Under the pieces are notes generated by a model. That model was not told the origin of the DNA. It saw only the letters and a program-made list of their open reading frames with translations, and did no database searches. Shown here one piece after another: positions 1-64,000 of a stretch of 64,000 nucleotides of DNA. The first letter of the stretch is position 1. Each line of letters opens with the position of its first letter. Source of the stretch: Mycobacterium sp. UM_CSW (lineage in GTDB: Bacteria; Actinomycetota; Actinomycetes; Mycobacteriales; Mycobacteriaceae); contig NZ_AUWQ01000017.1 of assembly GCF_000455205.1 (NCBI RefSeq), forward strand, positions 62,001 to 126,000, given 5' to 3'. A program made the translations under genes and the position numbers.

Positions 1-50
1 GCGGTGCCGATGGGGGTGCGCAGGGCGGACACGATGACGGCTTCGGGCAC
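1..50 (-). CDS. Thiolase (acetyl-CoA C-acetyltransferase family), N-terminus only
   Basis: Only the first 16 codons lie in the window. They read MPEAVIVSALRTPIGT, the hallmark start of thiolases. Members condense or cleave acyl-CoAs at the last step of beta-oxidation. I chose GTG at 50 because GGAGA stands five bases upstream; an in-frame GTG at 92 is possible but has no good ribosome site. The gene runs off the left edge. Its control region carries the same palindrome as the acyl-CoA catabolism promoter near 6270, so it probably belongs to the same regulon (inference). Confidence 0.75.
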   Translation of the reverse strand, partial: MPEAVIVSALRTPIGT

Positions 51-105
51 GGGTTTCTCCAGTTCGGCGAGCGCAATGCGGACGGAAGCCACCCGCACAT
101 TTCAT

Positions 106-120
106 GAGAACCCTATTCTC
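106..120. promoter_or_regulatory. Palindromic operator copy 1 (GAGAA-N5-TTCTC)
   Basis: The 15-mer GAGAACCCTATTCTC is an inverted repeat lying between the phenolic acid decarboxylase stop and the thiolase start. Its right half TATTCTC is identical to the half-sites of the perfect palindrome at 6263-6277. It lies about 55 bp upstream of the thiolase GTG, where a repressor site would be expected. The regulator is not in the window. Confidence 0.5.
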
Positions 121-154
121 TCATTCTGAGAGTACGAGTTGCAACAATGCTCCG

Positions 155-767
<613 letters not shown>

Positions 768-802
768 CCGGACGGACGCATTGAACGTTGGGAGGCGACG
801 AA

Positions 803-1036
803 ATGACGATGTGGGACGGCGGAAGCGCTTGGGGTTGGTGCGACACATTCGCGCACCTGCCGTGGATGGCGACATTGTGGGCCGTCGCCCTCGCCGGTGT
901 CGCCCTTGCGATCGGCTTTGCGATCGGTCAGCGCAATGATCCGGCAGGCATCGGAGCTCAGCCCAAAGGCGCGGTGGCACCGCGCATTTCCCGAGACGAA
1001 ACGGACCACGACGAATTCTGGCGCCGGCTGATGTAG
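803..1036 (+). CDS. Small membrane protein behind a CsoR-type operator, SHOCT-like tail
   Basis: The product has 77 residues: a Trp/Gly-rich start, one transmembrane segment (about residues 23-45, TLWAVALAGVALAIGFAIG) and a charged tail ending DETDHDEFWRRLM. That tail resembles the short SHOCT motif often attached to small membrane proteins near copper genes, but it is degenerate. ATG at 803 is preferred over 788 because GGGAGG lies 8 bases upstream. The upstream palindrome suggests a metal-stress-induced membrane protein (inference). Family assignment is tentative. Confidence 0.6.
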   Translation: MTMWDGGSAWGWCDTFAHLPWMATLWAVALAGVALAIGFAIGQRNDPAGIGAQPKGAVAPRISRDETDHDEFWRRLM

Positions 1037-1121
1037 CTGCACGAAGCCAACGGGCCATGACTTGCCTACACTGCTGGTGAGATAGCGGCTCGACACCCGA
1101 TCCAGGGGGCTTTGGCTGAGC

Positions 1122-2012
1122 ATGACCGGTGACGCGACATTGCTTGAAGGGACGATCGCGGTCCCCGGCGGCAACGTGTGGTTCAAACGGGTCGGTGGTG
1201 GCACTGGTCACCCACTGCTCGTGGTCCACGGGGGCCCCGGGCTACCGCACCAATACTTGAGCTCGCTGCAACGGTTGGCCGACGAGCGAGAGGTGATCTT
1301 CTGGGACCAGCTCGGCTGCGGGAATTCCGACTGTCCGTCCGACCCGGGACTTTGGACGATGGAGCGTTCGGTTGCCGAGATGGACGCCGTGGTAAGGGGC
1401 TTGGGGCTGAGCCACTTCCATATCTTCGGCAACTCGTGGGGTGGAATGCTGGCGCAACAATTTGCGCTCGATGTGCCCTCGGGAGCCAGCAGCCTGACTA
1501 TCTCCAACAGCATCGCGTCGATACCCGAGTTCTCGAACATGGTGGCGCGCTTGAAATCCGAGCTGGACCCGGCAACCCAGTCGGCCATCGACCGTCATGA
1601 AGCGGCCGGCACCACCCATGCCGCCGAATACCAGGCCGCCATCCGCACCTGGAATGAAACCTATCTGTGCCGCGTGCGGCCCTGGCCCAGGGACCTCGAG
1701 GACGCGTTCCGGACCATGGGAACCCAGATCTTCGAGACGATGTTCGGCCCGAGCGACTTTCACATCGTCGGGACCATCCGGAGCTGGGATGTGTTCGACC
1801 GGCTACCCGAGATCTCGTTGCCGACCCTGGTCGTCGCGGGCAGGTACGACGAATGCGTGCCGGAACACGCATGGGAAATCCACCGGCGCATAACGGGTTC
1901 GCGGTTCGAGCTGTTCGAGTCCAGCGCTCACATGCCGTTCATCGAGGAGCCCGAGAAGTTCGACCGCGTGATGCGCGAATTCCTGCGGTCGATCGAAGCG
2001 CCGCGAGCCTAA
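1122..2012 (+). CDS. Alpha/beta hydrolase, proline iminopeptidase-like
   Basis: The 296-residue protein has the signatures of the proline iminopeptidase branch of alpha/beta hydrolases: the oxyanion motif HGGPG at 36-40, WDQLGCGNSD at 61-70, and the nucleophile elbow GNSWGG with Ser105. The acid DECVP and final His in SSAHMPF complete a catalytic triad near residues 248 and 275. The family cleaves N-terminal proline or hydrolyses small amides and esters; the substrate here is unknown. It is a single gene convergent with the beta-oxidation operon. Confidence 0.8.
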   Translation: MTGDATLLEGTIAVPGGNVWFKRVGGGTGHPLLVVHGGPGLPHQYLSSLQRLADEREVIFWDQLGCGNSDCPSDPGLWTMERSVAEMDAVVRGLGLSHFHIFGNSWGGMLAQQFALDVPSGASSLTISNSIASIPEFSNMVARLKSELDPATQSAIDRHEAAGTTHAAEYQAAIRTWNETYLCRVRPWPRDLEDAFRTMGTQIFETMFGPSDFHIVGTIRSWDVFDRLPEISLPTLVVAGRYDECVPEHAWEIHRRITGSRFELFESSAHMPFIEEPEKFDRVMREFLRSIEAPRA

Positions 2013-2050
2013 CCGCACTGCGAAAAAACCGGCCGAAATTCGCGGTGCGG
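2013..2050. terminator. Possible bidirectional terminator hairpin
   Basis: CCGCAC at 2013-2018 pairs with GTGCGG at 2045-2050 in the 59-bp gap between two convergent stop codons. The loop is long and contains an A-tract. The site is plausible but the hairpin is weak. Confidence 0.3.
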
Positions 2051-2071
2051 TTCGGCTCGCGGGCGTCGCGA

Positions 2072-2839
2072 TCAGTTCTTGCCGGCGTTCAGCTTGGCGA
2101 CGATGGACCGGAAGTCGTCGGTGGTGAACGACTGGTGCTCGGCCGAAAGCGCGTAGTCCAGGCTGGCCAGCACCGCGCGCTCCAAGTGAATGTTGAGCAC
2201 CCGCTTGGTGCTCTCGACCGCCTGCTGGGGCAATTCCAAAATCTTTTTTGCGCAGGCGATTGCCTCGGCGACGGGGTCGGCCGCCACGTGGTTGGCCAGT
2301 CCCAGCTCGACGGCGCGCTGCGCGCTGATGCGGGTTCCGGTCAGCGCGTACTCCTTGGCCAGCAGCAGGCTGATGTGCAGCGGCCAGGTCAGCGGACCGC
2401 CGTCGGCTGCCACCAGGCCCACCTGCACGTGCGGGTCGGCGAGGAAGGCGTTCTCGGCGATGTAGACGATGTCGCTCAGCGCGACAAGGCTGCAGCCCAG
2501 GCCGACGGCCGGCCCATTGACGGCGGCCACCACGGGAATTCGGCATCGCGCCATGCCGAGCACGATCTCGCGTCCGTCCCGGATGGTCTTGGCGCGCAGG
2601 GCGGCGTCCTGGGACAGCTCTTGGAGGTAGGCGAAATCTCCGCCGGCCGAAAACGCCTTGCCGCTGCCGGTCAGCACCGCCGCGCGCGCCCCGGGATCGT
2701 CGGTCAGCCGCTGCCACAGCCGCGCGAGGCCGACGTGCAGGTTGTCGTTGACCGCGTTGAGGTCGTCCGGGCGGTTCAGCGTGATGATCCGTAACGCCCC
2801 GTCGGCGCGGACGTCGATTTCGCTTGGCATGTCGTACAT
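2072..2839 (-). CDS. Enoyl-CoA hydratase/isomerase (crotonase) family
   Basis: A 255-residue crotonase-fold protein, last gene of a four-gene beta-oxidation operon. The oxyanion-hole segments are visible as GKAFSAGGDFAYL (about 60-72) and NGPAVGLGCSLVALSD (about 108-123). At the usual second catalytic Glu position the sequence reads GLVAADGG, so classical hydratase activity is uncertain; it could be an isomerase or hydrolase. Its ATG immediately follows the TGA of the upstream acyl-CoA dehydrogenase, so translation is coupled. It probably acts on the enoyl-CoA made by that dehydrogenase pair. Confidence 0.85.
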   Translation of the reverse strand: MYDMPSEIDVRADGALRIITLNRPDDLNAVNDNLHVGLARLWQRLTDDPGARAAVLTGSGKAFSAGGDFAYLQELSQDAALRAKTIRDGREIVLGMARCRIPVVAAVNGPAVGLGCSLVALSDIVYIAENAFLADPHVQVGLVAADGGPLTWPLHISLLLAKEYALTGTRISAQRAVELGLANHVAADPVAEAIACAKKILELPQQAVESTKRVLNIHLERAVLASLDYALSAEHQSFTTDDFRSIVAKLNAGKN

Positions 2840-3937
2840 TCAGACTCCCAATCCCAGGATCCGCGAGGCGATGATGTTCTTCTGTATCTGTGACGTTCCG
2901 CCCATCACGCTCTGCGCGCGACTGTACAGATAGGCGCTGAGCAGGTCCGGATCGCGGGTCCCGGCGACCGCCAGCGCGGCGTGCCCCACCGATTGCTCGA
3001 CCCAGGTCATCAGCAGCTTGTCGAGCGATCCCTCCGGGCCGTGCGAGACGCCGTCCAGCTGCTCGGACAGGCGCCGCCGGACGTGATGGGTCAGCATTTC
3101 CGACTCGACCGCCGCCCACGCGAGCTCTTCGGGAACCGGTCGTTGATCGTTCGAGTTGCGCGCGAACAGGTTTCGGACCAGCTTGCCGTATCGGGCCGCG
3201 TAGCCGAGCGTCGAGGGCTCACGCTCGTGCCCGACGACGGTCATGGCAACGGCCCAGCCCTCGCCGGGGGCGCCGACCATCCGGTCCGCGGGCACCGTGG
3301 CGCCGTCGAAGAACACCTGGCCGAATTCGTTGGTGACGCCGTTCATCATCCGCAGCGGACGCTGTTGCACGCCAGGCTGTTTCATATTGAGCACGAAAGC
3401 CGATAGACCGCGGTGGCGTTTGGCATCGGGATCCGTGCGGGCCAACAGCAGACACCAGTCCGCGACATCGGAGTAGCTGGTCCAAATCTTGTGCCCGTGC
3501 ACCACATAGGTGTCGCCCTCGAGGGTGGCGGTAGTAGTCAGCGACGCCAGATCCGAACCGGCGCCGGGCTCGCTGAAGCCCTGGCACCAGCGCTCGGTGC
3601 CGTTGATGATGCCGGGCAGGAAGCGCTTCCGCAGCTCGTCACTGCCGTGCCGCCCGATGCCGAAAACCAGATAGCCCACGCTGGGACGGGGCGGAGCGCC
3701 GGCGCGCACCAGCTCCTCGTCGACGATGACGTCGTACACGGGCGCCAGATCCTGGCCGCCGTAGTCGCGGGGCCAGGACAGCCCGAAAAAGCCGTTGTCG
3801 TAGAGGGCCCGGTGCCAGTCGGCCATGCGTTCCCAGTACTCATCCCCGGAGCCGGAATACTCCTTGGCGTGCAACGCAAGCCACGACCGCAGGCGCTCCC
3901 GGAAGGCGGCCTCGTCGGGAGAATCACGAAAGTCCAA
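2840..3937 (-). CDS. Acyl-CoA dehydrogenase, subunit A of a probable heteromeric pair
   Basis: A 365-residue flavoprotein of the acyl-CoA dehydrogenase family, which introduces the alpha,beta double bond into acyl-CoA thioesters. FAD/substrate segments seen are WCQGFSEPGAGSDLASL (about 117-133), KIWTSYSD (about 148-155) and a C-terminal GGTSQIQKNIIASRILG. TTG at 3937 is the start, with GGAGA upstream, and it overlaps the end of the next dehydrogenase gene by 14 bp. Paired, overlapping dehydrogenase genes of unequal size are typical of the alpha2beta2 enzymes of mycobacterial sterol side-chain catabolism (such as FadE28-FadE29). The substrate here is unknown. Confidence 0.88.
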   Translation of the reverse strand: MDFRDSPDEAAFRERLRSWLALHAKEYSGSGDEYWERMADWHRALYDNGFFGLSWPRDYGGQDLAPVYDVIVDEELVRAGAPPRPSVGYLVFGIGRHGSDELRKRFLPGIINGTERWCQGFSEPGAGSDLASLTTTATLEGDTYVVHGHKIWTSYSDVADWCLLLARTDPDAKRHRGLSAFVLNMKQPGVQQRPLRMMNGVTNEFGQVFFDGATVPADRMVGAPGEGWAVAMTVVGHEREPSTLGYAARYGKLVRNLFARNSNDQRPVPEELAWAAVESEMLTHHVRRRLSEQLDGVSHGPEGSLDKLLMTWVEQSVGHAALAVAGTRDPDLLSAYLYSRAQSVMGGTSQIQKNIIASRILGLGV

Positions 3938-4829
3938 AGTCGATCTCCTTACACGTGACGGGCCACAGTTCGGTCGATGTCAGCGCGCGGCGCAGGTAGA
4001 CGTGGGCGATGCATTCCCAGGTGTTGCCGATGCCGCCGTGCACCTGAACCGCCGTCTCGCAGACGGTGCGCGTCGCACGCGCGCAGTAGACCTTGGCGAT
4101 CTGGGCGGCTCTGATCGCCTCGGGCGGCGGGAGCTCGTCCACCGCCCATGCGGCGTGGCGCAGCACGCTCACCGAACCTTCGATCAGCGCCAGGCTTTCG
4201 GCCAACAAGTGTGCGATCGCCTGATAGGAGCCAATCGCCTTGCCGTACTGTTCGCGAATTTTCGCGTAGTCGCAGGCGACCGCGTGCGCGCCGCGCGCGA
4301 TGCCGACCAGGTCCGCGGTCGTGGTGACCAGCGCCAGCGCCAGCCACCGCCCGGCCACGTCGGACGACACCTCGCCCAGAGTTATCGGCGACCCCACCGC
4401 GTCGGCCTCGGCGCGGGTCAGGTCGGCGCCGGCGCGACCGGCGGCCACGTCGGTGGCCAGGACCGTGGTGCCGGAGAGCGACAGGGCCCGCCGGGCGCCG
4501 CGGGCGTCGATCACCCGGCCGTCCACCGCTACGGTCGAATCCCCAGTTTCGGCACCGACGTGGCGCGCCAGATCGTCGGCCAGTACCGGCCCCAGGAATG
4601 GTGCGTCGACCAATCGGCGCCCGAATTCCTCTGCGACGACGGCCACTTCGACACCAGAGGCACCGTCGGAGCGCAGCGACCTCCACCCGGTCGTTTCGAT
4701 CTGCTTGTCCAGCCGCGCGATTCGGCTCGGGTCGTCGAGATCCTGAACGGCTCCGGGTCCGAGATCGTCGGCCAGCTTGGCGGCGGCGTCGCGAAGCTGC
4801 TGCTGTTCAGCCGTCAGACGTACATCCAT
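3924..4829 (-). CDS. Acyl-CoA dehydrogenase, subunit B of a probable heteromeric pair
   Basis: The 301-residue protein is shorter than a standalone acyl-CoA dehydrogenase (about 380). It keeps REQYGKAIGSYQAIAH (about 213-228) and the C-terminal QVHGGIGNTWECIAHVYLRR, the region that supplies the FAD contact and the catalytic acid in the small partner of alpha2beta2 enzymes. The N-terminal half is divergent. It overlaps the ligase gene upstream by 23 bp and its partner downstream by 14 bp, which supports a co-translated complex. That it works only with its partner is inference. Confidence 0.85.
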   Translation of the reverse strand: MDVRLTAEQQQLRDAAAKLADDLGPGAVQDLDDPSRIARLDKQIETTGWRSLRSDGASGVEVAVVAEEFGRRLVDAPFLGPVLADDLARHVGAETGDSTVAVDGRVIDARGARRALSLSGTTVLATDVAAGRAGADLTRAEADAVGSPITLGEVSSDVAGRWLALALVTTTADLVGIARGAHAVACDYAKIREQYGKAIGSYQAIAHLLAESLALIEGSVSVLRHAAWAVDELPPPEAIRAAQIAKVYCARATRTVCETAVQVHGGIGNTWECIAHVYLRRALTSTELWPVTCKEIDFGLS

Positions 4830-6210
4830 AAGACTCCTTCAGCACTCGGCGCAGCACCTTGCCCGAGGGCAGCCGCGGAATGTCGTCCACGAACACGATG
4901 CGGCTCAGGTGTTTGTAGGACGCTAGCTTCTCGTCCACCCGGGCGGTGAGGTCGGACGGGTCGACGGGCGCGCACGGCGCGACGGCGGCGACGATCGCCT
5001 CACCGTTGATGCCGTCGGGAACGCCGAACACCGCGCAATCCTTGACGGCCGGGTGGCCGTGTAGCACCGTCTCGATCTCGGCGGGCGCGACCTGGAACCC
5101 GCGAACTTTGATCATCTCCTTGAGGCGGTCGGTGATCCGCAGCCAACCGGCGCCGTCGAGCCAGCCGACGTCCCCGGTGCGATACCAGCCGTCGCGGATC
5201 GCCTCGGCGGTCGCCTCGGCGGGCAGATAGCCGGCCATCAACGACAGCGATCGCGCCTGGATCTCGCCGACCTCTCCCCGGCCGACGGGCCGGCCGGTCT
5301 CCAACGAGACCACGCGCACGTCCACCCCCGGCACCGGACGGCCAACCGAGTCAAGTCTCGCCCCCTGCAGCGGATTACACGCAATGACGGGCAATTCCGT
5401 GGTGCCGTAGGCGGGCACCCAACCGATGCCGGTCCGCCGGGTCACCGTCTCGGCGACGCTGGGGCTGACGGGCGTTGCCCCCCACATGATGAAGCGAAGC
5501 GAGGACAGGTCGTAGGTTTCGAGCCCGGGGTGCGAGGCGATCGCCAACGCGATGGGCGCCACCGCCATTTCGACCGTGATGCGGTCTTCCTCGATCGTCT
5601 GCAGCATCCGGTCGATGTCGAATCGCGGATGCAGCCGCAGCCGGGCGCCGGTCCGCAGCGCGGTGAGGATGTTGAGCAGGCCGAGGATGTGGGACGGCGG
5701 CGTGGCGACCTGAATCCGGTCGCGTCCCGTCAGCTGCAGCGCCGCGCGCCAGTGCCCCACCGCCTCCTGTAACGCCGCGTGCGTGTGGCGCACGGCCTTC
5801 GGCAGACCGGTGGTGCCGGAACTGAACGCCAGCACCGCGTCGGCGCGCGGCAATGGCGACCCAGCTATCGGCTCCCCGGGGGTGATCGGTTCGTCCAGGT
5901 GCAACATCGGCATCAGGCCGCCCAGCACCGGATGGTCCCCGACGGCGTGGGCGGGGCCGGTGATCGCCAGCGCATGGTCCACCTCGTCGCGCTTCCATGC
6001 GGAGCTGATCAGGACCGCGGTCGCGCCCAGCCGCCAGATCGCGAGCAGGGCGGCCACAAACTCGGGCCGGTTCGACGCCATGACCGCCACGCGCTGACCT
6101 GCGACGACACCCCGTTTCGTCAAGGTCGTAGCCAGCCCGTCGGCCAACGCGTCGAGTTGCGGCGGGCTCAACCGCCGTTCCTCGAACACGAGCGCTGCCG
6201 GCTCGGTCAC
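4807..6210 (-). CDS. Acyl-CoA ligase (AMP-binding, ANL superfamily)
   Basis: A 467-residue enzyme that activates a carboxylic acid to its CoA thioester via an acyl-adenylate, the entry step of the operon. Motifs are the P-loop LAFSSGTTGLPKAVRHTH (about 128-145), AYGTTE near 270, YRTGDVGWLDGAGWLRITDR with the hinge Asp near 360, KVRGFQVAPAEIE, and the C-terminal catalytic Lys in LPSGKVLRR. Start is GTG at 6210 with GGAAGGA upstream. It heads the operon 6210 to 2072 and is divergent from the ferredoxin operon across a palindromic operator. Confidence 0.9.
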   Translation of the reverse strand: MTEPAALVFEERRLSPPQLDALADGLATTLTKRGVVAGQRVAVMASNRPEFVAALLAIWRLGATAVLISSAWKRDEVDHALAITGPAHAVGDHPVLGGLMPMLHLDEPITPGEPIAGSPLPRADAVLAFSSGTTGLPKAVRHTHAALQEAVGHWRAALQLTGRDRIQVATPPSHILGLLNILTALRTGARLRLHPRFDIDRMLQTIEEDRITVEMAVAPIALAIASHPGLETYDLSSLRFIMWGATPVSPSVAETVTRRTGIGWVPAYGTTELPVIACNPLQGARLDSVGRPVPGVDVRVVSLETGRPVGRGEVGEIQARSLSLMAGYLPAEATAEAIRDGWYRTGDVGWLDGAGWLRITDRLKEMIKVRGFQVAPAEIETVLHGHPAVKDCAVFGVPDGINGEAIVAAVAPCAPVDPSDLTARVDEKLASYKHLSRIVFVDDIPRLPSGKVLRRVLKESYGCTSDG

Positions 6211-6262
6211 GTCCCGTTCCTTCCAGCAGTCCGAACGCCTTGAGAAGACCCTATCGCTCTGT

Positions 6263-6283
6263 GAGAATAGTATTCTCTATACT
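6263..6283. promoter_or_regulatory. Palindromic operator copy 2 with adjoining -10 box
   Basis: GAGAATAGTATTCTC at 6263-6277 is a palindrome with 7-bp perfect arms around a single central G. It abuts a -10-like TATACT at 6278-6283 serving the rightward ferredoxin operon and lies 53 bp upstream of the leftward ligase start. A dimeric repressor bound here could control both divergent operons. The half-site recurs at 106-120 before the thiolase. Confidence 0.65.
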
Positions 6284-6310
6284 GAAGAATGCAAATATAG
6301 AGGGGCGGTC

Positions 6311-6655
6311 ATGGCGACGGTCACCACGATCATCGAGGAGACTCCACGGGTGACAGATCCCGCATCCGATACCGGCGCCAAGGTCGGCACGGTGACCATT
6401 CACCTCGACCGCAAGAAGGCGACCGTCCCGCTGGTCCCCGGCGAGACGCTGCTGGAAAGCGCCCGGCGAGCCGGCCTGGAACCGCCGTTCAGTTGCGAGG
6501 CGGGCAATTGCGGCACCTGCATGGCCAGGCTCGAGGAGGGCCACGCGACCATGCGGGTCAACGACGCTCTCGACGACGACGAAGTGGCCGAGGGCTACAT
6601 TCTGACCTGCCAGGGCGTACCCGACACGGATTCCGTCACGGTGCGCTACGAGTAG
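6311..6655 (+). CDS. Plant-type 2Fe-2S ferredoxin
   Basis: The 114-residue protein has the [2Fe-2S] motif CEAGNCGTC with Cys62, Cys67, Cys70 and a fourth ligand Cys100 in YILTCQG. The domain resembles the C-terminal ferredoxin module of ring-hydroxylating oxygenase reductases but stands alone with a 25-residue N-terminal extension. It probably shuttles electrons to an oxygenase or desaturating enzyme not present nearby. It is the first gene of a three-gene operon, 19 bp from the next start, and is preceded by the operator at 6263-6277. Confidence 0.9.
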   Translation: MATVTTIIEETPRVTDPASDTGAKVGTVTIHLDRKKATVPLVPGETLLESARRAGLEPPFSCEAGNCGTCMARLEEGHATMRVNDALDDDEVAEGYILTCQGVPDTDSVTVRYE

Positions 6656-6674
6656 CCACAGAGAGGCGGCGGCA

Positions 6675-6989
6675 ATGGCCAAGGGAATCATGTACGTCGA
6701 AAGCCGGCCGAGCTCGCCAGACCGCGAGCAGGAGTACAACACCTGGTACGACGAAGTGCATCTGCCCGAACTCCTGACGCTCGACGGTATCGTCTCGGCA
6801 CGCCGGTTTCGTCCGGTCGACGGGAACGGCCCATACGTCGCGATCTATGAAATCGAAGGCGACGATCTTCAAGCCGTGTTGGACAACATGATCGCCAACG
6901 CCGGCCAGCTGCACATGTCCGATGCCCTGCATTTGGATCCCGCGCCCGTGCCACGACTGCTGGAGACGACCGCCGAATGCAACGGCTAG
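6675..6989 (+). CDS. DUF4286 / dimeric alpha-beta barrel protein
   Basis: A 104-residue protein with the YNTWYDEVHLPELL signature (about 21-34) of the DUF4286/EthD-like ferredoxin-fold group. Such small barrels often act as cyclases, monooxygenases or accessory proteins in aromatic and steroid breakdown. ATG at 6675 follows GAGAGGCGG. It sits between the ferredoxin and an amidohydrolase, 13 bp before the latter, suggesting a shared catabolic pathway. The exact reaction is unknown. Confidence 0.7.
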   Translation: MAKGIMYVESRPSSPDREQEYNTWYDEVHLPELLTLDGIVSARRFRPVDGNGPYVAIYEIEGDDLQAVLDNMIANAGQLHMSDALHLDPAPVPRLLETTAECNG

Positions 6990-7002
6990 AAGGACCGATC
7001 CC

Positions 7003-8265
7003 GTGAAGGTCGACGACCTGACCCTGGTGAGCATCGACGACCACGTCGTCGAGCCGCCGGACATGTTTTTGCGCCATGTGCCCGCCAAATACAAGGACGA
7101 GGCCCCGATCGTCATGGTCGACGACAAGGGCGTCGACCAGTGGATGTACCAGGGCAGGCCGCAGGGCGTGAGCGGGCTGAACGCCGTGGTGTCGTGGCCG
7201 GCCGACGAATGGGGCCGCGACCCGGCCGGTTTCGCCGAAATGCGACCGGGCGTCTACGACGTCCATGAACGGGTTCGGGACATGAACCGCAACGGCATCC
7301 TCGCGTCAATGTGTTTCCCCACCTTCACCGGCTTCTCCGCGCGTCACCTCAACATGACGCGCGAAGACGTCACCCTGGTGATGGTGTCGGCCTACAACGA
7401 CTGGCACATCGACGAGTGGGCCGGCTCCTACCCCGACCGGTTCATCCCGATCGCAATCCTGCCGACCTGGACCCCCGACGGCATGTGCGCCGAGATCCGC
7501 CGCGTCGCCGCCAAGGGCTGCCGGGCCGTCACGATGCCGGAACTGCCGCACCTGGAAGGGCTTCCGAGCTACCACGACGACAACTACTGGGGGCCCGTCT
7601 TCCGGACGCTGTCCGAAGAAAACGTGGTGATGTGCCTGCACATCGGCACCGGGTTCGGCGCGATCAGCATGGCCCCCGACGCGCCGATCGACAACATGAT
7701 CATCCTGGCCACCCAGGTATCGGCAATGTGCGCGCAGGATCTGTTGTGGGGTCCCGCGATGCGCAACTACCCCGAGCTGAAGTTCGCGTTCTCCGAAGGT
7801 GGCATCGGTTGGATTCCCTTCTATTTGGACCGCAGCGACCGCCACTACACCAACCAGAAGTGGCTGCGCCGCGACTTCGGCGACAAGCTGCCCAGTGACG
7901 TGTTCCGCGAACACTCGCTGGCCTGCAACGTCACCGATAAGACGTCACTGAAACTGCGCCACGAGATCGGCATCGACATCATCGCGTGGGAGTGTGACTA
8001 CCCGCACTCGGACTGCTTTTGGCCCGACGCGCCCGAGCAGGTGCTGGCCGAGCTGAACGCCGCCGGCGCCGACGACTCCGACATCGACAAGATCACCTGG
8101 GGCAACGCCTGCCGGTTCTTCACCTGGGATCCGTTCGCCCGAACCCCCCGCGATCAGGCGACGGTTAAAGCTTTGCGCGCCAAGGCTTCCGACGTCGATG
8201 TGTCCATCCGGTCGCGTGCCGAGTGGGCGCGGCTTTATGCGGAGAAGCAACTCACGTCGCGGTAG
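7003..8265 (+). CDS. Amidohydrolase-2 family metal-dependent hydrolase/decarboxylase
   Basis: The 420-residue TIM-barrel enzyme starts at GTG 7003, with AAGGA eight bases upstream. It has the N-terminal metal motif SIDDHVVEPPDMF, a central MCLHIGTGFG and a C-terminal AWECDYPHSDCFWPDAPE that supplies the catalytic Asp. This architecture matches ACMSD-like (amidohydrolase-2) hydrolases and decarboxylases, many of which act in mycobacterial catabolism of cyclic compounds. It is the last gene of the operator-controlled operon and is followed by strong hairpins. The substrate cannot be deduced. Confidence 0.85.
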   Translation: MKVDDLTLVSIDDHVVEPPDMFLRHVPAKYKDEAPIVMVDDKGVDQWMYQGRPQGVSGLNAVVSWPADEWGRDPAGFAEMRPGVYDVHERVRDMNRNGILASMCFPTFTGFSARHLNMTREDVTLVMVSAYNDWHIDEWAGSYPDRFIPIAILPTWTPDGMCAEIRRVAAKGCRAVTMPELPHLEGLPSYHDDNYWGPVFRTLSEENVVMCLHIGTGFGAISMAPDAPIDNMIILATQVSAMCAQDLLWGPAMRNYPELKFAFSEGGIGWIPFYLDRSDRHYTNQKWLRRDFGDKLPSDVFREHSLACNVTDKTSLKLRHEIGIDIIAWECDYPHSDCFWPDAPEQVLAELNAAGADDSDIDKITWGNACRFFTWDPFARTPRDQATVKALRAKASDVDVSIRSRAEWARLYAEKQLTSR

Positions 8266-8276
8266 CCGACCGCCAA

Positions 8277-8330
8277 TGTGCGGCTGGCCGCACACTCGAA
8301 CCTGAACGTGCGGCCAGCCGCACGTTCAGG
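8277..8330. terminator. Twin hairpins, bidirectional terminator
   Basis: Two hairpins lie between convergent genes. The first is TGTGCGGC-TG-GCCGCACA at 8277-8294. The second has 13-bp perfect arms, CCTGAACGTGCGG at 8301-8313 and CCGCACGTTCAGG at 8318-8330, around a CCAG loop. The cores of the two hairpins are reverse complements of each other, so they can also pair as one larger stem. Confidence 0.7.
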
Positions 8331-8353
8331 TAGCTACTCGGTAGCTTCGAGGG

Positions 8354-9277
8354 TCAGGGTACGGCCGGCTCCCCCAGCCCGGCCACCGCCGGGCCCAGCT
8401 CCTCGAGTTGATCGACGGCGGCATTGAATTCGGCGCCGACCGGTGGCAGCAGCGTGACGTGGTCTGCTCCGGCTGCCAGGTGTGCGCGGATGCTGCGCGC
8501 GACGTTGGCCGGATGGCCATGGGCGACAGCGGAATTGACCAGGCGGTCGCTGACTTCGTCGATGTCGCGCGACGAGTAGCCCAGCCCCGCCAGCCGGGAC
8601 GCATAGGACGGCACGGCGAGGCTCGCCGACACCGACTCGCGGGCGGCCTGGATGTCGCGAACCACCGACAAGCCGACCACCAAGAGCTTGTCCGGTCCGA
8701 GCGCGCTGCGCGCCTGGGCGGTGAACTCGTGCGGCAGCCCGGCCGGCAGCGCCCCGTCGGCGAGATCCCTTGCCAGCGCCAGCATCTTCGGCCCGTTGGC
8801 GGCGACGATGCGGGCGTAGGGCGCGTCCGGCGCGGGCGGCCACGTCGGGGCGTTCATCCCTTCCAGGTAGTCGCGCATCGTGCTGAGTGGGCGCCCGAAT
8901 TCCCGGCCGACGCTCGTCGCCTGCTCCGGATATCCGATCCCGATGCCCAGCATGAGCCGACCCGGATACGCCTGCGCCAGTTGGGCGGCCGCGGCGTGCA
9001 TGGTCTGCGCGGGCCGCGCCCAGATGTTGGCGATGCAGGTGCCGAACACCATGCGCTCGGTGTCGGCCAGGAGCATGCCGAGTTGCACCAGGGCGTCCTT
9101 GCCGATCACCTCGTTGGTCCAGACTGCGCGGTATCCGGCCCGCTCCAGCCTGTGCGCGGTCTCGCGCAGCGCGTGGGCGGACGGTGTGTCGGTGAACGAG
9201 ACCGGCAGGCATACGCCCACCGGCCCCAGCGCCTTTCGCGTCGCGTCGACGACCGCGTCAGCCACGGTGTCGCTCAC
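8354..9277 (-). CDS. LLM-class F420-dependent oxidoreductase
   Basis: A 307-residue luciferase-like TIM-barrel enzyme, probably using coenzyme F420. Typical segments are GYRAVWTNEV (about 48-57), FGTCIANIWARP, AYPGRLMLGIGIGYPEQ (about 103-119) and VAANGPKMLALARDLADG. It starts at GTG 9277, overlapping the TGA of the upstream NAD(P)-binding gene by 4 bp (GTGA), so the two are co-translated. The substrate is unknown; the family reduces or oxidises carbonyl and hydroxy groups. Confidence 0.85.
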   Translation of the reverse strand: MSDTVADAVVDATRKALGPVGVCLPVSFTDTPSAHALRETAHRLERAGYRAVWTNEVIGKDALVQLGMLLADTERMVFGTCIANIWARPAQTMHAAAAQLAQAYPGRLMLGIGIGYPEQATSVGREFGRPLSTMRDYLEGMNAPTWPPAPDAPYARIVAANGPKMLALARDLADGALPAGLPHEFTAQARSALGPDKLLVVGLSVVRDIQAARESVSASLAVPSYASRLAGLGYSSRDIDEVSDRLVNSAVAHGHPANVARSIRAHLAAGADHVTLLPPVGAEFNAAVDQLEELGPAVAGLGEPAVP

Positions 9278-10167
9278 TCGCCGAAGTAGTGGCCGGCATC
9301 GAGATCCTCCAGCAGACCTGGCCCCTCGGGCTTCCAGTCCAGCACCTTGCGGGTCAGGGCATTCGACGTCGGATTGTCCAGTGCGGCGAAGAGCGCAAGG
9401 AAGCCGAAATGACCGGCTTGTTCAGCTGGGATGCTGACCGTCGGCACCTCGAGGTGGCGGCCGATCACGGCGGCGATATCGCGGAATGGCACGCCCTCGT
9501 CGGCCACGCCGTGCAAACGCGTTCCGGCAGGGGACTTTTCGAGCGCTAGCCGGTACAGGTGCGCGGCGTCCAGGGTGTGGACCCCGGGCCAGCGGTTAGC
9601 GCCGTCACCGATGTACGCGGACTTTCCGGTCTCGCGGGCGGTGCCGATGAGGTGGTGTGCGAAGCCGTGGTGGTCGAGATCGCTGTGCACCAACGGCGAG
9701 AGCCGGATCACGGAGGAGCGCACCCCGCGGTCGGCCAGCGCGATCACCGCGTTCTCGGAGTCGACGCGCGGTCCACCGGGGAGCGTGTCCTGTTCCGTGG
9801 CCGGACCGCCCTGCCCCAGCAGCGATAGGAGCAGGGTGCCCGAGGTACTGACGAAGGGGCGGTCGGACCCGACGAGCACCTCGCCAATCGCCTGCACGGC
9901 GCGCAGGTCGGTGTCGGCGGCGCCCGCGAAATCGTCGAAGTCGTGTTTGAAGGCCAGGTGGATGACACCGTCCGCCGCCGCGGCGGCGGACTGTAGACCG
10001 TCGAGGTCGTCGAGGTCGCCCCGGTGCACCCGCACACCTTTGGCCTCGAGCGCCGCGGCGGACTCGTCGGAGCGGGCAAGCCCGGTGACCTGGTGTCCCG
10101 CCTGGATGAGTTCGTCGACGACGGCCGAACCGATGTGTCCGCTCGCGCCCGTCACAAAGACCCGCAT
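9274..10167 (-). CDS. NAD(P)-dependent epimerase/dehydratase (atypical SDR)
   Basis: The 297-residue protein begins with the Rossmann motif MRVFVTGASGHIGSAVV. ATG at 10167 is chosen because AAAGGA lies six bases upstream and the motif starts at once. Other features are ARSDES after beta-2, HRGDLDDLDGL (about 56-66), a degenerate catalytic region (STSGT) and LHGVADEGVPFRDIAAVIGRHL. It belongs to the NmrA/epimerase-like extended SDRs. It is coupled to the LLM oxidoreductase downstream and divergent from a LysR regulator that may control it. Confidence 0.82.
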   Translation of the reverse strand: MRVFVTGASGHIGSAVVDELIQAGHQVTGLARSDESAAALEAKGVRVHRGDLDDLDGLQSAAAAADGVIHLAFKHDFDDFAGAADTDLRAVQAIGEVLVGSDRPFVSTSGTLLLSLLGQGGPATEQDTLPGGPRVDSENAVIALADRGVRSSVIRLSPLVHSDLDHHGFAHHLIGTARETGKSAYIGDGANRWPGVHTLDAAHLYRLALEKSPAGTRLHGVADEGVPFRDIAAVIGRHLEVPTVSIPAEQAGHFGFLALFAALDNPTSNALTRKVLDWKPEGPGLLEDLDAGHYFGE

Positions 10168-10331
10168 GGATGATCCTTTCGTTGCACCGTATTCGCGACT
10201 TCCAGTCAATGGGCGTCCCGCCCCGGATGTCCAAGACCTGTTTCATATGGCGCGATACCGAATTGGCATCGCCGCATTTGAATGCCCTTTTGGCCAGGCC
10301 CGAGTCCGACCAATCGCGATACACTGCACGC

Positions 10332-11246
10332 ATGACCGAATCGGCATCGCCGGTTATCGACCTCGACCTGCGACTTGTCGGGTATTTCGTCGCGGTCGCC
10401 GAACACCGCCACTTCGGTCGGGCCGCGAGCGCGCTGCGCGTCGCCCAGCCGTCGTTGAGCCGCCAGATCCGCCGACTCGAGCAACAGCTGGGGGTTCGGC
10501 TGCTGGATCGAACCCCGCAAGGCACCCGCCTCACCGAGGCCGGAGAGGTGTTTCTGCCCCGCGCCAGGGCGCTGCTGCGTTCCGCCGCGCAGGCCGCCGC
10601 CCAGGCCCGGGCCGCCGGGCAGCCCAGCCGCATCGCGATCGGCTACACGACGGGGATGATCGTCACCCCCGCGGTGCGCGAGCTGCGGCGTGAGCATCCG
10701 GACGCCGAAGTGCAAGTGTCACACCTGGATTGGGGCCAGGCCCTCGACGCTCTGCTCGGACACCGGGTGGACGCGGTGGTGACCCGGCTACCGTTTCCGA
10801 CCGACGGCCTGCACGTCACCATCCTCTACGACGAGCCCCGGATGCTGGCCGTGTCCGTCGACCACCGCCTGGCCGGTCGGGATTTCGTGACCCTCGACGA
10901 CATCGCCGACGAACCGATGCCGCGGATCCGGGACTCCGACCCTGCGTGGAGTGCCTTCTGGCGCATCGATCCCCGCCCGGACGGGCGCCGAGCGCCCGAT
11001 GGACCGTTCATCGACGCGCTCGAGGACAAGTTCGAAGTCATCGCCTCCGGGCAGGCGGTAGCCATCACGGCCGGCTTCCGCGGCAGCGCGCTGCGGCCCG
11101 ACATCACCACGGTCCCATTGAAGGGCGTCGAGCCCTGTCACGTCGTTCTGGCGACGCGCGCCGGCGACCGCGGCCGTCTCGTTTCGGCCTTTCGTAAACT
11201 CGCCGAGGCCCACCTCACCGGGCCGCCCGCGTCAGCCGTCGGCTAG
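10332..11246 (+). CDS. LysR-family transcriptional regulator
   Basis: A 304-residue LysR protein with an N-terminal winged helix-turn-helix (EHRHFGRAASALRVAQPSLSRQ, about residues 22-43, followed by LDRTPQGTRLTEAG) and a periplasmic-binding-like effector domain. The start is ATG 10332. It is transcribed divergently from the SDR/LLM pair, the classical arrangement for a LysR regulator and its targets, so it probably senses a metabolite of that pair. Its 3' end overlaps the convergent CaiB-like gene by 15 bp. Confidence 0.88.
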   Translation: MTESASPVIDLDLRLVGYFVAVAEHRHFGRAASALRVAQPSLSRQIRRLEQQLGVRLLDRTPQGTRLTEAGEVFLPRARALLRSAAQAAAQARAAGQPSRIAIGYTTGMIVTPAVRELRREHPDAEVQVSHLDWGQALDALLGHRVDAVVTRLPFPTDGLHVTILYDEPRMLAVSVDHRLAGRDFVTLDDIADEPMPRIRDSDPAWSAFWRIDPRPDGRRAPDGPFIDALEDKFEVIASGQAVAITAGFRGSALRPDITTVPLKGVEPCHVVLATRAGDRGRLVSAFRKLAEAHLTGPPASAVG

Positions 11247-12269
11247 TTCCGGCGGGGGCCGGTAGTCGGGCTCGTAGCCCGACACGTGGATGGGGCTGCC
11301 GACGAGGCGGAAATCACCCGCCGTCACAACGACTTCCGGCGTCGCCTTGAGCGCCTCGGGCAGCGTCCTGACGGCCGCGGCCGGGACGCCGAGGGGACGC
11401 AACCGCCGTTCCCACCCGGCGGCGGTGTCGGTCGCCAGCATCGCCGTGACGACGGCGAGCACCTCGTCGCGGCGGGCGACGCGCTCGGCCATGGTTTCGA
11501 ATCCCCCGATGCCCGCCTCGGCGGCGAACGACTTCCAAAAGCCGTCGTGTGTGATGAACAGCGCCAAATATCCGTCCGCGGTTGGAAAGAGCTGAGCCGG
11601 AACGTAGTACGAGTGGGCGCCATGGGGGCGCCGCTGCGGCTCGACGCCGTTGTTGAGGTAGGCCGAGGCGTGGTAGTTGAGCTGCGAGAGCATCACGTCG
11701 CGCAGTGATACGTCGACCTGGCCGCCGGTTCCGGAGATGATTTTGGCCAAAAGCCCCAGTGCGGCACACATTCCGGTGGAGTTGTCGGCCGACGAGTAGC
11801 CGGGCAGCGTCGGCGGGCCGTCCGGGTCGCCGGTCAGGGCGGCGGTGCCGACGCCCGCCTGAACCACATAGTCGAAAGCCGGATCGTCGCCGCCGTATAG
11901 GCCGAATCCGGTGATCGCGACGCAGACGATGCGCTCGTTGTGCCGTCGTAGCTCGTCGTAGGTGAGGCCCAGCCGCCGGATGGCCGACGGCTTGAGGTTC
12001 ACCAGCAGCGCGTGCGATTCGGCGACCAGCTCACCCAGCTTTCGCTGTCCCGCTTCGGAATTCAGATCCAGCGTGACGCTGGACTTGTTGCGGTTGAGGC
12101 TGGCGAAGTAGCTGGCGCCGACCCCGCGGGAGATCTCCCCGCCGCGCGGCTCGATCTTGGTGACCTCGGCGCCGAGGTCGGCCAGCAGCATGGTCGCGTA
12201 CGGACCGGCCAGCATGGTGCCGACCTCGAGGATGCGTATTCCCGCCAGAGGGCCCGCGTCGGCCGTCAA
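11232..12269 (-). CDS. CaiB/BaiF-type CoA transferase (class III)
   Basis: The 345-residue protein starts at TTG 12269, overlapping the upstream TGA in TTGA; no ATG or GTG is available in frame. It opens with GIRILEVGTMLAGPYATMLLADLGAEVTKIE, the CaiB/BaiF signature, followed by YFASLNRNKSSVTLDL and ADNSTGMCAALGL, which contains the catalytic Asp region. Class III enzymes move CoA between carboxylic acids or racemise 2-methylacyl-CoA. As the last gene of the mutase operon, it may activate or release the mutase substrate (inference). Confidence 0.88.
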   Translation of the reverse strand: MTADAGPLAGIRILEVGTMLAGPYATMLLADLGAEVTKIEPRGGEISRGVGASYFASLNRNKSSVTLDLNSEAGQRKLGELVAESHALLVNLKPSAIRRLGLTYDELRRHNERIVCVAITGFGLYGGDDPAFDYVVQAGVGTAALTGDPDGPPTLPGYSSADNSTGMCAALGLLAKIISGTGGQVDVSLRDVMLSQLNYHASAYLNNGVEPQRRPHGAHSYYVPAQLFPTADGYLALFITHDGFWKSFAAEAGIGGFETMAERVARRDEVLAVVTAMLATDTAAGWERRLRPLGVPAAAVRTLPEALKATPEVVVTAGDFRLVGSPIHVSGYEPDYRPPPELADG

Positions 12270-13222
12270 CGCAACTCCGCTGCGAGCGAGGCGATCATGT
12301 CGCGGGTGCGGCGCTTGGAGGCGACGAGCTCGTCCCGGTTGTCGCCGATCGGCAGCAGCCGCACCGACAGGTCGGTCACGCCGGCGTCGGCGAATTGGCG
12401 CATCCGGGCCAGGATGGCATGCTCGTCGCCGGCCGCGCACAGGTCACCGACATCGCGGGCGTCGCCGCGGTCGAGCAGCCGCTGGTAGTTCGGCGACACC
12501 TCGGCCTCACCCAGGATGCGGTTGGCCCGCTCCTTGGCCTCGTCGACTTGTGCAGGCGCGCAAAGGCATACCGGGATGCCCGCGACGATCCGCGGCGCGG
12601 GCCGGCCGGCGTCCGCGGCGGCCTTGCTGATCTTCGGGGCGATGTGGTCGCCGATCGCGCGCTCGTCGGCCATCCACAACACGGTGCCGTCGGCGAGTTC
12701 GCCGGCGATCTGCAGCATCACCGGCCCCAGCGCCGCGACCAGCACCGGCATCGGGGTGTCGGCCCCGATCGCCAGCGGGTTGTGCACTGTGAACGAATCG
12801 TTCTCGACGTCGACCGGTCCGGGCCCGGCGGTGGCGGCGTTGAGCACCTGCAGGTAGTCGCGCGTGTAGGCGGCGGGCTTCTCGTACGGCAAGCCCAGCA
12901 TGTCGCGGATGATCCAGTGGTGCGACGGTCCGACGCCCAACGCCAGCCGGCCGCCGGCGACCGCGTGCGTCGAGAGCGCCTGGCGGGCAAGGGCGATGGG
13001 ATGCTGAGCCTGCAGCGGCACCACCGCGGTGCCGAGCTCGATGCGCGAGCTGTGCGCGGCCATCAGCGACACCATGGTCAGGCAGTCGAAGTCGTTGGGC
13101 ACCTGCGGCATCCACGCGGTGTCCAGCCCCGCGGATTCGGCCCATTCGATATCGGAGACGAGCTTGTCCACCTTGCGGGCCATGTCGCCACGCTCGGCGC
13201 CGATCATCACTCCGACGCGCAC
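12266..13222 (-). CDS. LLM-class F420-dependent oxidoreductase of the mutase operon
   Basis: A 318-residue LLM protein starting at GTG 13222 with AAAGGA upstream. Segments include AGLDTAWMPQVPNDFD (about 29-44), IELGTAVVPLQAQHPIALARQA, AGGRLALGVGPSHHW and VLVAALGPVMLQIAGELADGTVLW. It overlaps the B12-binding subunit gene by 16 bp and the CoA transferase by 3 bp. Its presence inside a cobalamin mutase operon is unusual and suggests an F420-dependent redox step on the mutase substrate or product (inference). Confidence 0.85.
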   Translation of the reverse strand: MRVGVMIGAERGDMARKVDKLVSDIEWAESAGLDTAWMPQVPNDFDCLTMVSLMAAHSSRIELGTAVVPLQAQHPIALARQALSTHAVAGGRLALGVGPSHHWIIRDMLGLPYEKPAAYTRDYLQVLNAATAGPGPVDVENDSFTVHNPLAIGADTPMPVLVAALGPVMLQIAGELADGTVLWMADERAIGDHIAPKISKAAADAGRPAPRIVAGIPVCLCAPAQVDEAKERANRILGEAEVSPNYQRLLDRGDARDVGDLCAAGDEHAILARMRQFADAGVTDLSVRLLPIGDNRDELVASKRRTRDMIASLAAELR

Positions 13223-13635
13223 TGTGTTTCCTTTGCTTCGGGGTCCGGGGTGCCGGTCAGCGCGCGGATGTCGCGCACCAAAACGTCGAGCGGTGTCCCG
13301 GTGGGGAATACCGCCGCGGCGCCGGCGGAGAGCAGCTTGGGGACGTCGGCGTGCGGGATGGTTCCCCCGACGACGACGGCGATGTCCGCGGCGTCGGCGG
13401 CGCGCAACGCCTCGACGGTCCGCGCGGTGAGCGCCAGATGCGCGCCCGACAGGATGCTCAGGCCCACGACCGCGACGTCTTCCTGGACGGCGATCGACGC
13501 GATGTCTTCGATGCGCTGCCGGATGCCGGTGTAGATGACCTCGAAGCCCGCGTCGCGCAGCGTGCGCGCGACGATCTTCGCGCCGCGGTCGTGTCCGTCC
13601 AGGCCGGGTTTGGCCACTAGAATTCGTACCGCCAC
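13207..13635 (-). CDS. Cobalamin-binding small subunit of an acyl-CoA mutase
   Basis: The 142-residue protein is a standalone B12-binding domain. It has the DxHxxG motif as DGHDRG with His16 as the lower axial cobalt ligand, then GLSILSGAH (about 58-66) and GGTIP (about 89-93). GTG at 13635 directly follows the TAG of the large subunit. Together they make the split form of methylmalonyl-CoA-mutase-like enzymes. M. tuberculosis MutA/MutB instead carry this domain fused, so this is an additional mutase system. Confidence 0.92.
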   Translation of the reverse strand: MAVRILVAKPGLDGHDRGAKIVARTLRDAGFEVIYTGIRQRIEDIASIAVQEDVAVVGLSILSGAHLALTARTVEALRAADAADIAVVVGGTIPHADVPKLLSAGAAAVFPTGTPLDVLVRDIRALTGTPDPEAKETQCASE

Positions 13636-15213
13636 CTAGAACACCACCGGCTGCTGGAACTCGCCCCACACCGCTTTGAGCGCCGAGACCATTTCCCCGA
13701 CCGTGCAATAGGCGTTGGCGCAGTCGATCAACTTGTGCATCAGGTTGTCGTTTCCTTCGGCGGCACGGGACAGCGCTGCGAGGCTGGATTCGACTGCGGC
13801 CGAATCCCTTTCGGCCTTGACCTTGGATAACCGTTTGAGCTGCAGATCGCGCCCTTCGGCGTCGAGCTCGTAGGTGACGACGTCGTGTTCCGGCTCTTCG
13901 GTCACGAACCGGTTCACCCCCACGACCGGTCGGGTGCCGGCTTCGACTTCCTGATGCATCTTGAACGCCTCGTCGGCGATCAGGCCCTGCAGGTAACCGT
14001 CCTCGATCGCCTGGACCATGCCGCCGTGCCGCTCGAGGTCGGACATGATCTCGATGATGCGGGCCTCGGTCGCATCGGTCAGGGCCTCCACGAAGTAGGA
14101 CCCACCCAGCGGGTCGGCGACGCTGGCCACCCCGGTTTCGTGGGCGAGGATCTGCTGGGTGCGCAGCGCCAGTGTCGTGGTTTCCTCGGTGGGCAGGGCG
14201 AACGGCTCGTCCCAGGCCGCCGTGAACATCGACTGCACGCCGCCCAGCACCGCGGCCATCGCCTCGTAGGCCACCCGGACGATGTTGTTGTGCGCCTGCG
14301 GAGCGTACAGCGACGCGCCACCGCAGACGCAGCCGAACCGGAACATCGCCGCCTTGTCCGTCGTCGCGCCGTAGCGCTCCCGCACGATGGTCGCCCAACG
14401 GCGCCGCCCCGCACGGTATTTGGCGATCTCCTCGAAGAAGTCGCCGTGGGTGTAGAAGAAGAACGAGATCTGGGGGGCGAACTGGTCGATCGTCATGCGG
14501 CCGCGCTCCACCACGGTGTCGCAGTAGGTCACCCCGTCGGCCAGGGTGAACGCCATCTCCTGCACCGCGTTGGCCCCGGCATCGCGGAAATGCGCGCCGG
14601 CCACCGAGATCGCGTTGAACCTCGGAACCTCGGCCGCGCAGAACTCGATGGTGTCCGCGATCAACCGCAGCGACGGCTCCGGCGGCCAGATCCAGGTTCC
14701 GCGCGAGGCGTACTCCTTGAGGATGTCGTTCTGGATGGTCCCGGTGAGCTTCGCCCGCGGTATCCCCTTTTTCTCGGCGGCGGCGACGTAGAACGCCAGC
14801 AGGATGGCGGCCGTCCCGTTGATCGTCATGCTGGTGCTGAGCTTGTCCAGTGGGATGCCGTCGAACAGGATCTCGAAGTCGGCCAGCGTGTCGACCGCGA
14901 CGCCGACGCGGCCGACCTCCTCTCCGAACTCTGGGTCGTCGGAGTCGTACCCACACTGGGTGGGCAGGTCCAGCGCCACCGACAGGCCGGTCCCGCCCTG
15001 CTCGAGGAGGTAGCGGTAACGGCGGTTGGATTCCTCGGCGGTGCCGAATCCTGAGTACTGGCGGAAGGTCCAGAGCTTGCCGCGGTAGCCGGACGCGAAG
15101 TTGCCGCGGGTGAAGGGGAACTCCCCCGGCTGCGAAGGCGCCGCGGTTACGTCCGCCGGCCCATAGACGGGCTGCAGCGGGATACCAGACGGAGTGTGGG
15201 CCGTATTATCCAT
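13636..15213 (-). CDS. Acyl-CoA mutase large subunit (methylmalonyl-CoA mutase family, split type)
   Basis: A 525-residue catalytic subunit that rearranges carbon skeletons with adenosylcobalamin. LWTFRQYSGFGT (48-58) keeps Tyr53, equivalent to the Tyr that is Phe in isobutyryl-CoA mutase. ASRGTWIWPPEP keeps Arg171, which is Gln in isobutyryl-CoA mutase. Both residues grip the carboxylate of methylmalonyl-CoA, so a dicarboxylic acyl-CoA substrate (methylmalonyl- or ethylmalonyl-type) is favoured. ATG 15213 fits the family N-terminus but has no strong ribosome site. The gene heads a tightly overlapping operon with the B12 subunit, an LLM enzyme and CaiB. Confidence 0.9.
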   Translation of the reverse strand: MDNTAHTPSGIPLQPVYGPADVTAAPSQPGEFPFTRGNFASGYRGKLWTFRQYSGFGTAEESNRRYRYLLEQGGTGLSVALDLPTQCGYDSDDPEFGEEVGRVGVAVDTLADFEILFDGIPLDKLSTSMTINGTAAILLAFYVAAAEKKGIPRAKLTGTIQNDILKEYASRGTWIWPPEPSLRLIADTIEFCAAEVPRFNAISVAGAHFRDAGANAVQEMAFTLADGVTYCDTVVERGRMTIDQFAPQISFFFYTHGDFFEEIAKYRAGRRRWATIVRERYGATTDKAAMFRFGCVCGGASLYAPQAHNNIVRVAYEAMAAVLGGVQSMFTAAWDEPFALPTEETTTLALRTQQILAHETGVASVADPLGGSYFVEALTDATEARIIEIMSDLERHGGMVQAIEDGYLQGLIADEAFKMHQEVEAGTRPVVGVNRFVTEEPEHDVVTYELDAEGRDLQLKRLSKVKAERDSAAVESSLAALSRAAEGNDNLMHKLIDCANAYCTVGEMVSALKAVWGEFQQPVVF

Positions 15214-15290
15214 CGGTGAATAACGTACTTGCAAAAAAAGAGAATGCCAATACCACAGGGTTGACCAGGTAAAACGGCGGTGCCGCGAGA

Positions 15291-16103
15291 CTATGCGCGG
15301 CAGAGAATCTCGCCGTGCGGCATCGACAGCCAGCCATCCGGGGCCGCGGCCCAGGCCCGCCACGCCGCGGAGATCTCCTCCAGCTGGGCCGCGGTGGCCA
15401 GCCCCGACGCCAGCAGGTCTCGACCCACGTCGGAGTGCAGGATTCGGTCGGCCCACATCCCGCCCCACCAGTCGCGGGTGTCGGGGGTCGCGTAGCACCA
15501 GACGCTGCCCGTCGGGGTGACGTCGTCGAAGCCCGCCTGAAGCGCCCACGACAGCAGCCGCCGGCCGGCATCGGGTTCGCTGCCGTTGGCGCGGTGCGCC
15601 TTGCGATAGAGATCGAGCCACAGATCCAGCTCGGGAAGCTGCGGGAACCAGATGAAGCCGGCGTAGTCGGCGTCGCGCGCCGCGACGATGCCGCCCTGCC
15701 GGCACACCCGCCGCATCTCCCGCAGCGCCCGCACCGGGTCGGCGACATGCTGCAGCACCTGATGGGCATGGACGACGTCGAACGCGTCGTCGGGAAAGTC
15801 GAGGCAGTGCACGTCGGCGGTCGCGAACGTGACGTTCGACAGGCCGCGTCCTTCGATTTCGGCGCGGGCCACCTCCAGGACGTCGGCGACCTGATCGACG
15901 GCCGTCACCGCCGCGGGGGCGACCCGTTCGGCGAGGTCGGCGGTGATGGTCCCGGGGCCGCATCCGATGTCCAGCACGGTCAACCCCGGCCTCAGGTGGG
16001 GCAGGAGGTAGGCGGCGGAGTCTTCCGCGGTGCGTCGCCGATGGCTGCGTAGCACCGACTCGTGATGTCCGTGTGTGTAGCGGGTCCGGTGGTCGTCGTC
16101 CAT
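15291..16103 (-). CDS. Class I SAM-dependent methyltransferase
   Basis: The 270-residue protein has motif I VLDIGCGPGTITADLA (about 43-58), the acidic residue after beta-2 (VTAVDQVADVL), NVTFATADVHCLDFPDDAFDVVHAHQVLQHV (motifs II-III) and a C-terminal region resembling UbiE/COQ5-like small-molecule methyltransferases. It ends 77 bp before the mutase and may be co-transcribed, but that gap is much larger than those within the mutase operon. The methyl acceptor is unknown. Confidence 0.82.
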   Translation of the reverse strand: MDDDHRTRYTHGHHESVLRSHRRRTAEDSAAYLLPHLRPGLTVLDIGCGPGTITADLAERVAPAAVTAVDQVADVLEVARAEIEGRGLSNVTFATADVHCLDFPDDAFDVVHAHQVLQHVADPVRALREMRRVCRQGGIVAARDADYAGFIWFPQLPELDLWLDLYRKAHRANGSEPDAGRRLLSWALQAGFDDVTPTGSVWCYATPDTRDWWGGMWADRILHSDVGRDLLASGLATAAQLEEISAAWRAWAAAPDGWLSMPHGEILCRA

Positions 16104-16141
16104 GGTCCGAGCCTAGCGGCGTGACTCACAATATGATTTTC

Positions 16142-16162
16142 CTGTCTCAGTATGCGAGACAG
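16142..16162. promoter_or_regulatory. Inverted repeat upstream of the methyltransferase
   Basis: CTGTCTC at 16142-16148 and GAGACAG at 16156-16162 form perfect 7-bp arms around a 7-bp spacer. The site lies 39 bp upstream of the methyltransferase ATG and directly after the peptidase stop codon. With no T-tract on either side, an operator is more likely than a terminator. Confidence 0.4.
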
Positions 16163-16849
16163 CTAGTCGACGGGGACGTTGAGGATCGGTCGGTCGACCG
16201 CTGCGCCCGGACCGTCGAAGTGCCACCACTCCCCCGAGTAAGGGGCCAGCCCGCCGTACTGCATGGCGTCCCGCAACCGCGCCCGGTTCGCCTGCTCGTC
16301 GGCGGTGACGCCCTGGGTCGCGTAAGCCGTTGCGCGCGAGGAGAAGTCGTCGAAATCGGTGCCCATGTCGGCCAGACACAAACCGTCGACCTGCCGCTCG
16401 GCCGGGCACTGCTGCTGCACGCTGGTGAACGTCACGTCAACCGAAAGCCCGGACTCGTGGCTGTGCGCATACGCCCCCGGGCGAGCCACCCACGCCGGGT
16501 TGGGCACGGCGTTGAACAGCTTGACCTGAACGTCGTGCGGCCGGTAGCAGTCCCAGAACACCAACACATGGCCTTGCGGGCGCAGCGCCGTCGCGGCCGT
16601 CGCCAGCCCCGGGGCCATGGACTGGTGCACCAGGCACCGGGCGTCGGACGGATACAACTGCGTGTGGGTGAAATTGTTCGTGGTCGCGTAGCGCAGGTCG
16701 ATGATGGCGTCGGGGACCACGCTGCGGACGTCGACGAACCCGGCCGCGCGCGCAGCGTCGCTGACCGGGGGCACATCGGGATTGGCCTGCGCGGGCGCGG
16801 CACCGGCGACCAAAGCAAGGACTACCCCGAGCACAACCGTCAGACGCAT
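16163..16849 (-). CDS. Secreted D-Ala-D-Ala dipeptidase, VanX-like (peptidase M15D)
   Basis: A 228-residue exported zinc peptidase. The N-terminus MRLTVVLGVVLALVAGAAPAQA is a signal peptide. The VanX-type core is present: the structural Arg in FWDCYRPHD, the zinc site SHESGLSVDVTF (His and Asp), and GEWWHF with the catalytic Glu and third zinc ligand His. It would cleave D-Ala-D-Ala dipeptides in the envelope; a recycling role is more likely than vancomycin resistance because no vanHA genes adjoin it. ATG 16849 gives the most compact signal peptide; GTG 16870 is an alternative. Confidence 0.85.
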   Translation of the reverse strand: MRLTVVLGVVLALVAGAAPAQANPDVPPVSDAARAAGFVDVRSVVPDAIIDLRYATTNNFTHTQLYPSDARCLVHQSMAPGLATAATALRPQGHVLVFWDCYRPHDVQVKLFNAVPNPAWVARPGAYAHSHESGLSVDVTFTSVQQQCPAERQVDGLCLADMGTDFDDFSSRATAYATQGVTADEQANRARLRDAMQYGGLAPYSGEWWHFDGPGAAVDRPILNVPVD

Positions 16850-16885
16850 TTGCTCATTCTCGCGGTTCACCCGCTCGCATCACGC

Positions 16886-17491
16886 TCAATTCGCGGCGAT
16901 GTCGCCGTCGACGTAGCGCTGCAGGTTGGGCGCTATCGCGGCCACCACCTCGTCCTCGGGCATCGAGGCGATCGGCTCGATTTTCCAGACGTAGCGCAAC
17001 AACGCGAACCCGATCAGCTGGCTGGCGATCAGTCCGCTGCGGCGCAGCCGCTCGTCCTCGTCGTCCCCGAGGGTGGATCCGCCGATCAGGCCGCCCTCCA
17101 CGATCAGCCGCAGCTTTTCGCGGGTCTTGGCCTCATGGGCGGCGGTCAGCACCACCGCGCGCAGAGCGGCGCCGACGTCCTCGTCGGCCCAGATGTCGAG
17201 CACGTTGCGGATCAGTCGCTCGCCCAGCTCGGACTTGGGCGTGGCCCACGTCGCGGTGACCGAATCGAGCCACTTCTGCGGCGGCGTGGTGGCGGCGTCG
17301 AGCAGCCCCTCCTTGGAACCGAAGTAGTGGTAGATCAGCGCGGGATCGACGTCCGCCGCGCGGGCGACGGCCCGAATCGCCGTGCCGGCCCAGCCGTGTT
17401 CGGCGAATTCGTCGCGGGCCGCGCCGACGATGCGCGCGGCCAGCACGCCACGCTCGTCGCGCGGGCCCGGGGTGATCGACCGTTTTGCCAC
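16886..17491 (-). CDS. TetR-family regulator, probable repressor of the CocE hydrolase
   Basis: A 201-residue TetR protein starting at GTG 17491. The DNA-binding domain reads AARDEFAEHGWAGTAIRAVARAADVDPALIYHYFGSKEGLLDAA (about residues 24-67), followed by an all-helical ligand domain with a C-terminal segment resembling TetR_C_17-type proteins. It is divergent from the CocE hydrolase across a palindrome at 17523-17540, so it likely represses both genes until a ligand binds. Confidence 0.88.
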   Translation of the reverse strand: MAKRSITPGPRDERGVLAARIVGAARDEFAEHGWAGTAIRAVARAADVDPALIYHYFGSKEGLLDAATTPPQKWLDSVTATWATPKSELGERLIRNVLDIWADEDVGAALRAVVLTAAHEAKTREKLRLIVEGGLIGGSTLGDDEDERLRRSGLIASQLIGFALLRYVWKIEPIASMPEDEVVAAIAPNLQRYVDGDIAAN

Positions 17492-17505
17492 GGTCTCACC
17501 ATACC

Positions 17506-17554
17506 GTGAAATTTCATCTTGCGTTGAGACTAGTTTCAACGTATCGTGAAACTA
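17506..17554 (+). promoter_or_regulatory. TetR operator and leaderless promoter of the CocE hydrolase
   Basis: The near-perfect palindrome GTTGAGACTAGTTTCAAC spans 17523-17540. It fills the 17-bp spacer between TTGCGT at 17519-17524 and TATCGT at 17542-17547. The expected transcription start, seven bases after the -10 box, coincides with the A of ATG 17554, so the mRNA is probably leaderless. A second small palindrome, TGAAATTTCA, lies at 17506-17515. Confidence 0.6.
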
Positions 17555-19266
17555 TGATCACCACGCTGAACGGCCCCCAGACCACCGGCCGGCAATACCG
17601 CAACCTCAGCGAGCCGCGGCACGCGAAGCGCAGCGACATCAACACCGCCATCGCCATGCGCGACGGCACCAGGCTGTTGGCCGATGTTCATCGGCCCGCG
17701 TCCGACGGCCGGTTCCCGGCGCTGCTCGCGGCCTCGCCCTATCCGCGGCAGCTGCAGGACCTCGGCGCCCCGGCCGGTTTCATCGAGGCCGGCGTGACGG
17801 ACTTCTGGGTGCCACGCGGCTACGCGCACGTCATCGCCAACTTGCGCGGCACCTGCGGTTCGGAGGGCACCTTCGGCTTGTTCGACGCTCAGGAGCGCCG
17901 GGACGTGCACGATCTCGTCGAGTGGGTCGCAGCCCAACCATGGTGCGACGGGAACGTCGGCATGATCGGCATCAGCTACTTCGCGATGACCCAGCTCGAG
18001 GCGGCCGTCGAGCGGCCGCCGCACCTCAAGGCGATCTTCCCGCTGGCCGTGACGGCGGACCTGTACGACGGCGCGAACCACCACGGCCTGCTCAGTTCGT
18101 CGTTTGTCACACCGTTCCTCGCCATGACGGGCCTGACCGCCGAACGCAGCGACGAGTTCTGGCGCAGCAAGCCGGTCGGCCTGGCCCGGCGCGTGCTGAA
18201 AAGCCCACGCGTGCACAAGAAATTCGAGACCGCCAACGGCGAGGCGGCGGTGACCATGCTGCGCCGGGTTCTCCGCCTGCCGCACAACCCGCACCCGTGG
18301 GACGAGCTGTGGCAAGAGGCCGTCCTCAAGCACCCGACCCGCGACGAGTGGTGGGAAGAGCGAAACCTGTTGCCGCTGTTGAAGGAAATCGATATCCCGG
18401 TGTATCTCGGGTGCGACTGGGAGAACGTGCCGCTGCACCTTCCCTCAACCTTCACCACGTGGAAAGGGTTGTCGGACAACGCATGTGTGCGGATGGGCAT
18501 GCTGGGCAAGTTCGGGCTGACCTGGCCGTGGGAGAGCATGCACATTGAGGCGCTGGCCTGGTACGACCATTGGCTGAAGGGGCTCGACACCGGGATCACC
18601 GACGGGCCACCGATCCGGTACTTTTTGCCCGGCGCCGACGAGTGGCGCACCGCGGACTCGTGGCCGCCGTCGCAGGCACCGCATCGCGAACTCGCCCTGC
18701 GTGCCGACGGCGGCTTGGACGAGGACGAGGGCGAGCCGGGCGGTCGCGAATTCATGGTCTTGGGCCCCGGCCTGGGCCGCGTCAAGCCCAGCGAAATCGA
18801 TCCGCCGTCGGCGCTGAACTGGACGAGCGGACCGCTCGCCGAGGACCTAGACGTGGTCGGCGACATCGAGTTGCGGCTGGTCGCCTCGGCGACCGCGATC
18901 GATACCGCGTGGATGGCGACGCTGCAGGACGTCGCGCCCGACGGCGAGGCCACCGACGTGACGGCCGGCTGGCTACGCGCCAGCATGCGCGAGGTCGACG
19001 AGGCGGCCAGCCGCCCCGGCGCGCCCGCGTTGCCCTGCCGCACCGCGCGGGGCGTACCGCTGGGCGAGGACGTCGAGTATCGAATCCCGTTGGTCCCCAA
19101 CGCCCGACGGTTCAAGGCCGGCCACCGCATCCGCCTGATTCTCACCAGCGATGACCAGGACCCGTCGGCGCCCGTGATCATGAACTTTCGCCACGCCGGC
19201 GTCGGGACCAGCAGCGTGAACACGGTTCGCTCGTCGTCGCGCCTGCTGATCCCCGTGGTCGACTGA
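17554..19266 (+). CDS. CocE/NonD-family hydrolase (peptidase S15-like)
   Basis: The 570-residue protein combines an alpha/beta hydrolase domain (MRDGTRLLADVHRP near 35-48, LRGTCGSEG near 97-105, nucleophile motif GMIGISYFA with Ser141) and a C-terminal jelly-roll (RRFKAGHRIRLILTSDD). This is the X-prolyl dipeptidyl-peptidase/cocaine-esterase fold; members hydrolyse esters or amides of bulky substrates. There is no ribosome site before ATG 17554 and translation is probably leaderless. It is controlled by the divergent TetR protein. Confidence 0.87.
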   Translation: MITTLNGPQTTGRQYRNLSEPRHAKRSDINTAIAMRDGTRLLADVHRPASDGRFPALLAASPYPRQLQDLGAPAGFIEAGVTDFWVPRGYAHVIANLRGTCGSEGTFGLFDAQERRDVHDLVEWVAAQPWCDGNVGMIGISYFAMTQLEAAVERPPHLKAIFPLAVTADLYDGANHHGLLSSSFVTPFLAMTGLTAERSDEFWRSKPVGLARRVLKSPRVHKKFETANGEAAVTMLRRVLRLPHNPHPWDELWQEAVLKHPTRDEWWEERNLLPLLKEIDIPVYLGCDWENVPLHLPSTFTTWKGLSDNACVRMGMLGKFGLTWPWESMHIEALAWYDHWLKGLDTGITDGPPIRYFLPGADEWRTADSWPPSQAPHRELALRADGGLDEDEGEPGGREFMVLGPGLGRVKPSEIDPPSALNWTSGPLAEDLDVVGDIELRLVASATAIDTAWMATLQDVAPDGEATDVTAGWLRASMREVDEAASRPGAPALPCRTARGVPLGEDVEYRIPLVPNARRFKAGHRIRLILTSDDQDPSAPVIMNFRHAGVGTSSVNTVRSSSRLLIPVVD

Positions 19267-19351
19267 CCATTGATGAACGGCGATCCGTGATCTATCGTGC
19301 CGGGTAGCCGATCGGCTAGTCTGTGGCTGGCGGCCCGAAGGAGAGAACACG

Positions 19352-20494
19352 ATGGCCGGTCTCGGCGTGGGCGTCATGCACAACACGATCAATTCGCGCT
19401 TCGGGCCGAAGCCATTGATCCACGCCGACTACCTGACCGGACTCGCCTGCGGCGCCGACTCCTTCTGGGTGGCCGACCATCTCAATTCGGTGCTGCCGCC
19501 GTCGATGTGGACCCCCAAGCACGTTGGCGCGGCAAAGATCATTCCCAAGATGGACGCCCACCTCGAGCCATGGACGATGCTCGGCTACCTGGCCGGCCGC
19601 AATCGGCTCGGCCGGATGCGCCTGGGAGTGGCCGTGACCGACACCGGCAGGCGCAACCCGGCCGTCACCGCGCAAGCCGCCGCGTCGCTACACCTGCTCA
19701 CCCGCGGCCGGTCGGTGCTCGGCATCGGTACCGGCGAGCGGGAAAGCAACGCGCCCTACGGCGTCGACTGGTCCAAGCCGGTGGCGCGCTTCGAGGAGGC
19801 GGTGGCCACCATCCGCGCGCTGTGGAACTCCAACGGCGAGTTGGTCACCCGCGACTCGCCGTTCTTCCCTTTGCACAAGGCCACTTTCGCGCTGCCCCCG
19901 TACAAGGGCAAATGGCCGCAGATCTGGATCGCGGCGCACGGGCCGCGCATGATGCGGGCCACCGGGCGATACGCCGACGGGTGGTTCCCCGGAACGACCC
20001 GCGCGAGCGAATACGGCGAGCAGCTCGACATCGTGCGCACGGCGGCCTCGGATGCCGGCCGCGACCCGATGGCCATCACCCCCGCACTGATCCGGTTCAT
20101 CGTCACCGGCCGGTCCCGCGACGAGGTCGACGAGGTCGTGGACAGCGACATCGCGCGGGTGTTCACGCTGAACTGTCCGGCCAAAGACTGGGCCCGCCAC
20201 GGCGCGGAACATCCGATGGGGACCGACTTCACCGGAGTGCAGGACCTCATCCCGCAAACCATCGACGAGCAAACCGCACTTGCCTACGCGGCCAAGGCGC
20301 CGCGATCGCTGGTGCGGGAGTTGTTCGCGGTGGGCACCCCCGACGAGGTCATCGAGCAGATCGCGGACTTCCGCGACAACGGATTGCGATACCTCGTCGT
20401 CGGCAACGCCGGTGCCATCCAACCGAGTCTGCGCAAGAGCGCATCCGCGACCGCGCCCTACGTCAAGGTCGTGCGCGGCCTGCGAAAGCTGTGA
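19352..20494 (+). CDS. LLM oxidoreductase similar to phthiodiolone ketoreductase
   Basis: The 380-residue protein resembles Rv2951c, the F420-dependent phthiodiolone dimycocerosate ketoreductase of M. tuberculosis, along its whole length. Shared stretches include [77 protein letters not shown] and [17 protein letters not shown]. It should reduce a keto group on a lipid-like substrate using F420H2. AAGGAGAGAACACG precedes ATG 19352. No PDIM biosynthesis genes are nearby, so the true substrate is open. It is followed by a tautomerase 12 bp downstream. Confidence 0.85.
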
Positions 20495-20506
20495 GGCGGT
20501 TTACCG

Positions 20507-20959
20507 ATGCCGATGATCGATCTGACTTTCGTGCGCGGGTCGGTGGACGACGACGCGTTGGGGCGGCTGGCCGACGCGCTGGTGACCGCACTGCTGCGCG
20601 CCGAACGCGCCCCGGACACACCGTTTCTGCGGGACAACACGTTGGTGTACCTACACGCGATGGAGGCCGACCAGCTCTCGGTCGGCGGCCGCGGCCCGGG
20701 AGCGCCCCGATTCCGGGTCGACCTCACCGTGTTCGAAGGGGCGCTGGATCGGCAACGCAAGGAACAGCTCGCCGCCGACGTGCACGGCGCGGTGTGCGCC
20801 GCGGCGGGAATCGAGCCGCAGGGATCGCGGGCGTTTCACGTTTGGACGCTGATTCACGAGATCCCCGAGGGCAATTGGGCCGGCGGCGGCAAGGTCATCT
20901 ACTACCAGCAGGTGAAAGGCCTTGTGGCCGAGGACTTGCCCGACGATCGCCTGGCCTGA
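20507..20959 (+). CDS. Tautomerase-superfamily protein, tandem 4-OT type
   Basis: The 150-residue protein begins MPMIDLTF, placing Pro2 as the amino-terminal catalytic base once Met is removed. The length fits two fused 4-oxalocrotonate-tautomerase-like units, as in malonate semialdehyde decarboxylase and cis-CaaD relatives; the second unit has LTVFEGALDRQRKEQLAADVHGAVCAAAG. A C-terminal HEIPEGNWAGGGKVIYYQ is also typical of this branch. It is 12 bp from the LLM gene and probably in the same operon. The substrate is unknown. Confidence 0.8.
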   Translation: MPMIDLTFVRGSVDDDALGRLADALVTALLRAERAPDTPFLRDNTLVYLHAMEADQLSVGGRGPGAPRFRVDLTVFEGALDRQRKEQLAADVHGAVCAAAGIEPQGSRAFHVWTLIHEIPEGNWAGGGKVIYYQQVKGLVAEDLPDDRLA

Positions 20960-21012
20960 ACGCCCGCCCAGCCCGCCGGACCGCCCTATGCTGGCCTGCG
21001 AGGGAGGGACCG

Positions 21013-22665
21013 ATGGCGTACGTGCTGGCGCAGCGGCAGGTCTTGGCGACAGCGGCCGCCGACGTTGCGGCGATCCGGACAACGCTTGACGGCGCCGCGG
21101 CGGCCGTCGCGGGCAGGACGACCGGAGTGGCGGCGGCCGGCGCCGACGAGGTGTCCGAGGCGGTTGCGGGCCTGTTCAACGCGTACGGCCAGGAGTGGCA
21201 GGCGCTGCTCGGCCGGGCGGCGGTGTTCCACGGTGCGTTCGCCGGGACGCTGACCGCGGCCGGCAACGCCTACGCCAACGCCGAGGCCGTCAGCGCGGCG
21301 CCGCTGGCCGACCCGCCCGTCACTTTCGTCCTGGGCGGCAGCGGAATGCCCTTCCCTCCCGCAACCTTCGTGAATAACGTCGTCAGCAAGTACGTGGCCC
21401 CCAATTTCCCCGTCGGCCTCGTCCAAGCCCTGTTCATGCCCGCGGGCGAATATCCGGATAGTGGCATCAAGGACTTGATGCAAAACATATCGATCGCACG
21501 GGGCGTCACGGCCCTGAACAATGCGATCCAACAACAGCTCGCCGCCGGAAACACCGTCAACGTTCTCGGTTATTCGCAGGGCGCCAACATCGCCGCGCTG
21601 GAAATGCAGCTGCTGGACCCGGCCGGCACGCCGAGCAATTTACCGATAAACTTTGTGCTGCTTGGTAATTCGATGAATCCCAACGGGGGCTGGGACGCGC
21701 GCTTCCCGGGTTTGAGTTTGCCGACGTTGGGTTTTTCGACACTCGGGCCGATGCCGACCAATGACTTCGTGACCAAGGTCTACACCCTCGAATACGACGG
21801 CTGGGCCGATTTTCCGCAATACCCGATCGACATCTTCGCCGACTTGAACGCCGTTGTCGGGATGGTGACCGTGCACGGGGGCTACGAAAATCTCACGCCG
21901 ACGCAGATCAATTCGGCGGTCGTCCAGCCGACGCAGGGACCGACGACGACCACCTTCTACATGATTCCGACCCAGAACCTGCCGCTGCTGGATCCGGTGC
22001 GGCACATCGCCTATGTCGGCAACCCGATCGCCGATCTGGTGCAGCCGGTCCTGAGACCCCTGGTCAACTGGGGCTACGGCGATCCGAATTATGGCTGGTC
22101 CACCGGGCCGGCCAACGTGACGACGCCGTTCGGATTCTTGCCGCCGCTCAGCGACACCGCCGCCCTGGGGCCCGCGCTGGTCAGTGGGATCCACCAGGGA
22201 ATCGGCGCCGCGATCGGCGACCTCTACGCCGAGGGACCCCCGCGGCTCCCGTCGCTGCAGGACATCTCGCAGGCGCTGACATCGTTCTCGTCATCGCCCG
22301 GCACCCTGGCCCTGCCCACCGGGCCGCCCACGCCAACCGACCTGATCTCGAGCCTGGAGTCGGCGAACACCCAAATCGTCGGCACGGCGACGACCGCGTT
22401 GTCGACGGCCTACTCGACGCTGCTTCCGACGGCGGACATCACCACCGCGGTCCTGGTCTCGTTGCCGTCCTACGACCTGAACCTGTTCCTCGACGGGGTG
22501 AGCCAGATGGTCAACGGTCAGCCCCTGGCCGGTCTGGTCAACGCGATCGGCTATCCGATCGCCGCCGACGTCGGATTGCTCCCGCTCGCAGGCGGTTTGG
22601 AGCTGGCGGTCCTAGGGGAGGCCGCCTATTCGATCGTCACCGGGGCGCCGTCCGGCACCTTCTGA
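21013..22665 (+). CDS. PE-family protein with PE-PPE serine hydrolase domain
   Basis: A 550-residue protein. Residues 1-95 form the PE helical hairpin (MAYVLAQRQVLATAAADVAAI and VAGLFNAYGQEWQAL), but the diagnostic Pro-Glu pair at positions 8-9 is Arg-Gln. From about 105 there is a PE-PPE alpha/beta hydrolase domain with VNVLGYSQGANIAALEM (Ser188 in GxSxG). Known PE-PPE proteins of this type are secreted by type VII systems and act as cell-surface esterases or lipases. GAGGGA precedes ATG 21013. The gene ends 3 bp before the left attachment repeat of the integrated element. Confidence 0.88.
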   Translation: MAYVLAQRQVLATAAADVAAIRTTLDGAAAAVAGRTTGVAAAGADEVSEAVAGLFNAYGQEWQALLGRAAVFHGAFAGTLTAAGNAYANAEAVSAAPLADPPVTFVLGGSGMPFPPATFVNNVVSKYVAPNFPVGLVQALFMPAGEYPDSGIKDLMQNISIARGVTALNNAIQQQLAAGNTVNVLGYSQGANIAALEMQLLDPAGTPSNLPINFVLLGNSMNPNGGWDARFPGLSLPTLGFSTLGPMPTNDFVTKVYTLEYDGWADFPQYPIDIFADLNAVVGMVTVHGGYENLTPTQINSAVVQPTQGPTTTTFYMIPTQNLPLLDPVRHIAYVGNPIADLVQPVLRPLVNWGYGDPNYGWSTGPANVTTPFGFLPPLSDTAALGPALVSGIHQGIGAAIGDLYAEGPPRLPSLQDISQALTSFSSSPGTLALPTGPPTPTDLISSLESANTQIVGTATTALSTAYSTLLPTADITTAVLVSLPSYDLNLFLDGVSQMVNGQPLAGLVNAIGYPIAADVGLLPLAGGLELAVLGEAAYSIVTGAPSGTF

Positions 22666-22668
22666 CGT

Positions 22669-22714
22669 TGGTGGCCAGGGGCGGGATCGAACCGCCGACC
22701 TTCCGCTTTTCAGG
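22669..22714 (+). repeat. Left attachment site (tRNA-Phe 3' remnant)
   Basis: This 46-bp block is identical to 39092-39137. It contains the CCA end, acceptor 3' strand, T arm and 3' part of the anticodon stem-loop of tRNA-Phe in inverted orientation, and then diverges (TGGATGG here, CGGACGC at the intact tRNA). It is the copy left when the element replaced the 3' half of the gene. Confidence 0.92.
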
Positions 22715-22808
22715 TGGATGGAACGGCCGCTGGCCTGCGGTTTAATGACTCCCATACGTCAAATACGCCGCGCTGAGCGCGTCTGACGCAGGCTGCTCGT
22801 CCGGCGAT

Positions 22809-22826
22809 CGGACACAGACCGGACAC
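22809..22826 (+). repeat. Putative integrase arm-type site, left
   Basis: CGGACACAGACCGGACAC lies 95 bp inside the left attachment repeat. It matches CGGACAGGAACCGGACAC at 39024-39041, 50 bp inside the right repeat, at 15 of 18 bases and in the same orientation. Both carry two CGGACA units. Position and similarity suggest arm sites for the tyrosine integrase. Confidence 0.45.
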
Positions 22827-22909
22827 GGTGACAGCACTCCCGACAAGGGACCCTTCATCGCCCGTCACTCAGTGATGCGCGCTGGGGGCTCCCGGGGAGC
22901 AGGTACCCG

Positions 22910-24412
22910 ATGCCCGGCATCACGAGGTCGAGCGCGCATTCAACGAGCTCGATTGCGGAGCGACTCACCCTTCGGCCGGACACAACCCGAACGGCCAGCC
23001 GGAACACGGACGGAGCGGCGGACGCCGGTAGACCGCGAGTGCCCGAGGCCGGCAAGGCCGCAGGGCGCGAGAGCGGTAGCGGTCGGTCGGACGGCGGGAG
23101 CGGCGTAGACCGTGTTCCGGCTGGGACCAACGGGCTTGTTATATGCGCCAAAAGTGTCCGCGACACCGTCGACGGCATTGTTGATGCGGAACTGTCGGCC
23201 TCGGATGCCTTGGGGCTGCGGTTCCCGAGGCCCAACATGGTGGCCTCGGCAGCGGCGCTGTTCGAACCGGCCGAACCATGGGCGCATGGACGGGACCGGC
23301 TGGATGTCGAACCTGAGTGCGGGCGATTCCGGATCACGATCGGCCCGGGCGTCGTCCGTCTCGGCTGGACCAATCCCGTTCGCGCGGAGAAGGCATCTGA
23401 GCGGACCGTGGGCCAGCACATGCAGGACGTAGCGGGCGAGGTAGACCGCATAAAGGCCGGTCGTGATGTGCCTGACCCGTCGGGCCGTGCGATCACCGAA
23501 TGGTCCCGCAAGTCGCGTGCGGCGATGTGCCGCACCTTCGCCGAGCTGGACTACACGCCGATGGTGGAAAGCGGACGGGTACCCGCGATGGTCACGCTGA
23601 CCTACCCCGGCGACTGGGAATCGGTCGCACCCGATGGAGCCAGCGTAAAGCGACATATGATGCTGTGGCGCAAACGATTTCAGCGCGAATGGGGTGAACC
23701 AGCGCGCTACATCTGGAAGATGGAATTTCAACGCCGCGGCGCACCACACATTCACCTATGGATGGCTCCCCCGTATACCGTCGGTCGATCAGGCCGTAGG
23801 TTCAGCGAATGGTTGTCGCAGGAATGGGCGGAAGTCGTCGCCCATCCCGACCCTGAACAACGCACACGCCACTTGCGCGCCGGTACGGCTATCGACAGCC
23901 TCAACGGATTGCGTGCTTGCGACCCCAAACGCTTGGCGATCTACTTCACGAAGCACTCATCACCGAATAGATTGGGCGACAAGGAATACCAGCACATCGT
24001 TCCGGAGGCCTGGCGGCGGCCGGGCCGCGGACCGGGTCGCTTTTGGGGGGTCCACGGGTTGGAACGAGCAACCGCAGTCGTTGAGATCGCCCAGGACGCA
24101 TACCTGACGGCCCGAAGGATCATCCGTCGGTGGTCTCGCTCACAGGCCATTCATAGCGATTGCACCCACTGCTTCCCCACCGCACTCGTTCCGCGAATGA
24201 CCCGCGTCGCAGTTCAACGAACAAACTCCAAGACTGGCAAAGTACGCCACCGCAACGTCTGTCGGAGGCGACTTCTCTGCCGCCAAGGCGGCTTCGCGGG
24301 TGGCTACGCCCTTGTGAACGACGGACCAGCGTTCGCATCCCAGCTCGCGGCAGCGTTATCGGCGGATCGGGCGAAGGCGGTGCGCGACGAACAACTCGCG
24401 GGCCGTAAGTGA
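22910..24412 (+). CDS. rep: Replication initiator, HUH rolling-circle type
   Basis: The 500-residue protein would nick the element's double-strand origin and start rolling-circle replication. The three Rep motifs are in order: MVTLTYP (227-233), the metal-binding PHIHLW with His280 and His282, and LAIYFTKH with catalytic Tyr345. Residues 1-75 are low-complexity and may be dispensable. ATG 22910 has GGGGAGCAGG upstream. It is the first gene inside the left attachment site, corresponding to repSA in pSAM2-like elements. C-terminal Cys residues (SDCTHCFP) may form a small metal site. Confidence 0.82.
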   Translation: MPGITRSSAHSTSSIAERLTLRPDTTRTASRNTDGAADAGRPRVPEAGKAAGRESGSGRSDGGSGVDRVPAGTNGLVICAKSVRDTVDGIVDAELSASDALGLRFPRPNMVASAAALFEPAEPWAHGRDRLDVEPECGRFRITIGPGVVRLGWTNPVRAEKASERTVGQHMQDVAGEVDRIKAGRDVPDPSGRAITEWSRKSRAAMCRTFAELDYTPMVESGRVPAMVTLTYPGDWESVAPDGASVKRHMMLWRKRFQREWGEPARYIWKMEFQRRGAPHIHLWMAPPYTVGRSGRRFSEWLSQEWAEVVAHPDPEQRTRHLRAGTAIDSLNGLRACDPKRLAIYFTKHSSPNRLGDKEYQHIVPEAWRRPGRGPGRFWGVHGLERATAVVEIAQDAYLTARRIIRRWSRSQAIHSDCTHCFPTALVPRMTRVAVQRTNSKTGKVRHRNVCRRRLLCRQGGFAGGYALVNDGPAFASQLAAALSADRAKAVRDEQLAGRK

Positions 24413-24471
24413 TCTAACGCAATTCACCTCTGACCGTCGCATTGCAGCAACCGGCTACATACGCTTAGCAC

Positions 24472-24783
24472 GTGACCATCGAACTGTCGCCGCGCCTGCC
24501 GGATGGTGAGCGGCCGAGGAATCATCAGGAATTGGCCGCTGAGCAGATGGACCTGGACAACGTGATCAACGAGCTACTCCTGCGGCTGGAGGATCATAAA
24601 TATCGTTGGGAGCTTTATGAATTCGGACTTTCCGACACTGAAGAGCGACGTCAGGTGCACACAGTCATTGAGCAGCTGCGGCTGGCGGTGCATACGGGTG
24701 GGCCAGCCGTACTTCATCCGCTGCGTCACGCGCTGTCTGTAGCTCACTCCGACGACCCCGCGTCGCCTGGATGCTCCGGATAG
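24472..24783 (+). CDS. Hypothetical protein following rep
   Basis: A 103-residue acidic protein starting at GTG 24472. It is helical in its central part (AAEQMDLDNVINELLLRLEDHKYRWELYEFG) with no motif I recognise and no membrane segment. It is in the same direction as rep, 59 bp downstream, and may belong to the replication module. Coding quality looks good (third-position G/C, no low complexity), but function is unknown. Confidence 0.55.
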   Translation: MTIELSPRLPDGERPRNHQELAAEQMDLDNVINELLLRLEDHKYRWELYEFGLSDTEERRQVHTVIEQLRLAVHTGGPAVLHPLRHALSVAHSDDPASPGCSG

Positions 24784-24840
24784 TCCGAGTCGCGGGCCAT
24801 GCTCAGCTGCGCACTACCGTCCACGCGGTGCGGGGGACGG

Positions 24841-25422
24841 CTAGCGCGGTCGTAAACCGACAAAAACGAGGTCGTGAATTGTTCTGGCAATTCGATCTTC
24901 GTCGAGCGCATCGTCAAGCACTAGGTAGGTCAGTGCGCTGGTCGTGACGGCACCGAATAGCGCGATCGCGGCAACTGCTGGGTTGTCGAGGGTCACGAGT
25001 GAGCCGTCGCCGGCGCCAGCGCGAAGTAACGTCTCGACGGGTGCGAAGTATGCGGCGCTGATCATGTCGGCGATGACGGGCATGCGGGCGGCGCGGCCCA
25101 GTTCCCCGATGAGAGCGCGGCAGACGGCGGGTCTCTGTGCCATCACGCGCAGCTGGGCACTGATGACTGCGTGCAGGCGCTGAGCGGCGGAGCCTTCTGC
25201 CTCCACGACTGCGGCGACCTCGTGCGCGACTTGCTGTAGGACGTCTTCGAGGAGGAAGGCGAGTATTTCCTCTTTGCCGGCGAAGTAGTAGTAAAGGGTG
25301 GCCTTGGCGATGCCGGTGGTGGCGGCGACGTCTTCGATCTTGGTGTCGTTGAGCCCGCGGTCTGCGAAAAGTGCCGCCGCCGGCGGCAGGCGGTCGGCAA
25401 TTTTTCGCGGAACCTCGCGCAT
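24841..25422 (-). CDS. TetR-family regulator divergent from P450
   Basis: The 193-residue TetR protein has the HTH segment ALFADRGLNDTKIEDVAATTGIAKATLYYYFAGKEEILAFLL at about residues 18-58. The C-terminal ligand domain is of generic type. It is transcribed away from the cytochrome P450 with an 83-bp shared control region that contains a 17-bp inverted repeat, so it very likely represses the P450 gene and itself. Confidence 0.87.
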   Translation of the reverse strand: MREVPRKIADRLPPAAALFADRGLNDTKIEDVAATTGIAKATLYYYFAGKEEILAFLLEDVLQQVAHEVAAVVEAEGSAAQRLHAVISAQLRVMAQRPAVCRALIGELGRAARMPVIADMISAAYFAPVETLLRAGAGDGSLVTLDNPAVAAIALFGAVTTSALTYLVLDDALDEDRIARTIHDLVFVGLRPR

Positions 25423-25437
25423 TGACGCTCCTCTCGG

Positions 25438-25480
25438 TTGGACTTACAGTCTAAACTACTGGATTAGACAGCCGTATAAT
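25438..25480 (+). promoter_or_regulatory. TetR operator and P450 promoter
   Basis: TTGGACTTACAGTCTAA at 25438-25454 is an inverted repeat matching at six of seven arm positions around TAC. A perfect -10 box TATAAT follows at 25475-25480, 26 bp before the P450 ATG; no convincing -35 is seen. GGTAGGAG supplies the ribosome site. Confidence 0.6.
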
Positions 25481-25505
25481 TAGATTCACAGCGGTAGGAG
25501 CTCAG

Positions 25506-26699
25506 ATGACGACGGTGCAACTTCGCTACGACCCGTTCGATGCGACGATTCAGGACGATCTCTACCCCATCTACCGGCAGCTGCGCGACAAAGCCCCGCT
25601 GTATCGCGCAGCCGATTCCAACACGTGGGTTTTCAGTCGCCACGAAGATGTCGTCAGCGCGCTGCTTGACCATCACACCTACTCATCCGTGGACGGCATA
25701 TTTCCAACTCCACCGGGCTCAGATTTCCACGCATCGTTCTTGCCCATGATGATTTTGATGGATCCCCCGCGACACGATCAGCTGCGCGCGTTGGTAAGCA
25801 AGGCGTTCACCCCGCGGCGCATCGCGGCGTTAAGTAGTGGGATTGAGGACCTGGCGGAGGATTTATCAGATTGCCTTGACCGGGGCGCAGGGTCGGTTGA
25901 CTTTGCCGCCGACTTTGCCGCCGTCCTGCCGGCCATGGTGATCGCTGATTTGCTCGGCATTCCTCGCGAGGACCGCGCACAGTTTCGGCAGTGGTCAACC
26001 ACGATGGTCCAGTCCAATCCGGCGCGCGGTGAGATGGGCGAGGGGCTGGCCGCGGCTGCGGCCGTCTATGCCTACTTCACCGACTTCCTCGCCGAGCGTC
26101 GACGCGAACCGCGCGGCGACTTGATGTCGGCCTTGGTGTCCGCCGAGATCGACGGAAAGCGTCTTACTGACGAGGACCTCCTTGGCTTTTGCCTGTTGCT
26201 GCTCATCGCAGGCCATGAGACCACCTCGAACCTGCTCAGCAACGCCGCAGTAGTGCTTGCGAGCGATCCCGACATTCGCCGACGACTAGTCGCCGATGAC
26301 AACTTGCTTGGTCCCGCAGTTGAGGAGCTCCTCCGGTATGACTCACCGGTGCAAGGACTTTCACGAACTCTGACCCGCGACGTCACGCTGCATGGCGTCA
26401 CGATGTCCGTCGGTGATTCAGTGCTGCTGTTGTTCGGCTCGGCTAACCGTGACGAACGAGTGTTTGCTGATCCCGACGTGTTCGATATCGGGCGCAAACC
26501 CGAACATCAAGTGGCGTTCGGCCGAGGTATCCACTTCTGTCTCGGTGCGTCATTAGCGCGGATGGAGGCCCGGATAGCGTTGCGCGCCCTGCTGGCCCGA
26601 GTGCCCAACTGGGAAGTCGACCTAGAGAACGCGCAGCGCCTGCGGTCGGGCCTCATCCGGGGCTATATGTCTTTGCCTATCTCGTGGTCGGCAAATTAG
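25506..26699 (+). CDS. Cytochrome P450
   Basis: A 397-residue soluble bacterial P450. It shows the I-helix oxygen-activation motif AGHETT (235-240), the K-helix ELLR (Glu274, Arg277), and the haem loop FGRGIHFCLG with the thiolate Cys345. It would hydroxylate a hydrophobic substrate and needs a ferredoxin and reductase from elsewhere, since none is encoded in the element. It is regulated by the divergent TetR protein and is part of the cargo with the MmpL transporter, which could mean a xenobiotic or lipid modification/export role (inference). Confidence 0.93.
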   Translation: MTTVQLRYDPFDATIQDDLYPIYRQLRDKAPLYRAADSNTWVFSRHEDVVSALLDHHTYSSVDGIFPTPPGSDFHASFLPMMILMDPPRHDQLRALVSKAFTPRRIAALSSGIEDLAEDLSDCLDRGAGSVDFAADFAAVLPAMVIADLLGIPREDRAQFRQWSTTMVQSNPARGEMGEGLAAAAAVYAYFTDFLAERRREPRGDLMSALVSAEIDGKRLTDEDLLGFCLLLLIAGHETTSNLLSNAAVVLASDPDIRRRLVADDNLLGPAVEELLRYDSPVQGLSRTLTRDVTLHGVTMSVGDSVLLLFGSANRDERVFADPDVFDIGRKPEHQVAFGRGIHFCLGASLARMEARIALRALLARVPNWEVDLENAQRLRSGLIRGYMSLPISWSAN

Positions 26700-26757
26700 C
26701 CGAACTGCGCGTCAGGCAGAGCGGCTGGGGCGGCGCCATTCCCGCGGAGCGGGATCA

Positions 26758-27393
26758 CTACGATGCGGGCTCGTCGACCTTGCGGCGGTGCGCGGCGAGG
26801 AAGTCATCGACGATGCGCTCACAGTCTTGACGATCGATGGCACGCAGCCCGGTGAGGCGCGCGAAGGCGACCGGCCCCACGAGTTGGCACAGGATCAGCT
26901 CGGGGTCGAATTCATCGAGGTCGGCGCAGGCTTCGGGGCTTTGCAAAAGTAGATCGAACGGCTGGCGATACTGCTCGATGATCCGGGTCCGCAGCGCGTG
27001 CCGATCGTAGGTCTCCTGAGTGCTGTTTGATGTTGGGCCAAGCGCGACCCAAGCCAGTGTGGTGACGTGCAGCGGCGCCTCCTGGAACAGCGTGGCCTGT
27101 CGGCTCAACAGTTCGATGAGTTGGTCGCGCAACGATCCCGTCGCCGGCGGAAGGTGAACCTGCGGCAGCAGCCGTTCAAATGTGGCGGCCAGTAGTTGAG
27201 TGGAGCTGCTGAAGTGGCGATAGAGGGTCGTGCGCGCAACTTTAGAGGCCTTGGTGACCGCGTCTATGGTGACGGCTTCAATCCCGCCGGCGCTGAGGAG
27301 TTTGGTGGCTGCATCTAATAGCCGGGTCCGGGAGCGCACCAGGCGCGGATCGACATCGTCGTCGACCGGCATGTCAAAACCGTCGCGCTCCAT
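26758..27393 (-). CDS. TetR-family regulator with a duplicated operator in the element
   Basis: A 211-residue TetR protein. The HTH reads ATKLLSAGGIEAVTIDAVTKASKVARTTLYRHFSSSTQLLAATF. ATG 27393 is chosen because GGTGA precedes it and upstream codons look non-coding; ATG starts up to 27465 are possible. A long perfect palindrome at 27485-27505 covers its -10 region, so it is probably autoregulated. A 13-bp portion of that operator recurs before the DUF6188 gene at 32682. Confidence 0.83.
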   Translation of the reverse strand: MERDGFDMPVDDDVDPRLVRSRTRLLDAATKLLSAGGIEAVTIDAVTKASKVARTTLYRHFSSSTQLLAATFERLLPQVHLPPATGSLRDQLIELLSRQATLFQEAPLHVTTLAWVALGPTSNSTQETYDRHALRTRIIEQYRQPFDLLLQSPEACADLDEFDPELILCQLVGPVAFARLTGLRAIDRQDCERIVDDFLAAHRRKVDEPAS

Positions 27394-27480
27394 ATGGTCA
27401 CCGTAAACCCTACGCATACCTGGCCCGCACCGAATCGCATCTGCATTGGCGATTGATCCAGCCACTACCCAACTAACGCT

Positions 27481-27514
27481 ACTGTTGGTAGCATAGCGCT
27501 ACCAATAGTACAGT
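27481..27514. promoter_or_regulatory. TetR operator: TTGGTAGC-N5-GCTACCAA
   Basis: Perfect 8-bp arms at 27485-27492 and 27498-27505 surround ATAGC, and an outer ACTGT/ACAGT pair lies at 27481-27485 and 27510-27514. On the minus strand a -10-like TATGCT falls inside the palindrome. The right part, GCTACCAATAGTA (27498-27510), is found again with one change at 32682-32694. Confidence 0.65.
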
Positions 27515-28189
27515 TATTCGTAGGGGTTTGTGCGTAGTAGGGGGATTCGTGATCAGGCAACGGCTCGAACAACCCGTGGTCCAAAAGGCCACCAATGCAC
27601 GGCTGGCATGTCGGTTCATGAGGCCATCCCACGAACCCTCCCAACTTGTGCGGCAGGGACTCGCACACGCCGAGGATGGCGTTCTGCGATGAATGCGCTG
27701 CTTGCGCTAACCAGGACCCAAGTGTGGATGAGTGCGGCTCGCGGTTTCAGGCTCAGCGGCCGCACCATTACCAGTGACATCCACCGAACGCCGCCGGACC
27801 AAGACCGCGTTCGTCCTCGGCATTACCCGCCTCGCTACTGCTCATACCTGGACGACAATTTGATGAACCGGGAAATGTACAACCACGTGCACGACGATCC
27901 CACCAGGCTAACTTCCCGGCTGGCTTTTCGTCTGCGGCGTTCATGAACCTTTCAGAATTTCGGCGACGGTGCGTCGTCACGGTCAATCAACCTGCGCGCC
28001 GAGGGGCACGTCGCGCCAGGCGCGAAATGCTGGTCCGTCGCCTGCGGGGTGCTCTCGGGCCAATCCAGGTGAGTAGTGCGGTAGCGGTCGACGGGTGCAC
28101 GCCTGTCGCGGTTTCGGCGACGAAGCGAAAGGGTACTAGCGGTACTGTTCCGACACCGTTAGTTTCTTTTGGGATAACGGAGGTGGGGG
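27515..28189. other. Long non-coding gap before MmpL
   Basis: This 675-bp stretch of the cargo contains no reading frame with believable composition on either strand; the longest frames are Arg/Thr- or Gly-rich and lack ribosome sites. It may hold the MmpL promoter and decayed sequence from earlier insertions. The end of the gap contains GATAACGGAGGTGGGGG, the strong ribosome site of MmpL. Confidence 0.5.
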
Positions 28190-31100
28190 ATGGCGGACAA
28201 CGGGTGGGTTTCCTCGGGGGTGGCGACGCTGAGTCGCCCAGTTCGGGAGCAACTTCGCAAGGTCGCGGCGGGCGAGGGCGCATACAGTGATCGACTAGCT
28301 CGCCTGGCGGGGTTCAGCATCCGACATAAGGTGCTGGTCATCGGGGCGTGGGTGGTGACCGCCGGCGTCCTGGCGATGCTGTTCCCCCAGCTGGAAACCG
28401 TTGTGAAACAGCAGTCGGTGAATCTGGTCCCCCCTGATGCTCCATCGCTGCAGACGGTTGACCGGATGGGCACGGCATTCGGCGAGCAGGGGTCCAAGAC
28501 CACCGTCTTTGTTGCATTCGAGGACCCGACGGGCCTGACTGCGCCGGTGCGTCAGCGCTACAAAACGATGGTTTCGCGGTTGCGTGCCGACTCCCAGCAC
28601 GTGCGACTGGTTCAGGATCTGTTAGCCGACCCCGTTACTGCGGGTCAGGCGATGAGCCAGGATGGCAAGGCGTGGTATGTGCCGGTCGGGGTAGCTGGCA
28701 CGCTCGGCGATCCTAGAGCGGCGGAATCCGTTCGGGCGGTGCGCGCTATTGTCGCCGAGTCGTTTAGCGGTACGTCCACGATCGTTCGTGTAACCGGACC
28801 TCCCGCGACATTCAGCGATCTAATCGATTCGGCTGAGCAGGATTTGATTGGCATCTCCATCGTGACAGCCGGTCTGATCGCGGTGATTTTGCTGGTCATC
28901 TATCGGTCACTAGTTACCGCGTTGCTGCCATTGCTCGTGATCGGTGTGAGCCTGGCGGTCGGGCGCGGGGTGCTCTCGGCGCTGGGCGAATCAGGAATGC
29001 CGGTGTCGCAATTCACGATTGCGTTCATGACTGCCATCTTGTTGGGTGCCGGCACCGATTATTCCGTGTTTCTGATCAGCCGGTATCACGAGCAGCGCCG
29101 CCAGATGATTTCGGCTGACCTGGCTGTGATTAACGCAACCGCCACCATCGGGCGGGTGATCATGGCTTCCGCCGCGACTGTGGCGTTTGCGTTTCTATCC
29201 TTGGTCTTTGCGAAGCTGAGCGTATTTAGCGCATTAGGCCCGGCGTGCGCGATCGCTGTCTTTGTCGGAGTCGCAGCTACAGTAACGTTGTTTCCTCCGG
29301 TATTGGCGCTTGCCGCGAAACATGGCATTGGCGAACCCAAAGCTGACCGCACGCGCCGATACTGGAACTGGATCGCCGTGGCCGTGGTCCGCCGACCCGC
29401 CCCACTGCTGGCCGCCAGCCTGGCACTTGTATTAGGCCTCGCGGCTGTCGCGCTGACTATGCACATCAGCTACGACGATCGGCAAGGACAGCCGGCGACG
29501 ACCACCAGCAATGAGGGCTATCGCTTGCTGGATAGGCATTTCCGCAAAGATATCGTCATCACACAGTTCATGGTCGTCGAATCACCCACAGATATGCGCA
29601 CCAGTAAAGGCCTAGCCGACCTAGATGAAATGGCGTCTCGAGTGTCGCAATTGCCGGGCGTCACCAAGGTTTCCGGTGTCACTCGGCCCACCGGTGCACG
29701 CCTCGATCAGGCACAGCTCTCGTGGCAAAACGGCCAGATCGGCAACAAGATGGCCGGCGCGGTCGCCAAGGGAGACGCCCATAAGGACGACCTGGCCAAA
29801 CTCACCAGTGGCGCCGACCAACTCGCCGGCGGCCTGGCGCAACTTGACACCACCCTGCGCACGGCATTGACACCGCTGACCGCGGTCCTTACCCAAGCCC
29901 AGTCCAGCGGATCGCAATTTCAACACTTTCGCCCTCTGCTGCAGCAACTTTCGGCTACCACACCAACCATCGATCAAGCGATCCGAACCGGGCCGGGACT
30001 GCGTCAAGAAGCTCAACAAGCCCAAAACGCGATCGCCACGATCGATCCGCTGGTTGGTGCGCTCAACACCTCCCCGTGGTGTGCCACCACACCCGAGTGT
30101 GCCCAGATCCGCGATCAGGTGCAGATTCTGGTGACCTTGCGCGATGGCGGCTTTTTCAGCCAGCTCGCCAACCTGGGCGACATGTACCAGCCGGGCAGCG
30201 ACAATGCGGCGGGCACCGTAGCAGATCTGCAGAGCACGGTCACCTCGCTGAACAAGGCTTTCGGAGCACTCGGCGATCCCGCCGACATGGCCGGCAATAT
30301 CCGCCGCCTCCAAAACGGCATCAGCCAGCTCGCGTCGGGTGCACAAGCCCTGGCCACCGGCGTGCACACCCTTGCCGACAGCAACATCGAAATGTTGTCC
30401 GGCATGAGTCAGGTCGCCACCCAATTACAAAATTCCGCGCGGTCCAGCGCCGGTTCGGACAACGCCAGCGGCTTTTACCTGCCCGCCAACACCTTCGAGA
30501 ATCGCCAGTTCGCCGATGTGGCAAAACATTTTATGTCGGCCGATGGCAAGACCGCCCGCTTCGCGATCGAATCGAGCTACAACCCCTACAGCAGCCAAGC
30601 GATGGATCTCGCTCAGAAAATCACCGAAGTTGCCGGGGCCGCACGCCCGAACACCTCCCTGGCCAACGCCACGATATCGATGGCCGGTTTCCCCGCCGTC
30701 AACTCCGATATTCAGCGCCTGCTGTCGGCCGACTTTCATCTGCTGGCGATCGCCACGCTCGTCATCGTCGGAGTGATCCTTGTCCTTCTCCTGCGTGCCT
30801 TGCTGGCCCCGCTCTACCTCCTCGGTACGGTCGTACTCAACTATGGCGCGGCACTGGGCATTGGGACGCTCGTCTTCCAATACGGCCTGGGTAAGGAAAT
30901 CGCCTGGCCCGTACCGCTTGTGGCGTTCATCATCCTGGTCGCCGTCGGCGCCGACTACAACATGCTGCTGATCTCGCGGTTACGCGAAGAATCCGCTCAC
31001 AACATTCGCGTCGGCGTGCTACGCACGGTCGCAAACACCGGTTCAGTCATCACCTCAGCCGGGCTCATCTTCGCCGCGAGTATGTTCGGCCTGATGGTCG

Positions 31101-31276
31101 GCTCTGTCGGAATCATGATCCAAGTCGGATTCATCGTCGGCTGCGGCCTACTACTCGACACCTTCGTCGTTCGCACCCTCACGGTGCCCGCGATCGCTAC
31201 GCTCCTGCGCGAGGCCAGCTGGTGGCCGCAACGGAAATCCTCGACTCACAACGGCCGACCACACCGGACCACATGA
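28190..31276 (+). CDS. MmpL/RND-family transporter
   Basis: A 1028-residue inner-membrane RND transporter of the MmpL type, which exports lipids, siderophores or drugs using the proton gradient. The first transmembrane helix is at about 47-66, followed by an extracytoplasmic domain, then TM2-6 with the proton-relay motif GAGTDYSVFLISRYHE (about 282-297). A second, large loop (about 430-840, Gln/Ala-rich coiled region) precedes TM8-12 with GADYNMLLISRLREE. All parts look complete. GGAGG lies just before ATG 28190. It is translationally coupled to the following hydrolase. No MmpS partner is present. Confidence 0.92.
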   Translation: MADNGWVSSGVATLSRPVREQLRKVAAGEGAYSDRLARLAGFSIRHKVLVIGAWVVTAGVLAMLFPQLETVVKQQSVNLVPPDAPSLQTVDRMGTAFGEQGSKTTVFVAFEDPTGLTAPVRQRYKTMVSRLRADSQHVRLVQDLLADPVTAGQAMSQDGKAWYVPVGVAGTLGDPRAAESVRAVRAIVAESFSGTSTIVRVTGPPATFSDLIDSAEQDLIGISIVTAGLIAVILLVIYRSLVTALLPLLVIGVSLAVGRGVLSALGESGMPVSQFTIAFMTAILLGAGTDYSVFLISRYHEQRRQMISADLAVINATATIGRVIMASAATVAFAFLSLVFAKLSVFSALGPACAIAVFVGVAATVTLFPPVLALAAKHGIGEPKADRTRRYWNWIAVAVVRRPAPLLAASLALVLGLAAVALTMHISYDDRQGQPATTTSNEGYRLLDRHFRKDIVITQFMVVESPTDMRTSKGLADLDEMASRVSQLPGVTKVSGVTRPTGARLDQAQLSWQNGQIGNKMAGAVAKGDAHKDDLAKLTSGADQLAGGLAQLDTTLRTALTPLTAVLTQAQSSGSQFQHFRPLLQQLSATTPTIDQAIRTGPGLRQEAQQAQNAIATIDPLVGALNTSPWCATTPECAQIRDQVQILVTLRDGGFFSQLANLGDMYQPGSDNAAGTVADLQSTVTSLNKAFGALGDPADMAGNIRRLQNGISQLASGAQALATGVHTLADSNIEMLSGMSQVATQLQNSARSSAGSDNASGFYLPANTFENRQFADVAKHFMSADGKTARFAIESSYNPYSSQAMDLAQKITEVAGAARPNTSLANATISMAGFPAVNSDIQRLLSADFHLLAIATLVIVGVILVLLLRALLAPLYLLGTVVLNYGAALGIGTLVFQYGLGKEIAWPVPLVAFIILVAVGADYNMLLISRLREESAHNIRVGVLRTVANTGSVITSAGLIFAASMFGLMVGSVGIMIQVGFIVGCGLLLDTFVVRTLTVPAIATLLREASWWPQRKSSTHNGRPHRTT

Positions 31277-32169
31277 CAATTGGCCGAGAGCGCATCCGCA
31301 CCAGCGACGGGATCACTCTCGTGGCCGATTGCTACCGGCACGCCGCGACTCACCCCGTCGTGTTGCTGCTCCATGGCGGCGGCCAGAACCGTCACGCGTG
31401 GGCCACCACCGCCCGTCGACTCTATTCCCACGGCTACACCGTCGTCGCCTACGACACACGAGGTCACGGCGACAGCGACTGGGACCCGAGCGGACAATAT
31501 GACATCGAACGGTTTGTGTCCGATCTGATCTCGGTACGAGGACACGTCAGCGCCGACAGTCCCCCCGCCGTCGTCGGCGCGTCGCTGGGTGGGCTGATCA
31601 TCCTCGCTACCCATCTGCTGGCCCCACCCGACCTCTGGGCAGCCGTTGTCCTGGTCGACATCACCCCGCGAATGGAATTTCATGGGGCCCGTCGCATCCT
31701 GTCATTCATGGCCGGACACCCCGACGGATTCGGCACGCTCAATGATGCCGCCGATGTCATCGCCGAATACAACCCACGCCGCGCGCGACCCGAAAATCTC
31801 GACGGCCTGCACAAGGTTCTGCGCCAACGTAGCGATGGCCGATGGATCTGGCGCTGGGACCCGGCCTTCATCAGCTCCAACTTCGATGTCCTCCAAGGCA
31901 ATCTCATGACGGGCAGCGAGGAGTTCGACGCCATCAGCGGATTCCTCGCCGAAGGAGCACGTCGAATCACGGCCCCAACGCTGTTGGTACGCGGGGCACT
32001 TTCAGACGTAGTCTCCCAGGAAACCGTCAGCGAATTCCGCCAGCTCGTCAGGCACGCCGAAACGACGGACGTCACCGGCACCGGTCACATGGTTGCCGGC
32101 GACAACAACGACGCGTTCACCGCCGCGGTTACCGACTTCCTCGACCGCGCCATGAGGACCCTGACATAA
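31273..32169 (+). CDS. Alpha/beta hydrolase coupled to MmpL
   Basis: The 298-residue protein has VVLLLHGGGQNRHAW (oxyanion region), VVAYDTRGHGDS, the nucleophile elbow VVGASLGG and GTGHMVAGD with the catalytic His. The family includes epoxide hydrolases and esterases. ATG 31273 overlaps the MmpL stop in ATGA, so the two proteins are made together; a GTG at 31222 is less likely. Its role is probably tailoring or degrading the MmpL or P450 substrate (inference). Confidence 0.85.
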   Translation: MTIGRERIRTSDGITLVADCYRHAATHPVVLLLHGGGQNRHAWATTARRLYSHGYTVVAYDTRGHGDSDWDPSGQYDIERFVSDLISVRGHVSADSPPAVVGASLGGLIILATHLLAPPDLWAAVVLVDITPRMEFHGARRILSFMAGHPDGFGTLNDAADVIAEYNPRRARPENLDGLHKVLRQRSDGRWIWRWDPAFISSNFDVLQGNLMTGSEEFDAISGFLAEGARRITAPTLLVRGALSDVVSQETVSEFRQLVRHAETTDVTGTGHMVAGDNNDAFTAAVTDFLDRAMRTLT

Positions 32170-32197
32170 GCATCCAGCGAGTCTTCAGCCACCCGGG

Positions 32198-32644
32198 CTA
32201 CTGATGTGCCATGGCTTTGGGTTGTGTTGCGTCTGAGTCATTCTCGTCGACAGGAAGGTCGTGCCGAATCGCTCGGACGCGACCTCGCGGCAGACACGCC
32301 ACGTATCCGTGACACTTGCCATAGAGTTCCCACGAGGTCGCCGCTACATCCGGGTCGACGTCGATGCGGTGGCCGGGGGAGAAACAGAGATGTAAGGCCC
32401 CGTCGTCGTCGCACCAGGCGCGCGTGCAGATCGCTCCGGCAAGGTCCAACAGTGGCCGCTCCTCGGGCGAAAGGTTGATGGGGTCGATCAACACTTCATC
32501 CGACGGCCAGGCTCCTGCCGGCGGGAGGGTCAGTCGCAGCGGTCGGGAAATCACCAATTCGTTGTAACCGTCGAGGTCGAGTATGAGCCCTTCGTGCAGC
32601 GAGACTCGCTGAACGGTGCATTGCTCAATCCATTGCGTGTGCAT
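32198..32644 (-). CDS. DUF6188-family protein
   Basis: A 148-residue protein with MHTQWIEQCTVQRVSLHEG at the start and SWELYGKCHGYVACLPRGRVRAIRHD near the end, the pattern of the DUF6188 proteins found in many mycobacteria, often in several copies. The function is unknown. ATG 32644 has AGGGGG five bases upstream and is preferred over 32677. An operator-like palindrome at 32682-32696 lies 38 bp upstream and shares sequence with the operator of the TetR gene at 26758. Confidence 0.68.
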   Translation of the reverse strand: MHTQWIEQCTVQRVSLHEGLILDLDGYNELVISRPLRLTLPPAGAWPSDEVLIDPINLSPEERPLLDLAGAICTRAWCDDDGALHLCFSPGHRIDVDPDVAATSWELYGKCHGYVACLPRGRVRAIRHDLPVDENDSDATQPKAMAHQ

Positions 32645-32681
32645 AACCGCCCCCTTCGACGCGTCGGTGAGTCCCATCTAT

Positions 32682-32696
32682 GCTACCGATAGTAGC
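32682..32696. promoter_or_regulatory. Operator before DUF6188, shared with TetR operator
   Basis: GCTACCGATAGTAGC is a palindrome with 5-bp arms (GCTAC/GTAGC). Its first 13 bases match 27498-27510 at 12 positions. A further palindrome, ATACTATTAGTAT, follows at 32703-32715. The site lies in the promoter region of the minus-strand DUF6188 gene. Confidence 0.5.
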
Positions 32697-32908
32697 GCAA
32701 CGATACTATTAGTATTCCTATGCGCTATCGCGGGCGTTCCATGCATCAAGAATGCGCTGCAAACCTCGATCAATGCGCTCGCGCGCCTCCCCTGCCGTGC
32801 GGCTCTGGTGTGGCTGCGGTCGGTTGACCTGCCGTATGCATGCAGTCGTCGGAATGCGAACACTACGGACCGATCTGAGTTGTCATCCCCAAGTGCGACC
32901 ATCCCAAT

Positions 32909-34477
32909 ATGGCGATCACCATCCCATCCGGCCGGCCCAACTGGCGCTTCATGCGCTACGTTCGGCCGCCGACGAGAGACTCGAAGTTGGAGCCTCTGTA
33001 CCCATTGAGGCCGGCAACGCGCCCGGTGCGGCTGGGCATTGATGTCGGGACCATCGCGGAGCCGCCGGAGGAGGGCTACATCACCGGGTTCCTGACGCGC
33101 GACGAGATCGAGGTGCACCTATTGATCCCGGCGGCAACGGAAGCTCCGAGCGGGTGGACCGAGTTGCTCGATGAACCGCCTTGCCACACCGTCAATTTCA
33201 CGAACGTAGCTGACGCAGGCAAGTTCTGCGACGCGGCCGAGTTCTCCGTCAGCACCGCTCGTGGCGAGAGCTACCGTGCCTGGTCCAAGGCTCGGTTCTT
33301 CGCCGCGTACCAGCAGCTCGATGAGCACGATGCGCCGGACGGCCTCCCCCCGTTGACGCTCGATCAGCGACATCGTGCAGCTGCCTATGCTGCCGCCGCC
33401 GGGGCTGTTGGCATCGATGCCATCGTCACCACCGCCCCCACTGCGGGACGAACAGATGTCGCCGACAACGATGTGGTCGTCAGCGTGACACCCGACGCGG
33501 CTGTACCACTCATCGGTCACTACTTGCGGGTGACTAGCAATCCGGTTGTGACGGTCGAGCGCGGCATGTTGGTGGGTGGCGGAAGCTGGGAGACGACGGA
33601 GTCGACTGCGACCATCGTCAATCTTTACGACTGGGGCACGGTCAGCGGATTGCCATACTTCGATGCCGCTTCAATGTTTGCGGCTGCCGCTAAAGGTGGA
33701 CCTGAGGCCGCAGAGGCATTCACGTCGGTTCGCATCCGCCTGAGACGTGCAGCGCGCGCGTTCGACGATCTGCTGGCCGCGCTGTCGAACCCGCTGGACG
33801 GGAAGCGGAACGAAGATGTTGCCGAGGCTACCGCTGAAGCTTTTGACCGTGAATTACTCTATCTTGCAGCAGTTTTCGATATTTTCGGGCGTGCTTACCA
33901 AGCGATGGTCGACCCGTCAGTTGATCGGAAAAAGGCTCGGGGATCACTCGACTCGCGGACCTTCATCGACAAGGAAGTGCGAACGCAGTACGACCAGTCA
34001 CTTTTGGGTGACGTGACGCGCCTGCGGGTGTATGCGTGGCTCTGCAAGCAGTTGAGGAATCACATCCACGATGGCGTTCTTGCCGTCGACACCCACCCTG
34101 GCCGCAGCTACGGCAACACGATGAACGTGGCGCTGAATCTCAGTGTGATTCCCGAGTTAGCCCTCGGTGCCGACAATGAGATGACTCAGCACCACTACGA
34201 CGCGCTGGGAGTGTGGCAGACCGAACCTGTTTCGCCCTTTACCGGTTCGTCAATGGTGGCCGACCTTGCGACAACCGGTTTCACCCTCATCCGAGCGGCG
34301 CTCGAGTACATCGAAGCGTTCACGAAACTTATCGTCCGGAACAAACCGGCGAATGCGCCGTCGTCTAGTGCGTTCCTGGGATGCGTGCAGGCTCGTCCGG
34401 GCGAGGTCGAGCCAGCGCCCCCAAAGCGAGCAGTGTTCTATCAAGCACTGTTCGGATTACATCCGGACAGCGTGTAG
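32909..34477 (+). CDS. Unrecognised 522-residue cargo protein
   Basis: I do not recognise this protein. It has no signal peptide or membrane segment. The N-terminal 230 residues look like a mixed alpha/beta domain (LGIDVGTIAEPPEEGYITGFLTRDEIEVHLLIPA). The C-terminal half (about 250-470) is helical and repetitive in charge, including a VRIRLRRAARAFDDLLAALSN segment. It sits alone between the DUF6188 gene and the Nudix/GntR control region, where mobile elements often carry defence or exclusion functions, but nothing in the sequence proves that. The frame is long and uninterrupted with good codon use. Confidence 0.7.
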   Translation: MAITIPSGRPNWRFMRYVRPPTRDSKLEPLYPLRPATRPVRLGIDVGTIAEPPEEGYITGFLTRDEIEVHLLIPAATEAPSGWTELLDEPPCHTVNFTNVADAGKFCDAAEFSVSTARGESYRAWSKARFFAAYQQLDEHDAPDGLPPLTLDQRHRAAAYAAAAGAVGIDAIVTTAPTAGRTDVADNDVVVSVTPDAAVPLIGHYLRVTSNPVVTVERGMLVGGGSWETTESTATIVNLYDWGTVSGLPYFDAASMFAAAAKGGPEAAEAFTSVRIRLRRAARAFDDLLAALSNPLDGKRNEDVAEATAEAFDRELLYLAAVFDIFGRAYQAMVDPSVDRKKARGSLDSRTFIDKEVRTQYDQSLLGDVTRLRVYAWLCKQLRNHIHDGVLAVDTHPGRSYGNTMNVALNLSVIPELALGADNEMTQHHYDALGVWQTEPVSPFTGSSMVADLATTGFTLIRAALEYIEAFTKLIVRNKPANAPSSSAFLGCVQARPGEVEPAPPKRAVFYQALFGLHPDSV

Positions 34478-34484
34478 TGGACCC

Positions 34485-34916
34485 CTAGCAGCCCGACACG
34501 AGGTTGACGCCGTCATGGACCCGCGAATGAGTTTCTTCGTCGAACGCGTCCAGTACACGCACCGCGAATGCAGGATTCATCGCTGACTGAACTTCCTCCC
34601 TTGTCATCCAACGAACCTCGCGGGCTTCCGCAGTGGGGTGAGTGTCCCCATCGGCCGGATGGCAGCGGTAGACCAGAGCGACAATCCCATGGGTCAGGTT
34701 CTTGTAAACGCCGGTGAGACGTTCTACCTTCACCGTCAATCCGGTTTCCTCAAGGACTTCGCGCCGAACACCGTCCTCAAAAGATTCGCCTAGTTCGAGT
34801 ACACCACCAGGGGCTTCCCAGTGGCCGTTGTCGTCCCGCCTGATCACGAGAACGCGATCATCGTCACGCACTACGATGCCGGCGACACTGACCGAGTGCT
34901 TAGGCGAGGTTGCCAT
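34485..34916 (-). CDS. Nudix hydrolase of the AICE backbone
   Basis: The 143-residue protein contains the full Nudix box: Gly38, Glu44, then REVLEETGL at 52-60 (GX5EX7REUXEEXGU). It would hydrolyse a nucleoside diphosphate derivative. A Nudix gene is part of the regulatory region of pSAM2-like elements. It is divergent from the GntR regulator, sharing a 76-bp control region with the palindrome at 34972-34988, so both are probably under GntR control. Confidence 0.88.
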   Translation of the reverse strand: MATSPKHSVSVAGIVVRDDDRVLVIRRDDNGHWEAPGGVLELGESFEDGVRREVLEETGLTVKVERLTGVYKNLTHGIVALVYRCHPADGDTHPTAEAREVRWMTREEVQSAMNPAFAVRVLDAFDEETHSRVHDGVNLVSGC

Positions 34917-34971
34917 TTCTGGGGTCCTCCTTGTTCGATGCCGGCAGAAGAGACACGGGTTGACTGGCTTC

Positions 34972-34988
34972 CTAGACTAGTCGTCTAG
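34972..34988. promoter_or_regulatory. GntR operator 1: CTAGAC-N5-GTCTAG
   Basis: Perfect 6-bp arms surround TAGTC, ending five bases before the GntR GTG start and within the divergent region with the Nudix gene. The derived string TCTAGACGACTA (reverse strand) recurs at 35833-35844 before the Pra-like gene, so the two sites are related. Confidence 0.62.
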
Positions 34989-34992
34989 ACAT

Positions 34993-35790
34993 GTGATGGA
35001 AGGCCAGCGGGTGCTGCAACTTGGACAAATCGACAGAGCCGATGACAAGCCGCCATATCGGCAGATCGCGGGCATGTTGCGAGAAGCGATCCGTTCCAAC
35101 CGGCTAGCTCCCGGGGAACGACTGCCGTCTGAGACGGAACTTATCGAGCATTTCGGTGTGGCACGCATGACGGTAAGACAAGCTGTGCAGGAGCTTCGTT
35201 CCGAGGGACTGGTCGTCTCGCAGCATGGCCGCGGGGTGTTTATTCGCCCGACGCCCCCCATCCGCCGGCTCGCGTCGGATCGATTCGCGCGACAGCATCG
35301 CGCGGCAGGCAAGGCGGCGTTTACCGTCGAGGCCGAGAAATCGGGTTACTCGCCGCAAGTCGACAATATTGCGGTGAGCCGCGAGAAGCCGAATTCGTTT
35401 GTAGCGGAACGACTTCGATTATCACCGGACGATGACATCGTCGTGCGATCGCGCCGCTACCTGGCGAATGGCCGACCGGTTGAAACGGCGGTCTCCTTCA
35501 TCCCGGCTGCTTTCGCCGAAGGCACGAGGATCGAGCAGGTGGACACTGGGCCCGGGGGCATCTACGCCCGACTGGAAGAGAATGGCCACGTACTCGGTCA
35601 CTTCACCGAGGAGGTCGCAGCCCGAATGCCCACTCCCGAAGAACGGCGGCAACTGGAACTCGAACCAGGCGTTCCCGTATTGACAGTGCTGCGAACCGCA
35701 TATGACGCGAATGACGTGGCGGTTGAGGTCTGCGACACGGTGAAAGTTGCTTCCGCCTACCTGCTCGAATACGAGTTCCCGGCCCGCTGA
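34993..35790 (+). CDS. GntR-family regulator (HutC type, KorSA-like)
   Basis: The 265-residue regulator has an N-terminal GntR winged helix (LREAIRSNRLAPGERLPSETELIEHFGVARMTVRQAVQELRSEGLVVSQHGRGVFI, about 28-83) and a C-terminal UTRA ligand domain. In pSAM2 the equivalent KorSA represses pra and thereby replication, excision and transfer. Here palindromes lie both at its own start and upstream of the Pra-like gene, consistent with that circuit. The start is GTG 34993 or ATG 34996. Confidence 0.87.
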   Translation: MMEGQRVLQLGQIDRADDKPPYRQIAGMLREAIRSNRLAPGERLPSETELIEHFGVARMTVRQAVQELRSEGLVVSQHGRGVFIRPTPPIRRLASDRFARQHRAAGKAAFTVEAEKSGYSPQVDNIAVSREKPNSFVAERLRLSPDDDIVVRSRRYLANGRPVETAVSFIPAAFAEGTRIEQVDTGPGGIYARLEENGHVLGHFTEEVAARMPTPEERRQLELEPGVPVLTVLRTAYDANDVAVEVCDTVKVASAYLLEYEFPAR

Positions 35791-35831
35791 GCCCAAAGTC
35801 TTCGATCAACTGGGCGTCGACCGTTGCACTC

Positions 35832-35866
35832 CTCTAGACGACTATGTAACCTCAACTTGTCTAGAG
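35832..35866. promoter_or_regulatory. GntR operator 2 upstream of the Pra-like gene
   Basis: CTCTAGAC at 35832-35839 and GTCTAGAG at 35859-35866 form perfect 8-bp arms with a 19-bp spacer. The same CTAGAC/GTCTAG half-sites make up the operator at 34972-34988. The site ends 23 bp before ATG 35890, where it could shut off the transfer/excision operon. Confidence 0.6.
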
Positions 35867-35889
35867 CAGTTCTCATGAAAGGTCGACAA

Positions 35890-36312
35890 ATGTCTGTGCC
35901 GAAATGGCTCAAGGTGTCACACCAGCAGGTTTTCCCACGCAAAGCGTTTGTGGTGTCCGACGTGACGGCGGTGATCGATTACGAGCGGTCGACGAAGGAC
36001 AACAAGGTCCAGGCGACTGATCGAGAATCAGGCGCTCCGTTGTGGCAGGTCGAAGTCCTCGACGGCGACCCGACAGCTAGTAAGCGAGCGCGCACTCTCA
36101 CCGTCAAGTTCGCAACGCCCAAGCAGCCTGTGTGCCCACCGAACACTGCCGGAATGCCCTTCACACCAGTGATTTTCGAGGAACTATACATATTGCCGTA
36201 CGTAGACCGTTCGAGCGAATCCGGCCGCATCGCGTGGTCGTTTCGGGCCTCGGGTATGACTGCGGACACCGGCAAGGCGGGGTCCTCAGCGGGAGACCGG
36301 GTGTCAGCATGA
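35890..36312 (+). CDS. Pra-like activator of AICE replication and excision
   Basis: The 140-residue protein has no membrane segment. Its central part, KVQATDRESGAPLWQVEVLDGDP followed by PFTPVIFEELYILPYVD and GRIAWSFRASGM, resembles the small proteins annotated in Streptomyces elements as plasmid replication, integration and excision activators (Pra). ATG 35890 is preferred since GAAAGG lies seven bases upstream. It overlaps the tra gene by 4 bp (ATGA). Position under the GntR operator and at the head of the tra-xis-int run supports the call. Confidence 0.6.
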   Translation: MSVPKWLKVSHQQVFPRKAFVVSDVTAVIDYERSTKDNKVQATDRESGAPLWQVEVLDGDPTASKRARTLTVKFATPKQPVCPPNTAGMPFTPVIFEELYILPYVDRSSESGRIAWSFRASGMTADTGKAGSSAGDRVSA

Positions 36313-37655
36313 GTCCGTACGACCCCGTAGTACCTAGCGATCCGTATTCGATTCCAGATCCCGACGCCGGCATCGACTTCTTTGACCTCACGCACCTGCT
36401 GGCGGTCGGCGCCATGTGGCTCATTGCGGTGATCGGCGTGGTCGCCGTTTCGCTCGTCGTTTGGAGAGTGCGTTCCCCCGCCACATTTGGGCGTTATGTT
36501 GCAACACCAGCATGTCGGGCCCGATGGCTGATCTGGGCATCGATCTCCTGGCCACGGGTTGCCAAGGCCTGCGGGTTGTCGACTCCCGAGCACGTCACAC
36601 GCACGGACGCACAGGGCAAGAGCAGGACGAGGACAGTTTGGACTCATCCTCGCCTTCTCGGGGTGAGCATGTTCGGCGACTGCCTACGGATGACAGTCCG
36701 AACACGGACCGGCCAGACGGTGGACGACCTCGAAAACGCGGTCCCCGCAATTCGTGACGCTGTCGGGGCGCATTCCGCCCGCTCGACACTGATCGGCCCC
36801 GGCACGGTTCGCGTGGAATTCGTTATGAAACAATGCCTTTCAGAGGCAGAGACCGCTGCATTCCCAACCAGCGTCGAGCCGACGGGCGTCGAGGTCGGCC
36901 GGCGTGAGAATGGGTCGGCATGGACTCTGCGCGTCGCCGGCCTGCACACCCTCACTGTTGGGTGCTCGGGTGCGGGCAAGGGCTCCGTTTTTTGGGGCAT
37001 TGCAGGCGGATTAGGCCCAGCCATCAAGGCGGGAACCGTGCGGCTGTTCGCCGTGGATCTCAAGTACGGGATCGAAGTGTCAGTCGGGTCTGCACTATTC
37101 AGCGGCATTGCGACGACCGAGGCCAACGCCGCGAGACTGCTGACCAACTTGGAGGAGCTACTAGACAGCCGCGGTCGCAGGATGGCCGGCCGAGCGCGTT
37201 CGCACACACCGAGCACCGCCGAACCGCTCGTCGTGCTGCTCATCGATGAATTCGCGGGCTTGACCGCATACATGACGGACGCGGCACTGAGGAAGCAAGT
37301 TGCGGGCTCACTCTCACGCATCCTGACAAAGGGTAGGGCTGTAGGCATCGTGGTCGCCGCATTCATGCAGGACCCTCGCAAGGAGATTCTGCCCATGCGC
37401 GGGTTGTTCACCCAAACCGTCGCACTGCGGCTGCGCTCACGCGACGAAGTCGCCATGGTCTTGGGTGACGGCCTCGCCGACGCCGCCCCCGCGCATCGGA
37501 TCAACCCAAATGAGCCTGGTACCGGATACGTCATCGCCGAAGACGGGTCAACGATGCGAGTACGCGCCGACTTCTGGCCCGATTCGCTAATCCGTTCTGT
37601 CGCACAAGAATACGGGCCTACAAGCTCAAGTCGCGCTGGTTCAGCAGAGAACTGA
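36309..37655 (+). CDS. tra: FtsK/SpoIIIE-type conjugative DNA translocase (Tra)
   Basis: A 448-residue membrane ATPase that in AICEs moves double-stranded DNA to the recipient. A transmembrane helix lies at about 30-52. The motor domain has Walker A GCSGAGKGS (218-226) and Walker B VVLLIDEF (308-315). It ends with a short region (SSSRAGSAEN) rather than a long winged helix, so the clt-recognition part may be reduced or divergent. It starts inside the Pra-like stop codon and is followed after 10 bp by xis. Confidence 0.88.
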   Translation: MSPYDPVVPSDPYSIPDPDAGIDFFDLTHLLAVGAMWLIAVIGVVAVSLVVWRVRSPATFGRYVATPACRARWLIWASISWPRVAKACGLSTPEHVTRTDAQGKSRTRTVWTHPRLLGVSMFGDCLRMTVRTRTGQTVDDLENAVPAIRDAVGAHSARSTLIGPGTVRVEFVMKQCLSEAETAAFPTSVEPTGVEVGRRENGSAWTLRVAGLHTLTVGCSGAGKGSVFWGIAGGLGPAIKAGTVRLFAVDLKYGIEVSVGSALFSGIATTEANAARLLTNLEELLDSRGRRMAGRARSHTPSTAEPLVVLLIDEFAGLTAYMTDAALRKQVAGSLSRILTKGRAVGIVVAAFMQDPRKEILPMRGLFTQTVALRLRSRDEVAMVLGDGLADAAPAHRINPNEPGTGYVIAEDGSTMRVRADFWPDSLIRSVAQEYGPTSSSRAGSAEN

Positions 37656-37665
37656 GGACATCGGC

Positions 37666-37899
37666 ATGACAACCCTCGGCATCAAAACCAGCGCCACCGC
37701 GACAGCGACCTTTCCAGAGCTTCTAACAGCGGAGCAGGTGGCCGAGCTGCTTGGCGTGTCCGCTGCGACGGTGAGTCGATGGGGCGCATTGCGCGAACAC
37801 GGCGCAGACGTGGGACCGCCCTGCTACACGCTATCTGATCGCGTAAGACGTTGGGACGCAGCTGAAGTCCGCGCATGGCTTCGTAAGGTGCGTCGCTAA
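37666..37899 (+). CDS. xis: Excisionase (Xis), MerR-like helix-turn-helix
   Basis: The 77-residue protein contains LLTAEQVAELLGVSAATVSRWGALREHG, the winged-helix motif of small recombination directionality factors, and a basic C-terminus WLRKVRR. Its TAA stop directly precedes the integrase GTG, as in pSAM2-like elements where Xis and Int are co-expressed. It should bend attachment DNA and favour excision. Confidence 0.85.
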   Translation: MTTLGIKTSATATATFPELLTAEQVAELLGVSAATVSRWGALREHGADVGPPCYTLSDRVRRWDAAEVRAWLRKVRR

Positions 37900-39057
37900 G
37901 TGGCCGGATCGGTCCCGCGCGGTATCCGAAAGCGGATCAATTCGGCCGGTCTGCCGCGCTATCAAGTGCGCTACCTGGTGCGTGATTCAGACTCCCCGTC
38001 GGGATGGGCTGAGACGTCGTCGACGTTCGCCACCTTGCGAGAAGCGCGGGCATTCAAGGCCGACCGGGATGGCGAAGCGGCGATCGGCGCCAGACGCTTC
38101 GACCCCCGACTTGGCCGGGCCAAACTCGCCGCTGTCTGGACGCAATACAGCGCGTTGAAACGCCCCGCAGTGTCGCCCAAGACCTGGAGCGGCTACACCC
38201 AGCATTGGGAACTACGCATCAGTCCGCGTTTCGGCCACGTCCCGGTTGATGAAATCAGCCGAAAGGATATACAGCAATTCATCGATTCCATGACCGTCGG
38301 TCCCTGGGCCAAACTCGCCACGCTGCGGCTGCTGCGGTCGATTCTCGACATGGCGCGCGAGGACGGTCGAATCCACAGCAACCCGGCTGACGGGGTGTCA
38401 TCCGGGCGGATACCCACCCGAGAACGCCACCGCTATCTGACCGCCACCGAAGTCGCCGCCCTGGCAGCCGCATGCGGCGACCACGGCGACGTGGTGATCA
38501 TCCTCGCCTTCACCGGCCTGCGCTGGTCCGAACTCGTCGGCCTGCGGGTCGGCGACATCGACCTAACTGCGCGTCGGCTCTATGTCCGCCAGGCCGCGCC
38601 AGAAGTGGAAGGCCGGATCATCGTCGGGCCGCCAAAAACTCGCGCCGCCGCCCGAACCGTCCCACTCCCCCAAATCGTCATCGACGCGCTCAAACCAAGG
38701 ATCGATAATCGCGCGCCCACAGAACATGCAATCACCTCGCCAAATGGCGGGTTCCTCAGATCAAACAACTGGCGCCGGCATACCGACTGGAACGAAGCCC
38801 TAAAGAAAACCGGACTGGTGCCGCTGACGATTCACGACCTGCGCCACACCTACGCCAGCCTGGCCCGGGCCTCCGGCGCCGACCTCCGCTACGTCCAGAA
38901 GACGATGGGGCACTCGACGCCGACCGTCACCGCGAACATCTACAGCGACCTCTATTCAGACGAACTCGACCACGTAGCCACGAATCTCGACCGGCTTCAG
39001 GACGTCGCCAAAAACCGGGCGAACGGACAGGAACCGGACACACCGAACCATCCATAG
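37900..39057 (+). CDS. int: Tyrosine-recombinase integrase
   Basis: The 385-residue integrase has an N-terminal arm-binding region, a SAM-like core-binding domain (about 75-165) and the catalytic domain with Arg208 (TGLRWSEL), His312 and Arg315 (HDLRHTYASL), His338 (GHSTP) and nucleophile Tyr348 (NIYSDLY). All catalytic residues are present. It ends 34 bp from the right attachment repeat at tRNA-Phe, the standard place for a tRNA-targeting integrase. GTG 37900 is the start, coupled to xis. Confidence 0.93.
   Translation: MAGSVPRGIRKRINSAGLPRYQVRYLVRDSDSPSGWAETSSTFATLREARAFKADRDGEAAIGARRFDPRLGRAKLAAVWTQYSALKRPAVSPKTWSGYTQHWELRISPRFGHVPVDEISRKDIQQFIDSMTVGPWAKLATLRLLRSILDMAREDGRIHSNPADGVSSGRIPTRERHRYLTATEVAALAAACGDHGDVVIILAFTGLRWSELVGLRVGDIDLTARRLYVRQAAPEVEGRIIVGPPKTRAAARTVPLPQIVIDALKPRIDNRAPTEHAITSPNGGFLRSNNWRRHTDWNEALKKTGLVPLTIHDLRHTYASLARASGADLRYVQKTMGHSTPTVTANIYSDLYSDELDHVATNLDRLQDVAKNRANGQEPDTPNHP
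39024..39041 (+). repeat. Putative integrase arm-type site, right
   Basis: CGGACAGGAACCGGACAC lies within the last codons of int, 50 bp from the right attachment repeat, and matches 22809-22826 at 15 of 18 bases. Confidence 0.45.
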
Positions 39058-39091
39058 AGTGCCATCACCGCGTCCGTGCAGCTCAAGACTG

Positions 39092-39137
39092 GTGGCCAGG
39101 GGCGGGATCGAACCGCCGACCTTCCGCTTTTCAGGCG
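39092..39137 (+). repeat. Right attachment site within tRNA-Phe
   Basis: Identical over 46 bp to 22669-22714. It begins exactly at the CCA end of tRNA-Phe and stops just past the anticodon loop, so strand exchange probably occurs in the anticodon stem-loop, as for many tyrosine integrases. Confidence 0.92.
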
Positions 39138-39168
39138 GACGCTCGTACCGACTGAGCTACCTGGCCGG
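39092..39168 (-). tRNA. pheU: tRNA-Phe (GAA)
   Basis: A complete cloverleaf on the minus strand with GGCCAGG/CCTGGCC acceptor, loop CTGAAAA giving anticodon GAA, a GGTTCGATC T loop and an encoded CCA. Its 3' half was supplied by the integrated element, so function is preserved. Confidence 0.96.
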
Positions 39169-39192
39169 AAGGCATTGAGTGCCTCGCCGTGT

Positions 39193-39269
39193 TGGCGACC
39201 CTGACGGGACTCGAACCCGCGACCTCCGCCGTGACAGGGCGGCGCGCTAACCAACTGCGCCACAGGGCC
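39193..39269 (-). tRNA. aspT: tRNA-Asp (GTC)
   Basis: A minus-strand cloverleaf with GGCCCTG/CAGGGTC acceptor (one G-U), loop CTGTCAC with anticodon GTC, discriminator G and encoded CCA. It is 24 bp upstream of tRNA-Phe and probably co-transcribed with it. Confidence 0.96.
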
Positions 39270-39298
39270 TCGCTCTTGCTCCGCGTCTCCGCGTCGCG

Positions 39299-39371
39299 TA
39301 CCCCCAACGGGATTCGAACCCGTGCTACCGCCGTGAAAGGGCGGCGTCCTAGGCCACTAGACGATGGGGGC
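39299..39371 (-). tRNA. gluT: tRNA-Glu (TTC)
   Basis: A minus-strand cloverleaf with GCCCCCA/TGGGGGT acceptor, loop CTTTCAC with anticodon TTC; CCA is not encoded. It is the first gene of the Glu-Asp-Phe cluster. Confidence 0.96.
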
Positions 39372-39506
39372 CAGAACCGAATCACTTCGGGGGCACTCGC
39401 AACGCAGTTACCGTTGGGAGCCAAGCAAGCTTAGGTCACCACGGGCCCAATCCTCAAACGAGCGGCGTTCGCGCGACGTCGGCAACCCAGTATCCTGAAC
39501 GTTCGC

Positions 39507-39579
39507 GCCCCTATAGCTCAGTTGGTAGAGCTACGGACTTTTAATCCGCAGGTCCTAGGTTCGAGTCCTAGTGGGGGCA
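39507..39579 (+). tRNA. lysT: tRNA-Lys (TTT)
   Basis: A plus-strand cloverleaf with GCCCCTA/TGGGGGC acceptor, loop CTTTTAA with anticodon TTT; CCA is not encoded. The insertion sequence begins nine bases after its discriminator base, and the target duplication includes its last six bases, so the gene is intact but its native 3' flank is displaced. Confidence 0.96.
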
Positions 39580-39588
39580 CTGACCAGC
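39574..39588 (+). repeat. Target-site duplication, left copy
   Basis: GGGGCACTGACCAGC is repeated exactly at 40944-40958 on the other side of the insertion sequence. Fifteen bp is at the upper end of the range for IS481-family elements. Confidence 0.8.
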
Positions 39589-40943
39589 TGTATTACCTCG
39601 GCTGATGGTTGATATTTTGTCTTCGGGTGATGCCTGACAGTGTTTCGGCTGATGCTTGACAGTTACTTCGGCTGATCCTTGACACTCCCTGGATGAGGGA
39701 GTTGAGCGTGGCCGAGCAGCGGTATCTGGCCGTGTTGGCGGTGATCAGCGACGGGTTGTCGATTTCGCAGGTCGCCGAGAAAGTTGGGGTATCGCGGCAG
39801 ACGCTGCATACCTGGTTGGCCCGCTATGAGGCGTCGGGCCTTGAGGGGCTGGTGGACCGGTCGCATCGGCCGGTGTGCTGTCCGCATCAGATGCCGGTCG
39901 CGGTGGAAGCCGCCTTGTTGGAGTTGCGCCGGTCGCGGCCGTATTGGGGGCCGCGGCGGTTGGTGTTCGAGCTGGCCAAGCGTAAGGTGAGGCCGCTGCC
40001 CTCGGAATCCGCCGCCTATCGTGCCTTGGTGCGCGCGTGCATGATCGATCCGAGCACGCGGGATCGGCGCTCGCGCAAGTGGAAACGCTGGGAACGCGGC
40101 ACCCCGATGGAGCTGTGGCAGATGGACATCGTCGGTGGATTCCCACTGGCGGATGGCACCAGCGCCAAGGCTCTGACCGGAATCGATGACCATTCCCGGA
40201 TGTGTGTCTGTGCCCGGCTGATGGCTCGCGAGCGCACCCGCGCGGTCTGCGACGGGCTGCGGGCGGCGTTGGCGAGCTATGGGGCGCCCCAGCAGATCCT
40301 GACCGATAACGGCCGGGTGTTCACCGGCCGGTTTAACCATCCGCCGGTGGAGGTGCTCTTCGACGCGATCTGCCGGCAAAACGGCATCGAGCACTTGTTG
40401 ACCCAACCCAGAAGCCCGACGACGACGGGCAAGATCGAGCGGTTCCACCGCAGCATGCGCGCCGAATTCCTCAGCAACAAACCAGCTTTCACTAATCTGA
40501 AGACGGCCCAGCAAGCCCTCGACGAATGGGTGGACTACTACAACAGCACCCGCCCGCATCAGTCCCTGGACATGGCCACACCCGCCCAACGGTTCACCCC
40601 CGCCACCGCAACACCGGCACTGCCCACCAGCGCGCCGCCCGGCGCCGAGCGTGCCGGTGATAACTGGGTCAGCCGCCGGGTCTGCGCCAACGGCATCGTG
40701 TGCGTGTCCTGGCAGCAGGTCAGCGTCGGACGCCACTACGCCGGAGCCCGCTGCGATGTCCACGTCGACGGTGAACTACTGCGGTTTTGGATCGGCGACG
40801 ATCTGGTCAAAACCGCCGCCCGCACCAGCCGCGGCACGGTACGAAATAAACGGGCCCTACGCACCAGCGCACAGGCCTAACCACAACATGAGTGTCAAGG
40901 ATCAACCGACATAGAAACGTCAAGCATCAACCGACTCTGAACA
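39589..40943 (+). mobile_element. IS481-family insertion sequence, 1355 bp
   Basis: The element starts TGT at 39589 and ends ACA at 40943, the usual termini of this family, and is flanked by a 15-bp duplication. Both ends carry tandem 22-23-bp units with the core TCGGYTGATSCTTGACA, four at the left (39598-39687) and two inverted at the right (40890-40934); these are probably transposase binding sites. It encodes one intact DDE transposase and looks recent. Confidence 0.85.
39693..40880 (+). CDS. IS481-family DDE transposase
   Basis: The 395-residue transposase begins with a helix-turn-helix (LSISQVAEKVGVSRQTLHTWLARYEASGLEGLVDRSHRP, about 22-60), then the integrase core with Asp145 (WQMDIVGGF), Asp205 (LTDNGRVF) and Glu249 (TTTGKIERFHRSM). 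A C-terminal region of about 90 residues (ISxxAG-like beta domain, DNWVSRRVCANGIVCVSW) is typical of longer IS481 proteins. The frame is uninterrupted, so the element is potentially active. Only one frame is needed; no programmed frameshift is apparent. Confidence 0.92.
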   Translation: MRELSVAEQRYLAVLAVISDGLSISQVAEKVGVSRQTLHTWLARYEASGLEGLVDRSHRPVCCPHQMPVAVEAALLELRRSRPYWGPRRLVFELAKRKVRPLPSESAAYRALVRACMIDPSTRDRRSRKWKRWERGTPMELWQMDIVGGFPLADGTSAKALTGIDDHSRMCVCARLMARERTRAVCDGLRAALASYGAPQQILTDNGRVFTGRFNHPPVEVLFDAICRQNGIEHLLTQPRSPTTTGKIERFHRSMRAEFLSNKPAFTNLKTAQQALDEWVDYYNSTRPHQSLDMATPAQRFTPATATPALPTSAPPGAERAGDNWVSRRVCANGIVCVSWQQVSVGRHYAGARCDVHVDGELLRFWIGDDLVKTAARTSRGTVRNKRALRTSAQA

Positions 40944-40958
40944 GGGGCACTGACCAGC
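40944..40958 (+). repeat. Target-site duplication, right copy
   Basis: Exact copy of 39574-39588. Joining the two would restore the original tRNA-Lys flank running into the region before 41076. Confidence 0.8.
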
Positions 40959-41075
40959 GCTTATTACCCGCGAGACGCCCGGCGGCGCCGCGGCCGATCT
41001 GCGGGGCTCACCGCCCCGGCCGACACGCGGTATGCCCCGGTTTAACCGCCGGACGGCATGACTATGCTCGGCGAT

Positions 41076-41873
41076 ATGAGTGTCGATGCGGCCTACCCAA
41101 ACGCGCCAGTAGCGCTGGTAACCATGGAAATCCGTCACCCGGCAACGGATTCCCTCACGGAGTCATCGAGCGGGGAACTCAGGCGTCTGCTCGCGGATCT
41201 GCTTCCCATCGAACGCCAGGCGCAGGACGTGGCCTGGGCGATGGGCGCCGGCGGACAACCGCAACCGGCCGCCGAGCGGTTCGTCCGTTACGTCAACCGC
41301 GACAACACCCTCGCCGCCTCGATGAAGGCCCAGGCGGTGGTGATCGAGACCACCGCGTACAGCAACTTCGAGGCGCTGCTTGACCTGGTGATGCGCGTCA
41401 TCGACGCCCGCGCGCAGTTCTCGCCGATCGTCGGGGTGGAACGTCTCGGCCTGCGCTACGTTCTCGAGATCCGGGTCCCGCAGGGTGTGGATGGCCGCAT
41501 CGAATGGAGCAACTGGATCGCCGAGCCGCTGCTCGGGCCGCAGCGCATCGCGCCCGCCGGCCTGACCCTGACCGAATGGCAGGGCGCGGCGGTCTACCGC
41601 GAAGCGCAGCCGGGCAAGTCGATGATCGTGCGCTACGGCCCGGGCGTGGGTCAGGCGCTGGACGCGAGCTATCACCTGCGCCGGACCATGCCGGCCCAGC
41701 AGGGACCGTTCTTCCTGATGGACATCGACAGCTTCTGGACTCCGCTGGGATCTATCCCCGAATACGACCGGAACACGGTGCTGGTCACCTTCCAGGACCT
41801 GTACGACCCGGCTCGCACGGTGTTCCAGGAGATGCTCACCAACCGCCTGAAGGACGACCTGCTCAGCCGCTGA
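41076..41873 (+). CDS. TIGR04255-family protein (Rv0831c-like)
   Basis: The 265-residue soluble protein has the opening [16 protein letters not shown] and the end [36 protein letters not shown], the pattern of TIGR04255 proteins; function unknown. A -10-like TATGCT at 41063-41068 sits seven bases before ATG 41076, suggesting leaderless translation from there rather than ATG 41058. In M. tuberculosis the matching gene Rv0831c lies next to lysT, as here. Its end overlaps the convergent methyltransferase gene by 11 bp. Confidence 0.72.
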
Positions 41874-42762
41874 GCGTCGCGCTGCTGTAAGTCACGTCGC
41901 CGAAGGCCTCGGCGAGTTCGTCGTCGGGATAGACGAAGCCATTGGCCGCATGCAACTCCTTCGTGGTTTGCGATGACGTCCGCCAGCCGCGCTGGTTCAG
42001 GTGGTCCAGGATGTGGCTGCGGTGGCCGTGGTAGACGAGTTCGTTGAAATCGATCTCAAAGCCGAGTTCGCTCATCCGGTCGTGGTGCGCGCGCCACCGC
42101 TCGTCGGCGAAAATGGTTGTGTCGGGCACGAATTCGAAAGCCAGACGGCTGCCGGGGGCGCTCAACGCGGTGATGTTGTCGAACAGCGCGTCCTGTGCCT
42201 CGTCGGGCAGATATACCAATAGGCCCTCGGCGCTCCACGCCGCGGGAGCCTGCGGATCGAAGCCGGCCGCCCGCAGCGCGGCGGCCCAGTCGTGGCGCAG
42301 GTCGATGGCGACGGTGCGCCGCTCGGCGGTCGGCTCGGCGCCGAGGTCGTGCAGCGTCGACGTCTTGAACTCGATCACCTCCGGCATGTCGACCTCGTAG
42401 ACGACGGTGCCCGCCGGCCAGGGCAGGCGGTATGCGCGCGCGTCAAGTCCCGACGCGAGGATGACGACCTGGTTGACGCCGCTTTGCGCGGCGTCGAGGA
42501 AGAACCGGTCGTAGAACCTGGTGCGGCAGGCCATCGCGCGGGCCATGCGCTGCGGGTCGAACTCGGAGTCCGTGCCGACCGGGATCTCGCCGTTCACCAG
42601 CCGCACGTAGACGTCGATGCCGACGGCACGCACCAGCGGCGCCGCGTACGGGTCGTCGATCAACTTCTCATCGGTCGACAGCGCCCGCTGGGCGGCGACC
42701 ATCGTCGCCGTCGCCCCGACGCTCGTCGCCAAGTCCCAACGATCACGATCGGTGCGCGCCAT
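41863..42762 (-). CDS. SAM-dependent methyltransferase, TIGR00027 family (Rv0830-like)
   Basis: A 299-residue member of the LCM-like methyltransferase group expanded in mycobacteria. Signatures are [20 protein letters not shown] (9-28), [12 protein letters not shown], the SAM site [18 protein letters not shown] (about 98-115), [12 protein letters not shown] and [22 protein letters not shown] precedes ATG 42762. The substrate is unknown for the family. It is divergent from the deaminase across an AT-rich promoter region. Confidence 0.87.
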
Positions 42763-42855
42763 GGAATTCCCTCGTCCCCAAGCCGAAAAATATAGACAAT
42801 CTAGTTAGTATCACAGCGCTGATCGCCTACCCGCTCGGGACTACCCTGCGTACCT

Positions 42856-43356
42856 GTGACGGACTTCGCGCAACGGACGATCGAGCTTGCCCGCCAGAAC
42901 GTCGCCGAGGGCGGTCGCCCGTTCGCCACGGTGATCGTCAACGACGGCCAGGTCCTCGCCGAGAGCGCCAACAAGGTGGCCCAAACGCATGATCCGACCG
43001 CGCACGCGGAAATCTTGGCGATCCGGGAGGCGTGCATGCGACTCGGCACCGAGCACCTGGTCGACAGCACCATCTATGTGCTGGCCCACCCGTGCCCGAT
43101 GTGCCTGGGCTCGCTGTATTACTGCTCGCCCCGCGAAGTCGTCTTCCTCACCACGCGCGAGGCCTACGAGCAGTACTACCTCGACGACCGGAAGTACTTC
43201 GAAGTCGCCACCTTCTACGACGAATTCGCCAAGGCCTGGGACCACCGTCGGCTGCCGATGCGCTACCAACCCGAAGAAGCCGCGGTGGATGTTTACCGGT
43301 TCTGGAACGAGCGCAACGGCGGGCAACGCCAGTCGACGGTCGTCCCGCCGGGGTGA
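42856..43356 (+). CDS. Nucleoside/guanine deaminase-like protein (Rv0828c-like)
   Basis: The 166-residue zinc deaminase of the cytidine deaminase fold has His50-Ala-Glu52 (TAHAEILAIREAC) and Cys80-Pro-Met-Cys83 (HPCPMCLGSLYY). It resembles guanine deaminase GuaD more than tRNA adenosine deaminase because of size and the LGSLYYCSPREVVF segment. GTG 42856 follows a -10-like TACCCT by eight bases, so it may be leaderless. It lies just upstream of kmtR, 18 bp before its start. Confidence 0.82.
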   Translation: MTDFAQRTIELARQNVAEGGRPFATVIVNDGQVLAESANKVAQTHDPTAHAEILAIREACMRLGTEHLVDSTIYVLAHPCPMCLGSLYYCSPREVVFLTTREAYEQYYLDDRKYFEVATFYDEFAKAWDHRRLPMRYQPEEAAVDVYRFWNERNGGQRQSTVVPPG

Positions 43357-43360
43357 AGCG

Positions 43361-43392
43361 GCTACTATCTGCGTATGCATGCAGATAGTAGC
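43361..43392. promoter_or_regulatory. KmtR operator overlapping the start codon
   Basis: GCTACTATCTGC at 43361-43372 and GCAGATAGTAGC at 43381-43392 are perfect 12-bp arms around GTATGCAT. The kmtR ATG (43375) falls in the spacer, and the right arm encodes residues 3-6. A -10-like TACTAT at 43363-43368 lies in the left arm, six bases before the ATG. The repressor would thus cover promoter, transcription start and start codon together. Confidence 0.75.
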
Positions 43393-43791
43393 GAAGGCCG
43401 CTTGCCCGATGACCAAGCCAGCCTGGTCGTCGAGGTTTTTCGGATGCTTGCCGACGCCACCCGCGTGCAGGTGCTTTGGTCGCTGACCAACCGCGAGATG
43501 TCGGTCAACGAACTGGCCGAACACGTGGGAAAGCCAGCGCCATCGGTTTCCCAGCACCTGGCCAAGCTGCGGATGGCGCGGTTGGTCCAGACGCGTCGCG
43601 AGGGAACCACCATCTTCTACAGCCTGGAGAACGACCACGTCCGCCAACTCGTCATTGATGCGGTCCGCAACGCGGAGCACGCCGGTCCGGGCGTGCCGCC
43701 CCATCACCGGGGCGAGAGCGCGCTGAAGGCCGTGTCCTCGGCGAACGGCCCTGAACGACAAACCGTTTCACACTCGGAAGGTAAACGATGA
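43375..43791 (+). CDS. kmtR: KmtR, ArsR/SmtB-family nickel-cobalt sensor
   Basis: The 138-residue repressor closely matches M. tuberculosis KmtR (Rv0827c). The winged helix spans MSVNELAEHVGKPAPSVSQHLAKLRMARLV (about 42-71). The metal ligands reported for KmtR, His88, Glu101, His102, His110 and His111, are all present at the same positions. Metal binding releases DNA and induces efflux genes. It starts inside its own operator, probably from a leaderless mRNA, and overlaps the His-rich gene by 4 bp. Confidence 0.93.
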   Translation: MHADSSEGRLPDDQASLVVEVFRMLADATRVQVLWSLTNREMSVNELAEHVGKPAPSVSQHLAKLRMARLVQTRREGTTIFYSLENDHVRQLVIDAVRNAEHAGPGVPPHHRGESALKAVSSANGPERQTVSHSEGKR

Positions 43792-43991
43792 CCGAACAGC
43801 ACACCCATGACGCGCCGCACGCGCACGAGCACCGCCACGCCGACGGCACTCACTCACACGCGCACACCACCCACGAGCATGACCATGTCACACACGAACA
43901 TGCCCACACCCACGACGACGGAACCGAACACACTCATCAGCACGTGCACCAGTCCGACCTCGAAGGGTCGCACAGCCACGCTCACGACTAG
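43788..43991 (+). CDS. Histidine-rich metal-binding peptide coupled to KmtR
   Basis: The 67-residue protein contains 23 histidines, mostly as alternating HxH pairs, plus many Asp/Glu and no cysteine. Such composition binds nickel, cobalt, zinc or copper with high capacity. Its ATG overlaps the kmtR stop (ATGA), so it is made under KmtR control and is likely a cytosolic metal buffer or chaperone (inference). No signal peptide is present. Confidence 0.85.
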   Translation: MTEQHTHDAPHAHEHRHADGTHSHAHTTHEHDHVTHEHAHTHDDGTEHTHQHVHQSDLEGSHSHAHD

Positions 43992-43997
43992 CGGAAG

Positions 43998-45011
43998 CTA
44001 GGAGACGTTCGGGCAGTAATGCTTCGGATTGTCGCGCTCGTCCAACGGCGGCAGGTTGCGCGCCGGCGTCTGCACCAGCGGTGTGTCGCAAGGGATTCGG
44101 CCGATCGCGCGATCCCAGCCGGCGCGCGCCCGCGGGTGTTTGCGGTATCGCGTTGGCACGCAGGCAAAGACGAGGCGAACGAGGTCGCCGAATCGGCGGT
44201 GCAGCCATTCGTCGCGACGCGACCACCGATACCCCATCAGCGCGCGCACCGGCGGATCGTAGAGGCCGACAGTGAGCCAGACGAAGAACGGGGCCATCAG
44301 TTTGCGCTGCGCGACCCATAGCCAATCCGGAAGCCATTGGGCGAAAGGCGGTTTGGCCAGCTCCGTCAGATCGAGGACGGCGCGGGCCGCGTAGTTATCC
44401 TCTAACACGTTGCGGCACATGTGATCCCAGTACTCCTGGAACTCTTCCCAGGACGCCGGAACCGGCCGCATGCTCATGCCGTACATGCGATACCACTCGA
44501 CATGTTCGTCGAAGAGCTGGCGCCGCTGCGCGTCGGTCAGCCCCCCGCAAAACCGCTCTGCCACATGGATTGTGCCGACGAAGAAGGTGGCGTGCGCCCA
44601 ATAGAAGACGTCCGGGTTCAGCGCGTGGTAGCGGCGGCCCTGTTCGTCGACACCCTTGATGTCGGTGTGATAGTCGCGCACCTCGGCACCGGTGCCCGGG
44701 GCGCGCTCGCCGTCGAAGACGACACCGCCAATCGGGTACAGCGAGCGCAGCAGGCGTGGCCAACGCTCCCGGAAGAACGTCGAGTGGTCGATGACCGCCG
44801 CGCCGAGTTGCGGATGCATGTTCTGCATGGATCCCGCCCAGGGGCCCTGCAACATGCCGCGCCAGTCGCCGAAGTACCGCCAGGTCAATGAATCGGGGCC
44901 GAGCGGGGCGGGTGGCGAGGCGTAGCCCAGCGGCGACACCGGGCACCCGCCGGCCACGCCGTCGGGGGCGTCGCTGTTCAGCGGCCGCGCTGCGGACGTA
45001 TGTTGGGTCAC
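43998..45011 (-). CDS. DUF2236 / MpaB-family oxygenase-like protein (Rv0826-like)
   Basis: A 337-residue protein of the DUF2236 family related to latex-clearing protein and MpaB, some of which are haem oxygenases. Conserved stretches include WRGMLQGPWAGSMQNMHPQLGAAVIDHSTFF, a central DYHTDIKGVDEQGRRYHALNPDVFYWAHATFF, and HVEWYRMYGMSMRPVP. GTG 45011 is preferred (AGGGA eight bases upstream) over 45059. It is divergent from a TetR gene, which probably controls it. Confidence 0.8.
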   Translation of the reverse strand: MTQHTSAARPLNSDAPDGVAGGCPVSPLGYASPPAPLGPDSLTWRYFGDWRGMLQGPWAGSMQNMHPQLGAAVIDHSTFFRERWPRLLRSLYPIGGVVFDGERAPGTGAEVRDYHTDIKGVDEQGRRYHALNPDVFYWAHATFFVGTIHVAERFCGGLTDAQRRQLFDEHVEWYRMYGMSMRPVPASWEEFQEYWDHMCRNVLEDNYAARAVLDLTELAKPPFAQWLPDWLWVAQRKLMAPFFVWLTVGLYDPPVRALMGYRWSRRDEWLHRRFGDLVRLVFACVPTRYRKHPRARAGWDRAIGRIPCDTPLVQTPARNLPPLDERDNPKHYCPNVS

Positions 45012-45078
45012 TATTAGATCCCTGTAAGTATCGGCAATTCTGACTACAAGCGTTGTCACTTTAGAGCTTAGGAGCGAT

Positions 45079-45693
45079 GTGCAGACGGGTCAACGACGGG
45101 GTCGTTGGACCGGCGTTCCCCTAGAGAGCCGCCTCGCGCTGCGCCGCGACAATCTCATCACCGCCGGCGTGCAGCTGCTCGGCAGCGACAGCGGCCCCGC
45201 GCTGACGGTCCGTGCGGTGTGCCGGAAAGCCGCGCTCACCGAACGCTACTTCTACGAAAGCTTCTCCGATCGCGACGAATTCGTGCGCGCCGTCTATGAC
45301 GACGTCTGCGCGCGGGCGATGGACACGCTGGTTTCCGCGAAGACGCCGCGCGAGGCCGTCGAACAATTCGTCGAGCTCATGGTCGACGATCCCGTCCGGG
45401 GAAGGGTGCTGTTGCTGGCCCCCGCGGTGGAGCCGGTATTGACCCGGTCGGGTGCGGAGTGGATGCCCAACTTCATCGACCTGCTGCAACGCAAGCTGTC
45501 GCGCATCGGCGATCCGGTGCTGCAGAAGATGATCGCCACCAGCCTGGTGGGCGGGCTGACGAGCCTATTCACCGCCTACCTCAACGGCCAGCTCGGGGCC
45601 ACCCGCAAGCAGTTCATCGACTATTGCGTCAACATGCTCTTCAACGCGGCGGCGCCCTACGTACCCCCCGCCGAGCAGGGCAAATCCGAGTAG
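45079..45693 (+). CDS. TetR-family regulator (Rv0825c-like)
   Basis: A 204-residue TetR protein with HTH segment ALTVRAVCRKAALTERYFYESFSDRDEFVRAVYDDV (about 41-76). GTG 45079 has TTAGGAG upstream. It is divergent from the DUF2236 gene and upstream of desA1; in M. tuberculosis the order is the same. The ligand domain is generic. It may repress the DUF2236 gene and itself. Confidence 0.87.
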   Translation: MQTGQRRGRWTGVPLESRLALRRDNLITAGVQLLGSDSGPALTVRAVCRKAALTERYFYESFSDRDEFVRAVYDDVCARAMDTLVSAKTPREAVEQFVELMVDDPVRGRVLLLAPAVEPVLTRSGAEWMPNFIDLLQRKLSRIGDPVLQKMIATSLVGGLTSLFTAYLNGQLGATRKQFIDYCVNMLFNAAAPYVPPAEQGKSE

Positions 45694-45775
45694 CGGTTTC
45701 GCCCACACCCCGCAGCGGTTAGCCCCTCGAAAACTGTCGTATGCCGCGCCGCGGAGGAACTTGATGCTACCGGGG

Positions 45776-45813
45776 GACACAGATATATTGACTGCTACCC
45801 GCAGACACAGATA
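45776..45813 (+). repeat. Direct repeat before desA1
   Basis: GACACAGATA occurs at 45776-45785 and again at 45804-45813, 28 bp apart, directly upstream of the desA1 ribosome site (CTGGAGGGG). The spacing of about 2.7 helical turns could suit a regulator, but no known box was recognised. Confidence 0.35.
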
Positions 45814-45825
45814 ACTGGAGGGGCC

Positions 45826-46842
45826 ATGTCAGCGGAGCTGACTGACTTACAGCTTTTGCATGAACTCGAACCGGTCGTGGAGAAGTACCTCAACCGGCAT
45901 CTGAGCGTGCACAAGCCCTGGAACCCGCACGACTACATCCCGTGGTCGGACGGCAAGAACTACTACGCGCTGGGCGGACAGGACTGGCACCCCGAGGAGA
46001 GCAAGCTGTCCGACGTCGCGCAGGTTGCGATGGTGCAGAACCTGGTCACCGAGGACAACCTGCCGTCGTACCACCGCGAGATCGCGATGAACATGGGCAT
46101 GGACGGCGCCTGGGGCCAGTGGGTCAACCGGTGGACCGCCGAGGAGAACCGCCACGGCATCGCGCTGCGCGACTATCTCGTGGTGACCCGCGCGGTGGAC
46201 CCCGTCGAGCTGGAGCTGCTGCGCCTCGAGGTGGTCAACCGGGGCTTCAGCCCGGGCCAGAACCACCAGGGCGAGTACTTCGCCGAGACCCTCACCCACT
46301 CCGTCTTGTACGTCAGTTTCCAGGAACTGGCCACCCGGATTTCGCACCGCAACACCGGCAAGGCCTGCAACGATCCCGTCGCCGAGCAGCTGATGGCCAA
46401 GATCTCGGCCGACGAGAACCTGCACATGATCTTCTACCGCGACGTCAGCGAGGCCGCGTTCGAGCTCGCCCCCAACACGGCGATGAAGGCGCTGCACCTG
46501 ATCCTGCGGAACTTCCAGATGCCCGGCTTCCAGGTGCCCGAGTTCCGGCGCAAGGCCGTGATCATCGCGATGGGCGGCGTTTACGACCCGCGTATCCACC
46601 TCGACGACGTCGTCATGCCGATTCTGAAGAAGTGGCGCATCTTCGAGCGCGAGGACTTCACCGGCGAGGCGGCCGAATTGCGTGACGACCTCGGTGTGCT
46701 GATCAAGGAACTCGAGGCGTCCTGCGACAAGTTCGAGGTGTCCAAGCAGCGCCAGCTCGACCGCGAGGCCCGTACCGGCAAGAAGACCACCGCCTACGAG
46801 CTGCACAAGACCGCCGGCAAGCTCGCCATGAGTCGTCGGTGA
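45826..46842 (+). CDS. desA1: Acyl-ACP desaturase DesA1
   Basis: The 338-residue soluble di-iron desaturase matches mycobacterial DesA1 (Rv0824c), needed for unsaturated precursors of mycolic acids. Di-iron ligands are visible in EENRHG (about residues 106-111) and DENLHM (about 199-204), with a further Glu in VTEDNLPSYHRE. A conserved C-terminal tail (KTTAYELHKTAGKLAMSRR) is present. GGAGGGG lies upstream of ATG 45826. It needs a ferredoxin/reductase partner encoded elsewhere. Confidence 0.93.
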   Translation: MSAELTDLQLLHELEPVVEKYLNRHLSVHKPWNPHDYIPWSDGKNYYALGGQDWHPEESKLSDVAQVAMVQNLVTEDNLPSYHREIAMNMGMDGAWGQWVNRWTAEENRHGIALRDYLVVTRAVDPVELELLRLEVVNRGFSPGQNHQGEYFAETLTHSVLYVSFQELATRISHRNTGKACNDPVAEQLMAKISADENLHMIFYRDVSEAAFELAPNTAMKALHLILRNFQMPGFQVPEFRRKAVIIAMGGVYDPRIHLDDVVMPILKKWRIFEREDFTGEAAELRDDLGVLIKELEASCDKFEVSKQRQLDREARTGKKTTAYELHKTAGKLAMSRR

Positions 46843-46858
46843 CCATTCGGTAGACGCC

Positions 46859-47992
46859 TTGCGTATCGGTCCGATCACGCTCGCCAGCCCGGTGGTGCTG
46901 GCCCCGATGGCGGGCGTAACAAACGTCGCGTTCCGGACTCTGTGCCGTGAGCTGGAGCTATCCAAGGTCGGCACGGTCAGCGGGCTGTACGTCTGCGAGA
47001 TGGTGACCGCGCGCGCCCTGGTGGAGCGGCATCCGGCCACGATGCACATGACGACGTTCGCGCCCGACGAGTCGCCACGCTCGCTGCAGCTCTACACCGT
47101 CGACCCCGCGACCACGTACGCGGCCGCAAGGATGATCGCGGACGAAGGTCTGGCCGACCACATCGACATGAACTTCGGCTGCCCGGTGCCCAAGGTCACC
47201 AAGCGGGGCGGCGGGGCCGCGCTGCCGTTCAAGCGGCGGCTGTTCGGCCAGATCGTGGCCGCGGCCGTGCGGGCCACCGAGGGCACCCGCATTCCGGTGA
47301 CCGTGAAGTTCCGCATCGGCATCGACGATGAGCACCACACCCACCTGGACGCCGGCCGCATCGCCGAGGCCGAGGGCGCGGCCGCGGTCGCGTTGCACGC
47401 CCGCACGGCGGCGCAGCGCTACTCGGGGACGGCCGACTGGGACCAGATCGCCCTTCTCAAGCAGCAGGTACGGACCATCCCGGTGCTCGGCAACGGCGAC
47501 ATCTACGACGCCAGCGACGCGCTGGCGATGATGGCCAGCACGGGATGCGACGGCGTGGTCATCGGTCGCGGTTGCCTGGGCCGGCCCTGGCTCTTCGCCG
47601 AGTTGTCGGCCGCGTTCACCGGCACCCCGGCCCCGACGCCGCCCACCCTGGGCGAGGTCGCCGACATCGTGCGCCGGCACGGCCGGCTGCTGGCCACGCA
47701 TTTCGGCGAGGACAAGGGCATGCGCGACATCCGCAAGCACGTCGCCTGGTACCTGCATGGCTTTCCCGCCGGATCGGAGTTGCGGCGGGCACTGGCGATG
47801 GTCACGACGTTGGATGAGCTCGACGCTCTGCTCGACCGGTTGGACCGCACCGTCCCGTTTCCGGACGCCGCGTGCGGCCCTCGTGGCCGGCAGGGTTCAC
47901 CGGCCCGGGTGGCCCTTCCCGAGGACTGGCTGACCGACCCCGACGACTGCACGGTGCCCGCGGGGGCGGATGTGATGCACTCGGGTGGCTAA
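46859..47992 (+). CDS. dus: tRNA-dihydrouridine synthase (Dus)
   Basis: A 377-residue FMN enzyme that reduces uridine to dihydrouridine in tRNA D-loops. Motifs are SPVVLAPMAGVTNVAFR (about 9-25), DMNFGCPVPKVTKRGGGAAL with the catalytic Cys near residue 108, HARTAAQRYSG, and GNGDIYDA/VVIGRGCLGRPWLF for FMN phosphate binding. TTG 46859 is the only reasonable start, 17 bp after desA1, and no strong ribosome site is seen. Synteny and sequence match Rv0823c. Confidence 0.9.
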   Translation: MRIGPITLASPVVLAPMAGVTNVAFRTLCRELELSKVGTVSGLYVCEMVTARALVERHPATMHMTTFAPDESPRSLQLYTVDPATTYAAARMIADEGLADHIDMNFGCPVPKVTKRGGGAALPFKRRLFGQIVAAAVRATEGTRIPVTVKFRIGIDDEHHTHLDAGRIAEAEGAAAVALHARTAAQRYSGTADWDQIALLKQQVRTIPVLGNGDIYDASDALAMMASTGCDGVVIGRGCLGRPWLFAELSAAFTGTPAPTPPTLGEVADIVRRHGRLLATHFGEDKGMRDIRKHVAWYLHGFPAGSELRRALAMVTTLDELDALLDRLDRTVPFPDAACGPRGRQGSPARVALPEDWLTDPDDCTVPAGADVMHSGG

Positions 47993-48196
47993 GCGTTAAC
48001 ACGCTCGAAATCGCGTCCGCGCCGATAACTCAGTACGATGTGGACCTTGCTGCATTGCGCTTCGGTGGGGGTCGGTTGCGTGCCGCCGCGGGAGCGTGAG
48101 AACACCGCGTGACCACGGGTGGCGCGGGTCGCGGCGCTGATGACTAGTCCCGGCGTCGCATCGGAGTTGCATCAGAGTTTTGGAGGCCGATAGGAC

Positions 48197-50287
48197 ATGG
48201 GTGATGGCGGCACTGACGCCACTCGTGGCCATCGGCGCACCCCGCAGCCGACGCCGGGAGCCGCCCCGTGGGAGCGGTTCGCGCAACCACCGTCCGATCA
48301 CAGCGTCCACCGCTGGCTGACCGAGCCGGCCGCGGACGAGCCCGTCGAGGCCGTCGAGCCCGTCGAGCCGCCCGTCGAGACCGAAAAGGGCGGGTGCCAC
48401 ACCGACGGCGGGCTCACCGTCGCCGAGCTGATCGCCAAGGTCGGGGCCCCGAGCACCAGCCGGCGCAGTCGCCACCGCGTCGTGCCCGACCCCGAGCCTC
48501 CCGAGCCCGAGCCCGACCCGCCGATCGACCTGCAGGAAACGCAGGTGATCGACGCCCCGGCCTATCTGCTCGACCCGCCGTCGGAGCTGCCCGACCTCGG
48601 GACAGCCGACTACGCGGATTACGACGAGTTCGAGCCCGACGAGCCCGAGGGCGGCCCGGCACCCGAGGTGGGGTCTGCGAACCGCGAGCCGAAGGCCAAG
48701 CGACGGCGGCGCCCGATATTGCTGGCCGCGCGCTCGATGGCGGCGTTCTCGGCCGTGCTGGCGCTGGTCCTGACCGGCGGGGCGTGGCAGTGGAGCGCGT
48801 CGAAGAATAACCGCCTCAACATCATCAACGCACTGGACCCGAATTCGAGCGACATCCGCGACCCCGGCGGCCAGTACGGCGACGAGGACTTCTTGATCGT
48901 CGGGATGGACTCCCGCTCTGGGGAGAACGCCAACATGGGCGCCGGGGACACCGAGGACGCCGGCGGGGCGCGGTCGGACACCGTGATGCTGGTCAACATT
49001 CCCGCCAACCGCAAACGCGTGGTGGCGGTGTCGTTCCCCCGCGACCTCGCGATCACTCCGATGCAATGCGAGGCGTGGAACCCAGACACCGGCAAGTACG
49101 GACCCCTGTACGACCAGAAGACCAAGACCTGGGGTCCGAAGATGGTTTACACGGAGACCAAGCTGAACTCGACCTTCGCCTTCGGCGGCCCGAAGTGTCT
49201 GGTCAAGGAGATTCAGAAGCTGTCCGGCCTGAGCATCAACCACTTCATCGGCGTCGACTTCGCCGGCTTCGCCAAGATGGTCGACGCCCTCGGCGGAATC
49301 GAAGTATGCAGCAGCACACCGATTCACGACTACGAACTGGGCACCGTCCTCGAGCACGGGGGACGCCAAGTGCTCGACGGGTCGACGGCGCTGAACTACG
49401 TGCGGGCCCGCCAGGTCACCACCGAGACCAACGGTGACTACGGCCGCATCAAGCGCCAACAGCTGTTCCTGTCATCGTTGTTGCGCTCGCTGATCTCCGA
49501 GGACACGTTGCTCGACCTCAACAAGCTCAACAACGTCGTCAACATGGTCATCAACGACACCTACGTGGACAACGTCAAGACCAAGGACCTGGTCCAGCTC
49601 GGCCAGTCGTTGCAAGGCATGGCGGCCGGGCACATGACGTTTGTCACCGTGCCCACCGGCGTGACGGACCAGAACGGCGACGAGCCGCCGCGGATGGCCG
49701 ACATGCGTGCGCTTTTCGACGCGATCATCAACGACGACCCGCTCCCCGAGGAAAACGACCAGAACGCACTGAATTTGGGGAAGTCGTCCGCGCAGGGGTC
49801 CGGCTCGGGCTCAACCAAGGCCCCGACCACCAAAAAGGCGCCCAGCCCCACCGCGGCCCCGGAGGCCCAACACCAGCAGGTGACGACGACCTCACCGCAA
49901 GACGTCACGGTCCGGGTATCGAACGCCACCACGCAGAGCGGGTTGGCCGCCACCGCGACCAGCCAGCTGAAGCGGAACGGGTTCAACGTGATGACGCCGG
50001 ATGACTATCCCAGTTCGGTGAACACGACGACCGTGTTGTTCTCGCCCGGCAACGAGCAGGCCGCGGCCACGGTCGCCTCGTCGTTCGCCAACGCGAAGGT
50101 CCAGCGGGTGTCGGGCTACGGGCAAGTCATCCAGGTGGTGCTGGGGCCGGACTTCAACTCCGTCGCCACTCCCGCGCCCAGCGGCTCGTCGATCAGCATG
50201 CAGATCGAACGCGGGTCCGGCAACACCCCGACCAAGCTGCCCGACGACCTGACGGTGACCAACGCGGCCGACACCACCTGCGAGTAA
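48197..50287 (+). CDS. LytR-CpsA-Psr ligase with LytR_C domain (Rv0822c-like)
   Basis: A 696-residue membrane protein of the LCP family, which attaches arabinogalactan to peptidoglycan. It has a long acidic, Pro-rich cytoplasmic region (1-165), a basic stretch then one transmembrane helix (about 175-196), and the extracytoplasmic LCP domain with [25 protein letters not shown] and [21 protein letters not shown], which hold the conserved Arg/Asp residues for pyrophosphate lipids. A Thr/Pro-rich linker leads to a C-terminal LytR_C domain (about 590-665). TTTTGGAGGCC precedes ATG 48197. Confidence 0.9.
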
Positions 50288-50345
50288 AGAATTTTGGCGC
50301 TACCGCGTCACCCGTTTCCGGCATCGAGAACGTAGGCTTGGCAGC

Positions 50346-51014
50346 ATGCGGACGGCCTACCATGAGCAGCTCACTGAGTTATCCGAGCGCCTGGGCGAGA
50401 TGTGCGGGCTTGCGGGTATCGCCATGGAGCAGGCCACCCAGGCGCTGCTGCAGGCGGATCTGGTGCTGGCCGAACAGGTGATTTCCGACCACGAGAAGAT
50501 CGCGACGCTGAGCGCCCAGGCCGAGGAAAGCGCGTTCGTGCTGCTGGCGTTGCAGGCACCGGTCGCCGGCGATCTGCGGTCCATCGTCAGTGCCATCCAG
50601 ATGGTGGCGGACATCGACCGGATGGGCGCGCTGGCCCTGCACGTGGCCAAAATCGCGCGCCGGCGCCATCCTCAGCACGCGCTGCCCGAAGAGGTCAACG
50701 GATACTTCGCCGAAATGGGTAGGGTCGCAGTCGAATTGGGCAACAACGCCCAAGAAGTGGTGTTGTCACGCGACCCGGAGAAGGCCGCCCGGATCCGTGA
50801 GGAAGACGACGCCATGGATGATCTGCACCGGCATTTGTTCTCGGTGCTGATGGACCGTGAATGGAAGTACGGCGTCGCCGCCGCCGTGGACGTGACGTTG
50901 CTGGGCCGCTTCTACGAGCGCTTCGCCGACCACGCCGTGGAAGTGGCGCGGCGGGTCATTTTCCAGGCGACCGGGCATCTTCCCGAGGACGAGACCAAAC
51001 CGACTTCGCGCTAG
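50346..51014 (+). CDS. phoY2: PhoU-family phosphate signalling protein (PhoY2)
   Basis: The 222-residue protein has two PhoU three-helix repeats, each with the metal-binding pattern: [29 protein letters not shown] and [20 protein letters not shown]. PhoU proteins connect the Pst transporter with the SenX3-RegX3 system and keep phosphate genes off when phosphate is ample; in mycobacteria PhoY2 loss alters persistence. Its last codons overlap the convergent pstB by 4 bp. Confidence 0.9.
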
Positions 51015-51787
51015 CCGAAGCGGCCGGAGATGTAGTCCTCCGTCGCCTTCTGCGTCGGGTTGGAGAAAATCTTCTCGGTGTCGTCGACCTCGATGAGCTT
51101 GCCGGGCTTTCCGGTGGCTTCCAGGTTGAAGAACGCGGTCTGATCGCTTACCCGGGCGGCCTGCTGCATGTTGTGCGTCACGATGACGATGGTGTAGTCC
51201 TGCTTCAACTCGCTGATCAGTTCTTCGATGGCCAGCGTCGAGATCGGGTCCAGCGCGGAGCACGGCTCGTCCATGAGCAAAACATCGGGTTGCACGGCGA
51301 TGGCGCGTGCGATGCACAGGCGCTGCTGCTGGCCGCCGGATAGCCCACCGCCGGGCCGGTCCAACCGATCCTTAACCTCTTCCCACAGGTTCGCCCCGCG
51401 CAGCGAGTGTTCGGCGGTCTCGTCGAGCAGCTTGCGATTGCGTACGCCTTGCAGCTTCAGGCCGGCGACGACGTTGTCCCGAATGGACATGGCGGGGAAC
51501 GGATTCGGCCGCTGGAACACCATCCCGATCGCCCGGCGCACCCCGACCGGGTCGACGCCCGGGGCGTAGATGTCTTGATCGTCGAGCAGCACGCTGCCCT
51601 CGACACGCGCGCCGGGGATCACCTCATGCATCCGGTTCAGCGTGCGCAGCACGGTCGTCTTGCCGCAGCCCGACGAACCGATGAACGCGGTCACGCTGCG
51701 GGGCAGGATCGACATCGTCACATCGGCGACCGCCTTGAACGACCCGTAGTAGATGTTGATGGACTTAAGGTCCAACCGCTTGGCCAC
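51011..51787 (-). CDS. pstB: Phosphate ABC transporter ATPase PstB (PhoT)
   Basis: The 258-residue ATPase energises phosphate import by PstSCA. Walker [10 protein letters not shown] (about 38-46), Q-loop MVFQRPNPF, signature LSGGQQQRL and Walker [13 protein letters not shown] are complete, and the C-terminal [18 protein letters not shown] is typical of PstB. It is the last gene of the pstS-C-A-B operon, 12 bp after pstA. M. tuberculosis calls the orthologue phoT (Rv0820). Confidence 0.95.
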
Positions 51788-51799
51788 TAGTGCTCCTGC

Positions 51800-52714
51800 C
51801 TACGACTTCCTGGGGGCATAGAATTTCGCGATCACCCTGGCCCCGACATTGATGACCGCGATGACCAGAATGAGGGTTAGCGCCGCACCCCACAACCGAT
51901 CCGTGGGTACCGGGTTGACGCCCGCGCCTGCCACGGTCTGGTCGTACATCATGCCGGGCAACGATCCCATGAATCCGTGGAAGATGTCGAAGTTCATCGA
52001 CTGCGAATAACCGACGAGGATCAGCAGGGGCGCCGTCTCACCGAGCACCCTGGCCACCGCCAGCATTATTCCGGTGATGATGCCGGACAGCCCGGTGGGA
52101 ATCACGACGCTGGCAATGGTTTTCCACTTCGGGATGCCCAGCGCGTAGCTGGCCTCCCGCAGATCCACCGGCACGATCCGCAGCATCTCCTCGGTGGCCC
52201 GCACGATCACCGGCAGCATCATCAGGACCAACGCCAGCGACACCGCGAATTGGGAGCGGGGCAGCCCCAGCGTCGACACCCACAGCGCGTAGATGAACAA
52301 CGCCGCCACGATCGAGGGCACGCCGGACAGGATGTCGACCATGAACGAGGCCAGCCTGCCCAGTGGTGTGCTGCCCCCGTATTCGACCAGATAGATCGCC
52401 ACCATGATGCCGATCGGCACCGAGATGAGGGCGCACACCAATCCCTGCAGCAGCGTTCCCACGATCGCGTGGTAGGCGCCACCGCCGGCGACGAACGCCG
52501 TCATGCCGGCCTGGGAATGCGTCCACCACGCGGTGGAGGCGATCACCTTGAGCCCCTTGGCGATTACGGAGCACAGCACCAACAGCAACGGGATCACGGC
52601 GATCACCATCGCCAGCGTCACCAACACCGTCGCGGTGTTGTCTGCGACCCGGCGGCGCCGGCCGAGGTCGGACAACGCCCGCGCCTTGAGCGGACGATCG
52701 AGCATCGAGGTCAT
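51800..52714 (-). CDS. pstA: Phosphate ABC transporter permease PstA
   Basis: The 304-residue inner-membrane permease has six predicted helices, starting at about residue 29, and the EAA-like cytoplasmic loop EMLRIVPVDLREASYALGIPKWKTIASVVIPTGLSGIITGIMLAVARVLGETAPLL. It starts at ATG 52714, overlapping the pstC stop in ATGA. It forms the phosphate channel with PstC. Confidence 0.94.
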   Translation of the reverse strand: MTSMLDRPLKARALSDLGRRRRVADNTATVLVTLAMVIAVIPLLLVLCSVIAKGLKVIASTAWWTHSQAGMTAFVAGGGAYHAIVGTLLQGLVCALISVPIGIMVAIYLVEYGGSTPLGRLASFMVDILSGVPSIVAALFIYALWVSTLGLPRSQFAVSLALVLMMLPVIVRATEEMLRIVPVDLREASYALGIPKWKTIASVVIPTGLSGIITGIMLAVARVLGETAPLLILVGYSQSMNFDIFHGFMGSLPGMMYDQTVAGAGVNPVPTDRLWGAALTLILVIAVINVGARVIAKFYAPRKS

Positions 52715-53757
52715 CGGCGGCCCCTGCGGCTGCGGGCCCCGGCCGCGGCACCGCGGGCCAGGGTGTCGACCAGGAAGGTGAGCACGAACAGGACCAGCCC
52801 CGCCGCGATGTAGGCGCCGGCCTCGTACCGGTCGTCGAATTCCGCTGCCGCACCGGCGATCTTGGTCGCGAAGGTCGAACCGCCGTCGAACAGCGACCAC
52901 CCGAATGCCGCCTGGGTGCCCCGCAAGATGATCAGCAGCGCGACCGTCTCGCCCAAAGCGCGGCCTAGGCCCAGCATCGCGCCACTGACGTATCCGGATC
53001 GCCCGAAGGGCAGCACGGTCGTCTTGACCACTTCCCACCGGGTGGCGCCAAGGGCCAGTGCCGCCTCGATCTCCTCGTGCGGTGTCTGGACGAACACTTC
53101 CCGGGTGACCGCGGTGATGATCGGCAAAATCATCACCGCCAACACGATCCCGCCCGTGAAAATGGTGCCGCCGCCCGCCACCGACGCGTTGCCGGTGGCG
53201 AACAGGAAACACCAACCGAGGCTGTGATTCAGCCAGTTGGCGACCGGTCGCAGCTGCGGCGCCAGGACGTACAGGCCCCACACGCCGTAGACGATCGAGG
53301 GAACCGCGGCGAGCAGATCGACCGCGTAGGACAGCGGACCGGCGACCCGCCGCGGCGCGTACTGCGTGATGAACAGGGCGACGCCCAAGGCGACCGGCAT
53401 CGCCAGGACCAAGGCGAACACCGAGACGAACAGGGTCACCTGCAGCAGCTCGGGGATTCCGAAATGCATGGCCGACGTGTCGGTGGTGACCCAGCTACCG
53501 CCGTAGGTGAAGAAGTTCTCGTGGTTGCGCTTCAGCGCCGGGATCGCACGCAACAACAAGAACCCGCCGATGGCGGCGATCAGCACCACGATGAGAACGC
53601 CCGAACCCCTGGCGAGCCAACGGAATATCCGGTCCGCCATGCGCGGCTGGGCGCGTCCCCACGGGCTGATCGGCACGACGGGCGATTCCGGAAAGGGCGC
53701 AGCGACGACCGCGCCCGCACCCGCTGCGGAAGGGTTCGGGATCGAAGACTCTGTCAC
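52711..53757 (-). CDS. pstC: Phosphate ABC transporter permease PstC
   Basis: A 348-residue permease with a hydrophilic Pro-rich N-terminus, a first helix at about 52-72 and the loop EVFVQTPHEEIEAALALGATRWEVVKTTVLPFGRSGYVSGAMLGLGRALGETVALLII. GTG 53757 gives the usual start (VTESSIP). A GTG at 53805 that overlaps the pstS stop (GTGA) would add 16 unusual residues, but it cannot be excluded and would couple the two genes. Confidence 0.92.
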   Translation of the reverse strand: MTESSIPNPSAAGAGAVVAAPFPESPVVPISPWGRAQPRMADRIFRWLARGSGVLIVVLIAAIGGFLLLRAIPALKRNHENFFTYGGSWVTTDTSAMHFGIPELLQVTLFVSVFALVLAMPVALGVALFITQYAPRRVAGPLSYAVDLLAAVPSIVYGVWGLYVLAPQLRPVANWLNHSLGWCFLFATGNASVAGGGTIFTGGIVLAVMILPIITAVTREVFVQTPHEEIEAALALGATRWEVVKTTVLPFGRSGYVSGAMLGLGRALGETVALLIILRGTQAAFGWSLFDGGSTFATKIAGAAAEFDDRYEAGAYIAAGLVLFVLTFLVDTLARGAAAGARSRRGRR

Positions 53758-53801
53758 TGTGATCCCGTCACAGTCGTGCTGTCGCTCATTGCGCCCACCG
53801 G

Positions 53802-54926
53802 TCACTGCATGGCGTTGATCGCGGTAACCAATCGCCCCTTGACCTTATCGGTCAGCGGGACATAACCGGCGGACGCGAGGCCCTGCTGCCCGTTGGTCGC
53901 CGCCACGCCGAGGAACGATTTGATCGCCGCGGAGGTGGCCGGGTCGTAGCCCTTCGAGCAAACGATTTCGTAAGTCGCCAGCACCAGCGGGTAGGCGCCC
54001 GGCTGCTGGGCGGCGTACATCGGGTTCAGATCGAGCACCAGATCGTTGCCATCGGCCACGAAGCTGGCCGCCTGAATGGCCTTGTTGGCGGTGTCGCCGG
54101 TGAGCGGAACCACGCCGTTGCCGGTGTCGATCAGGGCATACGGCAAACCGGCCTGGTCGGCAAACCCCTTCTCGACGTACCCGATGGCACCGGGTGTGGA
54201 CCGCACGGCCTGGATCACGCCGGCCGACTTCGCGGCCCCTTCACCGACGCCGCCCTGGAACTCGGTGCCCACGCCGCGGGTCCAGCTCTGCGGCGCGGCG
54301 GCCGTCAAATACTTCTGGACGTTGTCGGTCGTTCCCGACGAGTCCGACCGGTAGATCGGCACCACTTTGGTAGCGGGTAGCGCCACGCCGGGATTGAGCG
54401 CCGCGAGTATCGGGTCGTTCCAGACCGTGATCCGGCCGCTGAAGACCTTGGCCAGGGCGTCACTGCTGAGAACCAGGTTCGAAACGCCCGGCAGGTTGTA
54501 CACCAGCGCGACCGGGCCGAAGACGAGCGGCAGGTCCCACGCCGGGTTTCCGTCGCAGCGCTTGGCGGCCGGGCCGATCTGGTCGGCGACCAGCGGGGAA
54601 TCCGTTCCCGCGAAGTCGACGTGGCCCGCGATGAACTGCTCGCGGCCGGCGCCCGACCCGGTCGGGTTGTACGACAGGCCCTTGCCCGGGCAGTACTGTC
54701 CCCAGACCTGGTTGAACAGCGACATGGCGTTCTGCTGAGCGGTCGAGCCCTCCGCCGTCAACCCGTTCTTCCCGCCGCACCCCGCGGTACCGGTGGGTCC
54801 CGAGAGGGTGGTCGGCGAAGCGCCGCTGTGGTTGTCGTCGCTGTGGCAGGCGGTCAGGGCTCCACCACAAACGGCCAGCGCCAGCGCGACCCTCGCCAGC
54901 GCCCTCCCCTGCCTGTCGAGCCTCAC
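53802..54926 (-). CDS. pstS: Phosphate-binding lipoprotein PstS
   Basis: The 374-residue lipoprotein captures phosphate outside the membrane and delivers it to PstCA. The signal peptide ends in the lipobox LTAC (Cys27 from GTG 54926). Phosphate-binding segments include GLTAEGSTAQQNAM, FAGTDSPLV, PIYRSDSSGTTDNVQKYL and STPGAIGYVEKGFA. GTG 54926 is preferred as it gives a short basic n-region; ATG 54947 is an alternative. It is the first gene of the operon that is divergent in function from phoY2. Confidence 0.93.
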   Translation of the reverse strand: MRLDRQGRALARVALALAVCGGALTACHSDDNHSGASPTTLSGPTGTAGCGGKNGLTAEGSTAQQNAMSLFNQVWGQYCPGKGLSYNPTGSGAGREQFIAGHVDFAGTDSPLVADQIGPAAKRCDGNPAWDLPLVFGPVALVYNLPGVSNLVLSSDALAKVFSGRITVWNDPILAALNPGVALPATKVVPIYRSDSSGTTDNVQKYLTAAAPQSWTRGVGTEFQGGVGEGAAKSAGVIQAVRSTPGAIGYVEKGFADQAGLPYALIDTGNGVVPLTGDTANKAIQAASFVADGNDLVLDLNPMYAAQQPGAYPLVLATYEIVCSKGYDPATSAAIKSFLGVAATNGQQGLASAGYVPLTDKVKGRLVTAINAMQ

Positions 54927-55084
54927 CGATCTCGCTTTCTGACGCATTCCGGGACGCGTGCGGGCGCCGCCGGCCGCTTCCCCAAGGAGGTTGCCAAGCC
55001 ACCGCGAAAATATGCGGCGACGAGACCCACAGAAGTCGGTAGAGATGAATGCAATGTGAACACTTCGCGTCCACACGGCTAGCG

Positions 55085-56781
<1,697 letters not shown>

Positions 56782-56958
56782 AAAGCCCCTCCAAATCGTG
56801 GGAAAGGCGTCTCCCAATTTCGATAACGCCACGACGCGTTGGTTGCCAGGTCATCTAACGATAACTTGCTACCTGCCATTTCGGTGCAGGGTGTGCGCCA
56901 CTGTGAGGCCCGCCACCGGACGGTCCGCGGCACGGCGGCCATGGTATTACGCGACAAT

Positions 56959-57771
56959 GTGCGCATGCGCAAGGTGCTGATCGGCGTCGGAGCGGCGGCC
57001 GTCGCCGTGGCGGTGATCGTGATCGGCGCCGTCGGCGTCGACTACGGAACCAGCATCTACGCCGAATACCGGCTGTCCACCAGTATGCGCAAGGTGGCGA
57101 ATCTGGGGTCCGACCCGTTCGTCGCCATCGTGGCTTTTCCCTTCATCCCGCAGGCGCTGCGGCGGCACTACAGCCAGGTGGAGATCAAGGCCAACGCGAT
57201 CGATCACGCGATGGTAGGCAAGGCCACCCTCGAGGCCACCATGTATTCGGTCGACCTGAGCTATGCGTCCTGGCTGATCAGGCCCGAGGCGAAGCTGCCG
57301 GTGGGGAGGCTGGAGAGCCGCATCATCGTCGACTCGATCCACCTGGGCCGCTACATGGGCATCACCGACCTGATGGTCGAGGCGCCGCCCAACGAAACCA
57401 ACACCGCCACCGGCGGCGTCACCGCCTCGGGCATCTCCGACAGCCACGGACTGGTGTTCAGCGGCACCCCCAAATCGGCCGACTTCGATCACCGGGTCAG
57501 CGTCTCGGTCGACCTGTCCATCGCCCCCGACGACCCCGCGACGCTGGTGGTCACCCCCACCGGCGTCCTCACCGGGCCCGACACCGCCAACCAATCCGTT
57601 CCGGACGCCAAGCGGGACGCCGTCTTGCGCGCCTTCAGCACCAGGCTGCCCAATCAGCGGCTGCCGTTCGGCGTGGCGCCCACCTCGGAGGGCGCTCGCG
57701 GCTCCGACATCATCATCGAAGGCGTCACCCAGGGAGTAACCCTGACGCTCGACGGGTTTAAGCAGTCATGA
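56959..57771 (+). CDS. lmeA: LmeA-family phospholipid-binding protein (Rv0817c-like)
   Basis: A 270-residue exported DUF2993 protein. The N-terminus MRKVLIGVGAAAVAVAVIVIGAVGVDYG is a signal anchor. LmeA supports mannan elongation of lipomannan in the periplasm, and this gene is in the same place as Rv0817c. Start candidates are ATG 56941, GTG 56959 and ATG 56965. I chose GTG 56959 because a -10-like TATTAC lies eight bases before it, suggesting leaderless translation. Confidence 0.82.
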   Translation: MRMRKVLIGVGAAAVAVAVIVIGAVGVDYGTSIYAEYRLSTSMRKVANLGSDPFVAIVAFPFIPQALRRHYSQVEIKANAIDHAMVGKATLEATMYSVDLSYASWLIRPEAKLPVGRLESRIIVDSIHLGRYMGITDLMVEAPPNETNTATGGVTASGISDSHGLVFSGTPKSADFDHRVSVSVDLSIAPDDPATLVVTPTGVLTGPDTANQSVPDAKRDAVLRAFSTRLPNQRLPFGVAPTSEGARGSDIIIEGVTQGVTLTLDGFKQS

Positions 57772-57785
57772 TGATGCGCGCCGAC

Positions 57786-57845
57786 GACGATGCAGAGCGA
57801 AGCGATGAGGTGGGGGCACCTCCCGCTTGCGGGGGAGAGTGGCGC
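57786..57845 (+). repeat. Mycobacterial intergenic repeat, copy 1
   Basis: The stretch begins GACGATGCAGAGCGAAGCGA and continues into GGGGGCACCTCCCGC-TT-GCGGGGGAG, a short hairpin, then ends at the thiX ribosome region. Similar sequences are scattered between genes of M. avium-type genomes. A related, shorter form occurs at 60298-60328. Confidence 0.55.
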
Positions 57846-57847
57846 AT

Positions 57848-58276
57848 ATGAGCACCGTGATCGTCGCGCTCGTGGCGGCCCTCCTGGTGGCAAGCCTCGC
57901 TGGATGGTTGCTTACGCGCCGCTCGGGACACGTCCGCGAGGTCGCCTCTGATCAAAGCGCCGAGCCCGACACCGCGGACCTGGGCCTTTCCCGCAGCGGG
58001 CCCACCATCGTGCATTTCAGCGCGGCGTGGTGCGGGCCCTGTGATCGGGTCCGCCGGGTGGTGCATCAGCTCTGCGAGGACATGGGCGACGCGGGATCTC
58101 CCATCGCGCACCTTGAGATCGACCTGGACGCCGATCCGGCGACGGCCCGGCGGTTTTCGGTGCTGTCCCTGCCCACCACGCTGATCTTCGACGCCAACGG
58201 GCAACAGCGATACCGGGCCTCCGGGGTCCCGAAGGCCGCCGACCTGCGCTCGGTGCTGCAGCCGCTGTTGGCTTGA
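57848..58276 (+). CDS. thiX: Membrane-anchored thioredoxin ThiX
   Basis: The 142-residue thioredoxin-fold protein has an N-terminal transmembrane anchor (about 4-23) and the active site WCGPC (61-65), with cis-Pro in LPTTLIFD. It is placed outside the membrane by the anchor. It corresponds to Rv0816c and precedes the sulfur genes cysA2 and sseC2, so it may reduce substrates in sulfur transfer (inference). Confidence 0.88.
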   Translation: MSTVIVALVAALLVASLAGWLLTRRSGHVREVASDQSAEPDTADLGLSRSGPTIVHFSAAWCGPCDRVRRVVHQLCEDMGDAGSPIAHLEIDLDADPATARRFSVLSLPTTLIFDANGQQRYRASGVPKAADLRSVLQPLLA

Positions 58277-58305
58277 GCGCGGCGTCATTGGGTAAGCTTG
58301 CCGAC

Positions 58306-58395
58306 GTGTCAGCCCGCCTCGAGCCCATGCTCACCATGCGTCGCACAGTCGATCTGTGCCGCATCGCGGGTTGTTGTTGTTGCTGTAGCTGCTGA
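58306..58395 (+). CDS. Poly-cysteine leader peptide (cysteine-responsive attenuator)
   Basis: The 29-codon frame starts at GTG 58306 and ends with CCCCCSC before TGA at 58393. A -10 box TAAGCT at 58293-58298 is seven bases before the GTG, so the mRNA is leaderless. Leaderless poly-Cys small ORFs upstream of sulfur genes are known in mycobacteria to slow ribosomes when cysteine is scarce and thereby open expression of the downstream operon. The downstream genes here are a DUF4395 membrane protein, cysA2 and sseC2. Confidence 0.88.
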   Translation: MSARLEPMLTMRRTVDLCRIAGCCCCCSC

Positions 58396-58500
58396 GTAGC
58401 AGCGCCCCGCGCGCACTCGGAGCAGCTTCGGAGCCCCTACCGAGGCTTTCCAAGGCGCGCCTCCCCCTTTCCGCGCAACAAGATTTCTAGGAGTAATCCC

Positions 58501-58965
58501 GTGCCGAGCAACAAGACCGCCGTCGAGCCGGACCGCGTGGACGTCCGCGGACCCCGGTTTACGGCCTGGGTCACCACCGCGGTCTTGGTCGTCGCCCTCA
58601 CCGTTTCGGCCGCCAGCCCCCTGGCGGCCGCGGTCATTCTGGCGGCGCAGGCCGTGATCTTTGCGATCGGCGCCGTCGGCGGCCCGCGCCGGCATCCCTA
58701 TGGCCGGGTGTTCGCCACCGTCGTTGCGCCCCGGCTGGGGCCGGTCACCGAACGCGAACCGGTCGCGCCACTGAAGTTCGCGCAACTCGTCGGCTTGATC
58801 TTCGCGGTCGTCGGGGCGGCGGGATTCGCCGCCGGCGCCTTCCTGGTCGGGGTCATCGCCACCGCGTTCGCGCTGGTTGCCGCCTTCCTGAACGCCGCCT
58901 TCGGCATCTGCCTGGGCTGCCAGCTCTACCCCCTGGTCGCGCGCCTGCGGCCGACCCCCTCCTAG
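58501..58965 (+). CDS. DUF4395 membrane protein of the sulfur operon
   Basis: A 154-residue protein with four predicted transmembrane helices and GICLGCQLY near the end, whose CxxC pair is typical of DUF4395 proteins linked with thiosulfate sulfurtransferases. GTG 58501 has AGGAG upstream. It lies 105 bp after the poly-Cys leader and 36 bp before cysA2. It may move sulfur compounds or hold a redox disulfide (inference). Confidence 0.8.
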   Translation: MPSNKTAVEPDRVDVRGPRFTAWVTTAVLVVALTVSAASPLAAAVILAAQAVIFAIGAVGGPRRHPYGRVFATVVAPRLGPVTEREPVAPLKFAQLVGLIFAVVGAAGFAAGAFLVGVIATAFALVAAFLNAAFGICLGCQLYPLVARLRPTPS

Positions 58966-59001
58966 CCCCATTCATCAGCAGCAACCGAAAGGAATCCATC
59001 C

Positions 59002-59835
59002 ATGGCACGCTCCGACGTCCTGGTCTCCGCAGACTGGGCCCAGAGCAATCTCGACGCCGAGAACGTCGTCTTCGTGGAAGTGGACGAGGACACCAGCGCG
59101 TACGACACCGGCCACATCCCGGGAGCGGTCAGGCTGGACTGGCGCACCGATTTGCAGGATCCGGTCAAACGTGACTTCGTCGACGCGCAGCAATTCTCGA
59201 AGCTGCTGTCCGACCGCGGCATCGCCAACGACGACACCGTGATCCTCTATGGCGGCAACAACAACTGGTTCGCCGCCTACGCCTACTGGTATTTCAAGCT
59301 CTACGGCCACGAGAAGGTCAAGCTGCTTGATGGCGGCCGCAAGAAGTGGGAACTCGACCGGCGCCCGCTGTCCACCGACCTGGTCAACCGGCCGGCGACG
59401 TCGTACACCGCGGCCCCGCCGGACAACACCATCCGGGCCTTCCGCGACGAGGTCATCGCGGCGATCAACGTCAAGAACCTCGTCGACGTGCGCTCCCCCG
59501 ACGAGTTCTCGGGCAAGATCCTCGCGCCGGCGCACCTGCCCCAGGAGCAAAGCCAGCGGCCGGGCCACGTCCCGGGCGCGATCAACGTCCCGTGGAGCAA
59601 GGCCGCCAACGAGGACGGCACCTTCAAGTCCGACGAGGAGCTGGCCAAGCTGTACGCCGACGCCGGCCTGGATGGAACGAAGGAAACCATCGCGTACTGC
59701 CGAATCGGGGAACGCTCGTCGCACACCTGGTTCGTGCTGCGGGAATTACTCGGCCATAAAAACGTCAAGAACTACGACGGCAGTTGGACGGAATACGGCT
59801 CCCTGGTGGGTGCCCCGATCGAGTTGGGAAGCTGA
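59002..59835 (+). CDS. cysA2: Thiosulfate sulfurtransferase CysA2
   Basis: The 277-residue, two-domain rhodanese has exactly the length of M. tuberculosis CysA2 (Rv0815c). The C-terminal domain has the active-site loop AYCRIGERSSHTWF with Cys233, and the N-terminal domain is the inactive copy (ILYGGNNNWF). It transfers sulfane sulfur from thiosulfate to acceptors. It is followed one base later by sseC2. Confidence 0.93.
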   Translation: MARSDVLVSADWAQSNLDAENVVFVEVDEDTSAYDTGHIPGAVRLDWRTDLQDPVKRDFVDAQQFSKLLSDRGIANDDTVILYGGNNNWFAAYAYWYFKLYGHEKVKLLDGGRKKWELDRRPLSTDLVNRPATSYTAAPPDNTIRAFRDEVIAAINVKNLVDVRSPDEFSGKILAPAHLPQEQSQRPGHVPGAINVPWSKAANEDGTFKSDEELAKLYADAGLDGTKETIAYCRIGERSSHTWFVLRELLGHKNVKNYDGSWTEYGSLVGAPIELGS

Positions 59836-59836
59836 T

Positions 59837-60139
59837 ATGTGCTCTGGACCGAAGCAAGGACTGACGTTGCCCGCCAGCGTCGATCTGGAGAAGGAAACGG
59901 TCATCACCGGACGGGTCGTGGACGGCGACGGTCAGGCGGTGGGTGGCGCATTCGTCCGCCTGCTGGACTCCTCGGACGAGTTCACGGCCGAGGTTGTCGC
60001 GTCGGCCACCGGTGACTTCCGGTTCTTCGCGGCACCGGGGTCCTGGACGCTGCGCGCGCTTTCCCCCGTCGGCAACGGCGACGCCGTGGTCGCACCGTCG
60101 GGCGCCGGCATTCACGAGGTCGACGTCAAGATCGCCTGA
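59837..60139 (+). CDS. sseC2: SseC2, DUF1416 sulfur-metabolism protein
   Basis: A 100-residue protein with Cys2 in MCSGPKQGLTLP and a carboxypeptidase-regulatory-like beta sandwich (ITGRVVDGDGQAVGGAFVRLLDSSDEF). It always follows CysA-type rhodaneses in mycobacteria; the conserved Cys2 could accept sulfur. ATG 59837 begins one base after the cysA2 stop. Confidence 0.9.
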   Translation: MCSGPKQGLTLPASVDLEKETVITGRVVDGDGQAVGGAFVRLLDSSDEFTAEVVASATGDFRFFAAPGSWTLRALSPVGNGDAVVAPSGAGIHEVDVKIA

Positions 60140-60187
60140 CGGACCGGCCGGTCCCCGGGGATCCGCGGGACGAATAGACTCGTCCTC

Positions 60188-60286
60188 GTGGTGCTCTTCT
60201 TCGAGATCATGCTGGTCGTCGCAGTCGTGGTCATTTCATGGTTCGCGCTGTACACCCTCTACCGGCTCATCACTGACGAGTCGTGA
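60188..60286 (+). CDS. Leaderless 32-residue single-pass membrane peptide
   Basis: GTG 60188 opens VVLFFEIMLVVAVVVISWFALYTLYR, a single transmembrane segment with a short charged tail (LITDES). A -10-like TAGACT at 60175-60180 lies exactly seven bases upstream, the spacing of a leaderless start. Composition is strongly coding-like. The function is unknown; it lies between sseC2 and the nitrobindin-like gene. Confidence 0.7.
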   Translation: MVLFFEIMLVVAVVVISWFALYTLYRLITDES

Positions 60287-60297
60287 CCCGCGCCGGC

Positions 60298-60328
60298 GAC
60301 GATGCAGCGCGCAGCGATGGTGAGGAGC
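60298..60328 (+). repeat. Mycobacterial intergenic repeat, copy 2
   Basis: Begins GACGATGCAGCGCGCAGCGA and ends GTGAGGAGC, related to 57786-57810 but without the hairpin. Its AGGAG forms the ribosome site of the next gene, so the repeat carries a translation signal. Confidence 0.5.
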
Positions 60329-60335
60329 GGCGCGC

Positions 60336-61004
60336 TTGAGCTCCGAAGACCCTGACGGCCCAGTCGTTTCCGGCGGCTCGGGCGACCGCGCCGTCGCGGC
60401 CGCCGCCGAACGCGCCAAGCTGACCGCGGCCCGCAACATTCCCGGCTTCGACGACCTGCCGGTCCCCGCCGACACCGCGAATCTGCGCGAAGGGGCGAAC
60501 CTCAACGACGCGCTGCTGGCGCTGCTGCCGCTGGTCGGAGTGTGGCGCGGCGAGGGCGAGGGCCGCGGACCCGACGGGGATTACCGGTTCGGCCAGCAGA
60601 TCGTGGTCTCGCACGACGGCGGCGACTATCTGAATTGGGAAGCCCGGTCCTGGCGGCTCAACGAGGCGGGTGGGTACCGCGAACCGGGCCTGCGCGAGAC
60701 GGGCTTCTGGCGCTTCGTCAGCGATCCCGACGACGATCCCACCGAGTCGCAGGCGATCGAGTTGTTGTTGGCCCATTCGGCCGGGTACATCGAGTTGTTC
60801 TACGGGCGGCCCCGCACGCAGTCGTCGTGGGAGCTGGTGACCGACGCGCTGGCCCGCAGCCGGTCGGGACTGCTGGTCGGTGGCGCCAAGCGGCTCTACG
60901 GCATCGTCGAAGGCGGCGACCTGGCCTACGTCGAGGAGCGGGTGGACGCCGACGGCGGCCTGGTGCCCCATCTTTCGGCGCGGCTGTCGCGGTTCGCCGG
61001 ATAG
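60336..61004 (+). CDS. Nitrobindin/FABP-like beta-barrel protein (Rv0813c-like)
   Basis: The 222-residue protein has a long flexible N-terminus and a ten-stranded barrel from about residue 60. The nitrobindin motif GxWxGxGxG appears as [11 protein letters not shown], followed by [21 protein letters not shown] and GFWRF. Mycobacterial nitrobindins bind haem b and can scavenge peroxynitrite; Rv0813c was first described as a fatty-acid-binding-like fold. TTG 60336 is the start, served by AGGAG. Confidence 0.85.
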
Positions 61005-61030
61005 TTCCATGCGAGGTCCGGACATGGAGC

Positions 61031-61154
61031 GGCCCCCGAGCAAAGCTCCTGGTTGGACTGACCGGAAGCTCGGGGGCCGGGTGGCTACGGGGAATTCGCC
61101 AGCGCGCGTTGATCGCCGACTCTTCCGAGCCAATGCAGCTAGCGCGTAGCCACC
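61031..61154. other. Structured intergenic region with two long inverted repeats
   Basis: In the 249-bp gap between convergent genes, GGCCCCCGAGC (61031-61041) pairs with GCTCGGGGGCC (61068-61078). Directly after it, GGTGGCTACG (61080-61089) pairs with CGTAGCCACC (61145-61154). The arms are perfect (11 and 10 bp), but the loops are large (26 and 55 nt), unlike simple terminators. It may be a bidirectional terminator or a folded small RNA. Confidence 0.5.
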
Positions 61155-61253
61155 TCACATGTCCATGAAGCTATCAATTTCGCGGACCACCTCCCTTCCT
61201 GTGTACGGCCGACCGTACCTGGGATTGCGCTAGCCGACAACCGAATTCAGCGC

Positions 61254-62138
61254 TCAGCGATCGCTGACGATGGCCGCGTCGACCAGCTCTGCGAATTCGG
61301 TGGCGATCGGGGACCGGAGCAGTCGCCGGCCATCAAGCGTGTGCACCCGAGCCGCCAGGGTCATGCTCGACACCAGCCAAATGCCTTGGGCGGCATGCAA
61401 GTCCGCGACCCGCAGCGCCCGGTAGTCGCAGTCGTAGCCCTTGGCCCGGGCCACCTCGAAGAGCGCCTGTTGCGTGGTGCCCCGCAGGATCGGATACCAA
61501 GGCGGCGGTGTCAGCAGGCACGGGTTCCCGTCCGCGCCCGGTTCGGCGGCGATGACGACCGTCGAGCGCGGGCCTTCCAGGATGTAGCCGTCGGAGCTGA
61601 TGAAGATGACGTCGCCAGCACCGTGGCGGGCGGCGTGCCGCAGGGCGGCCATGTTGACCGCGTACGACAGCGTCTTGGCCCCGGCCAGCAGCCAGGGCAT
61701 GGCGTCGGCACCGCGGGCCGGCAGTCCGCGATCCAGCGTCATAGCGGCGAGCCCGTCGCGGCGAACCGCGGTCACCCTTTCGGGGACGGGGTTCACCATC
61801 ACGTACGCGGTCGGAGCCGATCCGCCCTCGCGGCCGCGCGTGTAGATCAGGCGCATCGCACCTTCGTCGGAGGTGCCCGCGGCCCACCGGCGCGCCGCCT
61901 CGTCGATGGCAGTGCGCCAGGCGGCGAGGTCCGGCTCAGGCAGGTCCATCATCTTGGCGGACTGCGTCAGGCGCTGCAGATGGGAGCCCACCAGGCAGGC
62001 ACGGCCGTCGCGCACCAGCAGCGTCTCGAAGATTCCGTCGCCGCGAACCGCGGCCAGGTCGTCGGCGTGCAGCAGCGGCGCCCCCGGCGGATGGGCCTCG
62101 CCGTCCAGCGTGAGGATCACACCCGTCTGGTCAGCCAT
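61254..62138 (-). CDS. pabC: Aminotransferase class IV, aminodeoxychorismate lyase-like (Rv0812-like)
   Basis: A 294-residue PLP fold-type IV enzyme. The Schiff-base Lys is in LLAGAKTLSYAVNM (about residue 159), with GDGIFETLLVRDGR near 32-45 and GDVIFISSDGYILEGPRSTVVI for phosphate/carboxylate binding. It is annotated as 4-amino-4-deoxychorismate lyase (folate) or as a D- or branched-chain aminotransferase, and sequence alone does not decide. ATG 62138 is divergent from ygfZ by 41 bp. Confidence 0.82.
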   Translation of the reverse strand: MADQTGVILTLDGEAHPPGAPLLHADDLAAVRGDGIFETLLVRDGRACLVGSHLQRLTQSAKMMDLPEPDLAAWRTAIDEAARRWAAGTSDEGAMRLIYTRGREGGSAPTAYVMVNPVPERVTAVRRDGLAAMTLDRGLPARGADAMPWLLAGAKTLSYAVNMAALRHAARHGAGDVIFISSDGYILEGPRSTVVIAAEPGADGNPCLLTPPPWYPILRGTTQQALFEVARAKGYDCDYRALRVADLHAAQGIWLVSSMTLAARVHTLDGRRLLRSPIATEFAELVDAAIVSDR

Positions 62139-62179
62139 GAGGGGTAAGCCTAGCCGCGAGGGTCCGTAGAGTTTGAGGG

Positions 62180-63274
62180 GTGAACGCCGTCCCCGCACCC
62201 GATCCCGGACCCGACGCCGGCGCGGTCTGGCATTACGGCGATCCGCTGGGCGAGCAGCGGGCGGCCGAGGCCGACGCGGTGTTGGTCGACCGCTCGCACC
62301 GCGCGGTCCTCACCCTGACCGGAAAAGACCGGCAGACCTGGCTGCACACCATCTCCAGCCAGCACGTCAGCGAACTCCCCGAGGGCGCCAGCACGCAAAA
62401 CCTCAGCCTCGACGGCCAGGGGCGCGTCGAGGACCACTGGATTCAGACCGAGCTGGGCGGCACGACCTACCTCGACACCGAACCGTGGCGGGGTGAGCCG
62501 CTGCTGGACTACCTGCGCAAGATGGTGTTCTGGTCCGAGGTCACCCCGAGCGGCGCGGATCTGGCGGTGCTGTCGCTGCTGGGCCCGCGATTGGCCGACC
62601 GGGCGGTGCTCGACGCGCTGGGCGTGGACGCCTTGCCCGACGAGCCGACCGCCGTTCCGGTCCCCGGCGGCGGCTTCGCGCGACGGATGCCGGGCGCCCC
62701 GGCAGGCCAGATCGAATTGGACGTGCTGGTTCCGCGCGGCGAGGCCGCCGGCTGGCGCGACCGCCTGACGCGGGCCGGCGTGCGCGCGGCCGGGGTATGG
62801 GCCTACGAGGCCCACCGGGTGGCGGCACTGCGGCCGCGCCTCGGTGTCGACACCGACGAGCGCACGATCCCGCACGAGGTGGGGTGGATCGGCGGTCCCG
62901 GCGAGGGGGCCGTACACCTGGACAAGGGCTGCTATCGCGGGCAGGAGACCGTCGCGCGGGTGCACAACCTGGGCAAACCGCCGCGGATGCTGGTGTTGTT
63001 GCACCTCGACGGCTCGGTGGAGCGACCCTCCACCGGGGACTCGGTGCTCGCCGGCGGTCGCGCCGTCGGACGGCTCGGAACCGTCGTCGAGCACGTCGAC
63101 CTTGGGCCGGTGGCACTGGCACTCGTCAAGCGCGGCCTGCCCGCGGACACGCAACTGACGACCGGCGCGCAGGGCGACGTCGCCGCGGCAATCGACGCCG
63201 ATTCCCTGCCCGCCACCGAACACGTCGGCGCGGGACGGCGAGCCGTTGAACGGTTGCGGGGCGGTGCGGGATAA
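62180..63274 (+). CDS. ygfZ: YgfZ/GcvT-like folate-binding Fe-S maturation protein
   Basis: The 364-residue protein has the diagnostic KGCYRGQE (about 253-260) of COG0354, which helps repair or assemble Fe-S enzymes with tetrahydrofolate. The N-terminal part follows the GcvT fold (DRSHRAVLTLTGKDRQTWLHTISSQHV). A -10-like TAGAGT at 62167-62172 lies seven bases before GTG 62180, so translation is probably leaderless. It corresponds to Rv0811c. Confidence 0.9.
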   Translation: MNAVPAPDPGPDAGAVWHYGDPLGEQRAAEADAVLVDRSHRAVLTLTGKDRQTWLHTISSQHVSELPEGASTQNLSLDGQGRVEDHWIQTELGGTTYLDTEPWRGEPLLDYLRKMVFWSEVTPSGADLAVLSLLGPRLADRAVLDALGVDALPDEPTAVPVPGGGFARRMPGAPAGQIELDVLVPRGEAAGWRDRLTRAGVRAAGVWAYEAHRVAALRPRLGVDTDERTIPHEVGWIGGPGEGAVHLDKGCYRGQETVARVHNLGKPPRMLVLLHLDGSVERPSTGDSVLAGGRAVGRLGTVVEHVDLGPVALALVKRGLPADTQLTTGAQGDVAAAIDADSLPATEHVGAGRRAVERLRGGAG

Positions 63275-63421
63275 TCCTCGATGAGGTCCGCCACAGCGGA
63301 CAGGGGTCACCGACACCCGACCGTGAGGCACGGTAAACTGTCGGCAGGACAATAACGACACCAAGAGATCGGAGCCGCCTACTCGTTAGGCCGCTCCGTT
63401 ATTGCGCGAGGGGGTTCCCCC

Positions 63422-63598
63422 ATGGGCCGCGGCCGGGCTAAGGCAAAGCAGACCAAGGTTGCACGAGAGCTCAAATACAGTTCTCCGCAGACCGATTTCC
63501 AGCGGCTACAGCAGGAGCTGTCGGGCACGACCGCCGAAGAACCCGGCGACGACGGCCAAGACGAATCTTGGGACGACCCCGACGACTGGCGTCGCTGA
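63422..63598 (+). CDS. DUF3073 small protein (Rv0810c-like)
   Basis: The 58-residue protein starts MGRGRAKAKQTKVARELKYS, a basic segment highly conserved in actinobacteria, and ends in an acidic tail (DDPDDWRR). The function is unknown; charge layout suggests nucleic-acid or ribosome contact. It is at the expected place next to purM and is followed by a terminator. Confidence 0.88.
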   Translation: MGRGRAKAKQTKVARELKYSSPQTDFQRLQQELSGTTAEEPGDDGQDESWDDPDDWRR

Positions 63599-63613
63599 AC
63601 CTCTCGCCACCAC

Positions 63614-63646
63614 TGTGCCGATGCTCTGAGCGTCGGCACAGTTTCT
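63614..63646 (+). terminator. Rho-independent-like terminator after DUF3073
   Basis: TGTGCCGA at 63614-63621 and TCGGCACA at 63633-63640 form a stem extended by GCT/AGC inside, followed by GTTTCT. It separates the convergent DUF3073 and purM genes. Confidence 0.7.
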
Positions 63647-63647
63647 A

Positions 63648-64000
63648 TCAGAACCGCGGGTGTTGCCCGACCAGTGTGGCCCGCGGGCCGTCTTTTCCGC
63701 CTTTGCCGACGGTGCCCAGCACCCAGCAGTTCAGATGCCGCGCGGTCAGGATGGCCAGGGCCCGGTCTTGGTCTTCGGGAGCGACGACCGCGATCATGCC
63801 GACGCCCATGTTGAACGTCTTCTCCATCTCCTCGCGGGCCACCCGGCCGCGCTGGGCGATCATCGCGAACACCGGCGCGGGCGTCCAGGTGCCGCGGTCG
63901 ACCTCGGCGACCAGCCCGGGCGGGATGACGCGTTGCAGGTTGCCGGCCAGCCCGCCGCCCGTCACGTGGCAGAACGTCCGGACATGGGTCTCGGCGGTCA
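63648..64000 (-). CDS. purM: Phosphoribosylformylglycinamidine cyclo-ligase PurM, C-terminal part
   Basis: The C-terminal 117 residues are present: AETHVRTFCHVTGGGLAGNLQRVIPPG, then FNMGVGMIAVVAPED and CWVLGTVGKGG, all typical of PurM, which makes AIR in purine synthesis. The gene continues beyond the right edge. Confidence 0.93.
   Translation of the reverse strand, partial: TAETHVRTFCHVTGGGLAGNLQRVIPPGLVAEVDRGTWTPAPVFAMIAQRGRVAREEMEKTFNMGVGMIAVVAPEDQDRALAILTARHLNCWVLGTVGKGGKDGPRATLVGQHPRF

What the first reader, a model, noticed from the sequence alone, without database searches (positions are those of the whole stretch)
22669..39137. Intact AICE-type integrative conjugative element in a Mycobacterium tRNA-Phe gene
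Seen: 46-bp direct repeats, tyrosine integrase, excisionase, HUH Rep, FtsK-like Tra, GntR regulator, Nudix and a Pra-like gene, all uninterrupted. Known: this gene set defines pSAM2-like AICEs of Streptomyces, which transfer double-stranded DNA with one FtsK protein. Inference: the element can excise, replicate and perhaps transfer. Such elements with complete backbones seem little studied in slow-growing mycobacteria, and this one carries P450 and MmpL cargo.
Basis: partly seen in the sequence, partly recalled or inferred. Interest (0 to 1): 0.85.

Follow-up and report, generated by a model that had tools for sequence, protein, structure and literature searches.

The report
Mycobacterial AICE with relocated replication gene
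A 16.5-kb piece of mobile DNA sits in a tRNA-Phe gene of a mycobacterium; practically identical copies occur in three other species, and its replication gene lies at the end opposite to that in known related elements, which suggests that copying may be switched on only when the element leaves the chromosome.

Summary
An exact 46-bp repeat (the 3' end of tRNA-Phe) brackets 22669-39135, with open integrase, excisionase, FtsK-type Tra, Pra-like, GntR, Nudix and HUH Rep genes, low in dN/dS. It is an AICE-class element and has moved recently: copies in M. interjectum and M. vulneris are identical and that of Mycobacterium sp. E1214 nearly so, whereas a chromosomal block in those hosts is 79-87% identical. 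Two of five relatives fetched show the empty site. In M. vulneris the element is an alternative occupant, with an 84% cousin, of one attB.

The label "pSAM2-like" fails on two points. The Rep scores 13.7 bits against RepSA's cut-off of 34; its plasmid kin are small actinobacterial plasmids. And rep is not between tra and xis but at the far end, starting 239-247 bp from the att repeat in 22 of 22 aligned left ends. Ten of ten tested non-mycobacterial relatives by Tra carry RepSA after tra. So this is a mycobacterial family whose Rep differs in type and place. Excision would join pra-tra-xis-int to rep across attP; I propose, untested, that this licenses replication. AICEs in Mycobacterium have been known since 2011.

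The parts
22669..22714 (+). attL: 46-bp repeat of the tRNA-Phe 3' end
   Evidence: exact match to 39090-39135; att sequence at nearly the same distance from rep in 22 of 22 aligned left ends
22809..22826 (+). putative arm-type integrase site (CGGACA-N2-RACCGGACAC), left arm
   Evidence: only two matches in the window with at most 1 mismatch, expected 0.01; 16-bp core in 19 of 22 aligned left ends, 21 of 22 if CGGACG is allowed. Role inferred
22910..24412 (+). rep: HUH replication initiator, 500 aa, not RepSA
   Evidence: PF23343 2e-11; 13.7 bits to RepSA PF20199, cut-off 34; kin on plasmids of 4-16 kb
24472..24783 (+). small ORF, 103 aa, no family
24841..25422 (-). TetR-family regulator (cargo)
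   Evidence: PF00440, PF17932
25506..26699 (+). cytochrome P450 (cargo)
   Evidence: PF00067 1.2e-31
26758..27465 (-). TetR-family regulator (cargo)
   Evidence: PF00440, PF16859
28190..31276 (+). MmpL-family transporter (cargo; start uncertain)
   Evidence: PF03176 1.6e-155
31222..32169 (+). alpha/beta hydrolase (cargo; start uncertain)
   Evidence: PF00561
32198..32677 (-). DUF6188 protein (cargo)
   Evidence: PF19686 1.2e-42
32909..34477 (+). 522-aa protein of no known family (cargo)
   Evidence: no hit in Pfam, NCBIfam, PHROGs, PADLOC
34485..34916 (-). Nudix hydrolase (Pif-like domain)
   Evidence: PF00293 2.4e-21
34978..34989 (+). putative GntR/KorSA operator TAGTCGTCTAGA upstream of gntR
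   Evidence: one of two exact matches in the window; related core upstream of gntR in 20 of 20 members examined
34993..35790 (+). GntR-UTRA regulator (KorSA-like)
   Evidence: PF00392, PF07702; dN/dS 0.08-0.09
35833..35844 (-). same 12-bp operator, inverted, upstream of pra
   Evidence: related core upstream of pra in 19 of 20 members
35890..36312 (+). Pra-like activator
   Evidence: homologues, mostly 37-46%, upstream of tra in other AICEs
36309..37655 (+). tra: FtsK-type translocase with N-terminal helices
37666..37899 (+). xis: HTH excisionase-like
   Evidence: PF12728; PHROG excisionase families
37900..39057 (+). int: tyrosine integrase
   Evidence: PF00589 6e-20, phrog_1 9.9e-70
39024..39041 (+). 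putative arm-type integrase site, right arm (inside the int 3' end)
   Evidence: 16-bp core in 28 of 28 aligned right ends. Role inferred
39090..39166 (-). tRNA-Phe(GAA) target gene; attR = 39090-39135

Best explanation
A functional AICE-class element of a Mycobacteriaceae/Rhodococcus family that is recently mobile between species. Shown from sequence: site-specific integration into tRNA-Phe, an uninterrupted backbone under purifying selection, practically identical copies in divergent hosts, a Rep of non-RepSA kind at the end opposite int, with near-fixed spacing to the att site. Inferred: the GntR repressor holds its own gene and pra off through shared 12-bp operators; release gives the pra-tra-xis-int operon; Int/Xis excise the element; in the circle rep lies directly downstream of int across attP, so operon transcription can reach rep and rolling-circle replication is tied to excision; the FtsK-type Tra moves double-stranded DNA, and the incoming circle reintegrates at tRNA-Phe. 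The 0.7 below covers element, mobility and architecture together; the excision-licensing step alone I put at about 0.35.
For: Exact att repeats. Element copies: M. vulneris 0 differences in 16467 bp; M. interjectum 0 in two contig pieces that together span it (10049 and 6426 bp); E1214 one mismatch and one gap in 12824 bp, identical in the rest. A chromosomal block is 87, 81 and 79% identical in those hosts over the 1.9-2.7 kb that align. Empty site in 2 of 5 relatives fetched for it. M. vulneris assembly: two alternative occupants of one attB, sharing exactly 77 bp at both ends, contig read depths 17.9 and 45.9 in the record names; the other occupant is itself near-identical in genome G046. 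Rep start 239-247 bp from the repeat in 22 of 22 aligned left ends. RepSA after tra in 10 of 10 tested relatives. dN/dS 0.07-0.30 in 24 comparisons. Operators, arm repeats, no T-run, and no terminator-like site on the + strand, in either half of the att junction.
Against: No excised circle or transfer was observed; no circular form turned up in the plasmid collection. rep has 195 bp between att and its start and may have its own promoter, which would remove the licensing step; the promoter scan does not cover mycobacterial promoters. Some relatives are broken: int in G026, L092 and L115, rep in L086 and L055, and several Rep matches carry a stop. Three of the five relatives fetched for the empty site did not show it. 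M. vulneris could be a mixed culture.
Confidence: 0.7

Rival explanations
1. An ordinary AICE whose rep merely happens to sit at the other end: rep has its own promoter, and its position has no regulatory meaning.
For: 195 bp of partly conserved non-coding DNA lie between att and rep, with a conserved Shine-Dalgarno-like GGGGAG; permuted AICE gene orders are known, e.g. Fcci3390 of Frankia (PMC3218068 section 10).
Against: The spacing of 239-247 bp is kept in 22 of 22 aligned left ends and in two elements with a tRNA-Val-like att end, while cargo varies; but arm-type Int sites in the same stretch could by themselves explain the spacing.
Confidence: 0.45
2. A resident, immobile island: a once-mobile element now inherited vertically.
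For: Some family members are decayed.
Against: Zero differences in 16467 bp against hosts whose chromosome block differs by 13-21%; empty site in two relatives; dN/dS well below 1.
Confidence: 0.04
3. The identical copies are cross-contamination between sequencing projects.
For: In M. vulneris the element is a separate contig with low read depth and only 30 bp of left flank.
Against: That 30 bp is M. vulneris' own left flank. In E1214 one contig joins the element to 8 kb of flank that is 80% identical to the window. In M. interjectum the two contigs continue past the ends (1.9 and 5.5 kb seen) into sequence that does not match the window.
Confidence: 0.06
4. A satellite or remnant prophage rather than a conjugative element.
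For: Tyrosine integrase and Xis have phage homologues.
Against: Of the 10 ORFs of the element scanned with PHROGs none is called capsid or lysis, and only Xis has one weak terminase-small-subunit resemblance; Rep has no match in 50,697 phage records; FtsK-fold Tra present.
Confidence: 0.03

Closest known systems
pSAM2 / pMR2-type AICEs (Streptomyces, Frankia and others; PMC3218068)
   Same: tRNA 3'-end integration by tyrosine integrase, Xis, single FtsK-type Tra, Pra-like gene before tra, GntR (KorSA-like) regulator, Nudix gene
   Different: RepSA is absent; an HUH Rep of another kind lies at the opposite end; [quoted passage not shown]
RepSA-type AICEs of Cellulomonas, Terrabacter, Nocardioides and others (this work, among L111-L147)
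   Same: nearest Tra outside the family (mostly 43-53% identity), Pra-like gene upstream of tra in most
   Different: RepSA after tra in 10 of 10 tested, with int seen beyond it in 9; other tRNA targets. The nearest row of all, L125 (53%), is cut short and could not be tested
Other AICEs of Mycobacterium (serine-integrase groups of PMC3218068; L061-L069 here)
   Same: same host genus, FtsK Tra, Nudix in most, sometimes the same MmpL/DUF6188/TetR cargo
   Different: Tra only 33-39% identical; RepSA just after tra
Island GI2 of Mycobacterium sp. UM_CSW (PMC4818103)
   Same: 14.7 kb, 61.7% G+C, integrase and tRNAs ahead of it, TetR, P450, hydrolase, KorSA, TraSA; reported 100% identical in two other strains
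   Different: described only as a genomic island; rep, att sites and gene order not given in the section read; whether it belongs to this family was not tested
Mkan24688 of M. kansasii (PMC3218068)
   Same: the only Mycobacterium AICE of that survey without a serine integrase
   Different: its table of sites was not available to me; membership unknown
Tn916 (PMC11658703, passages read)
   Same: works alike, by hypothesis: genes are separated from their promoter while integrated and joined to it by circularisation
   Different: unrelated element with T4SS; the coupling there is shown by experiment
Small plasmids pTSC1, pREC02, Nonomuraea plasmid I
   Same: related Rep (37-44% identity) on plasmids that also encode an FtsK-domain protein (or, in the Nonomuraea plasmid, a Tra match) upstream of it in the same direction
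   Different: no integrase named in their (incomplete) gene tables; Tra of the first two not among the Tra matches

Membership tests
AICE class (integrase + replication initiator + FtsK-type Tra) | integrase with att repeats, mostly in a tRNA 3' end | tested here: met
AICE class (integrase + replication initiator + FtsK-type Tra) | FtsK/SpoIIIE-fold Tra with Walker motifs | tested here: met
AICE class (integrase + replication initiator + FtsK-type Tra) | own replication initiator gene | tested here: met
   HUH Rep, PF23343 2e-11; catalytic region conserved in 20 aligned Reps. The AlphaFold model of Rep was too poor to use (pLDDT 37.7)
AICE class (integrase + replication initiator + FtsK-type Tra) | excision, replication as a circle and double-stranded DNA transfer | not testable with these tools
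   indirect only: identical copies in several species
pSAM2/pMR2 subfamily of AICEs | RepSA replication initiator (PF20199) | tested here: not met
   13.7 bits against a cut-off of 34 (12.0-18.6 for the family Reps listed); the same profile scores over 400 bits in other AICEs of the genus
pSAM2/pMR2 subfamily of AICEs | gene order tra-rep-xis-int | tested here: not met
   rep is at the other end
pSAM2/pMR2 subfamily of AICEs | KorSA repressor with shared operators at korSA and pra | tested here: inconclusive
   GntR-UTRA gene and a shared 12-mer at both promoters; binding not tested, motif differs from the SCO3932 consensus
pSAM2/pMR2 subfamily of AICEs | Pra activator | tested here: inconclusive
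   conserved gene in the right place; not compared with pSAM2 Pra itself
Tn916-like excision-coupled expression | genes silent when integrated, transcribed through the joined ends in the circle | not testable with these tools
   geometry fits, no terminator-like site on the + strand in either half
T4SS-type ICE | relaxase and VirB4/VirD4 | tested here: not met
   none among the 19 ORFs of the element scanned with Pfam

The most novel reading that the evidence does not exclude
A mycobacterial AICE lineage replaced RepSA with a small-plasmid-type HUH Rep placed on the far side of attP, so that excision itself joins the replication gene to the derepressed pra-tra-xis-int operon. Replication would then be licensed by circularisation: an analogue, in elements that transfer double-stranded DNA, of Tn916's coupling of expression to excision, and a way to keep Rep from nicking the integrated copy.
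Probability: 0.35. Interest if true: 0.75.

Novelty: new variant of a known kind. Interest (0 to 1): 0.62.

Why it matters
FtsK-type double-stranded DNA transfer is known from Streptomyces; [quoted passage not shown] A 16.5-kb element that is identical, or within two differences, in four species is a sharp natural case that it, or something like it, operates in mycobacteria, and it names type strains in which to look. The relocated rep makes a clear, testable prediction about how integrated elements keep replication off. Parts of the cargo (MmpL, P450, TetR) are shared with other AICEs and plasmids of the genus, so such elements are a route by which mycobacterial envelope and metabolism genes may spread.

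Tried and rejected
No circular form of the element in the plasmid collection (only cargo matches, at most 18% of the query). The Rep model (pLDDT 37.7) was not used for any search. The viral-contig scan gave 7 loci at 33-69% identity (L168-L174) that I did not examine. The 522-aa cargo protein has no family in four libraries and I did not pursue it.

Rejected: a reading of the M. vulneris contig as one member of a tandem array, because a 46-bp repeat is shorter than the 77-bp overlap and a tandem member would not begin with the chromosomal left flank and end in tRNA-Phe (inference). Rejected as empty-site examples, of five relatives fetched (L050-L054): G051, where about 8 kb of other DNA lies between left flank and tRNA-Phe; G116, where only the first part of the flank gene was found, 3.2 kb away; G134, where it was not found.

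Dropped rows: for the rep-att spacing I aligned 22 left ends in which the Phe repeat was found with at most 9 mismatches. Four further rep loci without such a hit were inspected: two carry a tRNA-Val-like 3' end at 241-243 bp (one checked by exact 22-mers, one by eye), one a repeat with a short deletion at 241 bp (a tandem junction), one a half-lost repeat. L163 (rep N-terminus missing), loci cut at the edge, second fetches of one genome and the identical copies of the window element were left out. The aligned start codon is ATG in 21 of 22 and ACG in one. For RepSA position I tested 10 of the 31 non-family loci; in one of the ten no int was identified. The genome-contig scan returned exactly 80 candidate stretches, perhaps a cap, so its 71 loci are a floor. 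For the tree Tra rows with stops or under about 330 residues were left out: 100 kept, 79 after removing identical rows; the tool warned of long branches.

Literature searched for this family: (and 86 for Tn916). Papers seen: PMC3218068 passages and sections 6, 7, 10; PMC8190616, PMC7478629, PMC12803027, PMC8584621 and PMC11658703 passages; PMC4818103 passages and section 21. No supplementary file was read.

Full report
What is there. The window lies in contig C17 of an unnamed 6.39-Mb genome. Its genus is Mycobacterium as the tool groups it: two 'same genus' contigs, G091:C60 and G015:C556, have the lengths and matches of the M. innocens and M. simiae records. It has an exact 46-bp direct repeat at 22669-22714 and 39090-39135. 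The right copy is the 3' end of an intact tRNA-Phe in a Phe-Asp-Glu cluster with a divergent tRNA-Lys beside it. Between the repeats lies DNA of lower G+C with, in order: rep, cargo (TetR, P450, TetR, MmpL, hydrolase, DUF6188, a 522-aa orphan), Nudix(-), gntR, pra, tra, xis, int. pra and tra overlap by ATGA, tra and xis are 10 bp apart, xis and int abut, so pra-tra-xis-int reads as one operon (coordinates).

Integrated element with an empty site. A search of 148 genomes of the genus with the tRNA cluster matched in all 148, strongly (E below 1e-90) in 135 by my count of the rows; the integrase search on the same number gave 27 genomes with a hit at E 1e-60 or better. Comparing coordinates by hand, 19 of 148, the window's genome included, have an integrase of this family directly beside tRNA-Phe (three of the 19 partial or split); two more have a 45-47% integrase there. 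Five relatives were fetched to look for the empty site. In two (L051, L052) the left-flank gene that ends 4 bp before attL in the window lies about 10 bp from tRNA-Phe, with nothing between; the other three do not show it.

Recent movement. M. vulneris DSM 45247 holds a 16,522-bp contig whose 16,467 element bases are all identical to the window; M. interjectum DSM 44064 holds two contigs that together cover the element without a difference; Mycobacterium sp. E1214 has one mismatch and one gap in 12,824 bp and no difference in the rest, apart from an inverted stretch at a contig end. The chromosomal block 41016-43733 is 87, 81 and 79% identical in M. interjectum, M. vulneris and E1214 where it aligns. 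In E1214 one contig carries the element and 8 kb of flank at 80%. Such a contrast is hard to explain except by very recent transfer. The M. vulneris contig begins with 30 bp of that strain's own left flank and shares exactly 77 bp with contig NODE_4 at each end, where an 84% cousin occupies the same site. I read this as an assembly bubble: two alternative occupants of one attB in one DNA sample, with contig read depths 17.9 and 45.9 in the record names. Exchange in culture and a mixed culture both fit. The cousin is in turn near-identical to the element of genome G046: 8 mismatches and 1 gap over 13,259 bp (tRNA cluster included), none over 1,724 bp at the left end; how far the chromosomes of those two differ I did not measure (each is 80-81% identical to the window's block).

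The family and its odd Rep. A scan of named genomes with the Tra alignment gave 71 loci. Forty of them, in 38 genomes, belong to the family by Tra (57-100% identity): Mycobacterium, Mycolicibacterium, Mycolicibacter, one Rhodococcus, and three metagenome bins. In 37 of 40 a tRNA-Phe follows int; two contigs end too early and one locus has tRNA-Val. 36 of the 38 genomes have a match to the window's Rep at E 1e-20 or better, some of them in pieces or with a stop. In the Tra tree of 79 rows the family forms a clade of 41 with support 100/99; the other 27 rows of the larger clade are from Cellulomonas, Terrabacter, Nocardioides and relatives. Ten of the 31 non-family loci were tested and all ten have RepSA after tra, with int seen beyond it in nine. 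Mycobacterial AICEs of other lineages also have RepSA just after tra. The window Rep scores 13.7 bits against RepSA, under the cut-off of 34. Its kin on plasmids are Reps of 11 records of 4 to 16 kb from Streptomyces, Rhodococcus, Nonomuraea and others at 36-47% identity; two of the three looked at name an FtsK-domain protein upstream of rep, and the third has a Tra match there. It has no match in the phage collection and was found in 8 of 298 genomes of the order, in 3 of 76 genera. That the Rep was exchanged in the ancestor of the family is my inference.

Geometry. In 22 of 22 aligned left ends the rep start follows the start of the att repeat by 239-247 bp, behind a conserved GGGGAG. Two further elements keep the distance with a tRNA-Val-like 3' end as att. 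An 18-bp motif occurs in the window only at 22809 and 39024, one on each side of the att site that excision would form (expected 0.01); its 16-bp core is in 19 of 22 left ends and 28 of 28 right ends. These look like arm-type integrase sites. In the circle the order is therefore tra-xis-int-attP-rep. A natural tandem array (L055) shows this junction with rep 241 bp from the repeat.

Regulation. The 12-mer TAGTCGTCTAGA occurs exactly twice in the window: upstream of gntR and, inverted, upstream of pra. With two mismatches allowed there are 3 matches against 1.26 expected, so rarity alone proves little; place and conservation weigh more: a related core (TCTAGA, GTCTAG or CTAGAC) is upstream of gntR in 20 of 20 and upstream of pra in 19 of 20 members examined, whereas TCTAGA occurs 0.12 times per kb overall. 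This matches KorSA's targets in pSAM2 (korSA and pra; PMC8584621 passages). No such site precedes rep.

Mechanism proposed. Repressor release, then pra-tra-xis-int expression, then excision. Only the circle places rep downstream of that operon, with no T-run and no + strand terminator-like site in either half of the junction. While integrated, the operon reads towards the tRNA cluster and rep is preceded by host DNA. Tn916 shows that such coupling by circularisation exists (PMC11658703, passages). In pSAM2 itself rep, xis and int form one operon under Pra (PMC8584621 passage). A private rep promoter in the 195-bp interval is the main rival and at least as likely.

Known and new. AICEs in Mycobacterium were surveyed in 2011; all but one had serine integrases (PMC3218068). 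An island with the same kind of genes, identical in three strains, was noted in 2016 (PMC4818103). My searches did not turn up this family, its Rep or its gene order, in a library that lacks most subscription journals.

Noticed in passing
L065, L067, L068; plasmid hits: Cargo kin in AICEs of a different Tra lineage: MmpL (74-76% protein identity) and TetR (64-68%) in all three, DUF6188 (71-74%) in two, a distant P450 (34%) in two. MmpL or P450+TetR also lie at 71-77% DNA identity on Mycobacterium and Mycolicibacterium plasmids: a travelling cargo module.
   Followed up: partly
G075:C1:2870606-2873725 and G115:C1:2592036-2595062: Two reduced 3.3-Mb genomes of the genus carry a decayed FtsK-type tra with many stops about 1.4 kb from the tRNA-Phe cluster: apparent fossils of an element at the same site.
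   Followed up: no
L058, L059, L060, L070, L166: Related integrases beside tRNA-Val(CAC), or rep behind a tRNA-Val-like att end, including a second, broken integrase in the window's own genome (G000:C37, one TAA): relatives of this integrase use another tRNA.
   Followed up: partly
L050 (G051:C175) 3867-11903: The nearest chromosome has a different 8-kb stretch at the site (P450, FAD oxidase, TPP enzyme, hydrolases, PucR regulator) with one repeat copy and sequence like the integrase 3' end.
   Followed up: partly
L032 (G046) and L080/L155 (M. vulneris NODE_4): The 84% cousin element is itself near-identical in two genomes, a second case of apparent recent transfer.
   Followed up: partly
L036/L088, L040, L055: Tandem or accretion arrays at tRNA-Phe with internal repeat copies and fragments of int and rep.
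   Followed up: partly
window 34485-34916: The Nudix protein matches PADLOC's candidate defence model PDC-S07 at 7.5e-16; possibly only the shared Nudix domain.
   Followed up: no
window 32909-34477: 522-aa cargo protein without a match in Pfam, NCBIfam, PHROGs or PADLOC; among the loci compared it was found only in the identical copies.
   Followed up: no
L033 (G026), L092, L115: Family members whose integrase falls into two or three frames: decayed copies exist beside intact ones.
   Followed up: no
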